This document shows, piece after piece, positions 1 through 64,000 of a stretch of 64,000 nt of DNA. The stretch's first letter is position 1; each line of letters opens with the position of its first letter. The stretch spans positions 930,001 through 994,000 of the forward strand of contig JAPNXP010000007.1 in assembly GCA_028753945.1 (NCBI GenBank), given 5' to 3'. Position numbers and translations under genes: made by a program. Under the pieces are notes generated by a model. The model worked only from the letters and a program-made list of their open reading frames with translations. It made no database searches and was not told the DNA's origin. The DNA is from Hexactinellida sp. DTS-2022 (Eukaryota; Porifera; Hexactinellida).

Positions 1-733
1 ATCAATCAGTCTATGTCTGTAATAAAGGAAAAACAAAAAATTGCACTATTCAATTTGATTTATTCTTCATTAAAAATCTCGGAGCCCCATCCAAGATTGT
101 TGTCCACAAGAAATCAAGATCCATAAAAATTTAATGATATAATATTTGTGTTAGCTCAAGCTGAAAGTTTATCCATACATTCAATGCACAAGTACCAGTT
201 ATCTGTTCTTTTCTTCTAAACTGTACATAATAAGTTTAACTCTTGTATCTCAAAAGCATTCTTTTTGCAATATACTTTAATTAATGGAAAATTCGTTAGT
301 TCTGCAGTAGTAGTATCAAGTCGCATTTTCCAAAAAATTTCCTTGCTAATAGGCTAACTTGCTACTAGAGGAACAGAATTAACAATAAATGTTCGCTTGG
401 GGACTGAAAGTAACTTGCTAATAGAGCAATATATTTATAAATATTATTGCTATTAATTAGGCGAACACCACTGTAAGCGAATATAAGCAGTTCTAAGGTA
501 TTCTCTCAAACCGGATACCGACAATTCGCACCACGACAATCTCAAATAGGTCAATACATACATAGAGACATCACGTATATACCACTCAGTGTAACAGTGT
601 TGGCAAACCAAAAAAGAATTTTGTTTCAACACTTTTAAAGATGTTTAAAACGTGGTATTTTTTAGGGAATTAAGTATTTGATCAGTTAATATATATTCTA
701 ATAGAGTTTATCAATGTCAATCTATTTAAAAAG
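1..733. other. gene-free AT-rich sequence
   Basis: No reading frame of note on either strand. The only structured piece is the miniature element at 309-475; the rest is AT-rich sequence in which I see nothing. Confidence 0.6.
309..475 (-). mobile_element. miniature element, 'gctaatag' family
   Basis: This stretch shares phrases with 26366-26478 and 23555-23670 (ttgctaatagg, actagaggaacagaatta). It ends in gcgaacaccactgta, the reverse complement of the start of the 26366 copy (tacagtggtgttcgg). A terminus of this kind next to TA suggests a non-autonomous Tc1/mariner- or pogo-like element. No coding capacity is seen. Confidence 0.45.
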
Positions 734-1270
734 TAGATCATATTACAAATATTTTAAAAACAACCAAATTATAATTTTCCTAAGCAGAGATAAAACTATC
801 TAATTTCAATTTTGAAATAATTCTACTCAAGTTATAAAAGTTAACATCCTCAAGTAGGATGGTGGGCAAGTCCTCTATTCCGGGGTATGAGCCCATTTTA
901 TTATATAAAAGATAGTTGTTTATTTATATACATTTCAAACAAGTATCAAGTGCTTAAAATTGTCCATCACTCAATTTTTATTCTTCTCGCATTTTTTTTG
1001 CGGACAACAATAAATATTCATGTATAAAATTATGCCAAATTCGTGTTCAGCATTGTTTACTATATAAGTCGGCAATTATGTTTTTAAAATTACCCCATTT
1101 CAGACCTCAGTGCATCACCGTTACTTCAGAACTACAAGTACAACCTCGTTAGTACTTAACAGTTCCACAAAATCAGGTCCCTACAATTGGTATTACTTCG
1201 GTCAATACAAACTCAGGATAAAGCGAATAAATTTTTACCGTCCGTTGGTGTTCGTAATAACGAGGTTCTA
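734..1270. repeat. outer left flank of the large inverted repeat
   Basis: This pairs in inverted orientation with about 8531-9140, but with many small indels and substitutions, unlike the near-identical inner arms. It contains a minus-strand copy of the conserved 57-nt core (840-896) and, at about 1118-1270, a damaged MITE of the 'gtagaacctcgttagtacg' family whose better copies lie at 8531-8696 and 34293-34477. Confidence 0.65.
840..896 (-). repeat. 57-nt conserved core, copy 1
   Basis: One of seven copies of a 57-nt core that reads ATG to GTTAAC without interruption (19 codons beginning MGSYPGIEDL) and contains the hairpin catcct/aggatg. In this copy the frame stays open for about 38 codons, ending at a TAG in the flank. 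Function unknown. Confidence 0.75.
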
Positions 1271-1613
1271 CATACCTCCCAAGTTTGAGATGGTTAAATG
1301 CGGGCTCACCCCCCTCCCCCCCCTGGCTACATACATTTTAAGGGGTGTGGGCTCGTTTTTTAGATTAGTAGGACGCTTATAAAGTGAAAGTTAGATTGCT
1401 AAAGCAATTTTGGCATATTTATGGTAGTTTCTATAGAAAAAAACAAGTCTTACTACCTATTTACGTGTAACTAAAATGAAACTATTTGGGTGTTTTAAGC
1501 GTGCTTAGTCTTAATACTGATCTGATTTTATAGAATTGAGCTCCTGAAAATAATTTCACCAATGCGGGTCAGCGCGTTTCGCTTCTTCAAATGTGGGTCA
1601 CTTGGGAGCTATG
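1271..1613. mobile_element. 343-bp MITE with 5-bp target duplication
   Basis: Termini are imperfect inverted repeats (catacctcccaag at the left, cttgggagctatg at the right). The element is bracketed by TTCTA at 1266-1270 and 1614-1618. The other arm of the palindrome carries a single uninterrupted ttctactgtatattg, which is an empty site. It contains a C-rich tract and no meaningful reading frame. A 5-bp duplication does not fit hAT (8 bp); the superfamily is not assigned. Confidence 0.75.
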
Positions 1614-2933
1614 TTCTACTGTATATTGATAAACACAAACAACAAACTGTTTCGTTTATGGACGAGACAACCTGAGTAAAACTATTGCATATAATTATAT
1701 TAATAGCATGTCTAATATTATAATATTAATAACGGTAATTTTGAATTATATGTACTCATTTCTAGCACAAAGTTGCGTTCATACTATTTTATTCCGGATA
1801 GGTCTCGTTACCTCCAGAAAAACTGAAATTATCTCGATGGGGTTTTCGCATTTTTTAATTTATAATATGAATATTTGTTGTTGTTGTTTACACAAATAGG
1901 TCTGCTAATGTACCTATGGGATGACATTTAAAAAGCGGAGTTTATTCAATTGGAAACGATAATGTTCTATAAGACTATGTGCTAAGTTCAGGGCCGGCGG
2001 AAGAAGCTATGAAGCGGTCAGGCCATGGCCTGACCGCTTCAAGCCACCCCTGAAGTTGCATGGGCGGATAACCGTGGCGAGGAATTGATTCTTAACCGTA
2101 GACTCATAACGGTTAACCAATCTCACCCTTGTCCCAACAGAGCCAAATAACCGTTCTATCCCAAGAGCTCCAAATGAAGCAGAGCGTCATACCAATGGTC
2201 AAGTTAACGGCCGCTTTGCGGCATTACTTTATTTACTTATTTGTTTAAACAACAACAATAAATATTCATATTATAAATTTATAAAATCGAAATTCGAAAT
2301 CAGCATACATGTACTACTACTTGTTTACCTATTGTATAATTTGAAAGTTAGTTTCTATCTCATTTACGTATAAATGCGGTTTCTATTCCACCATTACTTT
2401 AATACAATCCGGACAAACACACAAACACACAACAATCGAGTTTTGATATTATAGATATACACCATTCGAGAGAAGTTTATTAACAAAACCAGTTCTAGGA
2501 ACATTTACGTATTAAAGAAAAGGATGCTGAGTGATGTCATAAGCCCAATGGTTCGTCAATGGACAAACACCCCGCAAACAAATATACGAACAAACAAGCA
2601 AACAAACGAATTATTTAGCTAACATACAGCAATTGTGTTTGTGATTATTTAGTATACTATAGTTTATAATCTTATAATGGAAGCATAAGTGTACTAACTT
2701 TTCAGTGTAGTACTAACTTTTTACGAGTTTAACGGATTTTAATTTTAATTAATGTATCATCAATTATTGTAGTAGTAATTTGAATAGTATTCTACTCTTG
2801 AGATCAGTTTTGGTAATAAGTAGTATATAGATTAAATTACAAATATTTTAAAACCAACCAAATTATAATTTTCCTAGGCAGAGATAAAACTATCTAATTT
2901 CATTTTTCAAATAATTCTACTCTAGTTATAAAA

Positions 2934-2990
2934 GTTAACATCCTCAAGTAGGATGGTGGGCAAGTCCTCTATTCCGGGGTATGAGCCCAT
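2934..2990 (-). repeat. 57-nt conserved core, copy 2
   Basis: Same 57-nt core as at 840-896; here the frame stops shortly after the core, at TAG three codons beyond GTTAAC. It is mirrored exactly at 7164-7220 in the other arm. Confidence 0.75.
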
Positions 2991-3162
2991 TTTATTATAT
3001 AAAATATAGTTGTTTATTTTATTTACAATTCTTAGTCATTTTGCTATCAACAGTACGTAGTAAGTTTTAATGTGCAATAATCCGGTTGAACCTTGAAATT
3101 ATTGTGCATTAATTAAACTTCAATAAGTTAAGTAGGCCATGATGTACTAAGTACTCACTTAA

Positions 3163-5186
3163 GGGTGCTCTGTACTGATATTTTGACACCCGACGACCTA
3201 ATGTTTTTATTGCGTTTTTGGATAGTACTAATATATCTAAGATATCCCTGAAAATATTAGAGTTCTACTATGTATATATCCTTAGTTATGAACTAGACAA
3301 TGTCAATATAGGCCTAATCCATACTAGCCAAATATTTACAAAAAATTTTTATGTTAGTTTTTAGCGCGAAACATGTCAATTATAAAATATACCTGAGTCA
3401 ATACTCAATGTTTTAAATCGAACCGAAATATGCTTTTTCTTTAATCTACTCTATGTTATTGTCATTTTTGTGAAATTGGTCAAAAAAAACCCACTATTTT
3501 TCATTAAAAGTATACTAATTCAATTTTTTTGTATTATATTGCCAAAACTGCCCGCTTTTAAAACATGCGCCTACATATACTGAGCATTTTAAAAAAAAGT
3601 TTGACTTTCTAGAATAAAAATTCTCTTTTTTACATCCATATGCCCAAATGGTCTTTTTTTACACCTTCATAATTAGCATTTAATTAATTTGTGTCGAAGT
3701 GGCTGAGTCCAGAATATGAAAGTGCGAGGAAAAGGAGTTCCTAAACTGCATAAAATAGATAATGTCATTTGAAATTGAATTAGACTATTTTTAGCAATTT
3801 AGAGCTAAGCTCTATCTCATTTGGATCAGAAGTTGGATTTTTGTCAGCTTTTTAACATATTGCCACTTTGACACCACCATATTTGGGCATTTGAAATCAG
3901 AACACATCATTCGAATTATAATATAATCCCAAAAGTTTATCCAATGAGTAAGAAATAGTATCATGATGTGACTAGAATTTTAGAGCTAGTCTCTGCTGTC
4001 CAGAGATCAAGAGTTACAAAATTTGCCTCGTCATCAAAATTGGGCACATCAAATTACCATATATGGTCATGTTAAAAAGTGTGACACCTAGAGTCCTAAA
4101 ATGTATTATAAACGTATAGAAAGTCAGGTATTTACAGTATTTTCTAATGCCTATGATCATTTTATCTCAAAGAGTTTCTGAAATATCAACAGGTGTGAAA
4201 TGTCAGATTTTTTGCCCCCTTCTGTGGCCCAAAAGTCCATAACTTATCGAATAATGATTGGATCGTGTTGTGTAACGTCTCATTTTGTGCGCAAATGCTG
4301 TTTCCATATTTGTATTACCAAATTGGTGTTTTATATAATACTTTATTGTATATTTGAGGGCTTTGAGGTGTGAAAATATGACAAAACAGACAAAACCATA
4401 GTCATAAATTGGTCATAACTCATGATATATTATTGTAAAAGTGTTGAAAACAAATGCTACGCATAGATAAGATGCTGGCGCATTTTTATGAAGAATAACA
4501 GAATTATTCTGCTGTCCAATTTCCCACAGTAATATATGATCACCGGGTACTTGCATACCCTTCATATTCTTTTATGCCCCTAATTTCCTAATTTTTGACG
4601 TGAACCTGTATATTTTGACCTGTAGATTCCGAATTTTTTAATTTTGGGAACAATATATGGCAGTGTAGAATTTTATCACCTCTTTTGATGTTGAAATTCG
4701 GAAAAATTCGTGGGCCGCAGCCTTAGAATGCTTATAAAACCAAAAATAATAATCAGAAAGTCAAAAAATTTCTCTGGGGTAACACATGATGCATCCTCAG
4801 ACCCTTGAACTAGAATTGAAAAATTTTTCTTCTAACATTTTATAACGATAGTTTAGTGCACGACTGCGTTTTATGATTATTTTGAAAAAATGCCCTTTAG
4901 CATCGTTTCTTCTGCAAAAATAAATAAAATAAAAATTATTACTGAGAGGAAATAGTCTCATAATAATATGTTCAAAAATTCAAAAAGATTCAACAATTTT
5001 TGAAAAAATGTCATGCCCATATAAGGAAGTCGACGTCTTATTTTATTAAAAAACACCATCTTGATTGAAAATTAAGAAAAAAAAAATCATAGAAGTCAAT
5101 CTCTATCTCATCTAGAGTATTCCTAGTAGTAAATTATGCAATTCTGAGATTCACCGTGAACGCCCGAATATCAATACAGAGTACCC
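3163..5186. mobile_element. 2,024-bp TTAA-flanked insertion, non-autonomous
   Basis: The termini are inverted repeats: gggtgctctgtactgatat at the left against the complement of atatcaatacagagtaccc at the right. They are flanked by TTAA at 3159-3162 and 5187-5190. The opposite palindrome arm has one TTAA at the matching place (6992-6995), so the insertion is clean and complete. TTAA duplications are typical of piggyBac and Kolobok-type transposons; piggyBac ends usually begin CCC rather than GGG, so the superfamily is open. No open frame of 60 codons or more lies inside, so it must be mobilised in trans. Confidence 0.85.
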
Positions 5187-5999
5187 TTAAATCTTAGTGA
5201 ATACGGGTCCTGCAGGATTAATTAAGAAAGCTAAGATATGTGGTGTATTAATATACGGCCGTGTATGTCACCGAGAAGGCCAGTTTATAAATTTCATTAT
5301 AGGATAAACTATGCCTCCTATTGTTATTATTTGGGTTGTATGTGGGGTAATCAACCATTGCGAGCCCAATGGAACCACTTTTGAGAATCTCAGATTTCTG
5401 GTTTAGCTGTTTAAGCGCCATTTCATGGTGACGGTAACAATTTATGGTAAAATGAAAAAAATTCAAATATCATAAATTTCATTTTCTTCCTACTTTCTAA
5501 TAATTTTATAATAGGAATACTAAATAGGGATATGTTTCATACCCCAAAGGCTACTAAATCACAAAATGGCGACATTCTAAAAATTAAAAAAATTATAAAG
5601 CAACCACATGCTAAATTACAAGTGGTATCCGAGTTACAACTTACTATTTTCGTCCATAAAACGTATATAATTGCTGTTTATACATATTCATACACATTAT
5701 ATATTCGGAAAATGTATACATAGGTACTAAGTATATTAGCAAATGGGAATCCTTATATAGAGCTGAGCTTTGTAGAGTTCAGATTTTTTCCCATACTAAA
5801 AGCCCAGGCTTACTTTCTAAAGGTCAATTTCAAACTCTGGAAAAAAACTGACCTTTCTCAGTGCATGAATATGTTGCAGTCCAAGTGCCTTTCAACGCCA
5901 AACGCGTTTGGCGCATTTTAATTCAGCCAAACGCGTTTGGCGTGTTTATATACGCCATTCGCGTTTCTAACATTATTTCTTTATATTTGGTGTCATTTA

Positions 6000-6262
6000 A
6001 TTAATAATGCTAATTAGATTATTCACAAACAGAGTATGTATCTAATTAATATTCAAATATCTGTTCTACAATATTTACTGTTAATTTTAATCTCTGTACT
6101 AAAATAATACCATTGCGACTTATACTAAATATTTAAAACCATTGTGAATTAAAAACAATTCACGTTCAAAACTAAGTAATTGAACAATATGTCCCTCGCC
6201 TTAGAGGGAAATATAATTCCGAATAATTCAAAATTATTGTATTGTTGAACAAAATTTGAATG
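6000..6262. other. palindrome loop
   Basis: About 263 bp between the two arms with no inverted partner. It is AT-rich and has no gene or recognisable element. Confidence 0.7.
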
Positions 6263-8540
6263 AAATAACACCAAATATAAAGAAATAATGTTAGAAACGC
6301 GAATGGCGTATATAAACGCGTTTGGCTGAATTAAAATGCGCCAAACGCGTTTGGCGTTGAAACGCACTTGGACTGCAACAAATACACATAGTGAAAAATC
6401 TGAACTCTACAAAGCTCAGCTCTATATAAGGATTCCCATTTGCTAATATACTTAGTACCTATGTATACATTTTCCGAATATATAATGTGTATGAATATGT
6501 ATAAACAGCAATTATATACGTTTTATGGACGAAAATAGTAAGTTGTAACTCGGATACCACTTGTAATTTAGCATGTGGTTGCTTTATAATTTTTTTAATT
6601 TTTAGAATGTCGCCATTTTGTGATTTAGTAGCCTTTGGGGTATGAAACATATCCCTATTTAGTATTCCTATTATAAAATTATTAGAAAGTAGGAAGAAAA
6701 TGAAATTTATGATATTTGAATTTTTTTCATTTTACCATAAATTGTTACCGTCACCATGAAATGGCGCTTAAACAGCTAAACCAGAAATCTGAGATTCTCA
6801 AAAGTGGTTCCATTGGGCTCGCAATGGTTGATTACCCCACATACAACCCAAATAATAACAATAGGAGGCATAGTTTATCCTATAATGAAATTTATAAACT
6901 GGCCTTCTCGGTGACATACACGGCCGTATATTAATACACCACATATCTTAGCTTTCTTAATTAATCCTGCAGGACCCGTATTCACTAAGATTTAAGTGAG
7001 TACTTAGTACATCATGGCCTACTTAACTTATTGAAGTTTAATTAATGCACAATAATTTCAAGGTTCAACCGGATTATTGCACATTAAAACTTACTACGTA
7101 CTGTTGATAGCAAAATGACTAAGAATTGTAAATAAAATAAACAACTATATTTTATATAATAAAATGGGCTCATACCCCGGAATAGAGGACTTGCCCACCA
7201 TCCTACTTGAGGATGTTAACTTTTATAACTAGAGTAGAATTATTTGAAAAATGAAATTAGATAGTTTTATCTCTGCCTAGGAAAATTATAATTTGGTTGG
7301 TTTTAAAATATTTGTAATTTAATCTATATACTACTTATTACCAAAACTGATCTCAAGAGTAGAATACTATTCAAATTACTACTACAATAATTGATGATAC
7401 ATTAATTAAAATTAAAATCCGTTAAACTCGTAAAAAGTTAGTACTACACTGAAAAGTTAGTACACTTATGCTTCCATTATAAGATTATAAACTATAGTAT
7501 ACTAAATAATCACAAACACAATTGCTGTATGTTAGCTAAATAATTCGTTTGTTTGCTTGTTTGTTCGTATATTTGTTTGCGGGGTGTTTGTCCATTGACG
7601 AACCATTGGGCTTATGACATCACTCAGCATCCTTTTCTTTAATACGTAAATGTTCCTAGAACTGGTTTTGTTAATAAACTTCTCTCGAATGGTGTATATC
7701 TATAATATCAAAACTCGATTGTTGTGTGTTTGTGTGTTTGTCCGGATTGTATTAAAGTAATGGTGGAATAGAAACCGCATTTATACGTAAATGAGATAGA
7801 AACTAACTTTCAAATTATACAATAGGTAAACAAGTAGTAGTACATGTATGCTGATTTCGAATTTCGATTTTATAAATTTATAATATGAATATTTATTGTT
7901 GTTGTTTAAACAAATAAGTAAATAAAGTAATGCCGCAAAGCGGCCGTTAACTTGACCATTGGTATGACGCTCTGCTTCATTTGGAGCTCTTGGGATAGAA
8001 CGGTTATTTGGCTCTGTTGGGACAAGGGTGAGATTGGTTAACCGTTATGAGTCTACGGTTAAGAATCAATTCCTCGCCACGGTTATCCGCCCATGCAACT
8101 TCAGGGGTGGCTTGAAGCGGTCAGGCCATGGCCTGACCGCTTCATAGCTTCTTCCGCCGGCCCTGAACTTAGCACATAGTCTTATAGAACATTATCGTTT
8201 CCAATTGAATAAACTCCGCTTTTTAAATGTCATCCCATAGGTACATTAGCAGACCTATTTGTGTAAACAACAACAACAAATATTCATATTATAAATTAAA
8301 AAATGCGAAAACCCCATCGAGATAATTTCAGTTTTTCTGGAGGTAACGAGACCTATCCGGAATAAAATAGTATGAACGCAACTTTGTGCTAGAAATGAGT
8401 ACATATAATTCAAAATTACCGTTATTAATATTATAATATTAGACATGCTATTAATATAATTATATGCAATAGTTTTACTCAGGTTGTCTCGTCCATAAAC
8501 GAAACAGTTTGTTGTTTGTGTTTATCAATATACAGTAGAA
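6263..8540. repeat. right arm of giant palindrome
   Basis: This is the inverted partner of 1614-5998, lacking the 2,024-bp insertion and a further ~70 bp that the left arm has near 5780-5880. It preserves the empty TTAA site at 6992-6995 and the empty ttcta site near 8536-8540. It contains the core copy 7164-7220 and Helentron-like sequence (about 7680-7930). The element around 8100-8165 carries a palindrome of agcggtcaggccatggcctg type next to cagggccggc-like termini. Confidence 0.9.
7164..7220 (+). repeat. 57-nt conserved core, copy 3
   Basis: Mirror copy of 2934-2990, preceded by tatattttatataataaa, a TATA-like stretch shared by several copies. Confidence 0.75.
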
Positions 8541-9140
8541 CCTGGTTAATACGAACACCAACGGACAGTCAAAATTATTCGCTTTCCTTTATCCGGAGTT
8601 TGTATGAACTTAACCGAAATAATACCAATTGAATAGTCATTGTAGGGACCTGATTTTGTGGAACTGTTTGTTCGTACCAACGAGGTTGTACTTGTAGTTC
8701 TGAAGTCGGAGTAACGGTTGATGCACTGAGATCTGAAATGGGGTAATTGTAAAAACATTATTGCCGACCACTGCTATATAGGTAAAGAAATATGCTGAAC
8801 ACGAATTTGGCAGAATTTTATACATTCCTATTATGAATATTTATCGTTGTCCGCAAAAATAATAAAATGCCGGAATGCATAAAAATTGAGTGATGGAGAC
8901 TCGATTAACTGAAAAACTATTACTTGTTCAAATGGACTAAGAAATGCAAATAAATAACAACTATATTTTATATAATAAAATGGGCTCATACCCCGGAATA
9001 GAGGACTTGCCCACCATCCTACTTGAGGATGTTAACTTTTATAACTAGAGTAGAATTACTCTATGTTTCAAATTAGATAGTTTTATCTATGCTGAGGAAA
9101 ATTATAATTTGGTTGTTTTAAAAATATTTGTAATCTGATC
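8531..9140. repeat. outer right flank of the inverted repeat
   Basis: Diverged inverted partner of 734-1270. It contains a MITE starting tacagtagaacctggttaat (8531 to about 8696) and a plus-strand core copy (8980-9036). Confidence 0.65.
8980..9036 (+). repeat. 57-nt conserved core, copy 4
   Basis: Identical in the core to copies 1-3; the frame stops at TAG soon after it. Confidence 0.75.
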
Positions 9141-9273
9141 TATGTACATCTACTGTAACCATCAAGGAAATTCAAGAATATTAGATATCATATAAATTTC
9201 TACTACACTAATTAGATTGAACTTGAAATTCAGATCCAATTCAAAGACAAATAAATAGTTTGAAATATTAGTA

Positions 9274-9457
9274 CAGGTAAACCTCCCAAAGCGGCACCCA
9301 TCGGGAGAATGATATTGTGCCGCTTCTCGGAGGTTGCCGCTTTGGGAGGTTGCTCATAAGGTAAAACTCCCAAAGCGGCACCCATCGGGAGAATGATTTT
9401 GTGCCGCTTCTCGGAGGTTGCCGCTACTCGGAGGTGCCGCTTTGGGAGGTTTACCTG
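9274..9457. mobile_element. TA-flanked MITE with internal duplication
   Basis: The inverted ends are caggtaaacctcccaaagcg and its complement, next to TA (9272-9273, 9458-9459), as in Tc1/mariner-pogo elements. Inside, the left half (cccaaagcggcacccatcgg and the following hairpin) is repeated about 88 bp further on, so the element is a tandem of two nested hairpins. Confidence 0.75.
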
Positions 9458-10266
9458 TATATCTAAAATTTAGATTTGTAACTATGCTTTTAAAAGCAGG
9501 GTTTCATCCAGGCGTGCGCGACCGTGCCGCGACGTGCCTTCAGCCGCGTAATTTTTAAAGGGAACTTGTCTAGGCGAGCAAAAACCGAGAGATCTTCCCA
9601 TAGACGTAATAAAAATCGAGTATTTTAGCCGCGTGTTAGCGAGCTGAAACTGAATCTAGGCGCACAGAAAAAATTGCCAAAAGACTAGCACGTTAAATTA
9701 TTGTCAGGAATTAAGAGATCAAATCTGAGTTGTAATTTTAATCTGTGCTCTTGTAATGAATACGTTTCTAGTTAAATAAAGTTAGACATACAGTTATCTA
9801 GTAAAGTATACATTGGAAATTATATTCTAGTCTCAATTACAAAGCACAAAAATTCGGCTATTTCGAATATAGTCCATAGGCATAATATTATATACTACAT
9901 AATGGAGATAGTGATAATGGTGGGACATATATTCTCACAAGTATAACCAAAATCCTTATCAAATTCAACTGGTAACGATATTTATACTGTAAAATATGAA
10001 ATTATGGGGGCCAAGGAAGGTCAAAAATCCAATATTATTGTATAATCAGTGCACAGTTAATCAAAAAGTTAACTTCGTTAATCGTTAATCCGTTAATTCG
10101 CTAACATGTAACCGAAGTTAACGATAAACCGTTAACGTTAATCTATATTATACAAACAACAACAAAATCACCTTTTTTCTCTAAAAACACCTAAAAGTGC
10201 TTTAAATTGAGCCTTTTTGGGTCTTTTTAAGCTAAGATTTCTGCTAGCACAACTTTGATATACATT

Positions 10267-10432
10267 CGACACCGCTTAATAGAGTCACCTCGGGACCAGG
10301 TTATTTTGACCGGATTAAGCGGAGAGATCATTTAACCGAAAATATTTAAGTCAAGCTGTAATTCGTCCTATAAATTCTGTGAAATTTTGATCCCATTAAT
10401 TAACCGGTGGCTCTATTAAGCGAAGTCGACTG
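10267..10432. mobile_element. pogo-like MITE, 'ccgcttaatagag' family
   Basis: Left end accgcttaatagagtcacc, right end ctctattaagcgaagtcgac followed by tgta. A shorter relative sits at 35069-35171. The TA flank suggests Tc1/mariner-pogo. Confidence 0.6.
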
Positions 10433-10437
10433 TATAC

Positions 10438-10719
10438 CACTGCACGACAAACTTAGATTTTGATGGTGGCTAATTAAGCTACCAGCTCACTTTTTCTGGT
10501 GGCTAAAGAATAAACAACAACCGGTTTAACAAACCACGGATGGCTTAACAAACTTCTGATGCAGTAAAACATTACTATTATTAATAACAAATAATATACA
10601 CAAAGACAAATAATCCACAATATATGGTGGAATAGTTAAGCGACCAAAGGCAAAATTTCGGGGCTTTAGAAATATTTTTGGTGGCTACACCACCAAACCA
10701 CCAAATTTGTCGAGCACTG
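10438..10719. mobile_element. 282-bp hAT-type MITE with 8-bp duplication
   Basis: The ends cactgcacgacaaac and (complement) cagtgctcgacaaat are flanked by ctgtatac at 10430-10437 and 10720-10727, a perfect 8-bp duplication. It landed at the very end of the preceding pogo-like MITE. Internal sequence is rich in ggtggct. Confidence 0.75.
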
Positions 10720-11102
10720 CTGTATACTAGCATAAAAAACAGAATTAAACTAGATATTTCTTTTCTTCACTTCAGCATTGAGGAGCCTTATATAATATAG
10801 AGGGGCTTTAACGGACTTGTAACGGAAGTTAGACAATGTAACGGAAGTTAATTAGTCCGTTAATGATGTTTAAAGTTAACTTAAAAGTTAAATCGTTAAT
10901 GAAAAATTAACTTAGTTAATTAACGATTAACGGATTAAAGGTTTAATGCCCAGCTTTGACAAATTATCACTATATCCATAATGGTATCACTATAACCAAT
11001 AAAATTTAGATGGGATTTGCTCGGGGACACACCTAAAGCAGCAAAATTATCACTATATCCAATATATCAATATATCCAATATCACTATATCAAATATCAC
11101 TA

Positions 11103-11214
11103 GAGTAGAACTTGGTTAAGACGTACCACCCTGGGAAATAAGAATGAGTACGTACTAACCGAGGTACGTCTTATCCGAGAGTACGTCCTAAGCAAGTTCC
11201 ACTGTATATCCATT
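11103..11214. mobile_element. short TA-flanked MITE
   Basis: The left end gagtagaacttggttaagac is the complement of the right end (taagcaagttccactg), with TA beside it. Several short acgtac palindromes lie inside. Confidence 0.6.
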
Positions 11215-11938
11215 ATGTACTGTATATACAAATTACAATCTTTCCAGAAATTTTGTTGCAATATCTACGTTTAGGGAAATTTCCAATAATACGTACGCTA
11301 TTTCAGTCCCTTCGAAAATACTACTGTACTATAGTATATCATACAAGAATCACAAGATCATTAATTTATGACGTAGATCATTTCTAATAGATCTGGAATA
11401 AACTTTGATATTTGCCAATAAGAAAGATAACAATAAGAAACCCTTCACACAACAATTTGAGATAATAAAATTCATTCTACTGATGGCGGTCTTCTTTAGA
11501 GTATATTTAATAATATATTAATTTTATTACGTAATATTAATTCGATAATACATTTAGTGGAATGAATTCTTTCTTTCATTAGATTTCTTAATTACCTAAC
11601 TATTTTTATAATTTGGAATGTATGCATCCATTCATAAATAATTTTCTTTGTCTGAAATAAATTTTGAAATTCTTGCCTGACGGATTCTAGGAATAATACT
11701 TTTTTACTTTCATGATTTGTATAAGAATTTCCAGTCCATATATCTTGAAAGAATATAATTCAAGCGTAGTAGAACACATGAATGTTACTGTGAGGCTTTT
11801 TCGTTATAAATCCTAATATCTTTGAAAGGATTTAAATATAAAATAGGTGTATAAGGTATATATATATATAATTATAAAATAGACATATCTACATAATATA
11901 GAAATTATAAATTATAAATTGTATTTAAACTATCCATC
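11215..11938. other. intergenic, upstream of the membrane-protein gene
   Basis: AT-rich sequence with no element recognised. A tatatatatata run at about 11858-11872 lies about 70 bp before the start codon and could serve as a TATA region; this is unproven. Confidence 0.4.
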
Positions 11939-13609
11939 ATGGCAACTAATGCAGCTGAAGCTGATATTTCTGCCGAGTTAGGTGATAAAGATACAATTGG
12001 AGTTGGCCAGTATACGACTTTCACATCCACAAAGACTATGGAACGTAATATATATTGGAGTCGTGAACCAAGTCTCCATTCGACAGAGGGTCAGCCAATG
12101 TTATCACAGAATAATCTCTCTGATTCACCTCCAATTATACTACCTATTCCCAACTGGGATCAGTGTGAACATGAACGTTTTGAGTATTTTTGCGATATAT
12201 ACTTTGCGGTTATAGCTACCTTAGTCCTAGCGACATTGAGACTAACTTTACTCATACCGAGTGATTCAGAACTCTCTTTGTATGATCATCTTTCTAGAAT
12301 TTATGTTGACATCACCTGGCCAGCTGTTATTGTGAATGGAATTGTCATTACTATCGGATACTTATATACTATCACCGTATGGCAAACACAGATAAAAGTT
12401 ATATATCTCTATCCGATTCAAGACCGGTTTGTTGTTTGGCTTAATATAGGTATGTTGGCTTCGATGACATTCATACCAATCAGTGCAATATTATTCAATA
12501 TTTCACTGGATACGATTGTGCCTGGAATTTTCTGCTTCTTCACAGCATTAGCCAGTATATTTCAGTGTACTCACATCATGTATGCTTATGTTTGCAACTA
12601 TTTTGATAGTTTTCATGATGAATCGCATGAAAATTCGAATATTATCGTGTTGTTTTTGCAATTACATTCTGCGCTTGATATTCCGTTGAGACTCATGTTT
12701 GGGTTTATTCTCTCATTTGTTCCAAAAATTGGCAGTATTCTAATGCTCATAGTTTATCTGCTAACATTAACAGCTCCGATTGATTATATTCTTCTCGAGA
12801 AAATATTCATTTACACGAATAGGAAGTCGAAACATGTAGATCGAATTGTTCAATATTTGCTGCATTTTAAGAGAAAGTTGAGTATTGAAAGATTCGTCCA
12901 CTTCACAGATGGAGTTGTAGTGTTGTTGATTGGGATTCTCTTGATTGATTTAATGGTGGATATGAGCCGTCAAGCCATAAGTCTACTGACATTCACATAC
13001 AATATTACAACTGGAAATTTGCTTCCAGAATTAATCCTCCATATAGATAAAAACCATTTCTATAGCTTTGTTTGGGGTATCATAGTGATCTATTCGTTTT
13101 GGCTGGTTAGCTATCACATGTATTTCCGGGTCAAAATAATAAATAGAGTCATTATTTTTCTGAAATTTTTCGCGCTTTTCTTTGCCTCCTTTATCCCATT
13201 GTGCGCTTTCCTACTAACTGAATATGCAAAAATGGAAACTTACGATGGGTTGCATACAGCCATTGTAATTTCATTCTCTTTGGTTACATGGATTGGAATC
13301 CTGCAATTAATTATATGGATTTACATGAAATACTATGCAAAAGCGCTGAAGCTTGCCCAAGCCATTAGTTATGTCCATGATTTTAGAATGCTGCTTTTGA
13401 TAATCAATATTCCTCTTCTATCATTTATACTTTTGATAATAGAACTGATTGATGTTAATAGCCTTGATTTGGTCAAGATATTTATTATATTTATGGTTAC
13501 AGTTCCAATTACAGCTGTGGTTGAAACACTGCCGGATATCCATCGCTTCCTTGGAAAATGTTACAGTGCTTACAGTGATCGTGTAGTGGGAAGTTTCTAT
13601 AGAAGGTAA
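11939..13609 (+). CDS. multi-pass membrane protein, family not recognised
   Basis: A 556-residue intronless open frame. Residues 1-80 are polar and probably cytosolic (acidic start, Ser/Thr-rich, then a Pro-rich PPIILPIPNW). After that come about 10-12 hydrophobic segments, roughly at 85-106, 126-148, 164-188, 192-218, 250-283, 322-344, 373-394, 402-424, 440-462, 480-500 and 506-528. Loops are short and carry basic patches (NRKSKHVDR near 295; LHFKRKLSIERF near 310). No signal peptide and no catalytic motif is evident. I cannot assign it to a transporter or receptor family. It is single-exon like the two transporter-like genes downstream and similar in layout (polar N terminus, then many spans), but I see no clear sequence match. 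The start is the first in-frame ATG after an AT-rich leader (catcATGG, a fair Kozak context). The coding call is strong; the function is unknown. Confidence 0.8.
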   Translation: MATNAAEADISAELGDKDTIGVGQYTTFTSTKTMERNIYWSREPSLHSTEGQPMLSQNNLSDSPPIILPIPNWDQCEHERFEYFCDIYFAVIATLVLATLRLTLLIPSDSELSLYDHLSRIYVDITWPAVIVNGIVITIGYLYTITVWQTQIKVIYLYPIQDRFVVWLNIGMLASMTFIPISAILFNISLDTIVPGIFCFFTALASIFQCTHIMYAYVCNYFDSFHDESHENSNIIVLFLQLHSALDIPLRLMFGFILSFVPKIGSILMLIVYLLTLTAPIDYILLEKIFIYTNRKSKHVDRIVQYLLHFKRKLSIERFVHFTDGVVVLLIGILLIDLMVDMSRQAISLLTFTYNITTGNLLPELILHIDKNHFYSFVWGIIVIYSFWLVSYHMYFRVKIINRVIIFLKFFALFFASFIPLCAFLLTEYAKMETYDGLHTAIVISFSLVTWIGILQLIIWIYMKYYAKALKLAQAISYVHDFRMLLLIINIPLLSFILLIIELIDVNSLDLVKIFIIFMVTVPITAVVETLPDIHRFLGKCYSAYSDRVVGSFYRR

Positions 13610-14065
13610 ATCCTGGTTGAACTATTCAGTATATTAATATAGTGTTGCTCGATAGCTTTAATATATTTCAGTATTTAGCGATATATTTATGTTATTATAG
13701 TTTGTTTTCGCCTATTTATACCATTTCTAATTAATTAATTAATGTTGTCAAAACTTGTTTATCAATGAACTAGTAAATTAATATTTTTTGAAGCCCACCA
13801 TGCAAGATACAACAAAGTTGCATGCAACTAGATAACATACACAGGATAACTTGTTGTATGAAATAGAACTGTTTACATGCAGCAAGTTTAATTCAACGAA
13901 GTTGCATGTAAACTCAAAGTACACGATGTAACTTTGATGTATTAAACAAAGTTCGTATATTGGTAATGGTGAATTAATTAGTTCAGAGATTATAAAATTA
14001 AAGCTAAAGAGAATTAAATAATTTCCCCATCAACCTCATCTATTTGGTTCTGACACATCAATGTT

Positions 14066-14206
14066 CTTAAAGCCCACCATATATGATGCAACTGTCGCAC
14101 CGTGTATGTTTAATTTTTCATGCAAAATTGTTTTTTGTAACAAAGTTGTACCATGCATGTTGAATTTTTCATGCAACAATGTCGAATCGTGTATAGCGGG
14201 CTTAAG
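14066..14206. mobile_element. 'ttaaagcccaccat' MITE
   Basis: The ends cttaaagcccacc and gcgggcttaag are inverted repeats. The interior alternates gcaac/gttgc palindromes. Related copies lie at about 13793-13965 and 55998-56102 (tgcaacaatgttgc, accatatacgatgc). Confidence 0.65.
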
Positions 14207-14234
14207 ACATAGTTGAATTGTATAATATCTAAAT

Positions 14235-14347
14235 CAGCGATTCTCAACCTATTCCTCCGTTGACCCCCTATAGTAAATATTTGACATCCTGTGGACCCCT
14301 CCGATTGACCGTAATAGATCTTGTGGACCCCAGGTTGGTAACCACTG
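14235..14347. mobile_element. hAT MITE, 'ggttgggaaccactg' family
   Basis: Starts cagcgattctcaacc and ends ggttggtaaccactg, with atctaaat/ttctaaat flanks (7 of 8 match). Relatives at 39530-39675 and 52003-52105 share the tggaccccta interior. Confidence 0.7.
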
Positions 14348-15061
14348 TTCTAAATGGAACTTAAGGATGTACAAATAAAATAGGCCCCATCTGATGTGAT
14401 AATAAAATAATAAACTATCAAGCAGTTGTTTTGAAGTAAATTATTTAAGTAGAACAGCCAAAAATATATAATTAATAATTAAAATACTAAATAAGCTGTG
14501 TAAAACACTTGTATGCGATGTGATGCGATGCAAGTAATTGGTTTACAGCTCTAATGCGGTATGAGATAACATTTGCAGTGAACAATTGCTGGAAACATTT
14601 GTAATGCGTTGTGCGCTGGAATTGCTGCTTTCTTGCTAAAAGATGCTTTGAAGAGCGCACTGCATTGGCTGTGTAAAGAGATTATTTAATTAATAACTTA
14701 CTCTAAATTAAATTAAAAGGGATTGTACCTCAGTGATGAGGACTCACCCACAAACTTTTGTAAGATTTGTTGAAAGTAGTTACTTGAATCTGAATGCTTT
14801 GAAATTAATTTACTCTTTGTATTAAATATTATAATTAAGGGTTGCTTAGATTGTATATACAAACTTAATGCATGTTTAAGTATAAAGAATACAATATCAA
14901 GTTTCATTGAATTCATGTCGCAAACTTAAATAATATTTCTTACTCTGTGTACTAGTAGATTCTATTAGATAAACTTAAAACCAACCATATTATTAAACTC
15001 AGCATAGTTTAAAAAAACTAAAAAAATTGTTAATTAATTCAATTTGCTAATATTGCTAAAA

Positions 15062-15118
15062 GTTAACATCCTCAAGTAGGATGGTGGGCAACTCCTCTAT
15101 TCCGGGGTATGAGCCCAT
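15062..15118 (-). repeat. 57-nt conserved core, copy 5
   Basis: Differs from copies 1-4 by one base in the core (GAC to GAG, Asp to Glu). The frame stops two codons after the core. The flanks have diverged far more than the core. Confidence 0.75.
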
Positions 15119-15321
15119 TTTATAATATAAAATAAAGTTCAGCCATATCATTATTATTAGTGTCCTTCTCCTTGTAAAAGAAAACCCCCACAGACGGGAT
15201 ACGAGTGTGCTTCTGGTTGCACAGGCCACACCCAATTTTAAATTTTAAATCATAGCATTCTATAATGTATAGAATGCTATGGTTAAATATAATTTAGAAA
15301 TTCAAATTCCATGTCATCTTA

Positions 15322-15930
15322 TCTATCTATATTAAAAGCACAATTTTTGTTTTGTGTGTGAGTGTGTGTGTGTGTGTGAGTGTCAAATTGTGTGGAAGTG
15401 ATCCGAGACCAAAGGGCTCGTTTTTAATAATACGAGTCCTTCGGCCCCGGTCGCTTGGCGACCTTTGTAATAACTAATAAGAATTGTAAGAGCTGAATCA
15501 AATTAGTTCCTAAGTGACGTCATAATCCCAAAAATCGGTATGTGTCTCATTGTATGTTGTCTTATCATCTAAACGAGCCCTTCGGTCTCGGTCGCTTTGC
15601 GACAGATCGGTGCTACGCACCTGAAGTTAACGGCCGCTGTGCGGCCTTACTCCTCACATTTTCTACATAGGAAATGGTAGAAAGGGACGTTATGATTTTG
15701 AATTTTTCATTAATTTGTGTAAACAACAACAACAACAAATATTAATATGAGAAATTTAAAAACGCGAAATTCGTGTTCAGCATACTTGTTTACCTATCAT
15801 AACATTTGGAAGTTAGTTTCTATCTCATATATAAATGCGGTTTTTATTCCCCCATCACTTTAATACAATCCGGACAAACAAACAAACACACAAACAAACA
15901 ACAATCGAGATTTAATAATACGTATAGATG
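15322..15930. mobile_element. Helentron-like non-autonomous element
   Basis: The left end (ctatctatattaaaagcac plus a GT-rich run) and the right end (acaatcgagatttaataata preceded by a CA-rich run) are loosely inverted. The interior contains parts of the hairpin module (15405-15470 and 15573-15646) and the caacaacaacaaatatt phrase. Subterminal inverted repeats with microsatellite-like GT/CA stretches are typical of Helentron/DINE-like elements, but no helicase is present, so this is an inference. Confidence 0.5.
15573..15646 (+). repeat. multi-hairpin module
   Basis: Consecutive small stem-loops: cgag-ctcg with a cccttcggt loop, gtcgc-gcgac, ggtgc-gcacc and ggccgc-gcggcc, followed by a fifth (tctacataggaaatggtaga). 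Confidence 0.7.
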
Positions 15931-16146
15931 TGGACGAATCGAATAAAAACTGAAAGAGTTAAACCTAAATATGTGCCTTTACAACGTCATAATCCCGTTA
16001 TTTTGTTTAGAAAACCAATAGATCGATGTCAGCGTGTAAAATTACCCCTGCAGGCCTGCATGCAAATTTTCAGATTTCTAGAGCATATGGGATTTCCTAT
16101 TAATTCTGGACAAACAAACACACAACTTTTGTGCTTAAATACGTAG
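15928..16146. repeat. Helentron-end relative (reverse orientation)
   Basis: Shares gatcgatgtcagcgtg, aaaattacccctg and ggacaaacaaac phrases with 18823-18960, 19390-19505, 24003-24480 and 43380-43500. The open frame here (72 codons) is part of the repeat and is not considered a gene. Confidence 0.55.
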
Positions 16147-16477
16147 TAGTCTAGTAGATAATAAATAATAATTTGAATACCAATATGTATATATTTTGCA
16201 ATATACTATCCGAAATCCAAAGAAAACACAGTATACTACCTAAATACTTGTTAGAGACTTATTACTGTGCCGACTATTCTATAGTATATAGTGACCCAGT
16301 ATTGAAATTACTACTGCCTTGGTTAGTTATTATTTTTGTAATTCCAATGTAATAGAAAAATATTTATGATTTTTTCCCACTTTTACACGAAAAATATTTT
16401 GAAATCTGTTCGGACTAGCGTTCGGATTAGCGGGTGTACTTTAATTAATTATTTTAAATATCATACCTGTACCCATG

Positions 16478-17255
16478 GCTTACTATATATACGGCTGTGT
16501 ATGTTCCCGACTTGGCCTTCAAACAAGAAGGCCAGTTTTAAATTTAATTCAAAGCTAAACCATGCCTTCTATTGTAGTTTATTGGATTGTATATGGGGTA
16601 ATCAACCATTGTGAATCCATTGGAACCACTTTTGAGAATCTCAGATTTGGGGTTAAGCTATTTAGGCGCCATTTAATGATGACGGTAACAATTTTTGGTA
16701 AAATAAAATAAAATTCAAATATCAGAAATTTCAGTTACTTCCTACTTTCTAATAATTATATAATAGGAATACTAAAATAGGGATATATTTCATACCCCAA
16801 AGGCTACTAAATCACAAAATAGCGACATTCTAAAAAATTTTAAAATTATTTAAGCAACCACATGCTAAAATACAAGTATTATCCGGATTACAACTTACTA
16901 TTTTCGTCCATAAAACGTATTAATTGCTGGTTTATATATATTCATTCTCATTATATATTCGGAAAATGTATTCTAAGTATATTAGCAAATTATTTTCATT
17001 TTCTTGTAGTTCTTTAGACTCGAATTGTATATTTTTGTATATTAGTGGTGTCATCATTAAATGGCGCCTAAATAGCTTAACCACAAATCTGAGATTCTAA
17101 AAAGTGGTTCCAATGGATTCACAATGGTTAATTACCCCATATACAATCCAATAAACTACAATAGAAGGCATGGTTTAGCTTTGAATTAAATTTAAAACTG
17201 GCCTTCTTGTTTGAAGGCCAAGTCGGGAACATACACAGCCGTATATATAGTAAGC
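16478..17255. mobile_element. 778-bp foldback element
   Basis: 206-bp arms (16478-16683 and 17050-17255) pair with a constant coordinate sum of 33733, so there is no net length change. Ends are gcttactatatatacggctg and its complement. The arm sequence (atggggtaatcaaccattg, aggcgccatttaatg) is a diverged version of 5248-5466 in the giant palindrome, so both belong to one family. Short frames inside are repeat sequence. Confidence 0.8.
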
Positions 17256-17468
17256 TGTGGGACCAAAAATTTGGGTGGGGAAGGAGCACACTCCCATTCC
17301 ATCTGTGAGGGATTTTATATTTTGTTCTTGGAGCCATTGACAAATAAAATATTTAGTTTTAATAGGAGAGCAATTGAAAAGCGCTGCATTTGGGAATCAA
17401 ACGATCAATGTTGTTGTGTAAGCAAAAAAATAGTATTAAAATGTTATGTATTATCTTTTATATTATAA

Positions 17469-17525
17469 ATGGGCTCATACCCCGGTATAGAGGATTTGCC
17501 CACCACCCTACTTGAGGATGTTAAC
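17469..17525 (+). repeat. 57-nt conserved core, copy 6
   Basis: Differs from copies 1-4 at three sites: GGA to GGT and GAC to GAT (synonymous in the core frame) and ATC to ACC (Ile to Thr). It stops at TAA directly after GTTAACTTT. Confidence 0.75.
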
Positions 17526-17797
17526 TTTTAACATGAGACTTAGCAGATGTATCTTGTTCTGTAATTTAAAAGTAGTACATTTATCTCTGCTACATAATTT
17601 AATTAACTGGTTGGATTTAAATATACTAGAAACTTGATATCCTAAAATGAAATATACTAGAAATATGAGATTTTGATATTCAGTCAGTTTACAATAGCCA
17701 ATGGTGAACAGCCAGTATTTCATCGTAAAAGATAGATACACACTACTTGGGTTCATCCATTTGAAATGTGATGCTAAAGATTATAAATTGTAACAAT

Positions 17798-17870
17798 ACG
17801 AGCCCTTCGGTTTCGGTCGCTTTGCGACTGTTCGGCGCTTCACGCTTCAATTGACGGCCATTGCGCGGCC
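17798..17870 (+). repeat. multi-hairpin module
   Basis: The gtcgctttgcgac stem-loop is intact; the third and fourth stems are partly degraded. It lies inside dispersed repeat copy A. Confidence 0.65.
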
Positions 17871-17940
17871 TTACTACGCCTTGAAACTAAAAACCATTTA
17901 GAATTATACTTATTTGTGGTGATTAAATATATTCCTCATA

Positions 17941-18995
17941 AAGTTCCCTTAATAAGAATGTTACACAATTAATTTGTTTGGTAAATTCAAATTATCTCAT
18001 TAGTAGCTCTTTTTGGACACATTTTTGAACCTCTTTAATGTTAGAAAGGAACAATAAATGGTGCCCGAATATTCAATATATGCATTCGATAGAGAATTTA
18101 ATTTTACACCTTTTCACAGTGCACGAATTTTTAAATTGGGTTTCGTTAGTGCCACAATAGAGTTACAAATTTCCTTTGTTTACTAACACTTCAGTTCAAT
18201 TGAAAGTGTTAAATCTAATTCTATTGTTTCAACTTGTGATTATTATATTGATTCAACTTGTGAGATCGAGTAGGGCTTCTATTTCCATATTATCTATACA
18301 ATATTAATGAATGGCATTAAACTCAAGATGGTTTAAGATAGAAACAAACTTCCGATTTACCAATTGTTCCTTGTAGCTCGTGACCACTTGACAAATGTGT
18401 CATAGCACCCTGACGTGATGGTGACATAGCGAAAAAATCCAAAATTGCAGCTGTGCCGACAGCATTTTCCTTGGAGGCACTATTCAATTTACCAATCAGT
18501 AGCCACCAAAAGATAGTGCCTCTAAAACAGGGATTCTTAAACTGGGGGGCGCCCCCCCTAGGGGGGCGTAAAGGCATTGTAGGAGGGGCGTAATACCCTT
18601 AGAAAAAGCAAACTCATCAACCAAGGGGGGCATGGGGTGAAAAAGTTTAAGAACCCTGGCTCTAAAGGAATATGCGTCGGCACAGCTGCAATTTTAGATT
18701 TTTTTTACTCAATCAAATTGCAGCCTCAGAAAATATTTCTTTCATGTACAGTCTATTTATACTAATTGAATGAAGTGTAGCAAATCCATACTAACAAAAC
18801 ATCGAATTAATTGGCCAACATATTTTGTCACCTTTGGATGAAAATGCGAATATTTCTCTTCAAAAACCAATAGATCGTTGTCACAGTACAAAATTACCCC
18901 TGTATACAAATTTTCAGCTTTCTGGGACTCGTAGTCTTTCCAATTAATCCTGGACAAACAAACCCACACATCCACAACAATTGTGTTTTAAATAT
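17941..18995. other. intergenic with a nested MITE pair
   Basis: About 18434-18705 is an inverted repeat (caaaattgcagctgtgccga against its complement near 18675-18700) holding the hAT element 18528-18658. About 18823-18960 is a Helentron-end relative. Nothing else recognised. Confidence 0.5.
18528..18658. mobile_element. hAT MITE, 'cagggattcttaaactgggg' type
   Basis: The left end cagggattcttaaactgg is the complement of the right end (agtttaagaaccctg). Flanks cctctaaa and gctctaaa match at 7 of 8. G/C homopolymer runs inside are typical of this MITE type. Confidence 0.75.
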
Positions 18996-19085
18996 ACGAG
19001 CCCTTCGGTCTCGGTCGCTTCGCGACCTTGGTTCGTTCGTGGTAGACACTACGTAATGCAATTAATTAACGGCTGCTTTTCAGCC
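18996..19085 (+). repeat. multi-hairpin module, variant
   Basis: The second stem keeps gtcgc-gcgac with loop ttc. The last stem reads ggctg-cagcc in place of ggccg-cggcc, a paired change. Confidence 0.65.
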
Positions 19086-19738
19086 TTACCCACTGTGACT
19101 CCGTGAGGTGGAAAATAGAATAGAGAAAAAGATTTGTCTAGTTCAAATAAGAATTATATGAACACTTATGCATATCTGTATGCTATTAATAAATCACTAA
19201 TAGAATTAACTAAACTGAAATCATGCAGGTGGAGTCAGCATGTAATCACCAAACCTCAATATGTGCAGTGAATTCAAAGAAACATGCAATATAATCTATT
19301 TTAGAATGTCCAATTAATTTCCAAGTTATGTAATAAACACATAAATCGGTATACGTGTGTCTCATTTCATGTTGTCTGCCATCGAAAATTGTGGGCGAAT
19401 CAGATAAAAACTGAGACATTCCCAAATATGTGCCTTTATGACATCATAATCCCGTTATTTCGTTTAGAAACCCAATAGATCGTGTCAACGTGTAAAATTA
19501 CCCATGCATTCATTTCAGTCCTAGATTTTAATACCGTGAAATCCATAATCCAACCGAATCCCGGACCCTCTGACTATAAGTGTAAATTATATAACTCGCT
19601 GACCCATACACTTTACATCCATATTAAGAACTGTATTGCAGACATTCTGTATGCAGAGTAATATGATAGTTTACAATACTATTCTTAGTAGTATAGTAAA
19701 ATAAGTTTAACCCCATTTTAATGAATGAAATCTCTATA
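19086..19738. other. intergenic upstream of transporter-like gene 1
   Basis: Holds a Helentron-end relative (about 19390-19505). The last ~110 bases (tgcagagtaatatgatagtt) are shared with the same place before gene 2 (30331-30441), so the duplication includes at least this much of the 5' flank. Confidence 0.55.
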
Positions 19739-21697
19739 ATGGCTGAAGATGATTTGGATGAAACAAGGTCTTTGCTTAATTCAACAGATGATCTATTGAT
19801 TAGGACTCGCAGAGAAGATTCTGTGCCATACAGTTGGAATACATTCAAGCCGTTTCTATTTTTCGGACAAAGAATTCCCAAGTTACATCGTCCAGGTTTG
19901 TATCTACATCTTTTTATTTTAGTTCTTCAGTACTTTTTCTTCATTAATACTCAGGTAATTATTGACCTAGTTTTACAAAGGAGTTTCTACTGGGTTTTTA
20001 AAAATGATTTCGCATCTCCTCTCCTTTCTTCTGTATCCTACCTGATTATTCCATTTATCGTATATTTCTGTGATCGCCAGATGATAAGCAGGTATAGATT
20101 AGTACTGAGTTCTCTCGTAATGGCATCTGTAGCAAGTTGTATTCTTCTAATATTGCTCTTACTTCAACACTTTGAAAAATATAATGTTGATAACTTAACA
20201 ACTCATACTCCCAACAATACTAGTATAGGTTTGGTGCTGGGAATCTTCATTGGGGTAGAATATATCTATTGCGTATTGGGCTTTATCTTATTCTCGGTTA
20301 GTTATGCACTGTCTTATCCATTTTCAATTGCATTCGGGTTAGATTTACTTCATGGAACACATTCAGAGACACTGCTTCTTTATTTTCCTTTGTTTTACAT
20401 ATCAAAAAATGTCGGAGCACTTTTTGCTTATCTTGTATACGCTCGGATTGAGGAGGAAGATACCTATATTCACTGTGCAGTTACTACTGTTATTATCCTC
20501 CTTGCATTATTTTTAACTATGTGTGGAAGGTGCCTTGGGTACTTTAAGGACTCTGCGATTGTTGCAAACAATTTTTCATTCAAAAAGGGAATAAATTTAT
20601 TATTTGCTGCTTTAAAATTTAAAATTTTCAAGCACAATAAGACTGAATTCAAAAAATTAATGCTATTTACTGCTAGAAAAAGACAATATGAAGATCCTCA
20701 AAGTTTAGTTGATAGAACCTTAGCGATGGTTAAAATAAATCTCACTTTATTCCTACTAATTCCATTGCTTGGCGCATATCAAGTACTCTATCAACTTTTC
20801 CCTGAACAAGCGTATTTATTAAATTTCTTACTAAAACCAATAACTCATTCTACTAACGTAGGTTATTACTGTAAGAGTGATGCTTACTTCCTCTCCTATT
20901 GGTTTATTAACCCTTTGACGATTGTTTTGTTTGTTCCACTCGTTGAATATATATTCAATGATATCGTATTCGACTTTTGGAGGTGCGATATGCCATGTTG
21001 GGTCAGGTGTATTTCTTTTGGAATAAAATTTATCAGAACTAATTGCGTTCACCCTTTTCGCAAGAGACTGCACAAATACCTTGCATCAGTGGATCCCATT
21101 TTGAAAAGGATTTTCTGGGGCTTACCATTTGGATTACTTAGCGCGCTGTGCGCTCTTTTTGTTGAGATAATTCGAATCAAATTTCCAGTTGAACTTAAGT
21201 GTGGTGTGGGCGAATATTATTTCTCATCACTAGTTCCCCTCATATCTCAAACCCCTCAGTACTTCTACTCTGGTCTGTTAGAAGCGATCTCCACTATTGG
21301 ATTACTACAGTACGTGTATTATTTGTGTAGTTTTCATTTCAAAAACTCATTAAAGGGGTTCTTCTTCTCGTTATTCTACTTCTATTATGGAGTTGCGGGA
21401 GTTATTTCGAATGCCTTCAACTTTTCATTGGATCAAATTTGTGCCAATAATTGCAATCTTAATTTCACTTCAGATACTGACATATCCTACAGTTCTAATG
21501 GTGCTAATTACTGGTGCTTGGTTATAAATACGGATTGTCCGACTTCTGTTATGCCCAACGCTTGGGCTATTTGGGTGATTGTAATCCTGATTTATTTGGT
21601 GATGATACCGATGTTCTACATCTTCTCACACTGGAATCATTGGAGTTCAATTCGTAGAGAAAGGAATGAACGTGAAATGTGTAGTGAAACTTTGTAG
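19739..21697 (+). CDS. transporter-like membrane protein 1 (divergent POT/SLC15-like)
   Basis: A 652-residue intronless frame. I start at the second in-frame ATG because it aligns with the only possible start of the paralogue at 30442; the upstream ATG at 19721 is out of frame there. The polar N terminus (1-50) is followed by about 12 hydrophobic spans. Residues 199-233 (FGLDLLHGTHSE then LYFPLFYISKNVGAL) resemble the conserved block of proton-dependent oligopeptide transporters, and 508-560 (GLLEAIST, then LKGFFFSLFYF) resemble their late spans. The first-span ExxER proton-coupling motif of that family is absent: the aligned stretch is VLQYFFFIN. Substrate and direction cannot be inferred. 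Candidate AATAAA at 22191. The family call is by eye and moderate; another major-facilitator-like family is possible. Confidence 0.75.
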   Translation: MAEDDLDETRSLLNSTDDLLIRTRREDSVPYSWNTFKPFLFFGQRIPKLHRPGLYLHLFILVLQYFFFINTQVIIDLVLQRSFYWVFKNDFASPLLSSVSYLIIPFIVYFCDRQMISRYRLVLSSLVMASVASCILLILLLLQHFEKYNVDNLTTHTPNNTSIGLVLGIFIGVEYIYCVLGFILFSVSYALSYPFSIAFGLDLLHGTHSETLLLYFPLFYISKNVGALFAYLVYARIEEEDTYIHCAVTTVIILLALFLTMCGRCLGYFKDSAIVANNFSFKKGINLLFAALKFKIFKHNKTEFKKLMLFTARKRQYEDPQSLVDRTLAMVKINLTLFLLIPLLGAYQVLYQLFPEQAYLLNFLLKPITHSTNVGYYCKSDAYFLSYWFINPLTIVLFVPLVEYIFNDIVFDFWRCDMPCWVRCISFGIKFIRTNCVHPFRKRLHKYLASVDPILKRIFWGLPFGLLSALCALFVEIIRIKFPVELKCGVGEYYFSSLVPLISQTPQYFYSGLLEAISTIGLLQYVYYLCSFHFKNSLKGFFFSLFYFYYGVAGVISNAFNFSLDQICANNCNLNFTSDTDISYSSNGANYWCLVINTDCPTSVMPNAWAIWVIVILIYLVMIPMFYIFSHWNHWSSIRRERNEREMCSETL

Positions 21698-22345
21698 GAT
21701 TGTCGATAATATTTAAATTCTTAACTTTATTGAACTTGGATATTGCAAAATTGCAAATTATTATTGTTATACTTTAACAGGTTGTATTTGTTGTTATTTT
21801 ACCTTGATTTAAATGTATGCTTGTTTTGTGATAATTACAGATATTAATATGTATGAGTCTCTAAAATATTGTTCTCCAGATTGATGGTGAACCTAATTAT
21901 ATAACATTACTATTATACACTTTACGTACAGCAAAATTCCCGAAATTAACACCTATTTCCATATGTCACACTTTCTGTCTCAAATCGGTTAATCTCCCGT
22001 CCCTTCCCAATACATATATGAAGCATTTAGGTTAGGGACGGATCAAGATTTTAAAAGAGGAACAGGAGCGAGTGTGGAGAGCCAAGTTATGGAGGTCTGG
22101 CGTCGAAAGCCCCCTTAAAAACCTATTAAATATACTCTATCTACACTGATTCTACAGAATAGTTATCCAATTGTATGATTTAATTCAATTAATAAACTCA
22201 ATAATATTATTTCACAATTGACACTCAGTTTATTGGCTTGCAACAATATACGTTCGCTGATTAGCATATATTTATTTGAGGGCCCTAATTACTTTCCTGG
22301 TATTCCATTGAGATACGTAGATCGGAAGATTGGGTGCTTTATACG
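21698..22345. other. 3' flank of transporter-like gene 1
   Basis: Matches 32392-33240 at roughly 90% by eye and shares the polyadenylation-like AATAAA (22191-22196; 33075-33080). It holds a degraded hAT-like piece (gaggaacaggagcgagtgtg) in both copies. The match ends at gggtgctttatac. Confidence 0.65.
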
Positions 22346-23004
22346 AGGCGCATGCATTAGTCAGAATTTGTAAGTTGTCATTAGTTAGAATATGAACACT
22401 GGCGTTAGTCAGAATGGCTTTTTCGGTAAGTTGGTGTTAGTCAGAATGAGTTTTCACTAAGTTGGTGTTAGTCAGAATGGGTTTTCACTAAGTTGGTGTT
22501 AGTCAGAATGAGTTTTCACTAAGTTGGTGTTAGTCAGAATGGGTTTTCACTAAGTTGGTGTTAGTCAGAATGAGTTTTCAGTAAGTTTGCGTTAGTTAGA
22601 ATGCGTTTTCAGTAAGTTGGCGTTAGTCAGAATGGATTTAGGATGTTGAAGTTAGTCAAATCATTAATAAATTTCACTCTTATATGTTCGAAATTTATTG
22701 GGATTTCAAAGAAATTCGTTCTACAAGCCGACAATTTGTAACGATCATATATATTCAAACAAAACCTTTGACTTACATTCATGATCATTGTGGGGAATCT
22801 GTTAAATTTGACTAACGTCAACATCCTAAAATCCATTCTGACTAACGCCGACTTATTGAAAACCCATTCTGACTAACGCCAACTTACTGAAAACCCATTC
22901 TGACTAACGCCAACTTAGTGAAAACTCATTCTGACTAACGCCAACTTAACGAAAAAGCAATTCTAACTAATGAGAACTTACAAATTCTGACTAATGCAGC
23001 GCCC
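22346..23004. mobile_element. foldback element with 31-bp tandem repeats in its arms
   Basis: Ends gcattagtcagaatttgtaag and its complement. The left arm carries about seven copies of a 31-bp unit (gttggtgttagtcagaatga...); unit starts at 22430, 22461, 22492, 22523, 22554, 22585 and 22616 are exactly 31 apart. The right arm (about 22833-22955) carries about four inverted copies. The loop is 22660-22810. No gene. Confidence 0.85.
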
Positions 23005-24753
23005 CCATTCAGAATACTCTGATTATATCACATTACTAAAATATGTTAGATTGGGGGATAGACTCAATTGACAAATTTCACATTGTATCTATACATTGTA
23101 TCTTTAAACAGGACTTGCTAATTCTCTAGAGAATTCAATACAGCATATCATACAATGTTTCAAAGTATGTACGACCATATTAAATAGTACTTTGATAGTT
23201 TGTGCATGCTATTAGTGAGTATATTGTTTTACAAGCGAAAAATCATCCATATATCTACCTTTTATATGTTTATTCATACAAAGTTGTTAGTTTATGTTAT
23301 TTGTAAAAGTAAATTAAGACATTTTGGATCATCGTGGGATTTTAGAATGCTCCGTAAATTTTTTGTTTCTCCGTAAATTTTATGCTCAATCTCCAGGAAT
23401 TTATCTGAACTCACTTGGCAGCACTGCTTAAGTTATTAATTTAAAAAATTAAGTGTGATTTTTGCTAATCAATTGCAACATAAAATAAATGTCTTTTAAT
23501 CAAATATTATCTGGCTACCCCCCCAGATTTTCAGAAAAATTGGAAAGTTCGACGCCTATGCTAATAGGGGAATCAAATTAACAGTATTACACGCTTGGGA
23601 TCTGAAAAGCGGTTGCTAATAAAGCAATATTGCTAATAGGGGAGTTGCTAATAAAGCAACTCAACTGTAATTAATAAGGATCTTCTGCGGTGCGGTCAGG
23701 ACCGGTTCCTGTCCTGTCCTGTCCGTAATTTTGTTAATTTATGCAACACTAGATGCTAGCTATTAACATACTACATTTGTTTTTGCCTTGTCAAGACATA
23801 CCTCCAAAAAGGAGCAATGTGAAAAAAATAATTGAGAGTATGATAACGATTCTCGCCTTATTTACAATTTTCAAATATGAATATTTTTGTTGTTGTTTAG
23901 CATACTGAGCATACTAATCAATCTTAATCATTTTTATTGAGATTCTTTATGAAATTTTATAGCGTTCTAATTCATTCGATATGTTCTCAAAATACGATTT
24001 TGTACTGCGACAACGATCTATTGGTTTTCTAAGCGAAATTCGGGATCATGACGTCACAGTTGCGAAAAACAGATATTTTTTACTTACTTTCCCAATTTTG
24101 CTCCGATCTGTAGAAAATTCAAAGCATTAGACGTACACTAAATTTCTACACCTGATAGCAGTTCACGAATTCCCATTTTTATTCGGATTGTAATACAGTT
24201 AATTAATTAGTCCCTACACTAATCAACCATAAATAGTGTATTGCACTAACACAGGTATAGCAAAGTGCAAGTGTGTGTGCGTGCGTGTGTGTGTTTGTCC
24301 AGAATTAATAGGAAAGACTACGAGTCCTAGAAAGCTGAAAATTGGCATGCAGGGGTAATTTTGTACTGCGACAACGATCTATTGGTTTTTTAAACGAAAT
24401 AACGGGATTATGACGTTGTAAAGGCACATATTTTGGAATAACTCTTTCAGTTTTTATCCGATTCACCCACAATTTTAGATGGCAAGACAACATGAAATGA
24501 GACACACGTATACCGATTTATGGGAATGTGACGTCACGTTCGAATCTGGAAGCAATTCTTTAAAATATCTCGGGTGGGCTTGCGGTTACATCCTCCAGAA
24601 AGTTATTATATCGTTTAGTCTATATGTTGATCTATGCAACCACGGGTGGATTAAATATTACAATTTACAACACATTTTAATCGTCATGAAATTCCTTGAA
24701 ATCTCAAGAAAAATATCCATAAATTACGATAACTTTTGAAGATATTTAAATCT
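23005..24753. other. intergenic, repeat remnants
   Basis: Holds a 'gctaatag' miniature-element relative (23555-23670) and Helentron-end relatives (23998-24060 and 24280-24480, with gtactgcgacaacgatctat twice). No supported gene. Confidence 0.5.
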
Positions 24754-24903
24754 GAGTTTACTTATACACCGATCATCGGCGTTTGTATTAAAAAACCTGG
24801 CTAGTTTCTACCGATGATTTTTTATGTTATAAAAAAAACACCATCTGTAGAAACTAGCCAGGTTTTTAATAGAAACGCCGATGATCGGTGTATAAGCAAA
24901 CTC
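24754..24903. mobile_element. 150-bp Mutator-like MITE with 9-bp duplication
   Basis: Arms of about 57 bp (cttatacaccgatcatcggc and complement) enclose a short AT-rich loop. Flanking tttaaatct at 24745-24753 and 24904-24912 is a perfect 9-bp duplication, the size made by Mutator-like (MULE) transposases. Confidence 0.85.
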
Positions 24904-24912
24904 TTTAAATCT

Positions 24913-25464
24913 GCTACATCTACGTATATCAGCCTATATCTAATAAAAAAACATACTTCATAAAAAATTTATAATTCATTATTCTAGCTATTTCGTTTTT
25001 GTTGTACGTATTATTGTATACATTGGGTGAATACGAAATACGCGGGAAGAAATTTGATAGATAGAACTAGAAAAATAAGCGTTTCCTAATTGTAGATAAA
25101 TCCAAACATACAAATTAATCATATTGTATCGTTCTATTCTCGATAGATTCAAAGAAATAATATATATTTTGAGTCTCCCGCTTTTTCATCTTCGACCTCC
25201 CGATTTTTTGGTAAAACTCCCGCCAAAATGGCAAAAACCTCCCGCTTTTTGGTTTCCAGAGTTTGGCATCCCTGCTTAAATAGTAGATAATAATTAATAA
25301 TTTAAATACCAAATTTATATTTTGCAATACATTACACCCACGCTAATCCGAACAGAGGTGTTTCCATTCAAAAAATTTCTGTTTCGATTAGTGAAGTAGT
25401 ACATTTTATATAGGCATCTTAAAATGAGAACCCGATAATCCGAACCAAACTTGTCCAAATTTTT
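24913..25464. other. intergenic
   Basis: AT-rich sequence; no gene or element recognised. Confidence 0.4.
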
Positions 25465-26513
25465 TTAATCCAAAGAAAACACAGTATACTACATAGAATA
25501 CTTATTAGAGACTTATTACTGTGCCGACTATTCTATAGTATATAGTGGCCCAATATTGAAATTACTGCCTTGATTAGTTATTATTTTTGTAATTCCAATG
25601 TAATATAAAAATATTTATGATTTTTCCCATTTTTACACGAAAAATATTTTGGAATCTGTTCGTTCGGATTAGCTGGTGTACTGTAATTAATTATTTTTAA
25701 TTTCATACCTGTTACCTAACATACTATTGAAGGTTTTGTGGGACCAAAAATTTGGGTGGGGAAAGAGCACACTCCCATTCCATCTGTGAGGGAATTTAAT
25801 ATTTTGTTCTTGGAGCCACCGACAACTAAAATATTTGATTTTTAAAGGAGAGCAATAGAAAAGCGCCGCATTTGGGAATCAAACGATCAATGTCGTTGTG
25901 TATCAAAAATATTGTATTAAATGTTATGTAAATTATCTTTTGAGAATGTTTATGAGCTCTAGTAGAGTTCAGATTTTTTCCCATACTTAAACCCCAGGCT
26001 TACTTTCTAAAGGTCAATTTCAAACCCTGGGAAAAATTGACCTTTCTCAGTGCCTAAATAGACATACTGAAAAACTGAGCGCTATATAAGGTCACTGATT
26101 GTTGGAATCTTGTTTCAGCTCCATCGCCCGCGTCAGATTTCACTCCCGCACGAATATTGTCATTATTTCCATTATTACACCTACATTTCAAGTAAGGCCA
26201 CTGTTCGTTGCCAATTTTATTGTAGGACACACTCTAAAATAGCCATAATTAGCTAGTAACAAAATCAGAACCTATGACAAGCATTATTACCCGACGATTG
26301 CATATTTTATCAATAAGCACTCACAAATTTGAATATTTGCTCAGATAATTATTAACTACAGTCTACAGTGGTGTTCGGCTAATAGCAAGTCGCATTTTGA
26401 ATGAAATTTGATTGCTAATAGGCCAACTTGCTATTAGAGGAACAAAACTAACATTAAATCCTCGCTTGTCATTAACAGTGGCCTAAGTGATTTGTTATCT
26501 TTTATATTATAAA

Positions 26514-26551
26514 ATGGGCTCATACCCCGGTATAGAGGATTTGCCCACCAC
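26514..26551 (+). repeat. 57-nt conserved core, copy 7 (first part)
   Basis: The core is split by the hAT element that follows; it resumes at 27216. Bases match copy 6. Confidence 0.7.
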
Positions 26552-27215
26552 CATAGGCGCCGAAACTCTCCAGCGCCAGGGGGGGTGTAACTTTACATTT
26601 AAATGTGAAAGGTCAAAAAAACGATTCCTATGGCGCATTGTCGCAAAGTTTACAAGTATAAGATTAAAGTTGGGGGGCGCGGAGCGAGTGTTGCGAGCAA
26701 TTCTTGGGAGGTTCTGGGGGCAAGCCCCCCATAAAAAAATGGACTGCGAGATACCCTGATATCAATTTGTTTTGAATGAATTATACGTATATTTTATTGT
26801 GCTAAATTATATTGAATATTGTATTTTTTATCCAGAGGGAACGGTAACACCCGTACCAATAATGTTGCCCCCCTTCAATTTACGGGGGGGGGAACGCGCC
26901 CCCCCTAGCGCATCCCCCTGTTTCGCCACTGCTATGGTGGCTGAAAATCATTATGTTGACGGGCATAATTGTATACATATATTAATAATCCAATGTTATT
27001 TAGAAGGACTCCTTATGGAATTATAATTTTTCTATGGGTTTACTTGTATGTTTTCTACTTTAACAATAAAGAAAATGTCTAATATTCCCTGCCTGACCAA
27101 CCAGGAGGGGTATACCCTTCCTGACTCTTTCCTCAGCCAGGGGGGGTGAAACCCTCCCTGACAAAAACCAGGGAGGGTGTAACCCCCCCTGACCCCCCCA
27201 CTTTCGGCGCCTATG
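26552..27215. mobile_element. 664-bp hAT element, 'cataggcgccgaaa' family
   Basis: Perfect ends cataggcgccgaaa / tttcggcgcctatg and a perfect 8-bp duplication cccaccac (26544-26551, 27216-27223). The uninterrupted site is readable at 17490. It contains G/C runs and short frames but no transposase. The 248-bp relative is 41682-41929. Confidence 0.9.
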
Positions 27216-27508
27216 CCCACCACCCTACTTGAGGATGTTAACTTTTAACATGAGACTTAGCAGATGTATCTTGTTCTGTAATTTAAAAGTAGTACATTTA
27301 TCTCTGCTACAGAATTTAATTAATTGGTTGGATTTAAATATACTAGAAACTTTATATCCTATAATAATACATAACTAGAAATATGAGATTTGTTTTTCAG
27401 TATAGCCTATGGTAAACAGCCAGTATTTCATGGTAAAATGATAGATACATACTATACTTGGGTTCATCCATTTGAAATGTGATGCTAAAGATTACAAATT
27501 TTAACAAT

Positions 27509-27580
27509 ACGAGCCCTTCGGTTTCGGTCGCTTTGCGACTGTCGGCGCTTCACGCTTCAATTGACGGCAGTTGCGCGGCC
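27509..27580 (+). repeat. multi-hairpin module
   Basis: Same state as the 17798 copy, including its degraded third stem, as expected for two copies of one long repeat. Confidence 0.65.
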
Positions 27581-27640
27581 TTACTACGCCTTGAAACTAT
27601 AAACCATTTAGAATTATACATATTTGTGGTGATTAATATA

Positions 27641-28977
27641 TTCCTCTTCAAATCCAATCATCTAATACTGTAGTATAATTTACCTATACTATGTACAGTT
27701 ATCTTCAGACATAGTATGTCTAACTTCGTAAACAGATTCATCAGAGATACCATCGATGCAATGTAACAAGCACTGTGCTATTTGTGCTCTCACAATAGCA
27801 CAGTGGTTTATTGACAGGGAGTTGGACAATTTTTTACCTATTCTGATCTCTTCAAAAACGTTTTTATCGTGTTCAGCATAATCGAGAACCTAGGTAACTG
27901 TTTTTACAGTTAAAAATTCCAAGTAGAATTAGAAATATGATGCAGTGTCTATAGTTTCAATGGCTAAATAGTATAATTGAAGAAATTTTGTGGTTAACTA
28001 TTATGCATCATTTCATGCTAGTGTATCTCATTAGGTTTCGATCACAATCAGTTAATACTTCACAGTGTTTAATTATAGTTTAAATCATCCTAAAACTGTT
28101 GAATACTCTTCATAGAATTATTTGTCCTTTATTATAATTATCATTGCAAATTATGATTAGCTGGAAGTGTCCGAACTGCTAAATTCCATGTATTGGTATT
28201 GCGTAAACTTGTAGTGTCGTCTCGTGTCGTTTCACTAGCCCTATTTTTATATAAAGTTTAACTAGTTAGCTTGAATTTTAACCACTTTCCAGCCCCGCAC
28301 AACCGCGCGCAAAATAAAATCTACTTGTCTATATACGGGGGCTTTGAAGATTTATATACGAAATTTTAATTTTTTTTTTCAAAATTTCATCAATTAGTAA
28401 ACTAAATGAATAATTTAGAAGCGTGGGATTACCTTTCAACCAAGGAAACTATACTGGTTGCTGTAAATGTAATAGAAAATGCAAGGGTGATCAAATTCCA
28501 AAATTGGATCAAGAAAAACTGGTCGAATCGTTGATGTTAAAAAAGCTGGTTATTTAACTGGCCTAGGCTCTCGAATTACATTATCAACATAATTTAGATC
28601 TACACCATGCATTTATTTAGAGATGCATATAAATGAATTAGCTCTAGTTTATTTGAAAATACTAATTTAGCAAATATTTTGTGGAATTATGGGAATTAAA
28701 AATACTATGACGTCATAACTTAAAAATTTGAAGCCGTACTAATTTTCTGAGTCCATAAATGGATTCACAGGTATAGATAACCCATTGGTATATAATACAT
28801 TTGATAGGTCTATCTGCTCTGGAAATACCTACTTCCTGTGAATGATCCAAATAAACCACTGTGAATAGCTAATGCAAACGGAGTTATTTTTAAGATTTCT
28901 CTCCAAAGGATGCCTTATAGTGGAGTCGTATCCTAGTTTAAGTAGTAATTGGGTTGCAGTGCACGCCCTTCATTCAT
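27641..28977. other. intergenic
   Basis: No gene supported. It contains a small gagcacaaata/tattgtgagagcac inverted repeat near 27770-27800 and otherwise AT-rich sequence. Confidence 0.45.
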
Positions 28978-30120
28978 CAATTTTTGTAGCTAGTTGAGCA
29001 AGAATAGATGAGTGTACTGACTCTGAGCGTTGGGTAGAATGTGCCCCCAAAGTTAAATGCTGCCAAGTCCATCGAGCAGCCCATTGTTTGCCTTCTAGCA
29101 TATAGATTATCTAGAAATTTCTGAGCAGAATTAAAGGACTTTGCATTAGTAATATTTTTCTTCCCTCTATTAGTGTAAGCATGTGTTCCCACTACTCATT
29201 AAATAGAATACAGGATCCATAATCTTGTTTTCTACATATTGTCCACCACAATGTAATTATGTATTCCACTCACGCGAATTTTCCTCACGCCCGTCAAAGA
29301 GGGGTTTTATACGTGATATTATGTTTGGCCCAAATGGAACGTACAAAGCATATGTACACACAAGGGTATACCTGATTTATAGCAGCCATGGCAGGATCAC
29401 CAATTCACCATCAGTAATTATAACTTTTGGATACTGTCGAAAAGCCTCTAAAAATTGTGTGAAAATCCAAACAAAGAATCTACGCTTCATGTGCAATAGG
29501 AGAACATGCTAGAATTTGAGATCTTCCGTGCTTGTATACTGTTGTAAAAGCTGCGAATTTCAAAGCGTATTTATTTGTTGCATGACTAGTATCGAACATT
29601 AATCCCCTCAAACTGTGGCCAGCACTCAAACTATTAGTTAAAATCCATAAAACCATATTTAAGGATCCGTCTTCATCCGTATGTACACTTAAATATAAAT
29701 TATTCTTCATGTAACGCTTTTGGAAATAATCAACAAAGTTTGTATACTGGTTTGGAATCTATTAAAGATATATTGATAAGTCCAGGTAATAGATTGATTT
29801 TGCTTATGAGCTTTGCTGATAAAAACTTGGTTAATTTTTGAAGAGATAATCTGACACGTTGTAATTCGAGTTCAAGAGAAATAAATTCTTCTGGAATTTG
29901 CCTTAGAGCAGCTTGAGGAAGACTAGCACCTCGCTCCACCAAATCATGATTGTACTGAAAACAACCTGAATTGATTAGCCAACCTTCCATGCACTCTTCA
30001 ATTCGAACGCTGTACGGACAATTGTATTTCTGTGAAATTGTCCTGCGCGTTTCTCCAATGAACTTTGATTTTCTGGCTCTATAGCAACTCAGTGATTTCT
30101 ATCTTCCTTTTTCTTAGTCG
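28978..30120 (-). pseudogene. MULE-type (FAR1/MuDR-like) transposase remnant
   Basis: Pieces in order on the minus strand: a cysteine/basic segment (SLSCYRARKSK, about 30060-30095) and EECMEGWLI then YNHDLVERG (about 29920-30010), as in the zinc-binding start of MULE proteins. Next is LMFDTSHATNKYALKF (about 29560-29620), matching the D-x-T-x-x-T-N-x-Y block that holds the first catalytic Asp. FLEAFRQYPKVIITDGE (about 29410-29460) holds the second. At the C terminus are LYARRQ and, one frame over, WAARWTWQH then TLGAHSTQRSES (about 28990-29100). A TAG, frame changes and missing pieces make it dead. I found no matching long terminal inverted repeats. The MITE at 24754-24903 has a MULE-sized duplication, but a direct link is not shown. 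Confidence 0.75.
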
Positions 30121-30441
30121 ATTGATAGCTCGATGACCAAATTAGAGTAAACCGCTTTTGGGAAGATATGTCAGAACAAGTTTAGAAAAGAAATATATAG
30201 TTGATTGTATGCATACGTATAATGGAATATTTGATATTGTAAATATCGGCGAGATTTGCTTATATACCGGCGAATACTTAAATATTGGCGAGATTTAAAA
30301 GCTTAAAAAAAGCTTACTTCATAACATTATCCATATTAAGAATTATATTACAGATATTATGTATATGCAGAGTAATATGATAGTTCATAATAGTGTATAT
30401 TATGTATTTAACTCATTTTAATTTAATGGGAAATCTCTATA
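30121..30441. other. 5' flank of transporter-like gene 2
   Basis: Contains ggcgagattt repeats (30248-30300). The last ~110 bp match the upstream flank of gene 1. Confidence 0.5.
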
Positions 30442-32391
30442 ATGGAAGAAAATTATTTGGATGAAAGGTCGTTGCTTAATTCAACAGATAATCTACTGAT
30501 TAGTGCGCACAGAGAAGATCCTGTCCCGTACGGTCGGAATACATTCAAACCTTTTCTATTTTTCGGACAAAGAATTCCCAACTTATATCGTCCAGGTCTG
30601 TATCTCCATCTTTTTATTGTAGTTCTTCAGTACTTTTTCTTCGTTAATACTCAGGTAATTGTTGATCTAGTTTTAGAAATAAATCTTAAAAATATATTCG
30701 AAAATGATTTCGCATCTCCTCTCCTTTCTTCTGTATCCTACCTGATTATTCCATTTATCGTATATTTCTGTGAAAGCCAGATGATAAGCAGGTATAGATT
30801 AGTACTAAGTATTCTCCTAATGGCATCTGTAGCAAGTTGTATTCTTCTAATATTGCTCTTATTTGTACACTTTGAGAAAGATAATTTGGCTGACTTAAGT
30901 TTTGGTAACAACGCTAGTGTCAATTTGGTGCTGTACATAGTATATGGGATAAAATACTTAAGTTGTGGGGTGATTTTTATACTGTTTTCAATTAGTTATG
31001 CACTTTCCAAACCCTTTTCTATTTCCTTCGGTTTAGATTTGCTTCAAGGAACACATTATGAGACACTACTGTTATATTTTCCATTATTTTACATTTCATT
31101 GAATATTGGATCATCTTTTTCATATCTTGTGTACGTAAAGTTTGTAAAAGACTATCCCTATCTACACTGTACAGTTACTACTGTTATTATTCTCCTTGCG
31201 TTATTATTAACTATGTTTGGAAAGTTTCGTGGATATTTTCAAGAATATGCGATTGTTGCCAACAATTTTTCATTCAAAAAGGGACTGAAACTTTTATTCG
31301 CTGCTTTTAGATTGAAATTTTTTGCGCGTAATAAGGCTGATTTTAGAAAATTGATGCTATTCACAGCTAGAAAGAGAGAATATGAAGATCCTCACTGTTT
31401 AGTAGATAGAACCCTAGCCATGGCTAAAATTAACATCATATTATTAACTTTAATTCCATTGCTTGGAGCAAATCAAATTCTTAATCAACTTTTCCCAGAA
31501 CAAGCGTATTTATTAAATTTCTTACCAAAATCGGTGACTCACCCTGATAATGCAAAGTATTACTGTGATAATAAAAACTACTTCTTATCTTATTGGTTCG
31601 TGAATACTCTAACTATTGTTTTGTTTGTTCCTTTCATCGAATATATATTCAATGATATCGTATTCGACTTTTGGAGGTGCGATATGCCATGTTGGGTCAG
31701 GTGTATTTCTTTTGGAATCAAGTTTATCAGAACTAATTGCGTTCACCCTTTTCGCAAGAGACTGCACAAATACCTTGCATCAGCGGATCCCATCTTGAAA
31801 AGGATTTTCTGGGGCTTACCATTTGGATTACTTAGCGCGCTGTGTGCTCTTTTTGTTGAGATAATTCGAATCAAATTTCCAGTTGAACTTAAGTGTGGTG
31901 TGGGCGAATATTATTTCTCATCACTAGTTCCCCTCATATCTCAAATCCCTCAGTACTTCTACTCTGGTCTGTTAGAAGCGATCTCCACTATTGGATTACT
32001 ACAGTACGTGTATTATTTGTGTAGTTTTCATTTCAAAAACTCATTAAAAGGGTTCTTCTTCTCGTTATTCTACTTCTATTATGGAGTTGCGGGAGTTATT
32101 TCGAATGTTTTCAACTTTTCATTGGATCAAATTTGTGCCAATAATTGCAATCATAATTTCACTTCAGATACTGACATATCCTACAGCTCTAATGGTGCTA
32201 ATTACTGGTGCTTGGTTATAAATACGGATTGTCCGAATACTGTTATGCCCAACGCCTGGGCTATTTGGGTGATTGTTATCCTGATTTATTTGGTGATGAT
32301 ACCGATGTTCTACATCTTCTCACACTGGAATCATTGGAGTTCAATTCGTAGAGAAAGGAATGAACGTGAAATGTGTAGTGAAACTTTGTAG
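30442..32391 (+). CDS. transporter-like membrane protein 2 (paralogue of protein 1)
   Basis: A 649-residue intronless frame with the same layout as protein 1: polar N terminus, about 12 spans, the POT-like block FGLDLLQGTHYE...FPLFYISLNIGSS near residue 200. It likewise lacks ExxER in the first span (VLQYFFFVN). Up to about EYIFNDIVFDFW the two proteins differ at roughly a quarter of positions; from there to the last residue they are almost identical, and the DNA differs at only a handful of sites. It lies 10.7 kb downstream on the same strand, a tandem duplicate. Candidate AATAAA at 33075. The function is as uncertain as for protein 1. Confidence 0.75.
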   Translation: MEENYLDERSLLNSTDNLLISAHREDPVPYGRNTFKPFLFFGQRIPNLYRPGLYLHLFIVVLQYFFFVNTQVIVDLVLEINLKNIFENDFASPLLSSVSYLIIPFIVYFCESQMISRYRLVLSILLMASVASCILLILLLFVHFEKDNLADLSFGNNASVNLVLYIVYGIKYLSCGVIFILFSISYALSKPFSISFGLDLLQGTHYETLLLYFPLFYISLNIGSSFSYLVYVKFVKDYPYLHCTVTTVIILLALLLTMFGKFRGYFQEYAIVANNFSFKKGLKLLFAAFRLKFFARNKADFRKLMLFTARKREYEDPHCLVDRTLAMAKINIILLTLIPLLGANQILNQLFPEQAYLLNFLPKSVTHPDNAKYYCDNKNYFLSYWFVNTLTIVLFVPFIEYIFNDIVFDFWRCDMPCWVRCISFGIKFIRTNCVHPFRKRLHKYLASADPILKRIFWGLPFGLLSALCALFVEIIRIKFPVELKCGVGEYYFSSLVPLISQIPQYFYSGLLEAISTIGLLQYVYYLCSFHFKNSLKGFFFSLFYFYYGVAGVISNVFNFSLDQICANNCNHNFTSDTDISYSSNGANYWCLVINTDCPNTVMPNAWAIWVIVILIYLVMIPMFYIFSHWNHWSSIRRERNEREMCSETL

Positions 32392-32503
32392 GATTGTTAA
32401 TAATATTTAAATTCTTAACTTTATTGAACTTTGATAATGCAAAATTGCAAATTATTATTGTTATATTTTAACAGGTTGTATTTGTTGTTATTTTACCTTG
32501 ATA

Positions 32504-32680
32504 CAGGGGCGTCCTGGCCATACAAGCCAGCGGGGAATCCCCGCTGGGCCCCCCTTGCGAGGTTCCTAATTTGGGCTCCTAGTTTTATAAGGCCCCCTTG
32601 GGGGCCCTTATAAGGCTATTATATCTGTACAAAAGCATAGAAATTTCCCCGATGGGCCCCCCCTGGCCAGGACGCCCCTG
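32504..32680. mobile_element. 177-bp hAT MITE in the 3' flank of gene 2
   Basis: Ends caggggcgtcctggcca and tggccaggacgcccctg, with a perfect 8-bp duplication ccttgata (32496-32503, 32681-32688). The flank of gene 1 (about 21802) has the empty site ccttgattt, so insertion followed the gene duplication. Confidence 0.9.
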
Positions 32681-33308
32681 CCTTGATATAAATGTATGCT
32701 TGTTTTGTGATAATTACAATATATTTATATGTATTAGAGTCTTTAGAATATTGTCCTTCAGATTTATGGTGAAACCTAATTATAGTATAACATTACTATT
32801 ATACACATCACGTAGCTCAAAATTCCCGAAAATTAACACCTACTTCCCTATGTCACACTTTCTGTCTCAAATCGGTTAATCTCCCGTCCCATCCCAATAC
32901 ATATATGAAGCATTTAGGTTAGGAACGGATCCAGGATTTTAAAAGAGGAACAGGAGCGAGTGTTTACAGCCAAGTTATGGGGGTCTGGCGTCGAAAGCCC
33001 CCTTAAAAACGTATTAAATATACTCAAAGTATGATCTACAGAATAGTTATCCAATTGTATGATTTAATTCAATTAATAAACTCAAAAATATTATTTAACA
33101 ATCAACACTCAGGTTATTGGCTTGCAACAATATACATTATCTGATTAGCATATATTTATCTACAATTATACTCGAGGGCCCTAATTACTTTCCTGGTATT
33201 CCATTGAGATACGTAGATCGGAAGATTGGGTGCTTTATACAATGGTATCGAATACATATTTGAAGTCAATTATTAATTATGATTCTATTTACAACTCAAT
33301 GGATAGAA

Positions 33309-33314
33309 TTTATT
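33309..33314 (-). promoter_or_regulatory. candidate polyadenylation signal
   Basis: AATAAA on the minus strand, 65 bp after the stop of the TRAF-zinc-finger gene. Confidence 0.4.
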
Positions 33315-33378
33315 TACATAGTTTGAAGTAATTACATAGTGCAAGTGTATATTGACAGATAAAATTACCAAATATGGG

Positions 33379-34044
33379 TTAAATAGGGTAGTCGAAAAGA
33401 GGTTGATGAGACTCTCTCTTAATTCTCTTAGAATCTCTCGTACAATTATCGCTTTCACACATATCAATGTGACTGTTCAATCGCTTGCCTTGCATAAGAA
33501 CTCGACAGTCAATAGAATCGATATCATCTTTGACGTTTTTAATTTCTTTCCCAACAAGTTGAATATTATCAATGTGTTTGGCAAACTCGTTGTAATCGAA
33601 TTTGTTCTCTTCCACTGATTTCAAAACTTCGATCAGTTTTTCAACAATAGCTATATTCTTTGTTTTATTCTTCCTCGCATTTGCTTCTACTTTATCTTCC
33701 AAAATGTGTACTCTCTTCTCATTTTTCACGATTTCATATTTCTGTCCAGACATCTCCCTAATGTCTTCATCTAAATCTGCTACGTAATCAATAACATCAC
33801 AGATGCTATTCAATACACTTCTATGCTTCGATTTTATTAATTTATTCTGTCTTTCCAATTCGTTAATCCTATAAGTCTGCTCTTCTAACCTAGCGCTAAT
33901 GAGGTCTACGTGTTTCTGAAGACATTCTTGTTTGTGTTGTTTCAATTGCTTTCTATCCAACCCCAGCACGTCACATCCAAATCTGATATATGGACAGCCG
34001 AGACGGAGGGTGCCTTGCTCTGAGAATGATACAATACCGCCCAT
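33379..34044 (-). CDS. TRAF-type zinc finger / coiled-coil protein
   Basis: A 221-residue frame. Near the N terminus C17-x6-C24-x12-H-x3-C (CPYIRFGCD...QHKQEC) followed by KHV fits a single TRAF-type zinc finger. Residues about 45-165 are charged with heptad-like hydrophobics (ARLEEQTYRINELERQNKLI; KRVHILEDKVEA), a probable coiled coil for oligomerisation. The tail is basic (SKRIKRES). There is no RING finger and no C-terminal MATH/TRAF domain, so it is far shorter than a TRAF. It could be a compact adaptor or the remaining part of a larger gene. An AATAAA on the minus strand lies 65 bp past the stop (33309-33314). Start context attgaATGG. The zinc-finger call is by motif. Confidence 0.7.
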   Translation of the reverse strand: MGGIVSFSEQGTLRLGCPYIRFGCDVLGLDRKQLKQHKQECLQKHVDLISARLEEQTYRINELERQNKLIKSKHRSVLNSICDVIDYVADLDEDIREMSGQKYEIVKNEKRVHILEDKVEANARKNKTKNIAIVEKLIEVLKSVEENKFDYNEFAKHIDNIQLVGKEIKNVKDDIDSIDCRVLMQGKRLNSHIDMCESDNCTRDSKRIKRESHQPLFDYPI

Positions 34045-34292
34045 TCAATCCTTTTAAATAACAGTTCAAATACAACTATATTTGATTTTGTAGCTTATTA
34101 TTGGAGTATGCACTGAATAGCAGGAGTTTTGAATATTATATATTTGAATAGTCCGAAGCAGTTTTCTTTTGACAATGGACATTGATTTTAAAAATTACCT
34201 ATTTTGTATCCAACAGCATTGGTATAGTTGTACTGCTTAGTATATTAATCATGTAAAAGTTATAACCACCTGACTAAGTGTTATGGAATAAA

Positions 34293-34477
34293 TAGTAGAA
34301 CCTCGTTAGTACGAACAAGGTTAATACGAATTTCCGGATAAGACGAACAAACAGTTGCACAAAATTAGGTCCCTACAATGACTATTCAATGGGTATTACT
34401 CCGGTTAATACGAACTCCGGATAAAGCGAACACATTTTACCGTCCGTTGGTTTTCGTATAAACGAGGTTCTACAGTA
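34293..34477. mobile_element. TA-type MITE, 'gtagaacctcgtt' family
   Basis: Left gtagaacctcgttagtacg, right the complement (aacgaggttctacagta). The same family is at 8531-8696 and, damaged, at 1118-1270. The interior is made of repeated ggttaatacgaa and ccggataa phrases. Confidence 0.7.
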
Positions 34478-34511
34478 AACTCCCGTTTTAACTTATTCAG
34501 ATATAACTAAA

Positions 34512-34771
34512 CAGGGCCGTAGCCACCAAAATCAAAGTGGTCAGGTTAATTTGACCAACCTGATAGAGTGGTTAGGTTAATATGACCAAATTTACCGAGT
34601 TGTAAGGTTAATTTGACCAACCTGACCGAGTTGTAAGGTTAATCTGACCAACTTGACCAAGTGGTCAGGTTATTCTGACCAACCTGACCGAGTGGTGCCA
34701 TATTGGGAAATAAATCAACCAGAAGTGGTCAGGTTGAAACCTGACCAACCTGACCAGTGGCTACGGCCCTG
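34512..34771. mobile_element. MITE, 'cagggccgtagccac' family
   Basis: Perfect cagggccgtagccac ends with ctaaa on both sides (5 bp). The interior is six or so diverged copies of a ggtcaggtt/ttgaccaacctgacc unit. A relative lies at 40734-40880. Confidence 0.75.
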
Positions 34772-35068
34772 CTAAATATCACCGCTTATAGCGAAGTTAC
34801 ATACGCCCACAGTATTCACTAAGAAGTTAAGTACGTTCTTAACCCATATTCAAGAAGATTTAAGTTAATATTCAAGTACGTACTTAAGTACGAAACTTAA
34901 ACAACCAGCATATGTTGCTTAAGTTATTATCTACTTATTAATGTTTGCTAAACATGTTTATTTACCCAAACCATTCATTTAGAATAATTCACTATCCCCT
35001 TTCCTCTTAGACAGTTTACAAATATATTTACATATTTTTTGGTACCGATCTTCAATCATATGTAAATA

Positions 35069-35171
35069 TAGTCAACTCCGCTTAATAGAGCCACCGGTTA
35101 ATAGATTTCTCCGCTTAATCGGGTCAAGCAAGCTGGTCCCGAGGTGACACTATTAAGCGGAGTCAACTGTA
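35069..35171. mobile_element. short pogo-like MITE
   Basis: Ends agtcaactccgcttaatag and (complement) cgcttaatag...tcaactgta next to TA; related to 10267-10432. Confidence 0.7.
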
Positions 35172-36314
35172 TTATAATATGCAAGTAATTAAGTAAATAT
35201 TACTGAGTGCTTGTATCTAACAATTTTGTTTCTAAGTCGATAATACTCCCAGTCTCCCTATGCTCTTCTATTAGAGCCAACCAGATTGTTTTACAATAAC
35301 TGACGTTACATTAGCATAATTTTGTTTACAAATATGAATTGACAAATTGTTATCTAAAATTATGATTAGAATACATGTCTCTATAATGTTTTGCTGCCAA
35401 TAGTCCAGTTTCCTCAAATTGAAAGGGTTTATCCAAGTGAGAAATATTGGGAGATGGTCCTCTAACAGAGGCTGTTTCCACAGTACTCCCATGTTATGCA
35501 ATATATGCACAAGCCGTAGCACAAAGTCCGGCCATGGCAGGACCGGTTTTCCAAAAGTCGACCTAACCAATTCGTGCAAAACGAGTGTCTTTAGTGAGGA
35601 TAATATTAGTTTTTTTTACAACTCAGATCTCTGTGAGGAAGCCCATGTAATGAGTCGTTAGCCTATTCAGTTCTCTAAAAAATTTGTGGGGAGCAAGTCA
35701 TCCAGACCCCTTATAGCGAAGTCAACCAAAGCGAATAGCATTAACAAACTGAAGTTTACGTTTTTTGACACTTTTTCCTATCCTTAGAATAATATCACCA
35801 CTTCACCAGTGATTATTCATAAGGATATATAAATAGATTTTACCAAGTCAAATATTCCTAGCTTGTTTGAATCAAGAAATATAGTGCCCCAAGGTGAAAA
35901 CAATTATACTAAAACAGTTCTTACTGCCCAAAGAACTAGGATTTATCTATATAATTGTGGGGGCTTATCCCAATACTTATCCCATTGGGATAAGCTGGTA
36001 AATGGTAGAAATACAGAATATTAGTATCACATTGATTAATCTTATTCAGATTCAGAGCCAAAGACTAAGAATAGTTAATTGTCCCACGAGGGACAATTGT
36101 CTCGTTTCGTTCACAGCCAAGGCATCCTGGACACGCTGGCGCTTGTTTGTCCATATATAAGTAAAAGTAATCTGACAACATTAGTGCCCTCGCTCGTCTG
36201 ATTAGATCATCTGCTGGCTGACTTACTGAGATAATTACGACATCATCCGTATCGAAGTCTTTGTTTAGTGTCGGTACTAAAAAAAACTAAAGTCACATAA
36301 CCAGATTGTTTCTT
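35172..36314. other. intergenic, no firm gene
   Basis: The minus strand around 35380-35580 has a 102-codon frame, and a second overlapping frame with a hydrophobic Ala-rich stretch (AMAGLCATACAYIA). Neither has recognisable domains, so no gene is called. Small palindromes lie at 35975-35995 (cttatcccaatgggataag type) and 36085-36100. Confidence 0.4.
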
Positions 36315-36704
36315 CTACAGGCTCTGCCTTTCGTGGAGAATGCGAATTTTCGATGCTCTAATTCCCAATAGATATTGATTGAAGATATTTTCGAATTCAG
36401 CAGCAATTTCAACCGTTTTAAACCTAGCAGCAAGTTGTTCGGGTTGCTGAATTTCATCTGAGAAGTCGGCAGGTGTGTACCAGTTAATAAATGGTCTCCT
36501 GACTAGTTTGGTTCTTTGTATCCTAATGTCTTGTGTGGTGTAGTGGTTATTGGTTAAACAGAGTTTCTTCACAAGGTTTCTCCTCATCACAATTATATGC
36601 TTGCCAGTCTCGGGATTGAGCAGGATTATAAGTTCGCCTACTCCCCTCTCTTTCCATATTTTGTGTTTAAGAACCGAGAGTTTAGCGCGACGGAAGACAA
36701 ACAG
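36315..36704 (-). CDS. Ran-binding domain exon (RanBP1/RanBP2 type)
   Basis: 129 codons to a TAG. RRAKLSVL then WKERGVGELIILLN, VMRRNLVKKLCLTNNHY, ADFSD and EQLAARFKT, ending AAEFENIF, follow the order of a RanBD: the fold that grips Ran-GTP in nuclear transport. It lacks the first strand of a full domain (about 135 residues), so another small exon may lie upstream. I take an acceptor just before CTG at 36704 (aataagAG, weak), which keeps phase 0 with the exon at 38039-38236. The domain call is strong. Joining it to the Pro/Ser-rich exons is inference. Confidence 0.75.
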   Translation of the reverse strand: MFVFRRAKLSVLKHKIWKERGVGELIILLNPETGKHIIVMRRNLVKKLCLTNNHYTTQDIRIQRTKLVRRPFINWYTPADFSDEIQQPEQLAARFKTVEIAAEFENIFNQYLLGIRASKIRILHERQSL

Positions 36705-38038
36705 CTCTTATTGCAAGCACCTTCAGTTCGGGAGAACAACAGCTGACTCAAATAGCGATCAGTTTCGCAGGAATTGTATGTCATATTATCTTCTTCCGGC
36801 CGACTACTAATGTAATTCCAGGAATAACTAGCATTCCGAAAATAGATAAAGAACTCCTCTCTGGCATAGAAGACGGTCGAATGTTTTCTGAATGAATTAG
36901 GTGCTGCTAGTCGCGTGCGTCCTGGATTTTAAATACAATCTTGCATGACTGTATCGAACTCAGATGCTGCTTTAGTTAAGAAGCGGACTATAAACGTTTT
37001 TAGGTTGGTCTTAATCAGTGTTTGTAAATACGCTCCTAATCCTGGTCTAATCCAATTTTCATACGCCTAAATCGCAAATTAATGTTACGGTGTAGGAGAG
37101 GATTCCAAATTTTCACGCTCCTAAATTCAAATTTTCCAAAAATCATACTCCAAAAGGAGCGTTTCGCGCTCCTGGATAATTCCTTGGTCTTAATTAAGAG
37201 CTGAGGTGAGCATAATAATAACCAATTTTAATCATTTTTATTGAGATTATTTTGAAATTTTCTATGCGTTCTAGTTCATTCGATATGTTCTCAAAATGCG
37301 AAATAAATGCAATTACTAAATAGTAAATATGCACTATTTTGGGGATGTTTATTTCAGAATAATTTGCGGTAAATTCTGTAGAATTGAATAAAATGATTTT
37401 CTAATTCGAAACTGTCTATAAAACGAACTATTGTATGAACAGATATGTCCTTTATTGTACAGTTGTAAACTTGTAAAACTCATATTCCAATAAATATTTG
37501 AATTATGGGATTTTAATATTATAGCTATTTAAATATTTATACAATATACAAACTTTCAATGCAAATTATGTTCAAGTTTCTAGTTCAGGGATTTATCTTA
37601 ATTGGGATGGCAAGCATGAACTAAAGATAACATATTAAATCGAATTTAATAGCATCAATGGATCAGAGCATTGAAATATCAACAAAATATTTACCAGGGG
37701 GGGGCAATGCCCCCCCCTGTGGCGACGTCCCTGATTTCGACTGTATGTGATAAAACATCTTAAATGTTCCATCTACGTAATTTTATCTGATTCTCAAAGA
37801 TGTTTAAGCGGATTTACTTAATTTAAAAACGAACCAAACTCCTCGTATAAATCAGTTCATAATTTGACTTCGGCCACAATAAAATAATAGTAGAAAATTA
37901 ATAACAAATTGCTTAAGATGTATAGTAAGTGAACTGATACGTGAACGAATCCTATAAAGATTAAAGAAATTTCTCCTCACAAATCAAGTGTTGGAGAGGA
38001 AATATTTCGTCACTGTTCGAAGGAGGAATAAGAGGTAC
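36705..38038 (-). other. probable intron with repeat debris
   Basis: Lies between the two putative exons. It contains a hAT right-end fragment (about 37690-37733, ccaggggggggcaatgcc then gtggcgacgtccctg) and Helentron-end scraps near 37210-37300. No other domain seen. Confidence 0.4.
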
Positions 38039-38236
38039 CTGCGGTAATCTAAGGACCCGCGGTTTTCTGGAAATCATATCGTCATAGTCAAATAGCTCTG
38101 TTAGCGAGGTGAAGGTTTCAGGGTCGGGTTCCTTAAACTCGAGTCTCCGCTTGCGAATAATCTTTGGGGTAAGCAAAGGCTTTCTGGGTGTTTTGAAAGC
38201 TTCTGGCGTTTCATTCTGAGATTTAGGTGTCAATTC
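38039..38236 (-). CDS. putative middle exon of the Ran-binding-domain gene
   Basis: 66 codons, phase 0 at both ends: acceptor ataatacag before GAATTG, donor CGCAG|GTACCT. Begins ELTPKSQNETPEAF and contains the basic stretch KIIRKRRLEFKE and an acidic LTELFDYDDM. If the donor is not used, the frame continues to TAA at 37961, which would give a shorter protein without the Ran-binding domain. Confidence 0.55.
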
Positions 38237-38639
38237 CTGTATTATAAAGGGAAATTTAAGTGTTTTCGTCTAATTAGGTGTCATCAGGTCAGTTTGTTTC
38301 TTCGTAGGTCAGTATAGTAGGCCCCCCCAGATTGGAGAGGGCACACACTATACCAAGTTTCTAAATCCCGTAGTAAATACTTACAGTTTGTTTGACGAGT
38401 AGCTTTTCTACGCTTTCAACACAATTTCGACACCGAAATATGGAAATAAGTTGAAACCGGTTTTTCTAACCAATTCTTTGTAGGAAATAAATAAGGAAAA
38501 TCCAATTGTTAAATAAACCGAATGAAAATAAACCAAAATTGGAATTTCTTACACATTTAGAATTAATAGTTAGTTAGGAAAACAGACTAGTTACAAAAAA
38601 CCGGTTTCGGCTGTCTACAGACCTATACGTTATCGTATA

Positions 38640-38983
38640 CAGTGAGTCGGATATAACGAAATAGAGATTTTCCCCAGAGCACTAAAATGCATTTAATATT
38701 ATCCGCTTGTAACGAGTATCCGGATATAAACGAAGGAATTTACAGGTCCCAAGCACTACGTTATACAGTGGAGCCTCCCATAACGGACACTCCAAATAGC
38801 GGACAACCTCTAGATAACGGACAACCCTCGTGGCACGGATTTATTTATTTAGCATATGTCTAATAGAAAAGCAACCTCTAAATAGCGGACAACCTCTAAA
38901 TAACGGACAACGGTTCCGGTCCCAAGGTGCCCGTTGTTCAGAGGCTCTACTATATAACGGAGAAGTATAGTGAGAGTTGACTG
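38640..38983. mobile_element. TA-type MITE interrupted by another (38766-38950)
   Basis: The outer element runs from cagtgagtcggatataacg to tagtgagagttgactg with TA beside each end, and is split by the inner one. It lies in the putative intron between exons 1 and 2. Confidence 0.65.
38766..38950. mobile_element. inner TA-type MITE, 'cagtggagcctcccataac'
   Basis: Starts cagtggagcctcccataacg next to TA, ends gttcagaggctctac next to TA. The phrase ggacaacctctaaata recurs inside. Confidence 0.65.
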
Positions 38984-39021
38984 TATCTAAAATTCTAAAT
39001 ATTGAAACATAGAGATGTTAC

Positions 39022-39438
39022 CTGTGTAAGTGGAGATGTTGTGCACATCCCTTGCTTGGCTAGTGAAGGGGGCGGAGTGCTTAGCTCCTCGCTGTCGCTA
39101 GCTACTCGCCTCTTCCTACTGGGCGGAGATAGCGACACTGAGTCAGAGATTTTCCGCTTAACTATAGGAAGTGGAGGGGGGGCAGGTAGCGGGGACTGAC
39201 TCGCCTGAGATGGCTTAGGCGTGGGGCTAGTTGGAGACTCGACAGGAATGTTAGACTCAGAGCTACAAAGCGGGGGGGAGAGGCGATCTGGGGAATCTCC
39301 GTTATCCGGCACAGGTTGGGAAGGTGCTGGAGACGACGATGGATGGATATAAACTGGTGATTTTGATGTGTGGGAGGGAGAGGTTTGTTCCTCGGGTTCA
39401 GGAATGGGTGTGGAATCATTAGCGGAATTTGATGCCAT
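39022..39438 (-). CDS. putative first exon: Pro/Ser-rich with nuclear-localisation-like motif
   Basis: 139 codons from ATG (39438, context agtgATGG) to a donor CACAG|GTAACA, phase 0, so it would splice in frame to 38236. Low-complexity Ser/Pro/Glu sequence with VKRKISDSVSL and PPSRKRRVASDSEE, which look like a basic nuclear signal with phosphorylatable serines. Together with the 66- and 129-codon exons this would give about 334 residues ending in a Ran-binding domain. It resembles RanBP-type nuclear proteins in layout, but I see no closer match. Confidence 0.55.
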
Positions 39439-39529
39439 CACTATTCTGAAGTATTTATTCGGGTAAAAATAGCATTACTTATATAAAAATATCTTAATTA
39501 AAAATTACACTATATATTATACACTATAC

Positions 39530-39675
39530 CAGCGTTTCCCAACCTATTTTCAAACGCGGACCCCCTATAACAAATATTAAAGACTATGCGGACCCCCTCA
39601 CATTACGCGTAATACAAATCTCGAGATTTTGCGACCCCCTACTGCCGTCCGCGGACCACAGGTTGCAGACCCCTG
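39530..39675. mobile_element. hAT MITE with perfect 8-bp duplication
   Basis: cagcgtttcccaacc at the left, ggttgcagacccctg at the right, cactatac on both sides (39522-39529, 39676-39683). Confidence 0.8.
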
Positions 39676-39715
39676 CACTATACGACTATAGCATTAGTAA
39701 AAGTAAGGAGATTGG

Positions 39716-40211
39716 GTACTGTCACGAAAAATTGGTCCGGTCGGACCAATTTTGGCCTGCCATAAATGGCCTAGCTTGCTAAAATAGGTCCGGCCTAAAC
39801 TTTTTGCTAGATCGCACTAAAGTTGCTATAACAAACCTCCCACTAGTGCGAAATTGTATAGGACAATCAATTATTAAATTGAAAATGTAACTTTTTCTAA
39901 TTGTCTACTATGGTTCAGGGGAAAAAGGAGTCCCTTATAAGTATGAAGGCATGAATAATAGTGAAAAGAATTGGTTTTGTAATTGTGATATATGGAGTTA
40001 CGGTGTAAAGAATCAACTTTGTAATTATGTATTATTGACTATTGTGAAAACATTCGCATCTTATGTATGTCTTGGAATGGCTGCCAAAACTGGTCCGGCG
40101 GGGACCACCTTTGGCCAATGGGGACCGCCGTTGGCGACCAAAGCTAGTCCGACCGGGCCATTTATGGCCGGCCAAAATTGGTCCCGGACCAGTTTTGGCG
40201 TGACAGTACCA
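39716..40211. mobile_element. 'ggtactgtcacg' MITE
   Basis: Ends ggtactgtcacgaaaaattg and cgtgacagtacc. The interior repeats ttggtccgg / ggaccaattttggcc. A partial relative may lie at 60395-60475 (accaattttcc then cgtgacagcac). Confidence 0.65.
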
Positions 40212-40689
40212 AACTAATTCAATATGTTAATTAAATAATGCAAAATTATTATATAAGCATTCCCAACTATACATTGAATTTGATATACTATCCATGGCCT
40301 ACTATATTATACGGCTAGATAAGTCAAGTAGTATTTGCGCCATTTTATTTCCAGGCCAGTGTTTACTTTCTAATTGCTCGTAAAATAAATTACCTATTGC
40401 CATGGAATAAACTAAACTTAGGTTTTCAAATACGCTGGAAAGATCTAAAATACTTTTGAGAATGATTTCTTATCGGATTTAACCACAATGAAGTAATCAA
40501 ATATACATACCCATATATGGCAATGATGTTTATAATTAAATAAATGTTAATTTTTTAGATAATTTGAGAATCTAACTTGGCAGTTTTTATCCTAATGCAT
40601 TTTTCTTGTTAAAAACTAACTACAGTAACAAATTATGTCATTCCTTTCACTCAAATTCTTTTCAACGTCAATGTAAGTAAATAATTATA

Positions 40690-41035
40690 CAGTCAGGTCT
40701 GCTTATTATGAACAAGATTTCGTCTGCTTAATGCAGGGCCGTAGCCACTGGTCAGGTTGGTCAGGTTTCAACCTGACCACTTTTAGTTGGTTGGACAGGT
40801 TAACCTGAACCCTTGGCCCTGTTGGTACTGTATCCAGCTCGGTCTAACCTGACCACTTTTAATTGGTGGATACGGCACTGTAATGTGAAGATTTTTTATT
40901 ATGAACAAACCCTATGGTCCCAATTTAACAACTTACATAGGGATTGTATTAAGTTGAGTTCGCTTATTATAAAGTCTCTCTATTATGAACACAATTTTTG
41001 GTCCCTTGAATGTTCATAATAAAAGAACCTGACTG
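40690..41035. mobile_element. TA-type MITE, 'cagtcaggtctgcttattat'
   Basis: Starts cagtcaggtctgcttattat, ends gttcataataaaagaacctgactg, TA on each side. Interrupted by 40734-40880. Confidence 0.75.
40734..40880. mobile_element. MITE of 'cagggccgtagccac' family, third nesting level
   Basis: Left cagggccgtagccactgg, right the complement of cagtgccgtatccacc. taatg flanks both sides (5 bp), the same duplication length as the 34512 copy. Confidence 0.7.
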
Positions 41036-41466
41036 TACTATTGTTATCAAACCATATGTTTGTATTTTTTTGAAATGTATAGTTAAATTTTAATCTAAGT
41101 CTTAAAAGTGCTGTTTGACGACGTACATGTTGACCATTCAGTTTAATGACCGTTCTTGTGACTTATTTAGCTAATGTCACTGAATCTCTACTTCAATCTC
41201 CACGTCAAATCTCTACTTAATAATTAGTATTAATTTAATAATTACCATAAATGGGTATGTATATTTGATTACGTCATTGTGGTTAAATCTGATGAGAAAT
41301 CATTCTCAAAAGTATTTTAGATGTTTCCAGCGTATTTGATAACCTAAGTTTAGTTTTTCCATGACAATAGGTAATTCATTTCACGAGCAATTGGAAAGTA
41401 AACACTGGCCTGGAAATAAAATGGCAAATACTTGACTTATCTAGCCGTATAATATAGTAGGCCATG

Positions 41467-41663
41467 TACTATCTATCCAATTCCGAAAGAAATTTTGATT
41501 CGGATATTTTTATACCTTTTTGACGTCACTAAAGGTCAAAATCGCCGTCATTCTGTACAAAAAAATCCTCAAGATTTCTGGGTAGCGACTTTTGTATAAC
41601 TCGCATATCTCAAAAAGTATAAGTCGGAGAGAAAAGACTATGCCTTAAAAATGATCCTTTATA
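41467..41663. other. intergenic
   Basis: No gene; nothing recognised. Confidence 0.4.
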
Positions 41664-42372
41664 GTTGTACTGTTGTATGACCATGGGCGCCGAAACTCTC
41701 AAACGCTAGGGGGGGTGTGACGTAATATTCAAATGTTAAAGTTTAAAAAAACAATGCCTATGGGATAAAATCAATGTTGGATGGGCATAATTGTATAGAT
41801 ATATACATCATCAACTGAAATTTACACGAACTCATTATGAAATCAATAATTTCCCATTTTTCTTCCCTGACTTCTCCTCGGCCAGGGGGGGTGACACCCT
41901 CCCTGACCCCCCCACTTTCGGCGCCTATGTGTATGACGGTTTACTTACCATGACGGTTTGCTTACCTCTACTACTATAACAATAATTAACTATGGATACT
42001 TTCAAATCCATGACGGTTTACTTACCATCTTTGCAATGGCTTCACACTATACTTTCTATTACACATCCACACTTATGAGGATTCACATCTCAAATTCTAA
42101 TTGGAAAATGTCATTATGGCCCAAAATATATACTGCTAATATGGAAATTATTAGATGCTATGTTGATGCAATGTCAAATTTTGAAATTAGAATTAGAGTT
42201 TGAGATGTGAATCCTCATAAGTGTGGATGTGTAATAGGAAGTATCAAATGTGAAGCCATTGCAAAGACGGTAAGTAAACCTTCATGGATTGAAAGTATCC
42301 ATGGTTAATTATTGTTATAGTAATAGAGGTAAGTAAACTGTCATGGTAAGTAAACCGTCAAACAACAGTACT
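41664..42372. mobile_element. foldback element, 'gtatgacggtttacttacc'
   Basis: Left arm (tgttgtatgac, then cggtttacttaccatgacgg, on to about 42100) pairs with 42185-42372. The phrase ggtttacttaccat recurs within each arm. The left arm is interrupted by the hAT element 41682-41929. The 81-codon frame inside is repeat sequence. Confidence 0.8.
41682..41929. mobile_element. 248-bp hAT element inside the foldback arm
   Basis: catgggcgccgaaac / tttcggcgcctatg ends and a perfect 8-bp duplication tgtatgac (41674-41681, 41930-41937). Same family as 26552-27215. Confidence 0.85.
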
Positions 42373-42557
42373 ACAAAATTTGCCGTATAGTCCAGCGGCA
42401 TAGCCATAAAATTTCAACAGATTGATCATTTTTTTGATAAAAGCACCAAAATTTGTACACATGTACTTTGATGTTGTGCGAACATTTTTGGATATTGAGG
42501 CAATTGAAAGAGTTTCTATATCGGCCATGACAGCTCGCCAAAGTTAACACGTCCGAT

Positions 42558-42723
42558 CAGGGCCGGATTTAACGTTAGGCTAAGTAGGCTATAGCCTTCG
42601 GGACACTACAGGACCAATGGGCCACTACAGGACCACTACCGACCAATGTCGATAATGTTCGGGCCACTTGTGTGGTTCAGCCTTCAGGCCACTCAAGGGT
42701 AAATCCTGCCCTGCGTCCGATAG
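42558..42723. mobile_element. 166-bp hAT MITE
   Basis: cagggccggatttaac / (complement) caggatttaccc-type ends. Perfect 8-bp duplication cgtccgat (42550-42557, 42724-42731). Confidence 0.85.
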
Positions 42724-42731
42724 TGTTCGCC

Positions 42732-43071
42732 TGACTTGTTTCCCATAAAAACTTGTTCAAATTAAGTTATATCGTCTTTTTATTGTTGAATTCGGTTTCC
42801 AAGTAAAATTCCCGATAATTTGATATATCACATGACCATATTTGGAAGAATTGCTCCATAGCAACGCTGGAATGTACCAGGAATGTGTCAAAAATTCCAT
42901 TCTCCAATTGTGTCCTTATCCAATCGAGTGAGCCCTCTTTCGACTCCACTCAACTACGTGAGTATAATTATATACATACCGACCCTGTAAAACGTGATTT
43001 GATAAAATTATTCGATATTTATGGTAAATCACGGTGAATCAAGAATAATTTTGAAACTTAGCGGGTTTGTT
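42732..43071. other. intergenic
   Basis: No gene supported; ends where the NLR segment duplication begins. Confidence 0.4.
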
Positions 43072-43212
43072 GAGGTATTTTAGAGGTTTGGAGTTTCCGT
43101 TCGCTTGGGACGGGCCTCTGCGAAATTTTCATCTCTCAGGGCCTTCGGGTAAGAGTACTAAGACATGACCTGGTTGCTAAGGAGTATACTGGGATGCACA
43201 ACGATGAGGAAT
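43072..43212 (-). pseudogene. broken copy of the small exon at 60485-60817
   Basis: Matches 60704-60860 closely (cttagcgggtttgttgagg; cagggccttcgggtaag). An 8-bp insertion just after the ATG introduces a stop, and small deletions shift the frame. It marks the 3' edge of the duplicated NLR segment. Confidence 0.6.
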
Positions 43213-43220
43213 AATCTACG

Positions 43221-43345
43221 CAGTGCCCGATTAACCATGAGGCACAGGCCTCAGGCCCCCAGCCTCTAGGGGCTCTATCGGGAGGTATAAGGGGCCCCCA
43301 AATTGAGCTGTGCCTCAGGCCCCCATCTAGCTTAATCGGGCCCTG
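43221..43345. mobile_element. 125-bp hAT MITE
   Basis: cagtgcccgattaac / gcttaatcgggccctg ends, perfect 8-bp duplication aatctacg (43213-43220, 43346-43353). Inserted in the 3' flank of NLR 1 and absent from the NLR 2 copy. Confidence 0.85.
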
Positions 43346-43353
43346 AATCTACG

Positions 43354-43919
43354 TATCTCTATATATAAAGCGCAATTGTTGTCTGTTTGTTTGTGTGTTT
43401 GTCCAGAATTGATTGAAAAGACTACGAGTCCCAGAAAGCTGAAAATTTGTATCTTAGGATAATTTTTGTACTGCGACAATGATCTATTGGTTTTTGAAGA
43501 GAAATATTCACATTTAAAGGTGACAAAATTTGTTAGCCAATTAAATTCGAGGGTTAGTTAGTATGAATTAGCTATACTTCATTTTAATTAGTAAAATATG
43601 TGCATAATAGGAAGATTTTCTGAGGCTGCATTCTGATAGATTGAATATAAATTCATTTAACTAATCAATCATTTGTCTATTTTATTGCATGTTTTTCTTT
43701 TAGTATTATTTGGGTCGAGCTATCGTGCAATTGAAATTTATTGAGCTACAAATATTTGAATTTCCCAAACAAATTACATTGTATAGCATTCTTATTAGGG
43801 GGACTTTATGAGGAATGTATAATTATAAATGATTAGTTTCAAGTTGTAGTAAGGCCGCGCAGCGGCCGTCAATTGAGGCACCCGAACCGTCGCAAAGCGA
43901 CCGAGACCGAAGGGCTCGT
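43354..43919. mobile_element. Helentron-like element in the NLR 1 flank
   Basis: Left tctctatatataaagcgcaa then a GT-rich run and the family phrases gactacgagtcccagaaag and gtactgcgacaatgatctat. At its far end is a reverse-oriented hairpin module (43853-43919). It is absent at the matching place beside NLR 2, so it arrived after that duplication. Confidence 0.55.
43853..43919 (-). repeat. multi-hairpin module
   Basis: Read on the minus strand, it has the first, second and last stems intact (last: ggccgc-gcggcc); the third is degraded (gggtgcct). Confidence 0.65.
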
Positions 43920-44149
43920 AATTCAAATATACAGCACTGTTTGTTGCTTGGTCACGTAACACAAATTCCAAGAAATTAGAGATCCCTAAATAAGTCAAGC
44001 ATTTTGGGCATTTTGTAATACAAGTGATGTTGTCACACATAGGTGCCCTTGGAAGAGTTATGTAATGTTAGAAGACAGGGATAACTAATTAATTATGATA
44101 TTTAATTTGGCAGTCTCTACCAAAATAAATAGGATTATTCATAATAGAC

Positions 44150-44155
44150 TTTATT
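44150..44155 (-). promoter_or_regulatory. candidate polyadenylation signal of NLR 1
   Basis: AATAAA on the minus strand about 110 bp past the stop. Confidence 0.5.
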
Positions 44156-44263
44156 CTAATTTACAACTGTTTCATTGTTATTTCTAAATGTCTATTATTA
44201 CATAGTATTAAATATTAGTACAAAGTCCCAATAAAGTTAGAGGTTAGAGGTTAAAGTTAGAGG

Positions 44264-47200
44264 TTAATCAGTAAAATTAATAGAGTACTCCTCTGCAGCT
44301 GATCTGAGTGCTTTAATGGGAACTGGATCTGGTTCGGAGAGATCGTTTATCTTCAGTGTCTTCAGCTGTCTGAGAGTAGGGATTAGGTTAGTGACTGCTT
44401 CACACGACTGAGAGGTCTGTCCACAGAGATATACACGTAGGCACCTGATTGATGGATGTTTGGCTAATCCCAGACACACAGCTAACATTCCAGCATCAGA
44501 TAGTGTAACCTTGTAAATGTGTAGATAAAGCAATGACTGCAGACATCTCAGTGTGTGTGTCCATTGAGAAGTATCCTCTGGTGAAATGGAAGTAAAGCGT
44601 ATCTCTAGCTTATCTATATTAACACAGCATTGTAGAGCAGATAGTAGTTCTGTCCAACTCTCAAATCCTATATCTTCTAAGTACCATAAGAAGACTGCCC
44701 TTAGTGTGTCATGATTGCTATTCAGTACTCGGACTAGATTGGCTGATAGCGATTCCTCAGATCCAGACGTCATATCTAGATGTGTGAGTCCAGTTAAATG
44801 TGCCATGTGAGGTAGCAGGGAGTAGTAAGGATATTCAATTTCTGTTAACTGAGTGAGTTTAAGCATTAGTTCTTGTATTAGCTGCCCATTGTCTCTAGAT
44901 ATAGGGTAATCTGTGTATAGTCCCTTTAACTGAGTGGCTTGGGTTATTGCAGGTAGGATAATGCTAAAGTGTTCTGCTTTATTAATAGACAGGTACTGGA
45001 AGCATTCGGAAGATACAACACAGGTGGCTAGTTGGTGGAGGAATTCTTTGGAGCATTGACTCCAGTGCAGTCTCACGCTATTAATATGTTGACTGATAGG
45101 AGAAGAAAACAATTCAATATCTGTCAAATCCTCTATATCACACCATAATAGCTCTATGCTAATGCGAGTGGTATGACTGAGTTCAGCGTTGTTAATGAGG
45201 TTAGTGTAGGCTAGGACTTTAGAACTCATAGGCTCTTTCTGTGAATTTTCCTCTTTAAATATAACAGCTAACTGAGATAGTGGACAGGTTTGTATTTGCT
45301 CCATCAGAGATTCAAACTGCTCTATATTTACATGATTGGTGTGTATGTAGAGGATGTTAATACGCTGGACTAGTTGTAGCGACTGTGTGAAGCAAGTCCA
45401 CTCGTTAGGGGATACGGGTAATACTTCTCTAGTGAGATACAGCGAGATAGATGTAGGAAGTAATCTCTTGATGGCTAGGTGGATATAGCGGGAATTAGTC
45501 TCGAAAATGATGGGAACTAATTGGAAGTATTTCTTAGTGAAGTCATACCAACCTGTGTATCGCAATAATGAGTAACCTGTGTCAAACCCTAATTGGTGGT
45601 ACATGGGTAGATCCTCAGTTGTGTCAGGAAACAACTTTCTACACAGAATGGTTAGGAGAGCAGCTGACCGATTAGCTAGGAGACCACAGAGGAAACGCAC
45701 AACCATTCGAAAGACCGAGAAGTGCTCGTTACTGTCGGCTATGTAACGTGCACTCATGCACTGCTTTATCCAAGAGGTTGATGTTAGGAAGATGGCTGAT
45801 GTGAATTCCTGCATTGTTAGATGGGCAAATGCCCACACCTTTGTAACAGTGCCTACTGAGTCTTTCGTGTAGAATTCGTGTGCCAGGCCTAAGCAATGGC
45901 ATTCTACTTCTGCATTGTCAACTGTCATTTGGACTCTTTCGGTGGAGGTCAGTTCGCGGCTGCCCACACCTATCATTGCGATTCGCCCTATGGCGTAGAG
46001 GCAATTCGGGACGCTTTCGTTGAATAATTCAATCTTTTTCACTTTTGCCTGTTCCTTTAGGGCCATCCTGTCTAATTGTCTCCTGATCAGGTAGCAGGTT
46101 AGTTCTCTGTAGAGGTGTGTCAAGGTTTGTATCTTTACGGTGTCATCTTTCAGTAGGGCCGCGAACAAGGAGGCATTCACTGGGATTAGAGACAGCTGGT
46201 TCATCTCATCGTAACGGTGCAGGAGGCGCTTGCATTCTTTCAACTTATCCAGCTTTGTAATTTGCTTTTGGAAATACTTGTCTCTGTTTTCAGGTGAAAA
46301 TCCCAAGACTTGGTAGTATCGGTCTACTTTGATTCCTTGATGTAAGCTAATGTCTGTCCAGGCCCCTGGTCTCGTGGTGGCTATGATGGTGGACTGCCGC
46401 AGTGCTTCTCTTGTTAGCAGCGAGTATAGCAGAGACTTCTCGAACGGAATCTTCTTGGTGAACTCGTCGAGTCCATCTATGATGAGCAACAGCCCCTCCC
46501 CATCCGATTTGGCTATGTGCTTGGCAAGGTCTTTGGTCCAATCAGATGTCGCTGGCAATCCCAAGCACAGCCATTCTTGGACAAATTCAGACGTGACTGA
46601 TTTGCCCTCTTCTACGCGGCTGGTTTCCATAGAATGCCAATTGAAGTTGCGACAAGGGATAGCAATGGAATAGGAAATTTGTTTGAGTTCAGCCTCCGCG
46701 AATCTTAACGCTATCCTCTTAGAAAGGAATGTTTTCCCACATCCGGGGTTGCCAATTAGGCACCAAATCTCCGGTTTTTCTGCGGTATATGTTTTCAGTT
46801 CATTTTCAAAGTCCACCGGTTTTATTTCGATTTCCTTGTTAGCGATCTTCCTGAGATAGGCAATCTCATTAAACGTTGTTTCATCTTCAAGTCTCACGGG
46901 ACGAGGTTCCTCTTTAAGAATGGTCAGTTCGACGTACACACTCGTTAAGCTCACTTTATCATCTTCTCCCAACATTTGAGTCACCATTGTGTACTCTAGG
47001 TTAAGGAACTGTCTCAGTTTATGTTCCCACTGTTTAATTTCTACACTTTGCTGCTTTAGTGCCCTTTTCATTTTCCCGATAAACTCATCTTCTGACATTC
47101 CAATGAACAGTAATTTATATTCTCTGATTTTGATAGCTACATTCGAACACTTTATTTTTGTAAGCACTTTTTCGAAATCATTCAGTTCTTTATTGATTAA

Positions 47201-47635
47201 TTGACTGTCTAGGCAATCCCTCAATATGATTTCAAAATCGAATTTTCTTTGCAAACTACCTTTGATGCCCATGGATATGCTTTGCCACTTTTTTTGCGAT
47301 ATTTCGTTTCTCAACAGTTGCAACAAGGTTTTCATTGATAAGGCTTCTTCGAATATATCGGATCCCTGTGAAGGCTTTGACACACATAGTCTTGGAACTT
47401 TAATTGCAATTTCTAATAAGTCGGGACGATTCAAACTGGTCAATGACTGGTAAAATGAGTTGGGGTTGAAACTTTCCCAATTCAAAATGGCAAAAAGGAA
47501 TGTTGTTCCATCACAGTCTTCATCGCATATTCCCGCGGGTACATTCAGTAGTAATCTCAACTTGGAAACGTCCTCAGTCGTTAGTTCACTCGATAACTCG
47601 TCGATGTATCCAATTTCAGAGATTGTTTGATCCAT
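44264..47635 (-). CDS. NLR: death-effector-like, NACHT and leucine-rich-repeat protein 1
   Basis: A 1,123-residue frame. Residues about 5-80 look like a death-effector domain (IDELSSELTTEDVSKL, and SLNRPDLLEIAI with the RxDLL signature); 100-175 may be a second death-fold. The NACHT ATPase follows: Walker A GNPGCGKT 295-302, Walker B LLLIIDGLDE 382-391, sensor-like TIIATTRPG 416-424, then a winged-helix/helical region (GFSPENRDKYF from 445). From about 780 to the end are leucine-rich repeats (LTQLTEIEY, MAHLTGLTHLDM, LRCLQSLLYLHIY, LRQLKTLKIN). By family, NLRs oligomerise on sensing a ligand through the repeats and signal by the death-fold, here plausibly to caspase-like partners. A good acceptor (tttccccttag) 11 bp before the ATG suggests a 5' non-coding exon. 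NLR 2 is its tandem duplicate. Confidence 0.88.
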   Translation of the reverse strand: MDQTISEIGYIDELSSELTTEDVSKLRLLLNVPAGICDEDCDGTTFLFAILNWESFNPNSFYQSLTSLNRPDLLEIAIKVPRLCVSKPSQGSDIFEEALSMKTLLQLLRNEISQKKWQSISMGIKGSLQRKFDFEIILRDCLDSQLINKELNDFEKVLTKIKCSNVAIKIREYKLLFIGMSEDEFIGKMKRALKQQSVEIKQWEHKLRQFLNLEYTMVTQMLGEDDKVSLTSVYVELTILKEEPRPVRLEDETTFNEIAYLRKIANKEIEIKPVDFENELKTYTAEKPEIWCLIGNPGCGKTFLSKRIALRFAEAELKQISYSIAIPCRNFNWHSMETSRVEEGKSVTSEFVQEWLCLGLPATSDWTKDLAKHIAKSDGEGLLLIIDGLDEFTKKIPFEKSLLYSLLTREALRQSTIIATTRPGAWTDISLHQGIKVDRYYQVLGFSPENRDKYFQKQITKLDKLKECKRLLHRYDEMNQLSLIPVNASLFAALLKDDTVKIQTLTHLYRELTCYLIRRQLDRMALKEQAKVKKIELFNESVPNCLYAIGRIAMIGVGSRELTSTERVQMTVDNAEVECHCLGLAHEFYTKDSVGTVTKVWAFAHLTMQEFTSAIFLTSTSWIKQCMSARYIADSNEHFSVFRMVVRFLCGLLANRSAALLTILCRKLFPDTTEDLPMYHQLGFDTGYSLLRYTGWYDFTKKYFQLVPIIFETNSRYIHLAIKRLLPTSISLYLTREVLPVSPNEWTCFTQSLQLVQRINILYIHTNHVNIEQFESLMEQIQTCPLSQLAVIFKEENSQKEPMSSKVLAYTNLINNAELSHTTRISIELLWCDIEDLTDIELFSSPISQHINSVRLHWSQCSKEFLHQLATCVVSSECFQYLSINKAEHFSIILPAITQATQLKGLYTDYPISRDNGQLIQELMLKLTQLTEIEYPYYSLLPHMAHLTGLTHLDMTSGSEESLSANLVRVLNSNHDTLRAVFLWYLEDIGFESWTELLSALQCCVNIDKLEIRFTSISPEDTSQWTHTLRCLQSLLYLHIYKVTLSDAGMLAVCLGLAKHPSIRCLRVYLCGQTSQSCEAVTNLIPTLRQLKTLKINDLSEPDPVPIKALRSAAEEYSINFTD

Positions 47636-47890
47636 TCCGTTAGATCCTAAGGGGAAATGTAATATTAATACATTATTATAATGTTCAGCCTACAGCAACA
47701 CAACATTAAATAAAATTCTGTCAGCGATATAAAATTGGCAAATTGGAGAGACGAAATTAGATTTTGTTCAGTTTTCTATATCGTACTTTAAATCAGTGGT
47801 GCTCCCGCAAATTTATATAGAATCGGACCTGGCCGACCCTGGCCTTGAGTGCTGATTTTGTGATTTATAGAACTTAGAGTATAGACAAAT
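47636..47890. promoter_or_regulatory. 5' flank of NLR 1
   Basis: Contains the probable splice acceptor just upstream of the ATG. No promoter motif can be named. Confidence 0.35.
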
Positions 47891-48277
47891 CTATATTATT
47901 AAAACTCGATTGTTGTGTATGCGTGTAGAACAAGAAATAGAAACCGCAATTAACATTGAGACAGAAAACTAACTTTCAAATGTTATAATAGGTAAACAAG
48001 TATGCTGATCACGAATTTCGCAATTACAAATTTATAATATGAATATTTATTGTTGTTTGCAAAAATTGGTAAACAAATGAATGGAAATTCAAAATGAACT
48101 TATATGGGTATTATAGGGAAACAAGTTTGTTGAACACGAATTTCGCGTTTATAAATCCCTAATATGAATATTTGTTGTTGTTTACACAAAATAGATAAAT
48201 TTGAAAATTCAAAATCAACCTAGAAGTTAGCTTTCAACCCAAGAAAATTCGAAGCAATTCGGTAATTTACGTACTCG

Positions 48278-48352
48278 TTTAAATATAACGAGCCTTTCGG
48301 ACTCGGTCGCTTTGCGACTGATCGGTGCTATCCACCTCAAGTTAACGACCGC
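48278..48352 (+). repeat. multi-hairpin module
   Basis: Same order of stems as 15573; followed by the fifth hairpin ctgccatggaaaatggtag. Confidence 0.65.
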
Positions 48353-48790
48353 TCTGCGGCCTTACTCCTCACCATTTCTGCCATGGAAAATGGTAGAAAG
48401 GGACGTTATATACATCCCTTTATAAGATTTCCATAGTTTTACCCGGTTTTATATTATAAATTTATATACCGTATGCGAAATTCGTTTTCAGCATACTTGT
48501 TTACCTATAATACCCGTTGAAAGCAAACTTCTAGGTTGATTTTAAATATTCATTAATTTGTTTACATTTTTTGTTAACAACAACAATAAATATTCATATC
48601 CGAAATTTATAATTGCGAAATTCGTGTTCAGCATACATGTTTACCCATAATACCCGTTGAAAGCAAACTTTTAGGTTGATTTTGGATATTCATTAATTTG
48701 TTTACATTTTTTTGTAAACAACAACAATAAATATTCATATCCGAAATTTTTGAATGCAAAATTCGTTTTCAGCATACTTGTTTACCTATA

Positions 48791-48864
48791 ACGAGCCCTT
48801 CGGTCTCGGTCGCTTTGCGACAGATCGGTGCTACGCACCTCAAGTTAACGGCCGCTGTGCGGCC
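48791..48864 (+). repeat. multi-hairpin module
   Basis: Nearly identical to 15573-15646, with all four stems complete. Confidence 0.7.
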
Positions 48865-48930
48865 TTACTCCTCACATTTTCTACCATGGAAATGGTAGAT
48901 AAGGACGTTATGATTTTGATTTTCATTAAT

Positions 48931-49635
48931 TTGTTTACCTATTTGTGTAAACAACAACAACAAATATTCATATTAGAAAATTAAAACCGCGAAAATCGTG
49001 TTCAGCATACTTGTTTACCTATAATACCCGTTGAAAACTAACTTCTAGGTTGATTTTGAATTTTCATTAATTTGTTTACCTATTTGTGTAAACAACAACA
49101 ACAAATATTCATATTAGAAAATTAAAACCGCGAAAATCGTGTTCAGCATACTTGTTTACCTATAATACCCGTTGAAAACTAACTTCTAGGTTGATTTTGA
49201 ATTTTCATTAATTTGTTTACCTATTTGTGTAAACAACAACAACAAATATTCATATTAGAAAATTAAAACCGCGAAAATCGTGTTCAGCATACTTGTTTAC
49301 CTATAATACCCGTTGAAAACTAACTTATAGGTTGATTCTGAATTTTCATTAATTTGTTTACCTATTTGTGTAAACAACAACAACAAATATCAATATGAGA
49401 AATTTATAAACGCGAAATTCGTGTTCGGCATACTTGTTTACCTATAATACTCGTTGAAAGCTAACTTCTAGGTTGATTCTGAATTTTCATTAATTTGTTT
49501 ACCTATTTGTGTAAACAACAACAAATATGAATATGAGAAATTTATAAACGCGAAATTCGTGTTCGGCATACTTGTTTACCTATTATAACATTTGTTTACC
49601 TATTATAACATTTGAAAGTTAGTTTATATCCCAAT
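48931..49635 (+). repeat. 141-bp tandem repeat, about five units
   Basis: ttgtttacctatttgtgtaa recurs at 48931, 49072, 49213, 49354 and 49495, exactly 141 apart. Units also share caacaacaacaaatattc and cgtgttcagcatacttg. Shorter, diverged relatives of the unit precede it from about 48470. Confidence 0.9.
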
Positions 49636-49735
49636 ATTAATTGCGGTTTCTAGTCCCCCATCACTTTAATACAATCCGGACAAACACACACACAAACACA
49701 CAAACACACAACAATCGAGATTTAATAATGTAGAT

Positions 49736-50383
49736 ACGAGCCAATTTTTTCCTGAATATTTTTAAGACGCCAGAGAATAGCATTTTTGGAATTATTTAAT
49801 GGTTCCCAGCGACCTTATACATACCATAGTTGCCAAAAACAATGTATTTACAACTCCAGTTATCAACTAATGCATATTAATTTTATCATACAAGTGTCAT
49901 TTCTATAGATCCGGAACATATTCGAAGCAATACGGTAAATCCCGTAAATGTTATTTCCTGGTCGGTTAACAGGCATGAACTTTTGGTATTAATTTGGAAT
50001 TATCAAAAATTGTAAAAAGAATTTTTGATTATGTCATCAGTCAGCACCAGAGTTGACCATGGGTCGGTGGGTCGATGGTCACGGCTCTGTGACCTCTGTG
50101 ACCTCTGACCCATTACTCATTGACATATGGAATTTCGATGTTAAGTATACCAAAATTAATTTATTGACTAGCATTATACATATATTGCATATCGTATTGG
50201 TGTTACAGAATGTTTAGAACATGTTTTCCAACATGGGGTCTATGGACCCAGGTTGGGAACCACTGAATTAAACAAACGCCTACAAATTAACTAGATCAAT
50301 TACGTACTTTATTATTTGTATTTCAATTTTAAATTAATGTTACAAGAAAATTGGCTAAAAGGTCTTTGTGTTAGGGATTGTAT
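49736..50383. other. intergenic
   Basis: No gene. Holds a degraded hAT end near 50235-50265 (ggttgggaaccactg). Confidence 0.45.
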
Positions 50384-51114
50384 CAGGGACGTCGCCAGGA
50401 TTTTTCATGTAGGGGGGGCGGCAAAATTACCAGGGGGGGCATGCCCCCCCCTCCCCCCCCCTCACAAAATTCGTTTCAACGAGAGTCGATTATAATATGA
50501 AATTATCAAGTTTCTATCTTATATATTAAATCTAAATGGTTTTTTATTTTATTTGTTGTTTGTTTGTTCGGAATTGATTGAGAAACTGGGTAAGAGCTAC
50601 AGACTTGAAATTTGGCAGGGAGGTGGGTAACTACGTATCTAGAAACAAGTTCTAATATCTAAGAAAAATATTCAAATCTTCAATCTCAAAAGGTAACAAA
50701 ACCTTTAGCCAATTAAATTAGAGCGTGGCACAGTATGGATTAGCAGCTAGCATTCAATTAGTATACATTGATTTAGTGTCTCTAACATTTGTTAAGCGTG
50801 CATTATAAAATGCCAATCTGAAACTGCAATTTAATTGGGCGAGAGAAAAATAATAAATCCAATCAAATATTTGTAATTTACATGTTTTAAAGGGTCGTGG
50901 CCGCTTACTTCCAACGACTATATATGGAGTAATTAAGTAAGCTGATTCCAAATATGATGTTGTTAACAACCCATGTGTATATATTTGTTGTTTAGATGTA
51001 GACGTTATAAGGAATTTACAAACGTTACTTCTGTTATTTGTTGGTTGGGATATATGAGGCACCAGAAGGGTGCTTTCTGCTGCCGCGCAGCGAAAGCAAG
51101 CGAAGCGCGCTTGT

Positions 51115-51149
<35 letters not shown>

Positions 51150-51262
51150 ACATACCTACAACGTTATTTGGCAATAATTTAGCAGGGGGTATGTCCCGGA
51201 GCACGAAATTTTACCAGGGGGGGCATTGCCCCCCTATGCCCCCCCCCGTGGCGACGTCCCTG
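50384..51262. mobile_element. 879-bp hAT element with captured sequence
   Basis: cagggacgtcgcc at both ends (inverted) and a perfect 8-bp duplication gattgtat (50376-50383, 51263-51270). It has internal G/C runs near each end, a Helentron-like fragment (50515-50720) and an AAT microsatellite (51116-51148). The 102-codon frame on the minus strand is not considered a gene. Confidence 0.8.
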
Positions 51263-52894
51263 GATTGTATATTTATGTTTAAAACTATAATTTAAAATTG
51301 GGAAAAATTGTAATTGATATTCTAGATAGTAGAATAACTTATTATATTAATTGTGGCTAATTAGTGGAGACGCTATAGACACAGTTATACTGTTAGACAA
51401 TTGTTATTAATGAACTGGTTAACAACTCAGTTGTGCATGACGATAATAGAGTAAGATTGTTGGAAGCTAAAACGCTGAAGAATCAAATTTGTTGCTAAAA
51501 TGAATTATTAGTAATTTATACTTTCAACTAAAGATTATCAGAGTTTGCTAGACATAGATTTCATTCTTAATTATTTGGATATTTTCTCAAATTATACTAT
51601 TAAATTACTTGCTATCAAATTTTATAACCAAGTGGACTAGGAACAACATTTTCGGATCATAGCTCACACATGATCACATTAACACTGCATATTGCAGTTG
51701 TTGCTTCTCACTCACTGCCTGCGCCACAGGAAGCATCTGACCCTAGGACAGGAGTCTGTGGGACACACGGCCCTATGGGACTCTCTGATACCGCCACAGC
51801 GGCAAGTGTACAAATGTAGATCATTAACCTTTCAATATGTGCTCGTAGCAACAGTTCCTTAATTCATAATTATTATGAAGGCCCGTAGCAAGCCCATTAT
51901 TATTGGTGCGCCATATTGACGTAAGTTTAATGACTTAAATCAGTGTTTCTCAAACTTTTTTCCTTTAAATACTGTTTTACTCTCTATTTGAAGTTCCTTA
52001 GCCAGCGATTCCCAACCTTTTTCAACCGTAGACCCCTATAGTCATTCTGTGGACCCCTCCCATTGACCGTAATACATCTTGTGGACCCCAGGTTGGGAAC
52101 CACTGTACTTAGTTATGCCAGATTGTACCATTTATGCGCACCTATGGTTGTGGGTTAATTAAATGTGGAGCCCGAATAGTTATATTCTTCGGCTATAAAA
52201 TATTGGTGCGGCTTAGGCTGCTAATTCTTATATACTCGTCATTCTTAGAATGACTTCTGGAAAATGTTATTTTATATAGTTTGTGGGATAAAAATCAATT
52301 AAAATAGTTATAGGTTGATTTCACTGCTTACCCAGTTTGCAACAAATTATCCTAATTAAGCTCTACAGCTGTACCCTTTAACAAACAACCAATTGGTGTC
52401 TCACTACCAACATCACCCATGGCTTAGGAAACAGTCTGTTCCATAGATACGTATAATATTCTATTTATTATAAACACAGTAATATATTGAGTAACTTGTT
52501 GGTATAACTCACTTCAAAATCTGGCGTAAAGACTCCTTGAAATGATGATAACTCTCAGATAGATAAATAATAATTTGTTAGATTCAGGTTTGTGAAATTA
52601 TGCCTATAGCTAAATCAAATCTATTTATATAAGATTGAGTCTACTTGATATCCATATTATCCACAAAGTGTCCCTAAAGCAATTCTTCTGTAACCCTAGT
52701 TACTATGAATAGATTTTTCTGACACATAGTTATTACTATAGAACAATGGACTTTGTACAATAGGAAATAAATACTCCGTGTTAATTAATTTAAGATATTT
52801 AACTTTCAAATAAAAACAATAGAAATACTAATTTATATTCCGCGATATATTTTATGAAAGGTTTTGCTTAAACTGACTGTTACTGAGTTATAAA
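51263..52894. other. intergenic before the NHL gene
   Basis: Contains the hAT MITE at 52003-52105; otherwise AT-rich with no supported gene. Confidence 0.45.
52003..52105. mobile_element. hAT MITE, 'ggttgggaaccactg' family
   Basis: cagcgattcccaacc at the left, ggttgggaaccactg at the right; flanks match at 6 of 8. Confidence 0.7.
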
Positions 52895-54224
52895 ATGGCG
52901 ACTAAGGAACCTGAAAATCAATCTCGAAAAGAAATCGACCCAATGATAACGTTAGTAAATGAAATATTTGATAAAATGTTTCAAGAATTAAATCGGAAAA
53001 GACTTGAAATAATATCCCAAATCGAAACGGAGTTCAATCATATAGAATCCCAGAAAATCGCTCAAATTAATTCCATCAAAGAGCTTGAAAATGCGATGAG
53101 ACAACTTGAAGAAAGTCTACATGAAAACACCATCCAAGAACTGAGAATAACAACGACTGAAAACATTGATCAACATTTAAACAGAATGAAAAATGAAAAA
53201 ATACAGTTTAATTTAAGTTTTGTTGCCACTGACATTAGAGAATTTCAACAGTTTTTGGACGATAATTACACACTTTTCAAAGAATCCGATTATTGTGAGG
53301 AATTGCCTCGAGACAACAGTACAAATATCAATTCATTGAATTCCCTCAAACAACACATTAGCATAGATTACTCTGCTAAAAGAAAGTCTAAAAGAATTAT
53401 AGGAACCACTGGTAATGGGAATGGGAAACTGGATGGCCCTATGAAGCTAGCATTTGATAAAATAGAAAACCATTTGTACGTGCCAGATGCTAATAATAGG
53501 AGAATTCAGGTATTCACTCTTGAAGGCGAATATGTAAGGGAATTTGGTAGCGATATTTTAAAATTTCCCTGTTTAGTTGCAGTTTGTGCTTCCGCTTGTT
53601 TTATCGCTGATAGTCGAGGCCGAGTTATCTACAAAGTAACTATTCCTAATTTTGAGTTTACTGCGGAGCAGAAATACACTCCAGAGTGTGAGAAAACTGA
53701 GTTGAGCTACCCGGTTGATATTAAATTTAATTCAGATAATGCGTGTGTTTATGTAGCGGATTTGGAAAACCAACGAGTTTGTGTTTTCAGCACAAATCTA
53801 GAATTCAAATCGGAATTTGGTATGCAGTGTTTGAAATATCCACAATACATTCAGTTATATGATAATAGAATATTCGTATTGGACGGAGGAAGTGAATATT
53901 TCTTGCACCAATTCGATCAAAATGCCAACTTTGAACTTAGCATTAAAAAAACATAGACTCGAATATCGGATAATAAATCCAAAATCTTTCTGTTTCGACC
54001 CGGAATGTGGCTACATTATTGTCACAGATTTCGAAGCAGATACAATAAAGGTATTATCGTTTATTCGTAGCAACGCATTCAAAATAGTACAAATGATCGG
54101 TAATGAGAGTCCAGGGAGTGAAGTGGTGGATGGTTGTATGGGAGTAGTATTAGTTAATGGGGACATCAAGCTTCTCTTACTCACTACATTCTGTCTCTTT
54201 ATTCCCAATTCTTTGGGTATTTAG
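52895..54224 (+). CDS. coiled-coil / NHL-repeat protein with a frameshift
   Basis: The first frame gives 353 residues to 53956: a charged coiled coil at about 15-125 (IKELENAMRQLEES), a linker, then NHL-type beta-propeller blades (GKLDGPMKLAF...LYVPDANNRRIQVF 178-207; YPVDIKFNS...VYVADLENQRVCVF 272-298; YPQYIQL...IFVLDGG 315-332). Similar blades continue in another frame from about 53950 (INPKSFCFDPE, YIIVTDFEAD) to a stop at 54224. The break lies at a run of seven A (53944-53950). The layout is that of a TRIM-NHL protein without RING or B-box. NHL propellers bind RNA or protein partners; none can be named. Either an assembly error or a real disabling mutation explains the shift. Confidence 0.7.
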
Positions 54225-54866
54225 GATTCCGGAGAATGTGGCAGAGATAAAACCTGTTTTATAGAACGAGATTTTGACCGACAGTTTTGGTATTTTTGTG
54301 GAACCTTGGTCCCTTTTGAGGTTTATGTTTATTTAGTTACCGTATTTGATCGAAACTTTCTAAATGTACCAAAATTTCCATGGAATATTGGTCCACCGGA
54401 CCAATTCTTTCAGGGAAAATTGGCCCTATTCAGTGAAATATTTATCCCACGGTACGGTGTGACCAAAGATTTCAGGCTCGCACTATTTTCTATGGAATAT
54501 GGTCCCCTGGAACAATTTGCCCGATATAATTGGTCAGGGACCAATATTCCAGTGATATTATGTACAATCGAATTATATGTCACAAATTGGTCATCCCCCC
54601 TTGGAAGGTTAACTAACAGACATACGTCCACATTCCTTTGCTACAAACCATTATCCAGGTGCAGTAAATCTCCATAAGTGAACACCAAGAAATGAATAAT
54701 TATGAGCACTACAATAACGCTAAAATATGAACACTTTGTCTCTGTCCCAAAATTTTCCCATTACTTTAGTTTAGACACACGTTATGATAAATCTTGAAAA
54801 GTCACACCTCGCAAATGTATACATTTTGGCTGGTCCCTAAGGAATTCAATTTTTGAAGGTTTACTA
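54225..54866. other. intergenic with a 'ggtccg/gaccaa' repeat
   Basis: 54265-54600 repeats ttggtccc / ggaccaat phrases similar to the 39716 element. The open frames on both strands here are not supported as genes. Confidence 0.45.
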
Positions 54867-55429
54867 CACTAACCAGCCAAAAGTATTTGAACTGTAGGGA
54901 TTTTAATGCACACACAATACTGGTCCGGTAACTTAGTAACGGCTGTCTAAATCACTCTGAAATGACTATAAATATCTCATTATAAAGATACACACGAAAA
55001 TATTGTGATTTAAATTGAATTTAGAAAATATTGAAGAAGAGGCAAAAGTGTTTCTGCCACGTGCCACTTGTGGCATAAGTGGCACAAATTGAAATGTGGC
55101 TGTATCACAGTAGAAAATATTCGGATTCATTTGAAATTAAGCACTTATACTAATTTAACGATGTGGAATTCAAATCTGCTATCAGAATTAATATATTCTC
55201 ATTGCATCTTGACGATTACAAATTAACTATTAATTAGCTAATTATATATTTAATCAGTTTAACGCCTCCATAAAAGTGTAAATTCGAAAATTTGGCTATT
55301 TTATTATACTTTACATATCGTTTCATGTAGATAGCCATTTGGTAGCATCTACTAATGTGATTATGCTGGTATAACCTCAAATGTCTGAATATAAATTATT
55401 GCTGTTCAAATACTTTTGGCCGTTCAGTG
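54867..55429. mobile_element. non-autonomous Tc1/mariner-like element
   Basis: Inverted ends around gccaaaagtatttgaactg / gttcaaatacttttggc, with TA at 54865-54866 and 55430-55431. No transposase frame. Confidence 0.75.
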
Positions 55430-56277
<848 letters not shown>

Positions 56278-59200
56278 AGGAGATAGAATATCCGGCTGGC
56301 GCATCCTTATCGAGAGTGGGACGGAGCACATTCGTACAGAGGAAGCTGGGGAGAAGAAGGTCATACATCTCCTCCCTAATTATGTAAACCGATCAATTAC
56401 GGATACGGAGGCTGTGAAAATTGTGATGAAAAAGGAAACTACACTAAAATAAGATCTAGATGATTTGGTCAGAGTGTGGACAGCCGATAAGATCCATTTA
56501 CAGCCATGCAAGAACTGGTGAAATTACAATGGCAGCCTTGACAGAATATTGAGGATTATTTTTTCCAAACAAGACGGAAGGCAGCACACGCAGGAACCAC
56601 ATTAAGATTTGTAGCATCAATGGTGTCGACTCAACTCCCAAAAGAAGTACAAAATCGGATTAAGGGTACAGTAACTAGCGTTAACGAAGACCTAGACCAT
56701 TCCGACGCTTTCAAATTAGTCGCAAAAATAAAGGAGGCACTCACAGAGAAAGGATTTGCTCTCAACGTAAGGGATTAACATGACTCACACACACCCAGAA
56801 TCTCTACAATCAAAGACTCGAGGGTGACAACAGAACAGAGCAAGACCTCGCACAGGATTCCGAAAATAAATAGCATACACTAGAAGTAAACCTGGATGGC
56901 GGAGACAAACATTTACAAGGAACCAGAAAAACAAGAGAAGAGAAACTGCTTCATATGTGGTCAGTGATATTTTTGGGGGCTCGGGGGGGCGACGCCCCCC
57001 ACTTATTTCGCTAAGGGGTGCGCTCCTTCCTATCAGTTATCTATAGAATGTAACATCAAGTTAAAAATTTTTGTCGCCATTTTAACTACCGTCACTTAAT
57101 ATCATTATAGTTCTCTATGGATCTATTATAACTGAATTACGATGATTTTTTAAAAATTTCAAAATTTCCTATCATCCTATAATAGTTTATTTGTGAAATT
57201 TGAGTAGTGTTGACAGATCATATGAACAAAGTTCCTAGATTTTGACTTTGGCATGAACCTATGGCATATACATGGCCCCCACTTCATTATTGGGAGCCGT
57301 TTTCACCTATGTTTTCTAAGAAAATGCTAAATTTGAAAAGGGAGCGCCCCCCCACTTCTTTTTTGGAAAAATACCACTGTATGTGGTATGAAGCATTTCT
57401 GGAGATTCTGCCCTACAAACGTACTGAAGGACTGCTCGACGCGAAAAGGTAAGGATAATCGGATGGTATTTGCGAAAAAGACCGAAGAGTTAAGCACAGG
57501 AATGTCAGTCCTCATCTCTATTAAGCTGAATGGGATGCAAACAAACGCGCTTGTCGACAGCGGATATGGACCATCAGTGATCGACATCAGCACAGTGCAC
57601 GAGCTTGGACTCGAACAACTGATAGAGAAAAAAGACAGCCAAGTGTTTGGGATTGCTCGTGAACCAGTACTTGTGATGGGGAAATTGGAGTTAATCCTAG
57701 ACTTGGGCGACGACCAAGCACTAGAACATCCTTTCGATGTATTAAAGAATACTGGAGCTACATGCATTCTAGGTCGGGATCTACTTAGGAAATTAGGGTC
57801 AACAGAATTTGACTGTAAAAACAACAGGTACGCCTTGGTACCAGTTGGAAAGATTCCTATGCAGCAATTGAAGGCGGAGAACCGCTCATAAGAGCATCCA
57901 TCACAGTGCTAGAGAACACCATGGACATTGAGAACTTGCATCCAAGACCTACAATTAACCCCAAACTATCGGCAGCAGAGAAGAAATGCCTCTCTGAACT
58001 ACTGCCTAGGTTTGACCTTGTATTTGCCCCAAATCCCAAGCACCCAAAAATCGCAAAAGGAGCGAAACATAGAATAGATACAACCACTGCTGAATAAACA
58101 AAGACAATACCAGTGGCCCCTGCAGTTGAGGCAGAGTTTTCCAAAATCATGAATGAAATGCTTCAGAATAACATATGTTGACCCTCTAATTCACCATGGG
58201 CTAGCCGTGTCTTGTTGGTTACCAAACGTGACGATACCAAGAGGTTCGTGGTCGATTACAGATACTTAAATGAAGTCACTCGGATAGATTCTTATCCAAT
58301 GCCGAATGCGAAAGACATATTAGACCGGATGAAGGGAAACAATTACTTCTCATTCATCGACGGCGCTTCAGCTTACTGGGCGATCGAAGTGGGAGATTCA
58401 GATAAGCATAAACCCGCATTTGTAACTCAGAGAGGACTGTTTGAAATGAAAAGAATGCCATTTGGGCTCGTCAATAGCCAGTCATCCTACCAGCGATTAA
58501 TGGATGAAACGCTCAAGCATGTTGATCGAGCGGATCTTTTCGTGGATGACACTTGCATGCAATCTAAGAACTTTGAACAACACCTCGATGTTTGGAGCTA
58601 ACATTCTCCGCATTGGAAGCAGCGCACATACAATTAAGGAAGGACAAACGCTCTTTTGGCTATCCGAATGGAGAGTTACTTGGACATAAAGTTTCGTCAA
58701 ATGGACATTGCCCAATACGCCGGTTGATGGACAAGATTCGTCACGCACAAAGACCGAGTAGTAAAAAGCAAGTGCAGCGATTTTTAGGACTAGCAAACCT
58801 TTACCGATAATATATTCAAAGGTTTTCCGTGATCGCAGAGCCACTGTACACATTGACGCGCGAGAAGCAAGAATGGGTTTGGGGAACACGGGAAGAAGAA
58901 ACATTCCAAACTTAAAAGGACAAGTTGACGTAACCTCCCACTACTCTAGCATTCCCAAATTGGGGAAAGGAATTTGTTCTCCAAACGGATGCTTCAGCTA
59001 TCGCAATAGGGGCGATCCTATCCCAGAAGTGATTCGAAAAACGATCTACATCCTATGGCATACTTTTCTTCAGGATTAAATGACACCCAGATGAAATCGC
59101 GGCCGGTGAATTCGAATGCTGGGCCGTTATTGCGGCTTGTCGGAATTTATGAAGTACCTACGGGCAGCTCCTCACGTTAAAATCATAACTGACCATAATC

Positions 59201-60192
59201 CATTAGTGTGGCTGAGAGGACAAAAGGACCCCAGGGGGCAAATTTGCTAGGTGGATTATGGAGCTGGAGTCTATTAATTGTTCGATAGAGTTCATCAAAG
59301 GAACTGGAAGTCAATGATGCAGATCAATCAGCATTTCGAAAGATATTTGTATTCGTTCGGCGGTGGCTCAATTCGCGCAGAATTAGAAAAAGCCCAAAAG
59401 GGAGACTTCATAATCTCATCCGCGATAAACCTATTAGAAAAGGCACAAAAGATCAGCTATGGACCATTCAAGACCCAGGCTGGAATGAAAATGTTCATTG
59501 GATTACTTTACAGAGGTAGAAAAGTTGTCGTTCCCAGATCGATGAAAGAAAGATTAATGGCCCTCGCTACACTACCGTATGCGAACACGAATCACAGGCA
59601 CTTCCTATTGCTCATCGACACATTCTCCAAATTCATTGAGCTAGTTCCCTTCATGGATCAAGAAGCCCACTTAATCATCCAAGGGATTAGTGATGGGTGG
59701 ATATTTCTACATGGACCACCGGTGTCTATGTTGATCGAGCAAAGTCCCTCCTTAGATGGAGTTGAGATTAGGTCTTTTGTAGCGCAATTTAACATAATAA
59801 AGAAGCACTGCTCGCCATACCACCCGGAAGGGGACGGACAGGCAGAGAGAGGAATCCGGGCTGTTAAGCAGATTATCAGATGTATGATCGCAGAACACAG
59901 CCTAGACAACGCGGACTGGCTGCCTCTACTCGCGCGTGTCTGCTACACGTTAAATACAGTACCAAGCCTAAGCACCGGTTTCACACCATATCAAGTCATG
60001 TACGGAGTTAAACCAAAGCCCATCTCTGGATCAGAATTAGAACCAGCACTGCAAGACACTTACAACTCAGTCATAGAGTGGGTCGAGGAACTACAGAAAA
60101 TGGAAACCCTCATCAATGAGGAAGTAAATGAAAATCTTGAGCAAGCGAGATCTAGAATGAAGGAAAACTACGACCAAGTTAAGAGAGAATAA
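56278..60192 (+). pseudogene. degenerate Ty3/Gypsy retrotransposon
   Basis: Blocks in order: gag-like sequence in two pieces (about 56280-56460 and 56520-56780) with stops; a zinc knuckle CFIC...H...C split by a hAT element; an aspartic protease with LVDSG (about 57550) in a 468-bp frame; reverse transcriptase (FVVDYRYLN, MPFGLVNSQSSYQ, FVDD in place of the usual YxDD; about 58200-58600); RNase H traces (TDASAIAIGAI, 58970-59020); and an integrase core (LIDTFSKF, then YHPEGDGQAERGI; 59570-60192) whose middle Asp is not evident. Stops and frameshifts occur in almost every domain. I found no paired long terminal repeats, so it is a decayed internal region. Its base composition is more GC-rich than its surroundings. 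Confidence 0.85.
56962..57379. mobile_element. 418-bp hAT element in the retrotransposon's zinc knuckle
   Basis: cagtgatatttttgggg and (complement) cagtggtatttttcc ends; perfect 8-bp duplication tatgtggt (56954-56961, 57380-57387). Mentally closing the gap at one duplication copy brings the knuckle cysteines and histidine into register, which dates the hAT after the retrotransposon. Confidence 0.88.
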
Positions 60193-60484
60193 TATATAAG
60201 TTGATCTATCCGAAAAAGTTATTCAGAACGCTCCAATTTTTGTAAGCTCATGGTGGAAGTTCATAATTAGTCGTCTAAATATTATTCTCAAAGATTATAT
60301 GGTATATGGCTCTCAATTTGGCCCGACAAATTAAATTCCAATCCTCAGTTCCTCTTTCTATAAAGCAGTAACTGGAAACATAAACCTCAGAGGAACCAAT
60401 TTTCTACAGAAAGACCAAATTTCCATGAAAACTTTGGTACCAATTTTCCAAGGGGATCAATATTTCCGTGACAGCACAACTAAC
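60193..60484. other. intergenic between retrotransposon and small exon
   Basis: No gene; 60395-60475 resembles the end of the 'ggtactgtcacg' MITE. Confidence 0.4.
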
Positions 60485-60817
60485 TTGCATGTCTTCTAAT
60501 TCTCGCTTTATTTTCTCAGCATGTTTCATGTATCCCTTCGCCTTCATAGGATGGTCCATAGACGGCAGTGCCTGCCCAGTTGGCTTAGAGGGGTAATGGA
60601 ATTCGGATTGTGTCTGTGGACTAATGGAACCCTCCCAAGGGGGCTCCAGCGCCTGGGGGGGCTGCTCGAAGCGCAACGGACCGATTGCCTGGGCCGACTT
60701 ATCTGCGAAACTTAGCGGGTTTGTTGAGGGTATTTTAGAGGTTTGGAGAGTTTCCGTTCGCTTGAGACGGACCTCTGCGAAATCTTCATCTCTCAGGGCC
60801 TTCGGGTAAGACATGAC
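60485..60817 (-). CDS. putative exon of unknown protein, downstream of NLR 2
   Basis: 111 codons between a plausible acceptor (ccttagtaaccag) and donor (ATGCAA|GTTAGT), or starting at the ATG at 60814. It reads YPKALRDEDFAEVRLKR near the start, a Pro-rich middle (RFEQPPQALEPPWEG) and a charged end (KIKRELEDM). No domain recognised. A clearly broken homologue sits in the same position beside NLR 1 (43072-43212), so it belongs to the duplicated segment. It could equally be a gene fragment. Confidence 0.4.
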
Positions 60818-61182
60818 CTGGTTACTAAGGAGTATACTGGAATGCACAGCGATGAGGGAATAAATATGCAAATACACAGACACTGTTTTGTTGCTTGGGA
60901 AATGTTACGTAACAGAAATTCCAAGAAAATAAGACACCCCTACATACGCATTTTGATCCATTTTGTAATACAAGTACGCACATACATAAGTGCCCTTGGA
61001 AGTTATGTAACGCTAGAAGGCAGAGATAAGTAATAATAATAATTAATCATAACAGACTATACTATAATTTCCATTTGTTCCATTGTTAATTCTAAACGTC
61101 AACGGAATAGAAATTACATAAAATTCAATGTTAGATATGGAATTCAGTATATTCAAGGTGTAGAGTCTCAGGTTATGAGAGG
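60818..61182. other. 3' flank of NLR 2
   Basis: Matches 43925-44263 (aattccaagaaa, gtgcccttggaag, gttatgtaa), part of the segmental duplication. Confidence 0.6.
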
Positions 61183-64000
61183 TTAATTAAAAAGAACAGA
61201 GTACTCCTTTGCTACTAATTCGAGTGCTTTAATGGGAACTGGATCTGGTTCGAAGAGATCGTCTATCCTCAGTCTCTCCAGCTGTCTGAGAGTAGGGATT
61301 AGGTTAGCGAGTGCTTCACACGACTGAGAGGTCTGTCCACAGTCACGTACACGTAATAACTTAATTAATGGATGTTTGGCTAGTCCCAGACACACAGCTA
61401 ACATTCCAACATCAGATAGTGTAACCTTGTAAAAGTGTAGATAAAGCAATGACTGCAGAAATCTCAGTGTGTGTGTCCATTGAGAAGTATCCTCTGGTGA
61501 GATGGAAGTATAGTATATCTCTAGCCTACCTATATTAACACAGCTTTGTAGAGCAGATAGGAATTCTGTCCAACTCTCAAATCCTATATTTTGTAAGTAC
61601 CATAGGGTGACTGCCCTTAGTGTGTTATGATTGATATTCAGTACTCGGAGTAGATTGACTGATAGCGATATGTCATATCCAGACTTCATATGTAGATATG
61701 TGAGTCCAGTTAGATGTGCCATGTGAGGTAGCAGGGAGTACTCAAGATATTCAATTTCTGTTAACTGAGTGAGTTTAGGCATTAGTTCCGGTAATAACTG
61801 CTTATCGTCTTCAGATATAAAGCAACGTATGTATAGTCCCTTTAACTGAGTGGCTTGGGTTAGTGCAGGTAGGATAATGCTAAAGCGTTCTGCTTCTTTA
61901 ATAGACAGGTACTGGAAGCATTCGGAAGATACAACACAGGTGGTTAATTGGTGGAGGAATTCTTCGGAGCATTTACTCCAGTACAGTCTCACGCTATTAA
62001 TATGCTGACTGACAGGAGAAGCAAACAGATCGATATCTGTCAAATCCTCTATTTTACACCGTAATAGCTCTATGCTAATGCGAGTGGTATGACGGAGTAC
62101 AGCGTTGTTAATGAGGTTCGTGTAGGCTAGGACTTTAGGACTCATAGGTTCCTGTAATTCCGGTTCAAATACAACAGCTAACTGGGATAGTGGATAGGTT
62201 TGTATTTGCTCCATCAGAGACTCAAACTGCTCTATACTTACATGCTTGGTGTGTACATAGAGAATGTTAATATGCTCGACTAGTTTTAGTGACTGAGTGA
62301 AGCAAGTCCACTCGTTAGGGGACACGGGTAGTACTTTCCCATTAAGATACAGCGACACAGATGTGGGAAGTATTAGCTTGATGGCTAGATGGATATAGCG
62401 GGAATTCGTTTCAAAAATAATTGAGATTAATTGGAAGTATCTCTTAGTGAAGTCATAACAACCTGTGTATGGCAGTAATGGATTATAACTCTTAGTAAAG
62501 TTTTCTAATAGTGAGTAACCGAGGTCAAACCTTAACTGGTGGTACATGGGAATATCTTGAGTTGTGTCAGGAAGCAACTTTCTACACAGAATGGTTAGCA
62601 AAGCAGCTGACTTATTAGCTAGGAGACCACAGAGGAAACGCACAACCATTCGAAATACCGAGAAGTGCTCGTTACTGTCGGCTATGTAGCGTGCACTCAT
62701 GCACTGCTTTGTCCACGAGGTTGATGTTAGGAAGATGGCTGATGTGAATTCTTGCATTGTTAGATGTGCAAATGCCCACACCTTTGTAACAGTGCCTACT
62801 GAGTCTTTCGTGTAGAATTCGTGTGCCAGGCCTAAGCAATGGCATTCTACTTCTGCATTGTCAATTGTCATTGGGACTCTTTCGGTGGAGGTCAGTTCGC
62901 GACTGCCCACACCTATCATTGCGATTCGCCCTATGGCGTAGAGGCAATTCAGGACGCTTTCGTTGAACAATTCAATCTTTTTAACTTTTGACTGTTCCTT
63001 TAGGGCCATCCTGTCTAACTGTCTCCTGATCAGGTAGCAGGTTAGTTCTCTGTAGAGGTGTGTCAAGGTTTGTATCTTTACGGTGTCATCTTTCAGTAGG
63101 GCCGCGAACAGGGAGGCATTCACTGGAATTAGAGACAGCTGGTTCATCTCATCGTATCGGTGCAGGAGACGCTTGCATTCTTTCAACTTATCCAGCTTTG
63201 TAATTTGCTTTTGGAAATACTTGTCTCTGTTTTCAGGTGAAAACCCCAGGACTTGGTAGAATCGGTCTACTTTGATTCCTTGACGCGAACTAATGTCTGT
63301 CCAGGCCCCTGGTCTCGTGGTGGCTATGATGGTGGACTGACGCAGTGCTTCTCTTGATAGCAGCGAGTATAGCAGAGACTTGTCAAACGGTATCTTCTTG
63401 GTGAACTCATCGAGTCCATCTATGATGAGCAACAGACCCTCCCCATCCGATTTGGCGATGTGCTTGGCAAGCTCTTTGGTCCAATCAGATGTCGCTGGCA
63501 ATCCCAAGCACAGCCATTCTTGGACAAATTCAGACGTGACTGATTTGCCTTCTTCTACGCGGCTGGTTTCCATAGAATGCCAATTGGTGTTGCGACAAGG
63601 GATAGCAATGGAATAGGAAATTTGTTTCAGTTCAGCCTCTGCGAATCTTAACGCTATCCTCTTGGAAAGGAAGGTTTTCCCACATCCGGGGTTGCCAATT
63701 AAGCACCAAATCTCCGGTTTTTCTGCAGTATATGTTTTCAGTTCATTTTCAAAGTCCACCGGTTTTATTTCGATTTCCTTGTTAGCGATCTTCCTGAGAT
63801 AGGCAATCTCATTAAACGTTGTTTCATCTTCAAGTCTCACGGGACGAGGTTCCTCTTTAAGAATGGTCAGTTCTACGTACACACTCGTTAAGCTCACTTT
63901 ATCATCTTCTCCCAACATTTGAGTTACCATTGTGTACTCTAGGTTAAGGAACTGTCTCAGTTTATGTTCCCACTGTTTAATTTCTACACTTTGCTGTTTT
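61183..64000 (-). CDS. NLR protein 2 (partial, runs off the window)
   Basis: The frame stays open to the window edge; the 5' end (death-effector-like region) lies outside. The visible part starts in the linker (QQSVEIKQWEHKL), then NACHT with GNPGCGKT, LLLIIDGLDEF and TIIATTRPG, and the leucine-rich C terminus. The ATPase half differs from NLR 1 at only a few per cent of residues; the repeat half differs at roughly 15%, including a short in-frame insertion (KSYNPLLPYTGCYDF) around 62460-62510. Same strand as NLR 1 and about 13.5 kb away, a tandem duplicate. Confidence 0.88.
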   Translation of the reverse strand, partial: KQQSVEIKQWEHKLRQFLNLEYTMVTQMLGEDDKVSLTSVYVELTILKEEPRPVRLEDETTFNEIAYLRKIANKEIEIKPVDFENELKTYTAEKPEIWCLIGNPGCGKTFLSKRIALRFAEAELKQISYSIAIPCRNTNWHSMETSRVEEGKSVTSEFVQEWLCLGLPATSDWTKELAKHIAKSDGEGLLLIIDGLDEFTKKIPFDKSLLYSLLSREALRQSTIIATTRPGAWTDISSRQGIKVDRFYQVLGFSPENRDKYFQKQITKLDKLKECKRLLHRYDEMNQLSLIPVNASLFAALLKDDTVKIQTLTHLYRELTCYLIRRQLDRMALKEQSKVKKIELFNESVLNCLYAIGRIAMIGVGSRELTSTERVPMTIDNAEVECHCLGLAHEFYTKDSVGTVTKVWAFAHLTMQEFTSAIFLTSTSWTKQCMSARYIADSNEHFSVFRMVVRFLCGLLANKSAALLTILCRKLLPDTTQDIPMYHQLRFDLGYSLLENFTKSYNPLLPYTGCYDFTKRYFQLISIIFETNSRYIHLAIKLILPTSVSLYLNGKVLPVSPNEWTCFTQSLKLVEHINILYVHTKHVSIEQFESLMEQIQTYPLSQLAVVFEPELQEPMSPKVLAYTNLINNAVLRHTTRISIELLRCKIEDLTDIDLFASPVSQHINSVRLYWSKCSEEFLHQLTTCVVSSECFQYLSIKEAERFSIILPALTQATQLKGLYIRCFISEDDKQLLPELMPKLTQLTEIEYLEYSLLPHMAHLTGLTYLHMKSGYDISLSVNLLRVLNINHNTLRAVTLWYLQNIGFESWTEFLSALQSCVNIGRLEIYYTSISPEDTSQWTHTLRFLQSLLYLHFYKVTLSDVGMLAVCLGLAKHPLIKLLRVRDCGQTSQSCEALANLIPTLRQLERLRIDDLFEPDPVPIKALELVAKEYSVLFN

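Follow-up and report, generated by a model that had tools for sequence, protein, structure and literature searches.

Tandem hairpins form the 3' end of an abundant Helitron family in a glass sponge genome

A module of consecutive small hairpins recurs in a 64,000-nucleotide stretch of a hexactinellid sponge genome (the window; C16:930001-994000, GC content 35.8%, from a genome of 112.4 Mb in 18 contigs), raising the question of what such a row of hairpins is. A preliminary description had offered three candidates, a replication terminus, a recombinase-binding array or an RNA scaffold. The hairpin module itself is real and above chance level: its 22-base head, CGAGYCCTTCGGNCYCGGTCGC, occurs at 2,791 places in the genome (1,404 + 1,387) at up to one mismatch, compared with none for the reversed head. 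An nhmmer search with one copy as query recovered all seven places named in the window (15566+, 17794+, 18993+, 27505+, 43919-43845 minus, 48287+ and 48790+). What was first observed is nevertheless only partly confirmed, since all seven copies exist but the complete order of four stems is found in just two of them (15574 and 48792). Hairpin 1 (cgag-ctcg) and hairpin 2 (gtcgc-gcgac) are discernible in all seven, with TTCG in place of CTCG at 17799 and 27510. The third stem (ggtgc-gcacc) has a shorter form, GGTG CTATC CACC, at 48289, is replaced by ggcgcttcacgct at 17799 and 27510, has been lost by deletion at 43918 and is absent at 18997. The fourth is intact at 15574, 43918 and 48792, altered in one pair (gaccgc) at 48289, damaged at 17799 and 27510, and ggctg-cagcc at 18997, where the change on both sides noted earlier is found as described (GGCTG-CAGCC at 19071-19085). 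The hairpin 2 loop, said to vary among ttt, ttc and ttg, is TTT in six copies and TTC at 18997, TTG occurring in an eighth, partial copy (15433).

Similarity among copies breaks off just ahead of CGAGCCC, and of the first 30 places listed on contig C1, 29 have an A directly before this motif. Read on the opposite strand, referred to below as the Helitron strand, the module is a Helitron 3' end: A is followed by TCTATATTATTAAATCTCG at the 5' end of the element, and the hairpins lead to GGGCTCG followed by T, with insertion at A^T. Of 86 distinct termini, 83 have T directly after CTCG, and A directly precedes the 5' end in 32 of 41 cases; among the 25 rows listed, five of the seven exceptions are junctions with another copy. 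Insertion at A^T can be seen in a 140-bp repeat, five of whose six units read CCTATAA then TAC(C/T)CG, the sixth being broken by the 3' end of the 48792 copy exactly at CCTATAA^TACCC. Copies of family A (families were sorted by hairpin 3, see below) extend about 0.3-1.5 kb from the module, and their body ends in a CAAACA/CACA microsatellite leading to ACAACAATCGAGATTTAATAATATAGA and then T; the copy at 48792 runs through 140-bp tandem repeats before reaching the microsatellite. The features in the window are as follows.

48792..49734, minus strand: family A non-autonomous Helitron, 943 bp, with 5' end TCTACATTATTAAATCTCG at 49734, 3' end GGGCTCG at 48792 and target A^T
48792..48808, minus strand: hairpin 1, terminal, CGAG..CTCG, extending to the 3' terminus
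48809..48821, minus strand: hairpin 2, GTCGC AAA GCGAC on the Helitron strand, the best kept in alignment A1 (98.3% of cells paired)
48827..48839, minus strand: hairpin 3, family A form GGTGC GTA GCACC
48850..48864, minus strand: hairpin 4, GGCCGC ACA GCGGCC
48289..49734, minus strand: second family A 3' end, hairpins at 48289-48361, 5' end at 49734 common with the 48792 copy
48911..49587, no strand: tandem repeats inside the element, period 141, 4.8 units
48473-48791: further tandem array, period 140
15574..15920, minus strand: short family A copy, hairpins at 15574-15590, 15591-15603, 15609-15621 and 15632-15646, 5' end motif (15898-15920) lacking its final TAGA
15402..15463: a head-to-head pair of incomplete heads, one on the minus strand (15403-15423) and one on the plus strand (15433-15463)
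17799..17880, minus strand: family C 3' end, hairpins decayed
18997..19087, minus strand: family D 3' end without the ggtgc hairpin, hairpin 4 at 19071-19085
27510..27590, minus strand: family C 3' end, decayed, in a region common with the 17799 copy (90.5% over 359 bp)
43845..43918, plus strand (Helitron strand plus): family C-like 3' end, hairpin 3 deleted

Other features of the window include a pair of similar transporter-like ORFs on the plus strand (19700-21697 and 30427-32391, the first matching PTR2); upstream of these lie the module copies at 17799 and 27510, which have flanks in common, so that the segment looks duplicated. An inverted repeat (16472-16683 and 17050-17261) has 212-nt arms that are 98% complementary and 366 nt apart. 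Two similar long ORFs occupy 44264-47689 and 61183-63999 on the minus strand, with a NACHT domain in the first, and TMEM175 and NHL matches were also noted. Retrotransposon-like fragments lie at 57337-60192 on the plus strand, with a reverse transcriptase in 58182-58601 and no Pfam match in 59278-60192.

The Helitron Rep domain (PF14214) has 151 matches in the genome, compared with about 2,800 module 3' ends. Among the five matches listed on C1 below 6.1 Mb, the module lies 7-10 kb 3' of Rep in three (2906783, 3612731 and 5917222), and two (4411489 and 5540541) lack a module on that side up to a distance of 10 kb. A TCTATATT..AAATCTCGATTGTTG 5' end was present in all three module-linked Rep copies examined. 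These three have both ends, and the one that was read through, the 10,598-bp copy at C1:5909405-5920002, begins with A followed by TCTATATTATTAAATCTCGATTGTTGTG and contains one ORF of 1,829 codons; past it, about 4.1 kb in which that strand has no other 100-codon frame lead to GGCCGCACAGCGGCC, GGTGCGTAGCACC, GTCGCAAAGCGAC and CGAGACCGAAGGGCTCG followed by T. Both ends of C1:2899280-2909992 are as in this copy, and C1:3603371-3614743 couples a B-type 3' end with a 5' end that is A-type apart from one change (TCTATATTTTTAAATCTCGATTGTTG), indicating that two kinds of 3' end go with the same kind of 5' end. The hallmark of the Helitron superfamily is a single protein with a Rep domain (HUH, two Tyr) and a PIF1-like helicase, and both were found in the 1,829-aa ORF by Pfam (Helitron_like_N, 2.2e-63; PIF1, 6.1e-61; also Pif1_2B, and OTU at 4.8e-06). 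Residues 31-1095 align with residues 18-1080 of Helraiser (7lcc; E 4.5e-215), and the Rep signatures HAH and YLYKYVYK could be read by eye in the translation. We conclude that the module forms the 3'-terminal part of a very abundant Helitron family related to Helraiser; 10.6-11.4-kb elements carry Rep-Helicase, and copies lacking the gene are far more numerous. Another class of Rep ORF (about 1,700 aa, about 104 bits, many with long open frames) is found, for example, at C16:1021024, C2:901786 and C1:5540541, the last with no module within 10 kb among the places listed.

The Rep gene, lying on the opposite strand between the same kind of ends in three copies, led us to reject a SINE or LINE head or a ribozyme, and together with the A^T insertion at the junction examined leaves next to no credence for a structured RNA (a SINE 5' region or ribozyme) read on the plus strand, even though such an RNA would suit a GC-rich folded head beside a sharp boundary and CAAACA repeats, of a type common in retroposon tails, at the other end. 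No tRNA and no Rfam family at gathering threshold was found in the window, and the RNA scaffold proposed earlier is without support. Its companion proposal, a replication terminus, came nearest of the three, in that the module does form a terminus, namely the 3' end of a rolling-circle transposon.

Canonical Helitrons (Helitron1) have a 5' TC and a 3' CTRR, insert at A^T without duplication and carry one palindrome of 16-20 nt located 10-12 nt from the 3' end, Helitrons normally having one hairpin there. The sponge family has the 5' TC and the A^T insertion, the latter judged from flanking bases and from one left junction compared with its uninterrupted repeat. Its 3' end is CTCG instead of CTRR, and in place of the single palindrome there is one of 13 nt located 17 nt from the end, together with the terminal hairpin and one or two hairpins upstream. 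Helentrons and HINEs are marked by subterminal inverted repeats, TT insertion and an endonuclease domain in the autonomous protein. The microsatellite and the central repeats would fit this class, but it was rejected: in the two copies compared, exact inverted matches reached no more than 6 and 5 nt, lengths also seen in shuffles, no TT target was found, and Pfam gave no endonuclease domain for the single ORF scanned (E 0.01).

In the available text of the Helraiser study (PMC4778049), Helraiser/Helibat1 of bats likewise combines a Rep-Helicase, a 5' TC, an A^T target and a 3' hairpin region, but ends in CTAG, preceded at 11 nt by a single 19-bp palindrome, whereas the sponge elements end in CTCG with several hairpins up to the terminus and encode a protein with a C-terminal OTU domain. 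As far as the available sections of PMC4067079 and PMC7492417 describe them, HINE, DINE-1 and Cg_HINE share with our elements a 3' palindrome, tandem repeats in the centre and a microsatellite close to the 5' end, and differ in having TT rather than A^T as target. Helitron2 of Fusarium is similar in its non-CTRR ends and terminal hairpins but has asymmetric terminal inverted repeats, other target sites and at most one hairpin per end, according to the available portion of PMC5148889. The same sponge genome also contains Helitron-like 3' ends of the CTAG type, at 87 places with up to 3 mismatches (for example, L008 minus 890, L018 plus 539 and L039 minus 2470). Like the module family, these have a palindrome with a variable loop and a T after the end; unlike it, they have one hairpin (CCGCCC nnn GGGCGG), then CTTTTCGG and CTAG before the T. 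No Helitron with several 3' hairpins was found in the open-licence literature, which the full-text search covers in part. What is unusual is the use of CTCG instead of CTRR and the hairpins, several in a row, up to the last base; the transposon itself is of a known kind.

When 126 distinct copies were sorted by hairpin 3, 51 fell into family A, 21 into B, 22 into C, 25 into D and 7 into other forms, a sample that is not random because most C and D copies were fetched deliberately; 30 loci picked by the head alone comprised 13 A, 12 B, 1 C, 1 D and 3 others. Two of these three others (L040 and L059) turn into different sequence soon past hairpin 2, and L064 is a rearranged B. With one A copy compared by blastn with one or two C, B and D copies, the matches covered nt 1-78, nt 1-35 plus 50-82, and nt 1-30 plus 54-77, respectively, with short hits only beyond the module. 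Families B and D have similar bodies (83% between L061 and L035 over 551 nt), and B differs from D by one more hairpin, a repeat of the hairpin 2 core. By sequence comparison, elements with three kinds of body (A, C and B/D) thus have hairpins 1, 2 and 4 in common, and hairpin 3 varies. The expectation that copies always have the atctcgattgttgtg end fails: it is present in 41 of 51 family A copies, and 12 of 21 family B copies have another 5' end. No 5' end was found within reach in the remaining nine B copies, nor within 1.6 kb in 7 of the 51 A copies, which had room for one. In 33 of 125 classified copies, the element was inserted in the AT-rich 5' tail of another copy, an A^T site. On the minus strand of L061, a perfect hairpin with a TTC loop, AAGACCGCTTCGCGGTCTT, lies at position 1997, about 500 bp from the family B head.

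Folded as single-stranded DNA on the Helitron strand, five window copies gave z scores against shuffles of -3.8 (15574), -3.6 (48792), -2.6 (48289), -2.2 (43918) and -2.15 (18997), with -0.4 for an adjacent control segment; the other two (17799, +0.6; 27510, +0.9) fold no better than shuffles. Alignment A1 contains 48 Helitron-strand sequences (47 distinct), namely 25 sorted as A (although L098 and L106 among them resemble C), 22 C copies and the window copy at 43918; all B and D copies and six of the seven others were judged from lists instead. The four-hairpin structure pairs 95.9% of the cells of A1, compared with 24-48% in slid versions. The covariation score was 0.101, and shuffles gave 0.083 +/- 0.004 (0/500). 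In two of the five measures, however, A1 did not exceed the shuffles, namely in pairs with both sides changed (455/500) and in additional pair types (493/500), and the RNAalifold covariation term was only -0.57. The single pair in A1 with changes on both sides, a hairpin 3 pair that is T-A in family A and C-G in family C (22 cells), could also reflect two CpG changes. A strand asymmetry of wobble pairs was also sought, with the misaligned L063:1060-1157 omitted from this count and retained in the structure test; none was seen by event types (10 versus 9), though the Helitron strand was ahead by cells (46 versus 22).

Two counts of exact variants are more informative about paired change. For the C-G to T-A change in hairpin 4, exact variants in the genome numbered 727 parental, 8 changed on the left only, 15 on the right only and 6 on both sides, where 0.4 doubles would be expected from independent changes (Fisher 5.6e-7). 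Four of the six doubles carry another common change and may be one subfamily, and the earlier caution that ggctg-cagcc might be two CpG decays was well placed, since it consists of two CpG transitions in a small group of copies. At a non-CpG position of family B hairpin 3, counted by eye from lists, copies with loop GAA had 55 A-T and 3 G-C pairs (all 58) and those with loop TTY had 83 and 17 (100 listed of 506), or 138 A-T and 20 G-C with no mixed pair in the 158 listed copies. The preliminary description had allowed that a large alignment might hold no covariation beyond CpG-to-TpG changes; this A-T/G-C pair goes beyond them, although covariation in excess of CpG decay may stem from few events. 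Since GAA is the reverse complement of TTC, and each loop orientation is found with each pair state, some change must have recurred or been exchanged. Template switching within a hairpin can yield both paired changes and flipped loops, according to the available part of PMC8794818, and so these patterns point to folding of the hairpins, or to their replication in hairpin form, but are not by themselves a sign of selection; template switching on formed hairpins fits them as well as selection does. The initial claim of selection on structure is supported in part, by the sharing of hairpins 1, 2 and 4 among elements with three kinds of body.

Taken together, we consider very likely an explanation in which the module is a Helitron 3' end, its hairpin row would serve as a stop signal and the paired stem changes of family B would come from template switching. 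By analogy with Helraiser, the row is probably the stop signal of rolling-circle transposition. The original interpretation as a whole is partly supported. The strand ending in GGGCTCG would become single-stranded during transposition and its hairpins would fold; the Rep-Helicase would take the folded hairpins as a signal to stop and then cut between CTCG and T. Hairpins 1 and 2 would be the core of the signal, hairpins 3 and 4 may make stopping more reliable, and the paired changes and flipped loops of the 11-bp stem in family B would arise when a polymerase switches template inside a folded hairpin. The available text on Helraiser (PMC4778049) describes its 3' hairpin as a terminator: without this single hairpin, corrected transposition fell to 8.8% and capture of flanking DNA rose from about 11.7% to at least 36%. 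Swapping the stem kept about 90% of activity in the same account and changing the loop abolished it, whereas here stems are conserved and loops variable, which counts against the analogy.

Two rivals concern what the hairpins do. It is rather doubtful that hairpins 3 and 4 are by-products of palindrome-perfecting template switching, with function limited to hairpins 1 and 2. The absence of mixed pairs among the 158 listed copies and the presence of both loop orientations match patterns in the portion of PMC8794818 available, and hairpin 3 differs among families, in B resembling a copy of the hairpin 2 core (L061 and L055 versus D); hairpin 4 and its flanks, however, are conserved across elements with different bodies. 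Unlikely, and somewhat more so, is that the hairpins are protein-binding dyads in double-stranded DNA, recognized by a transposase or host factor, instead of a folded single strand. The stems are indeed short, near-perfect dyads, and the terminal 30 nt or so are almost invariant (partly because copies were found by similarity there), but the loop inversion and strict non-CpG pairing in family B are marks of a folded or templated hairpin.

Beyond the stop signal itself, we tentatively raise, as a possibility that is a little less doubtful than either rival, a multi-stage terminator in which the hairpins act jointly and the row is renewed by template switching, loop orientation being a fossil of hairpins formed in vivo. 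As far as found in the literature, the requirements of Helitron 3' ends have been tested on the reconstructed Helraiser. This one genome offers a ready test system: a natural family of thousands of copies whose hairpin arrays are interchangeable, partner genes that contain long ORFs, and CTAG ends that have a single hairpin. The flipped loops are natural evidence that such hairpins form and get copied.
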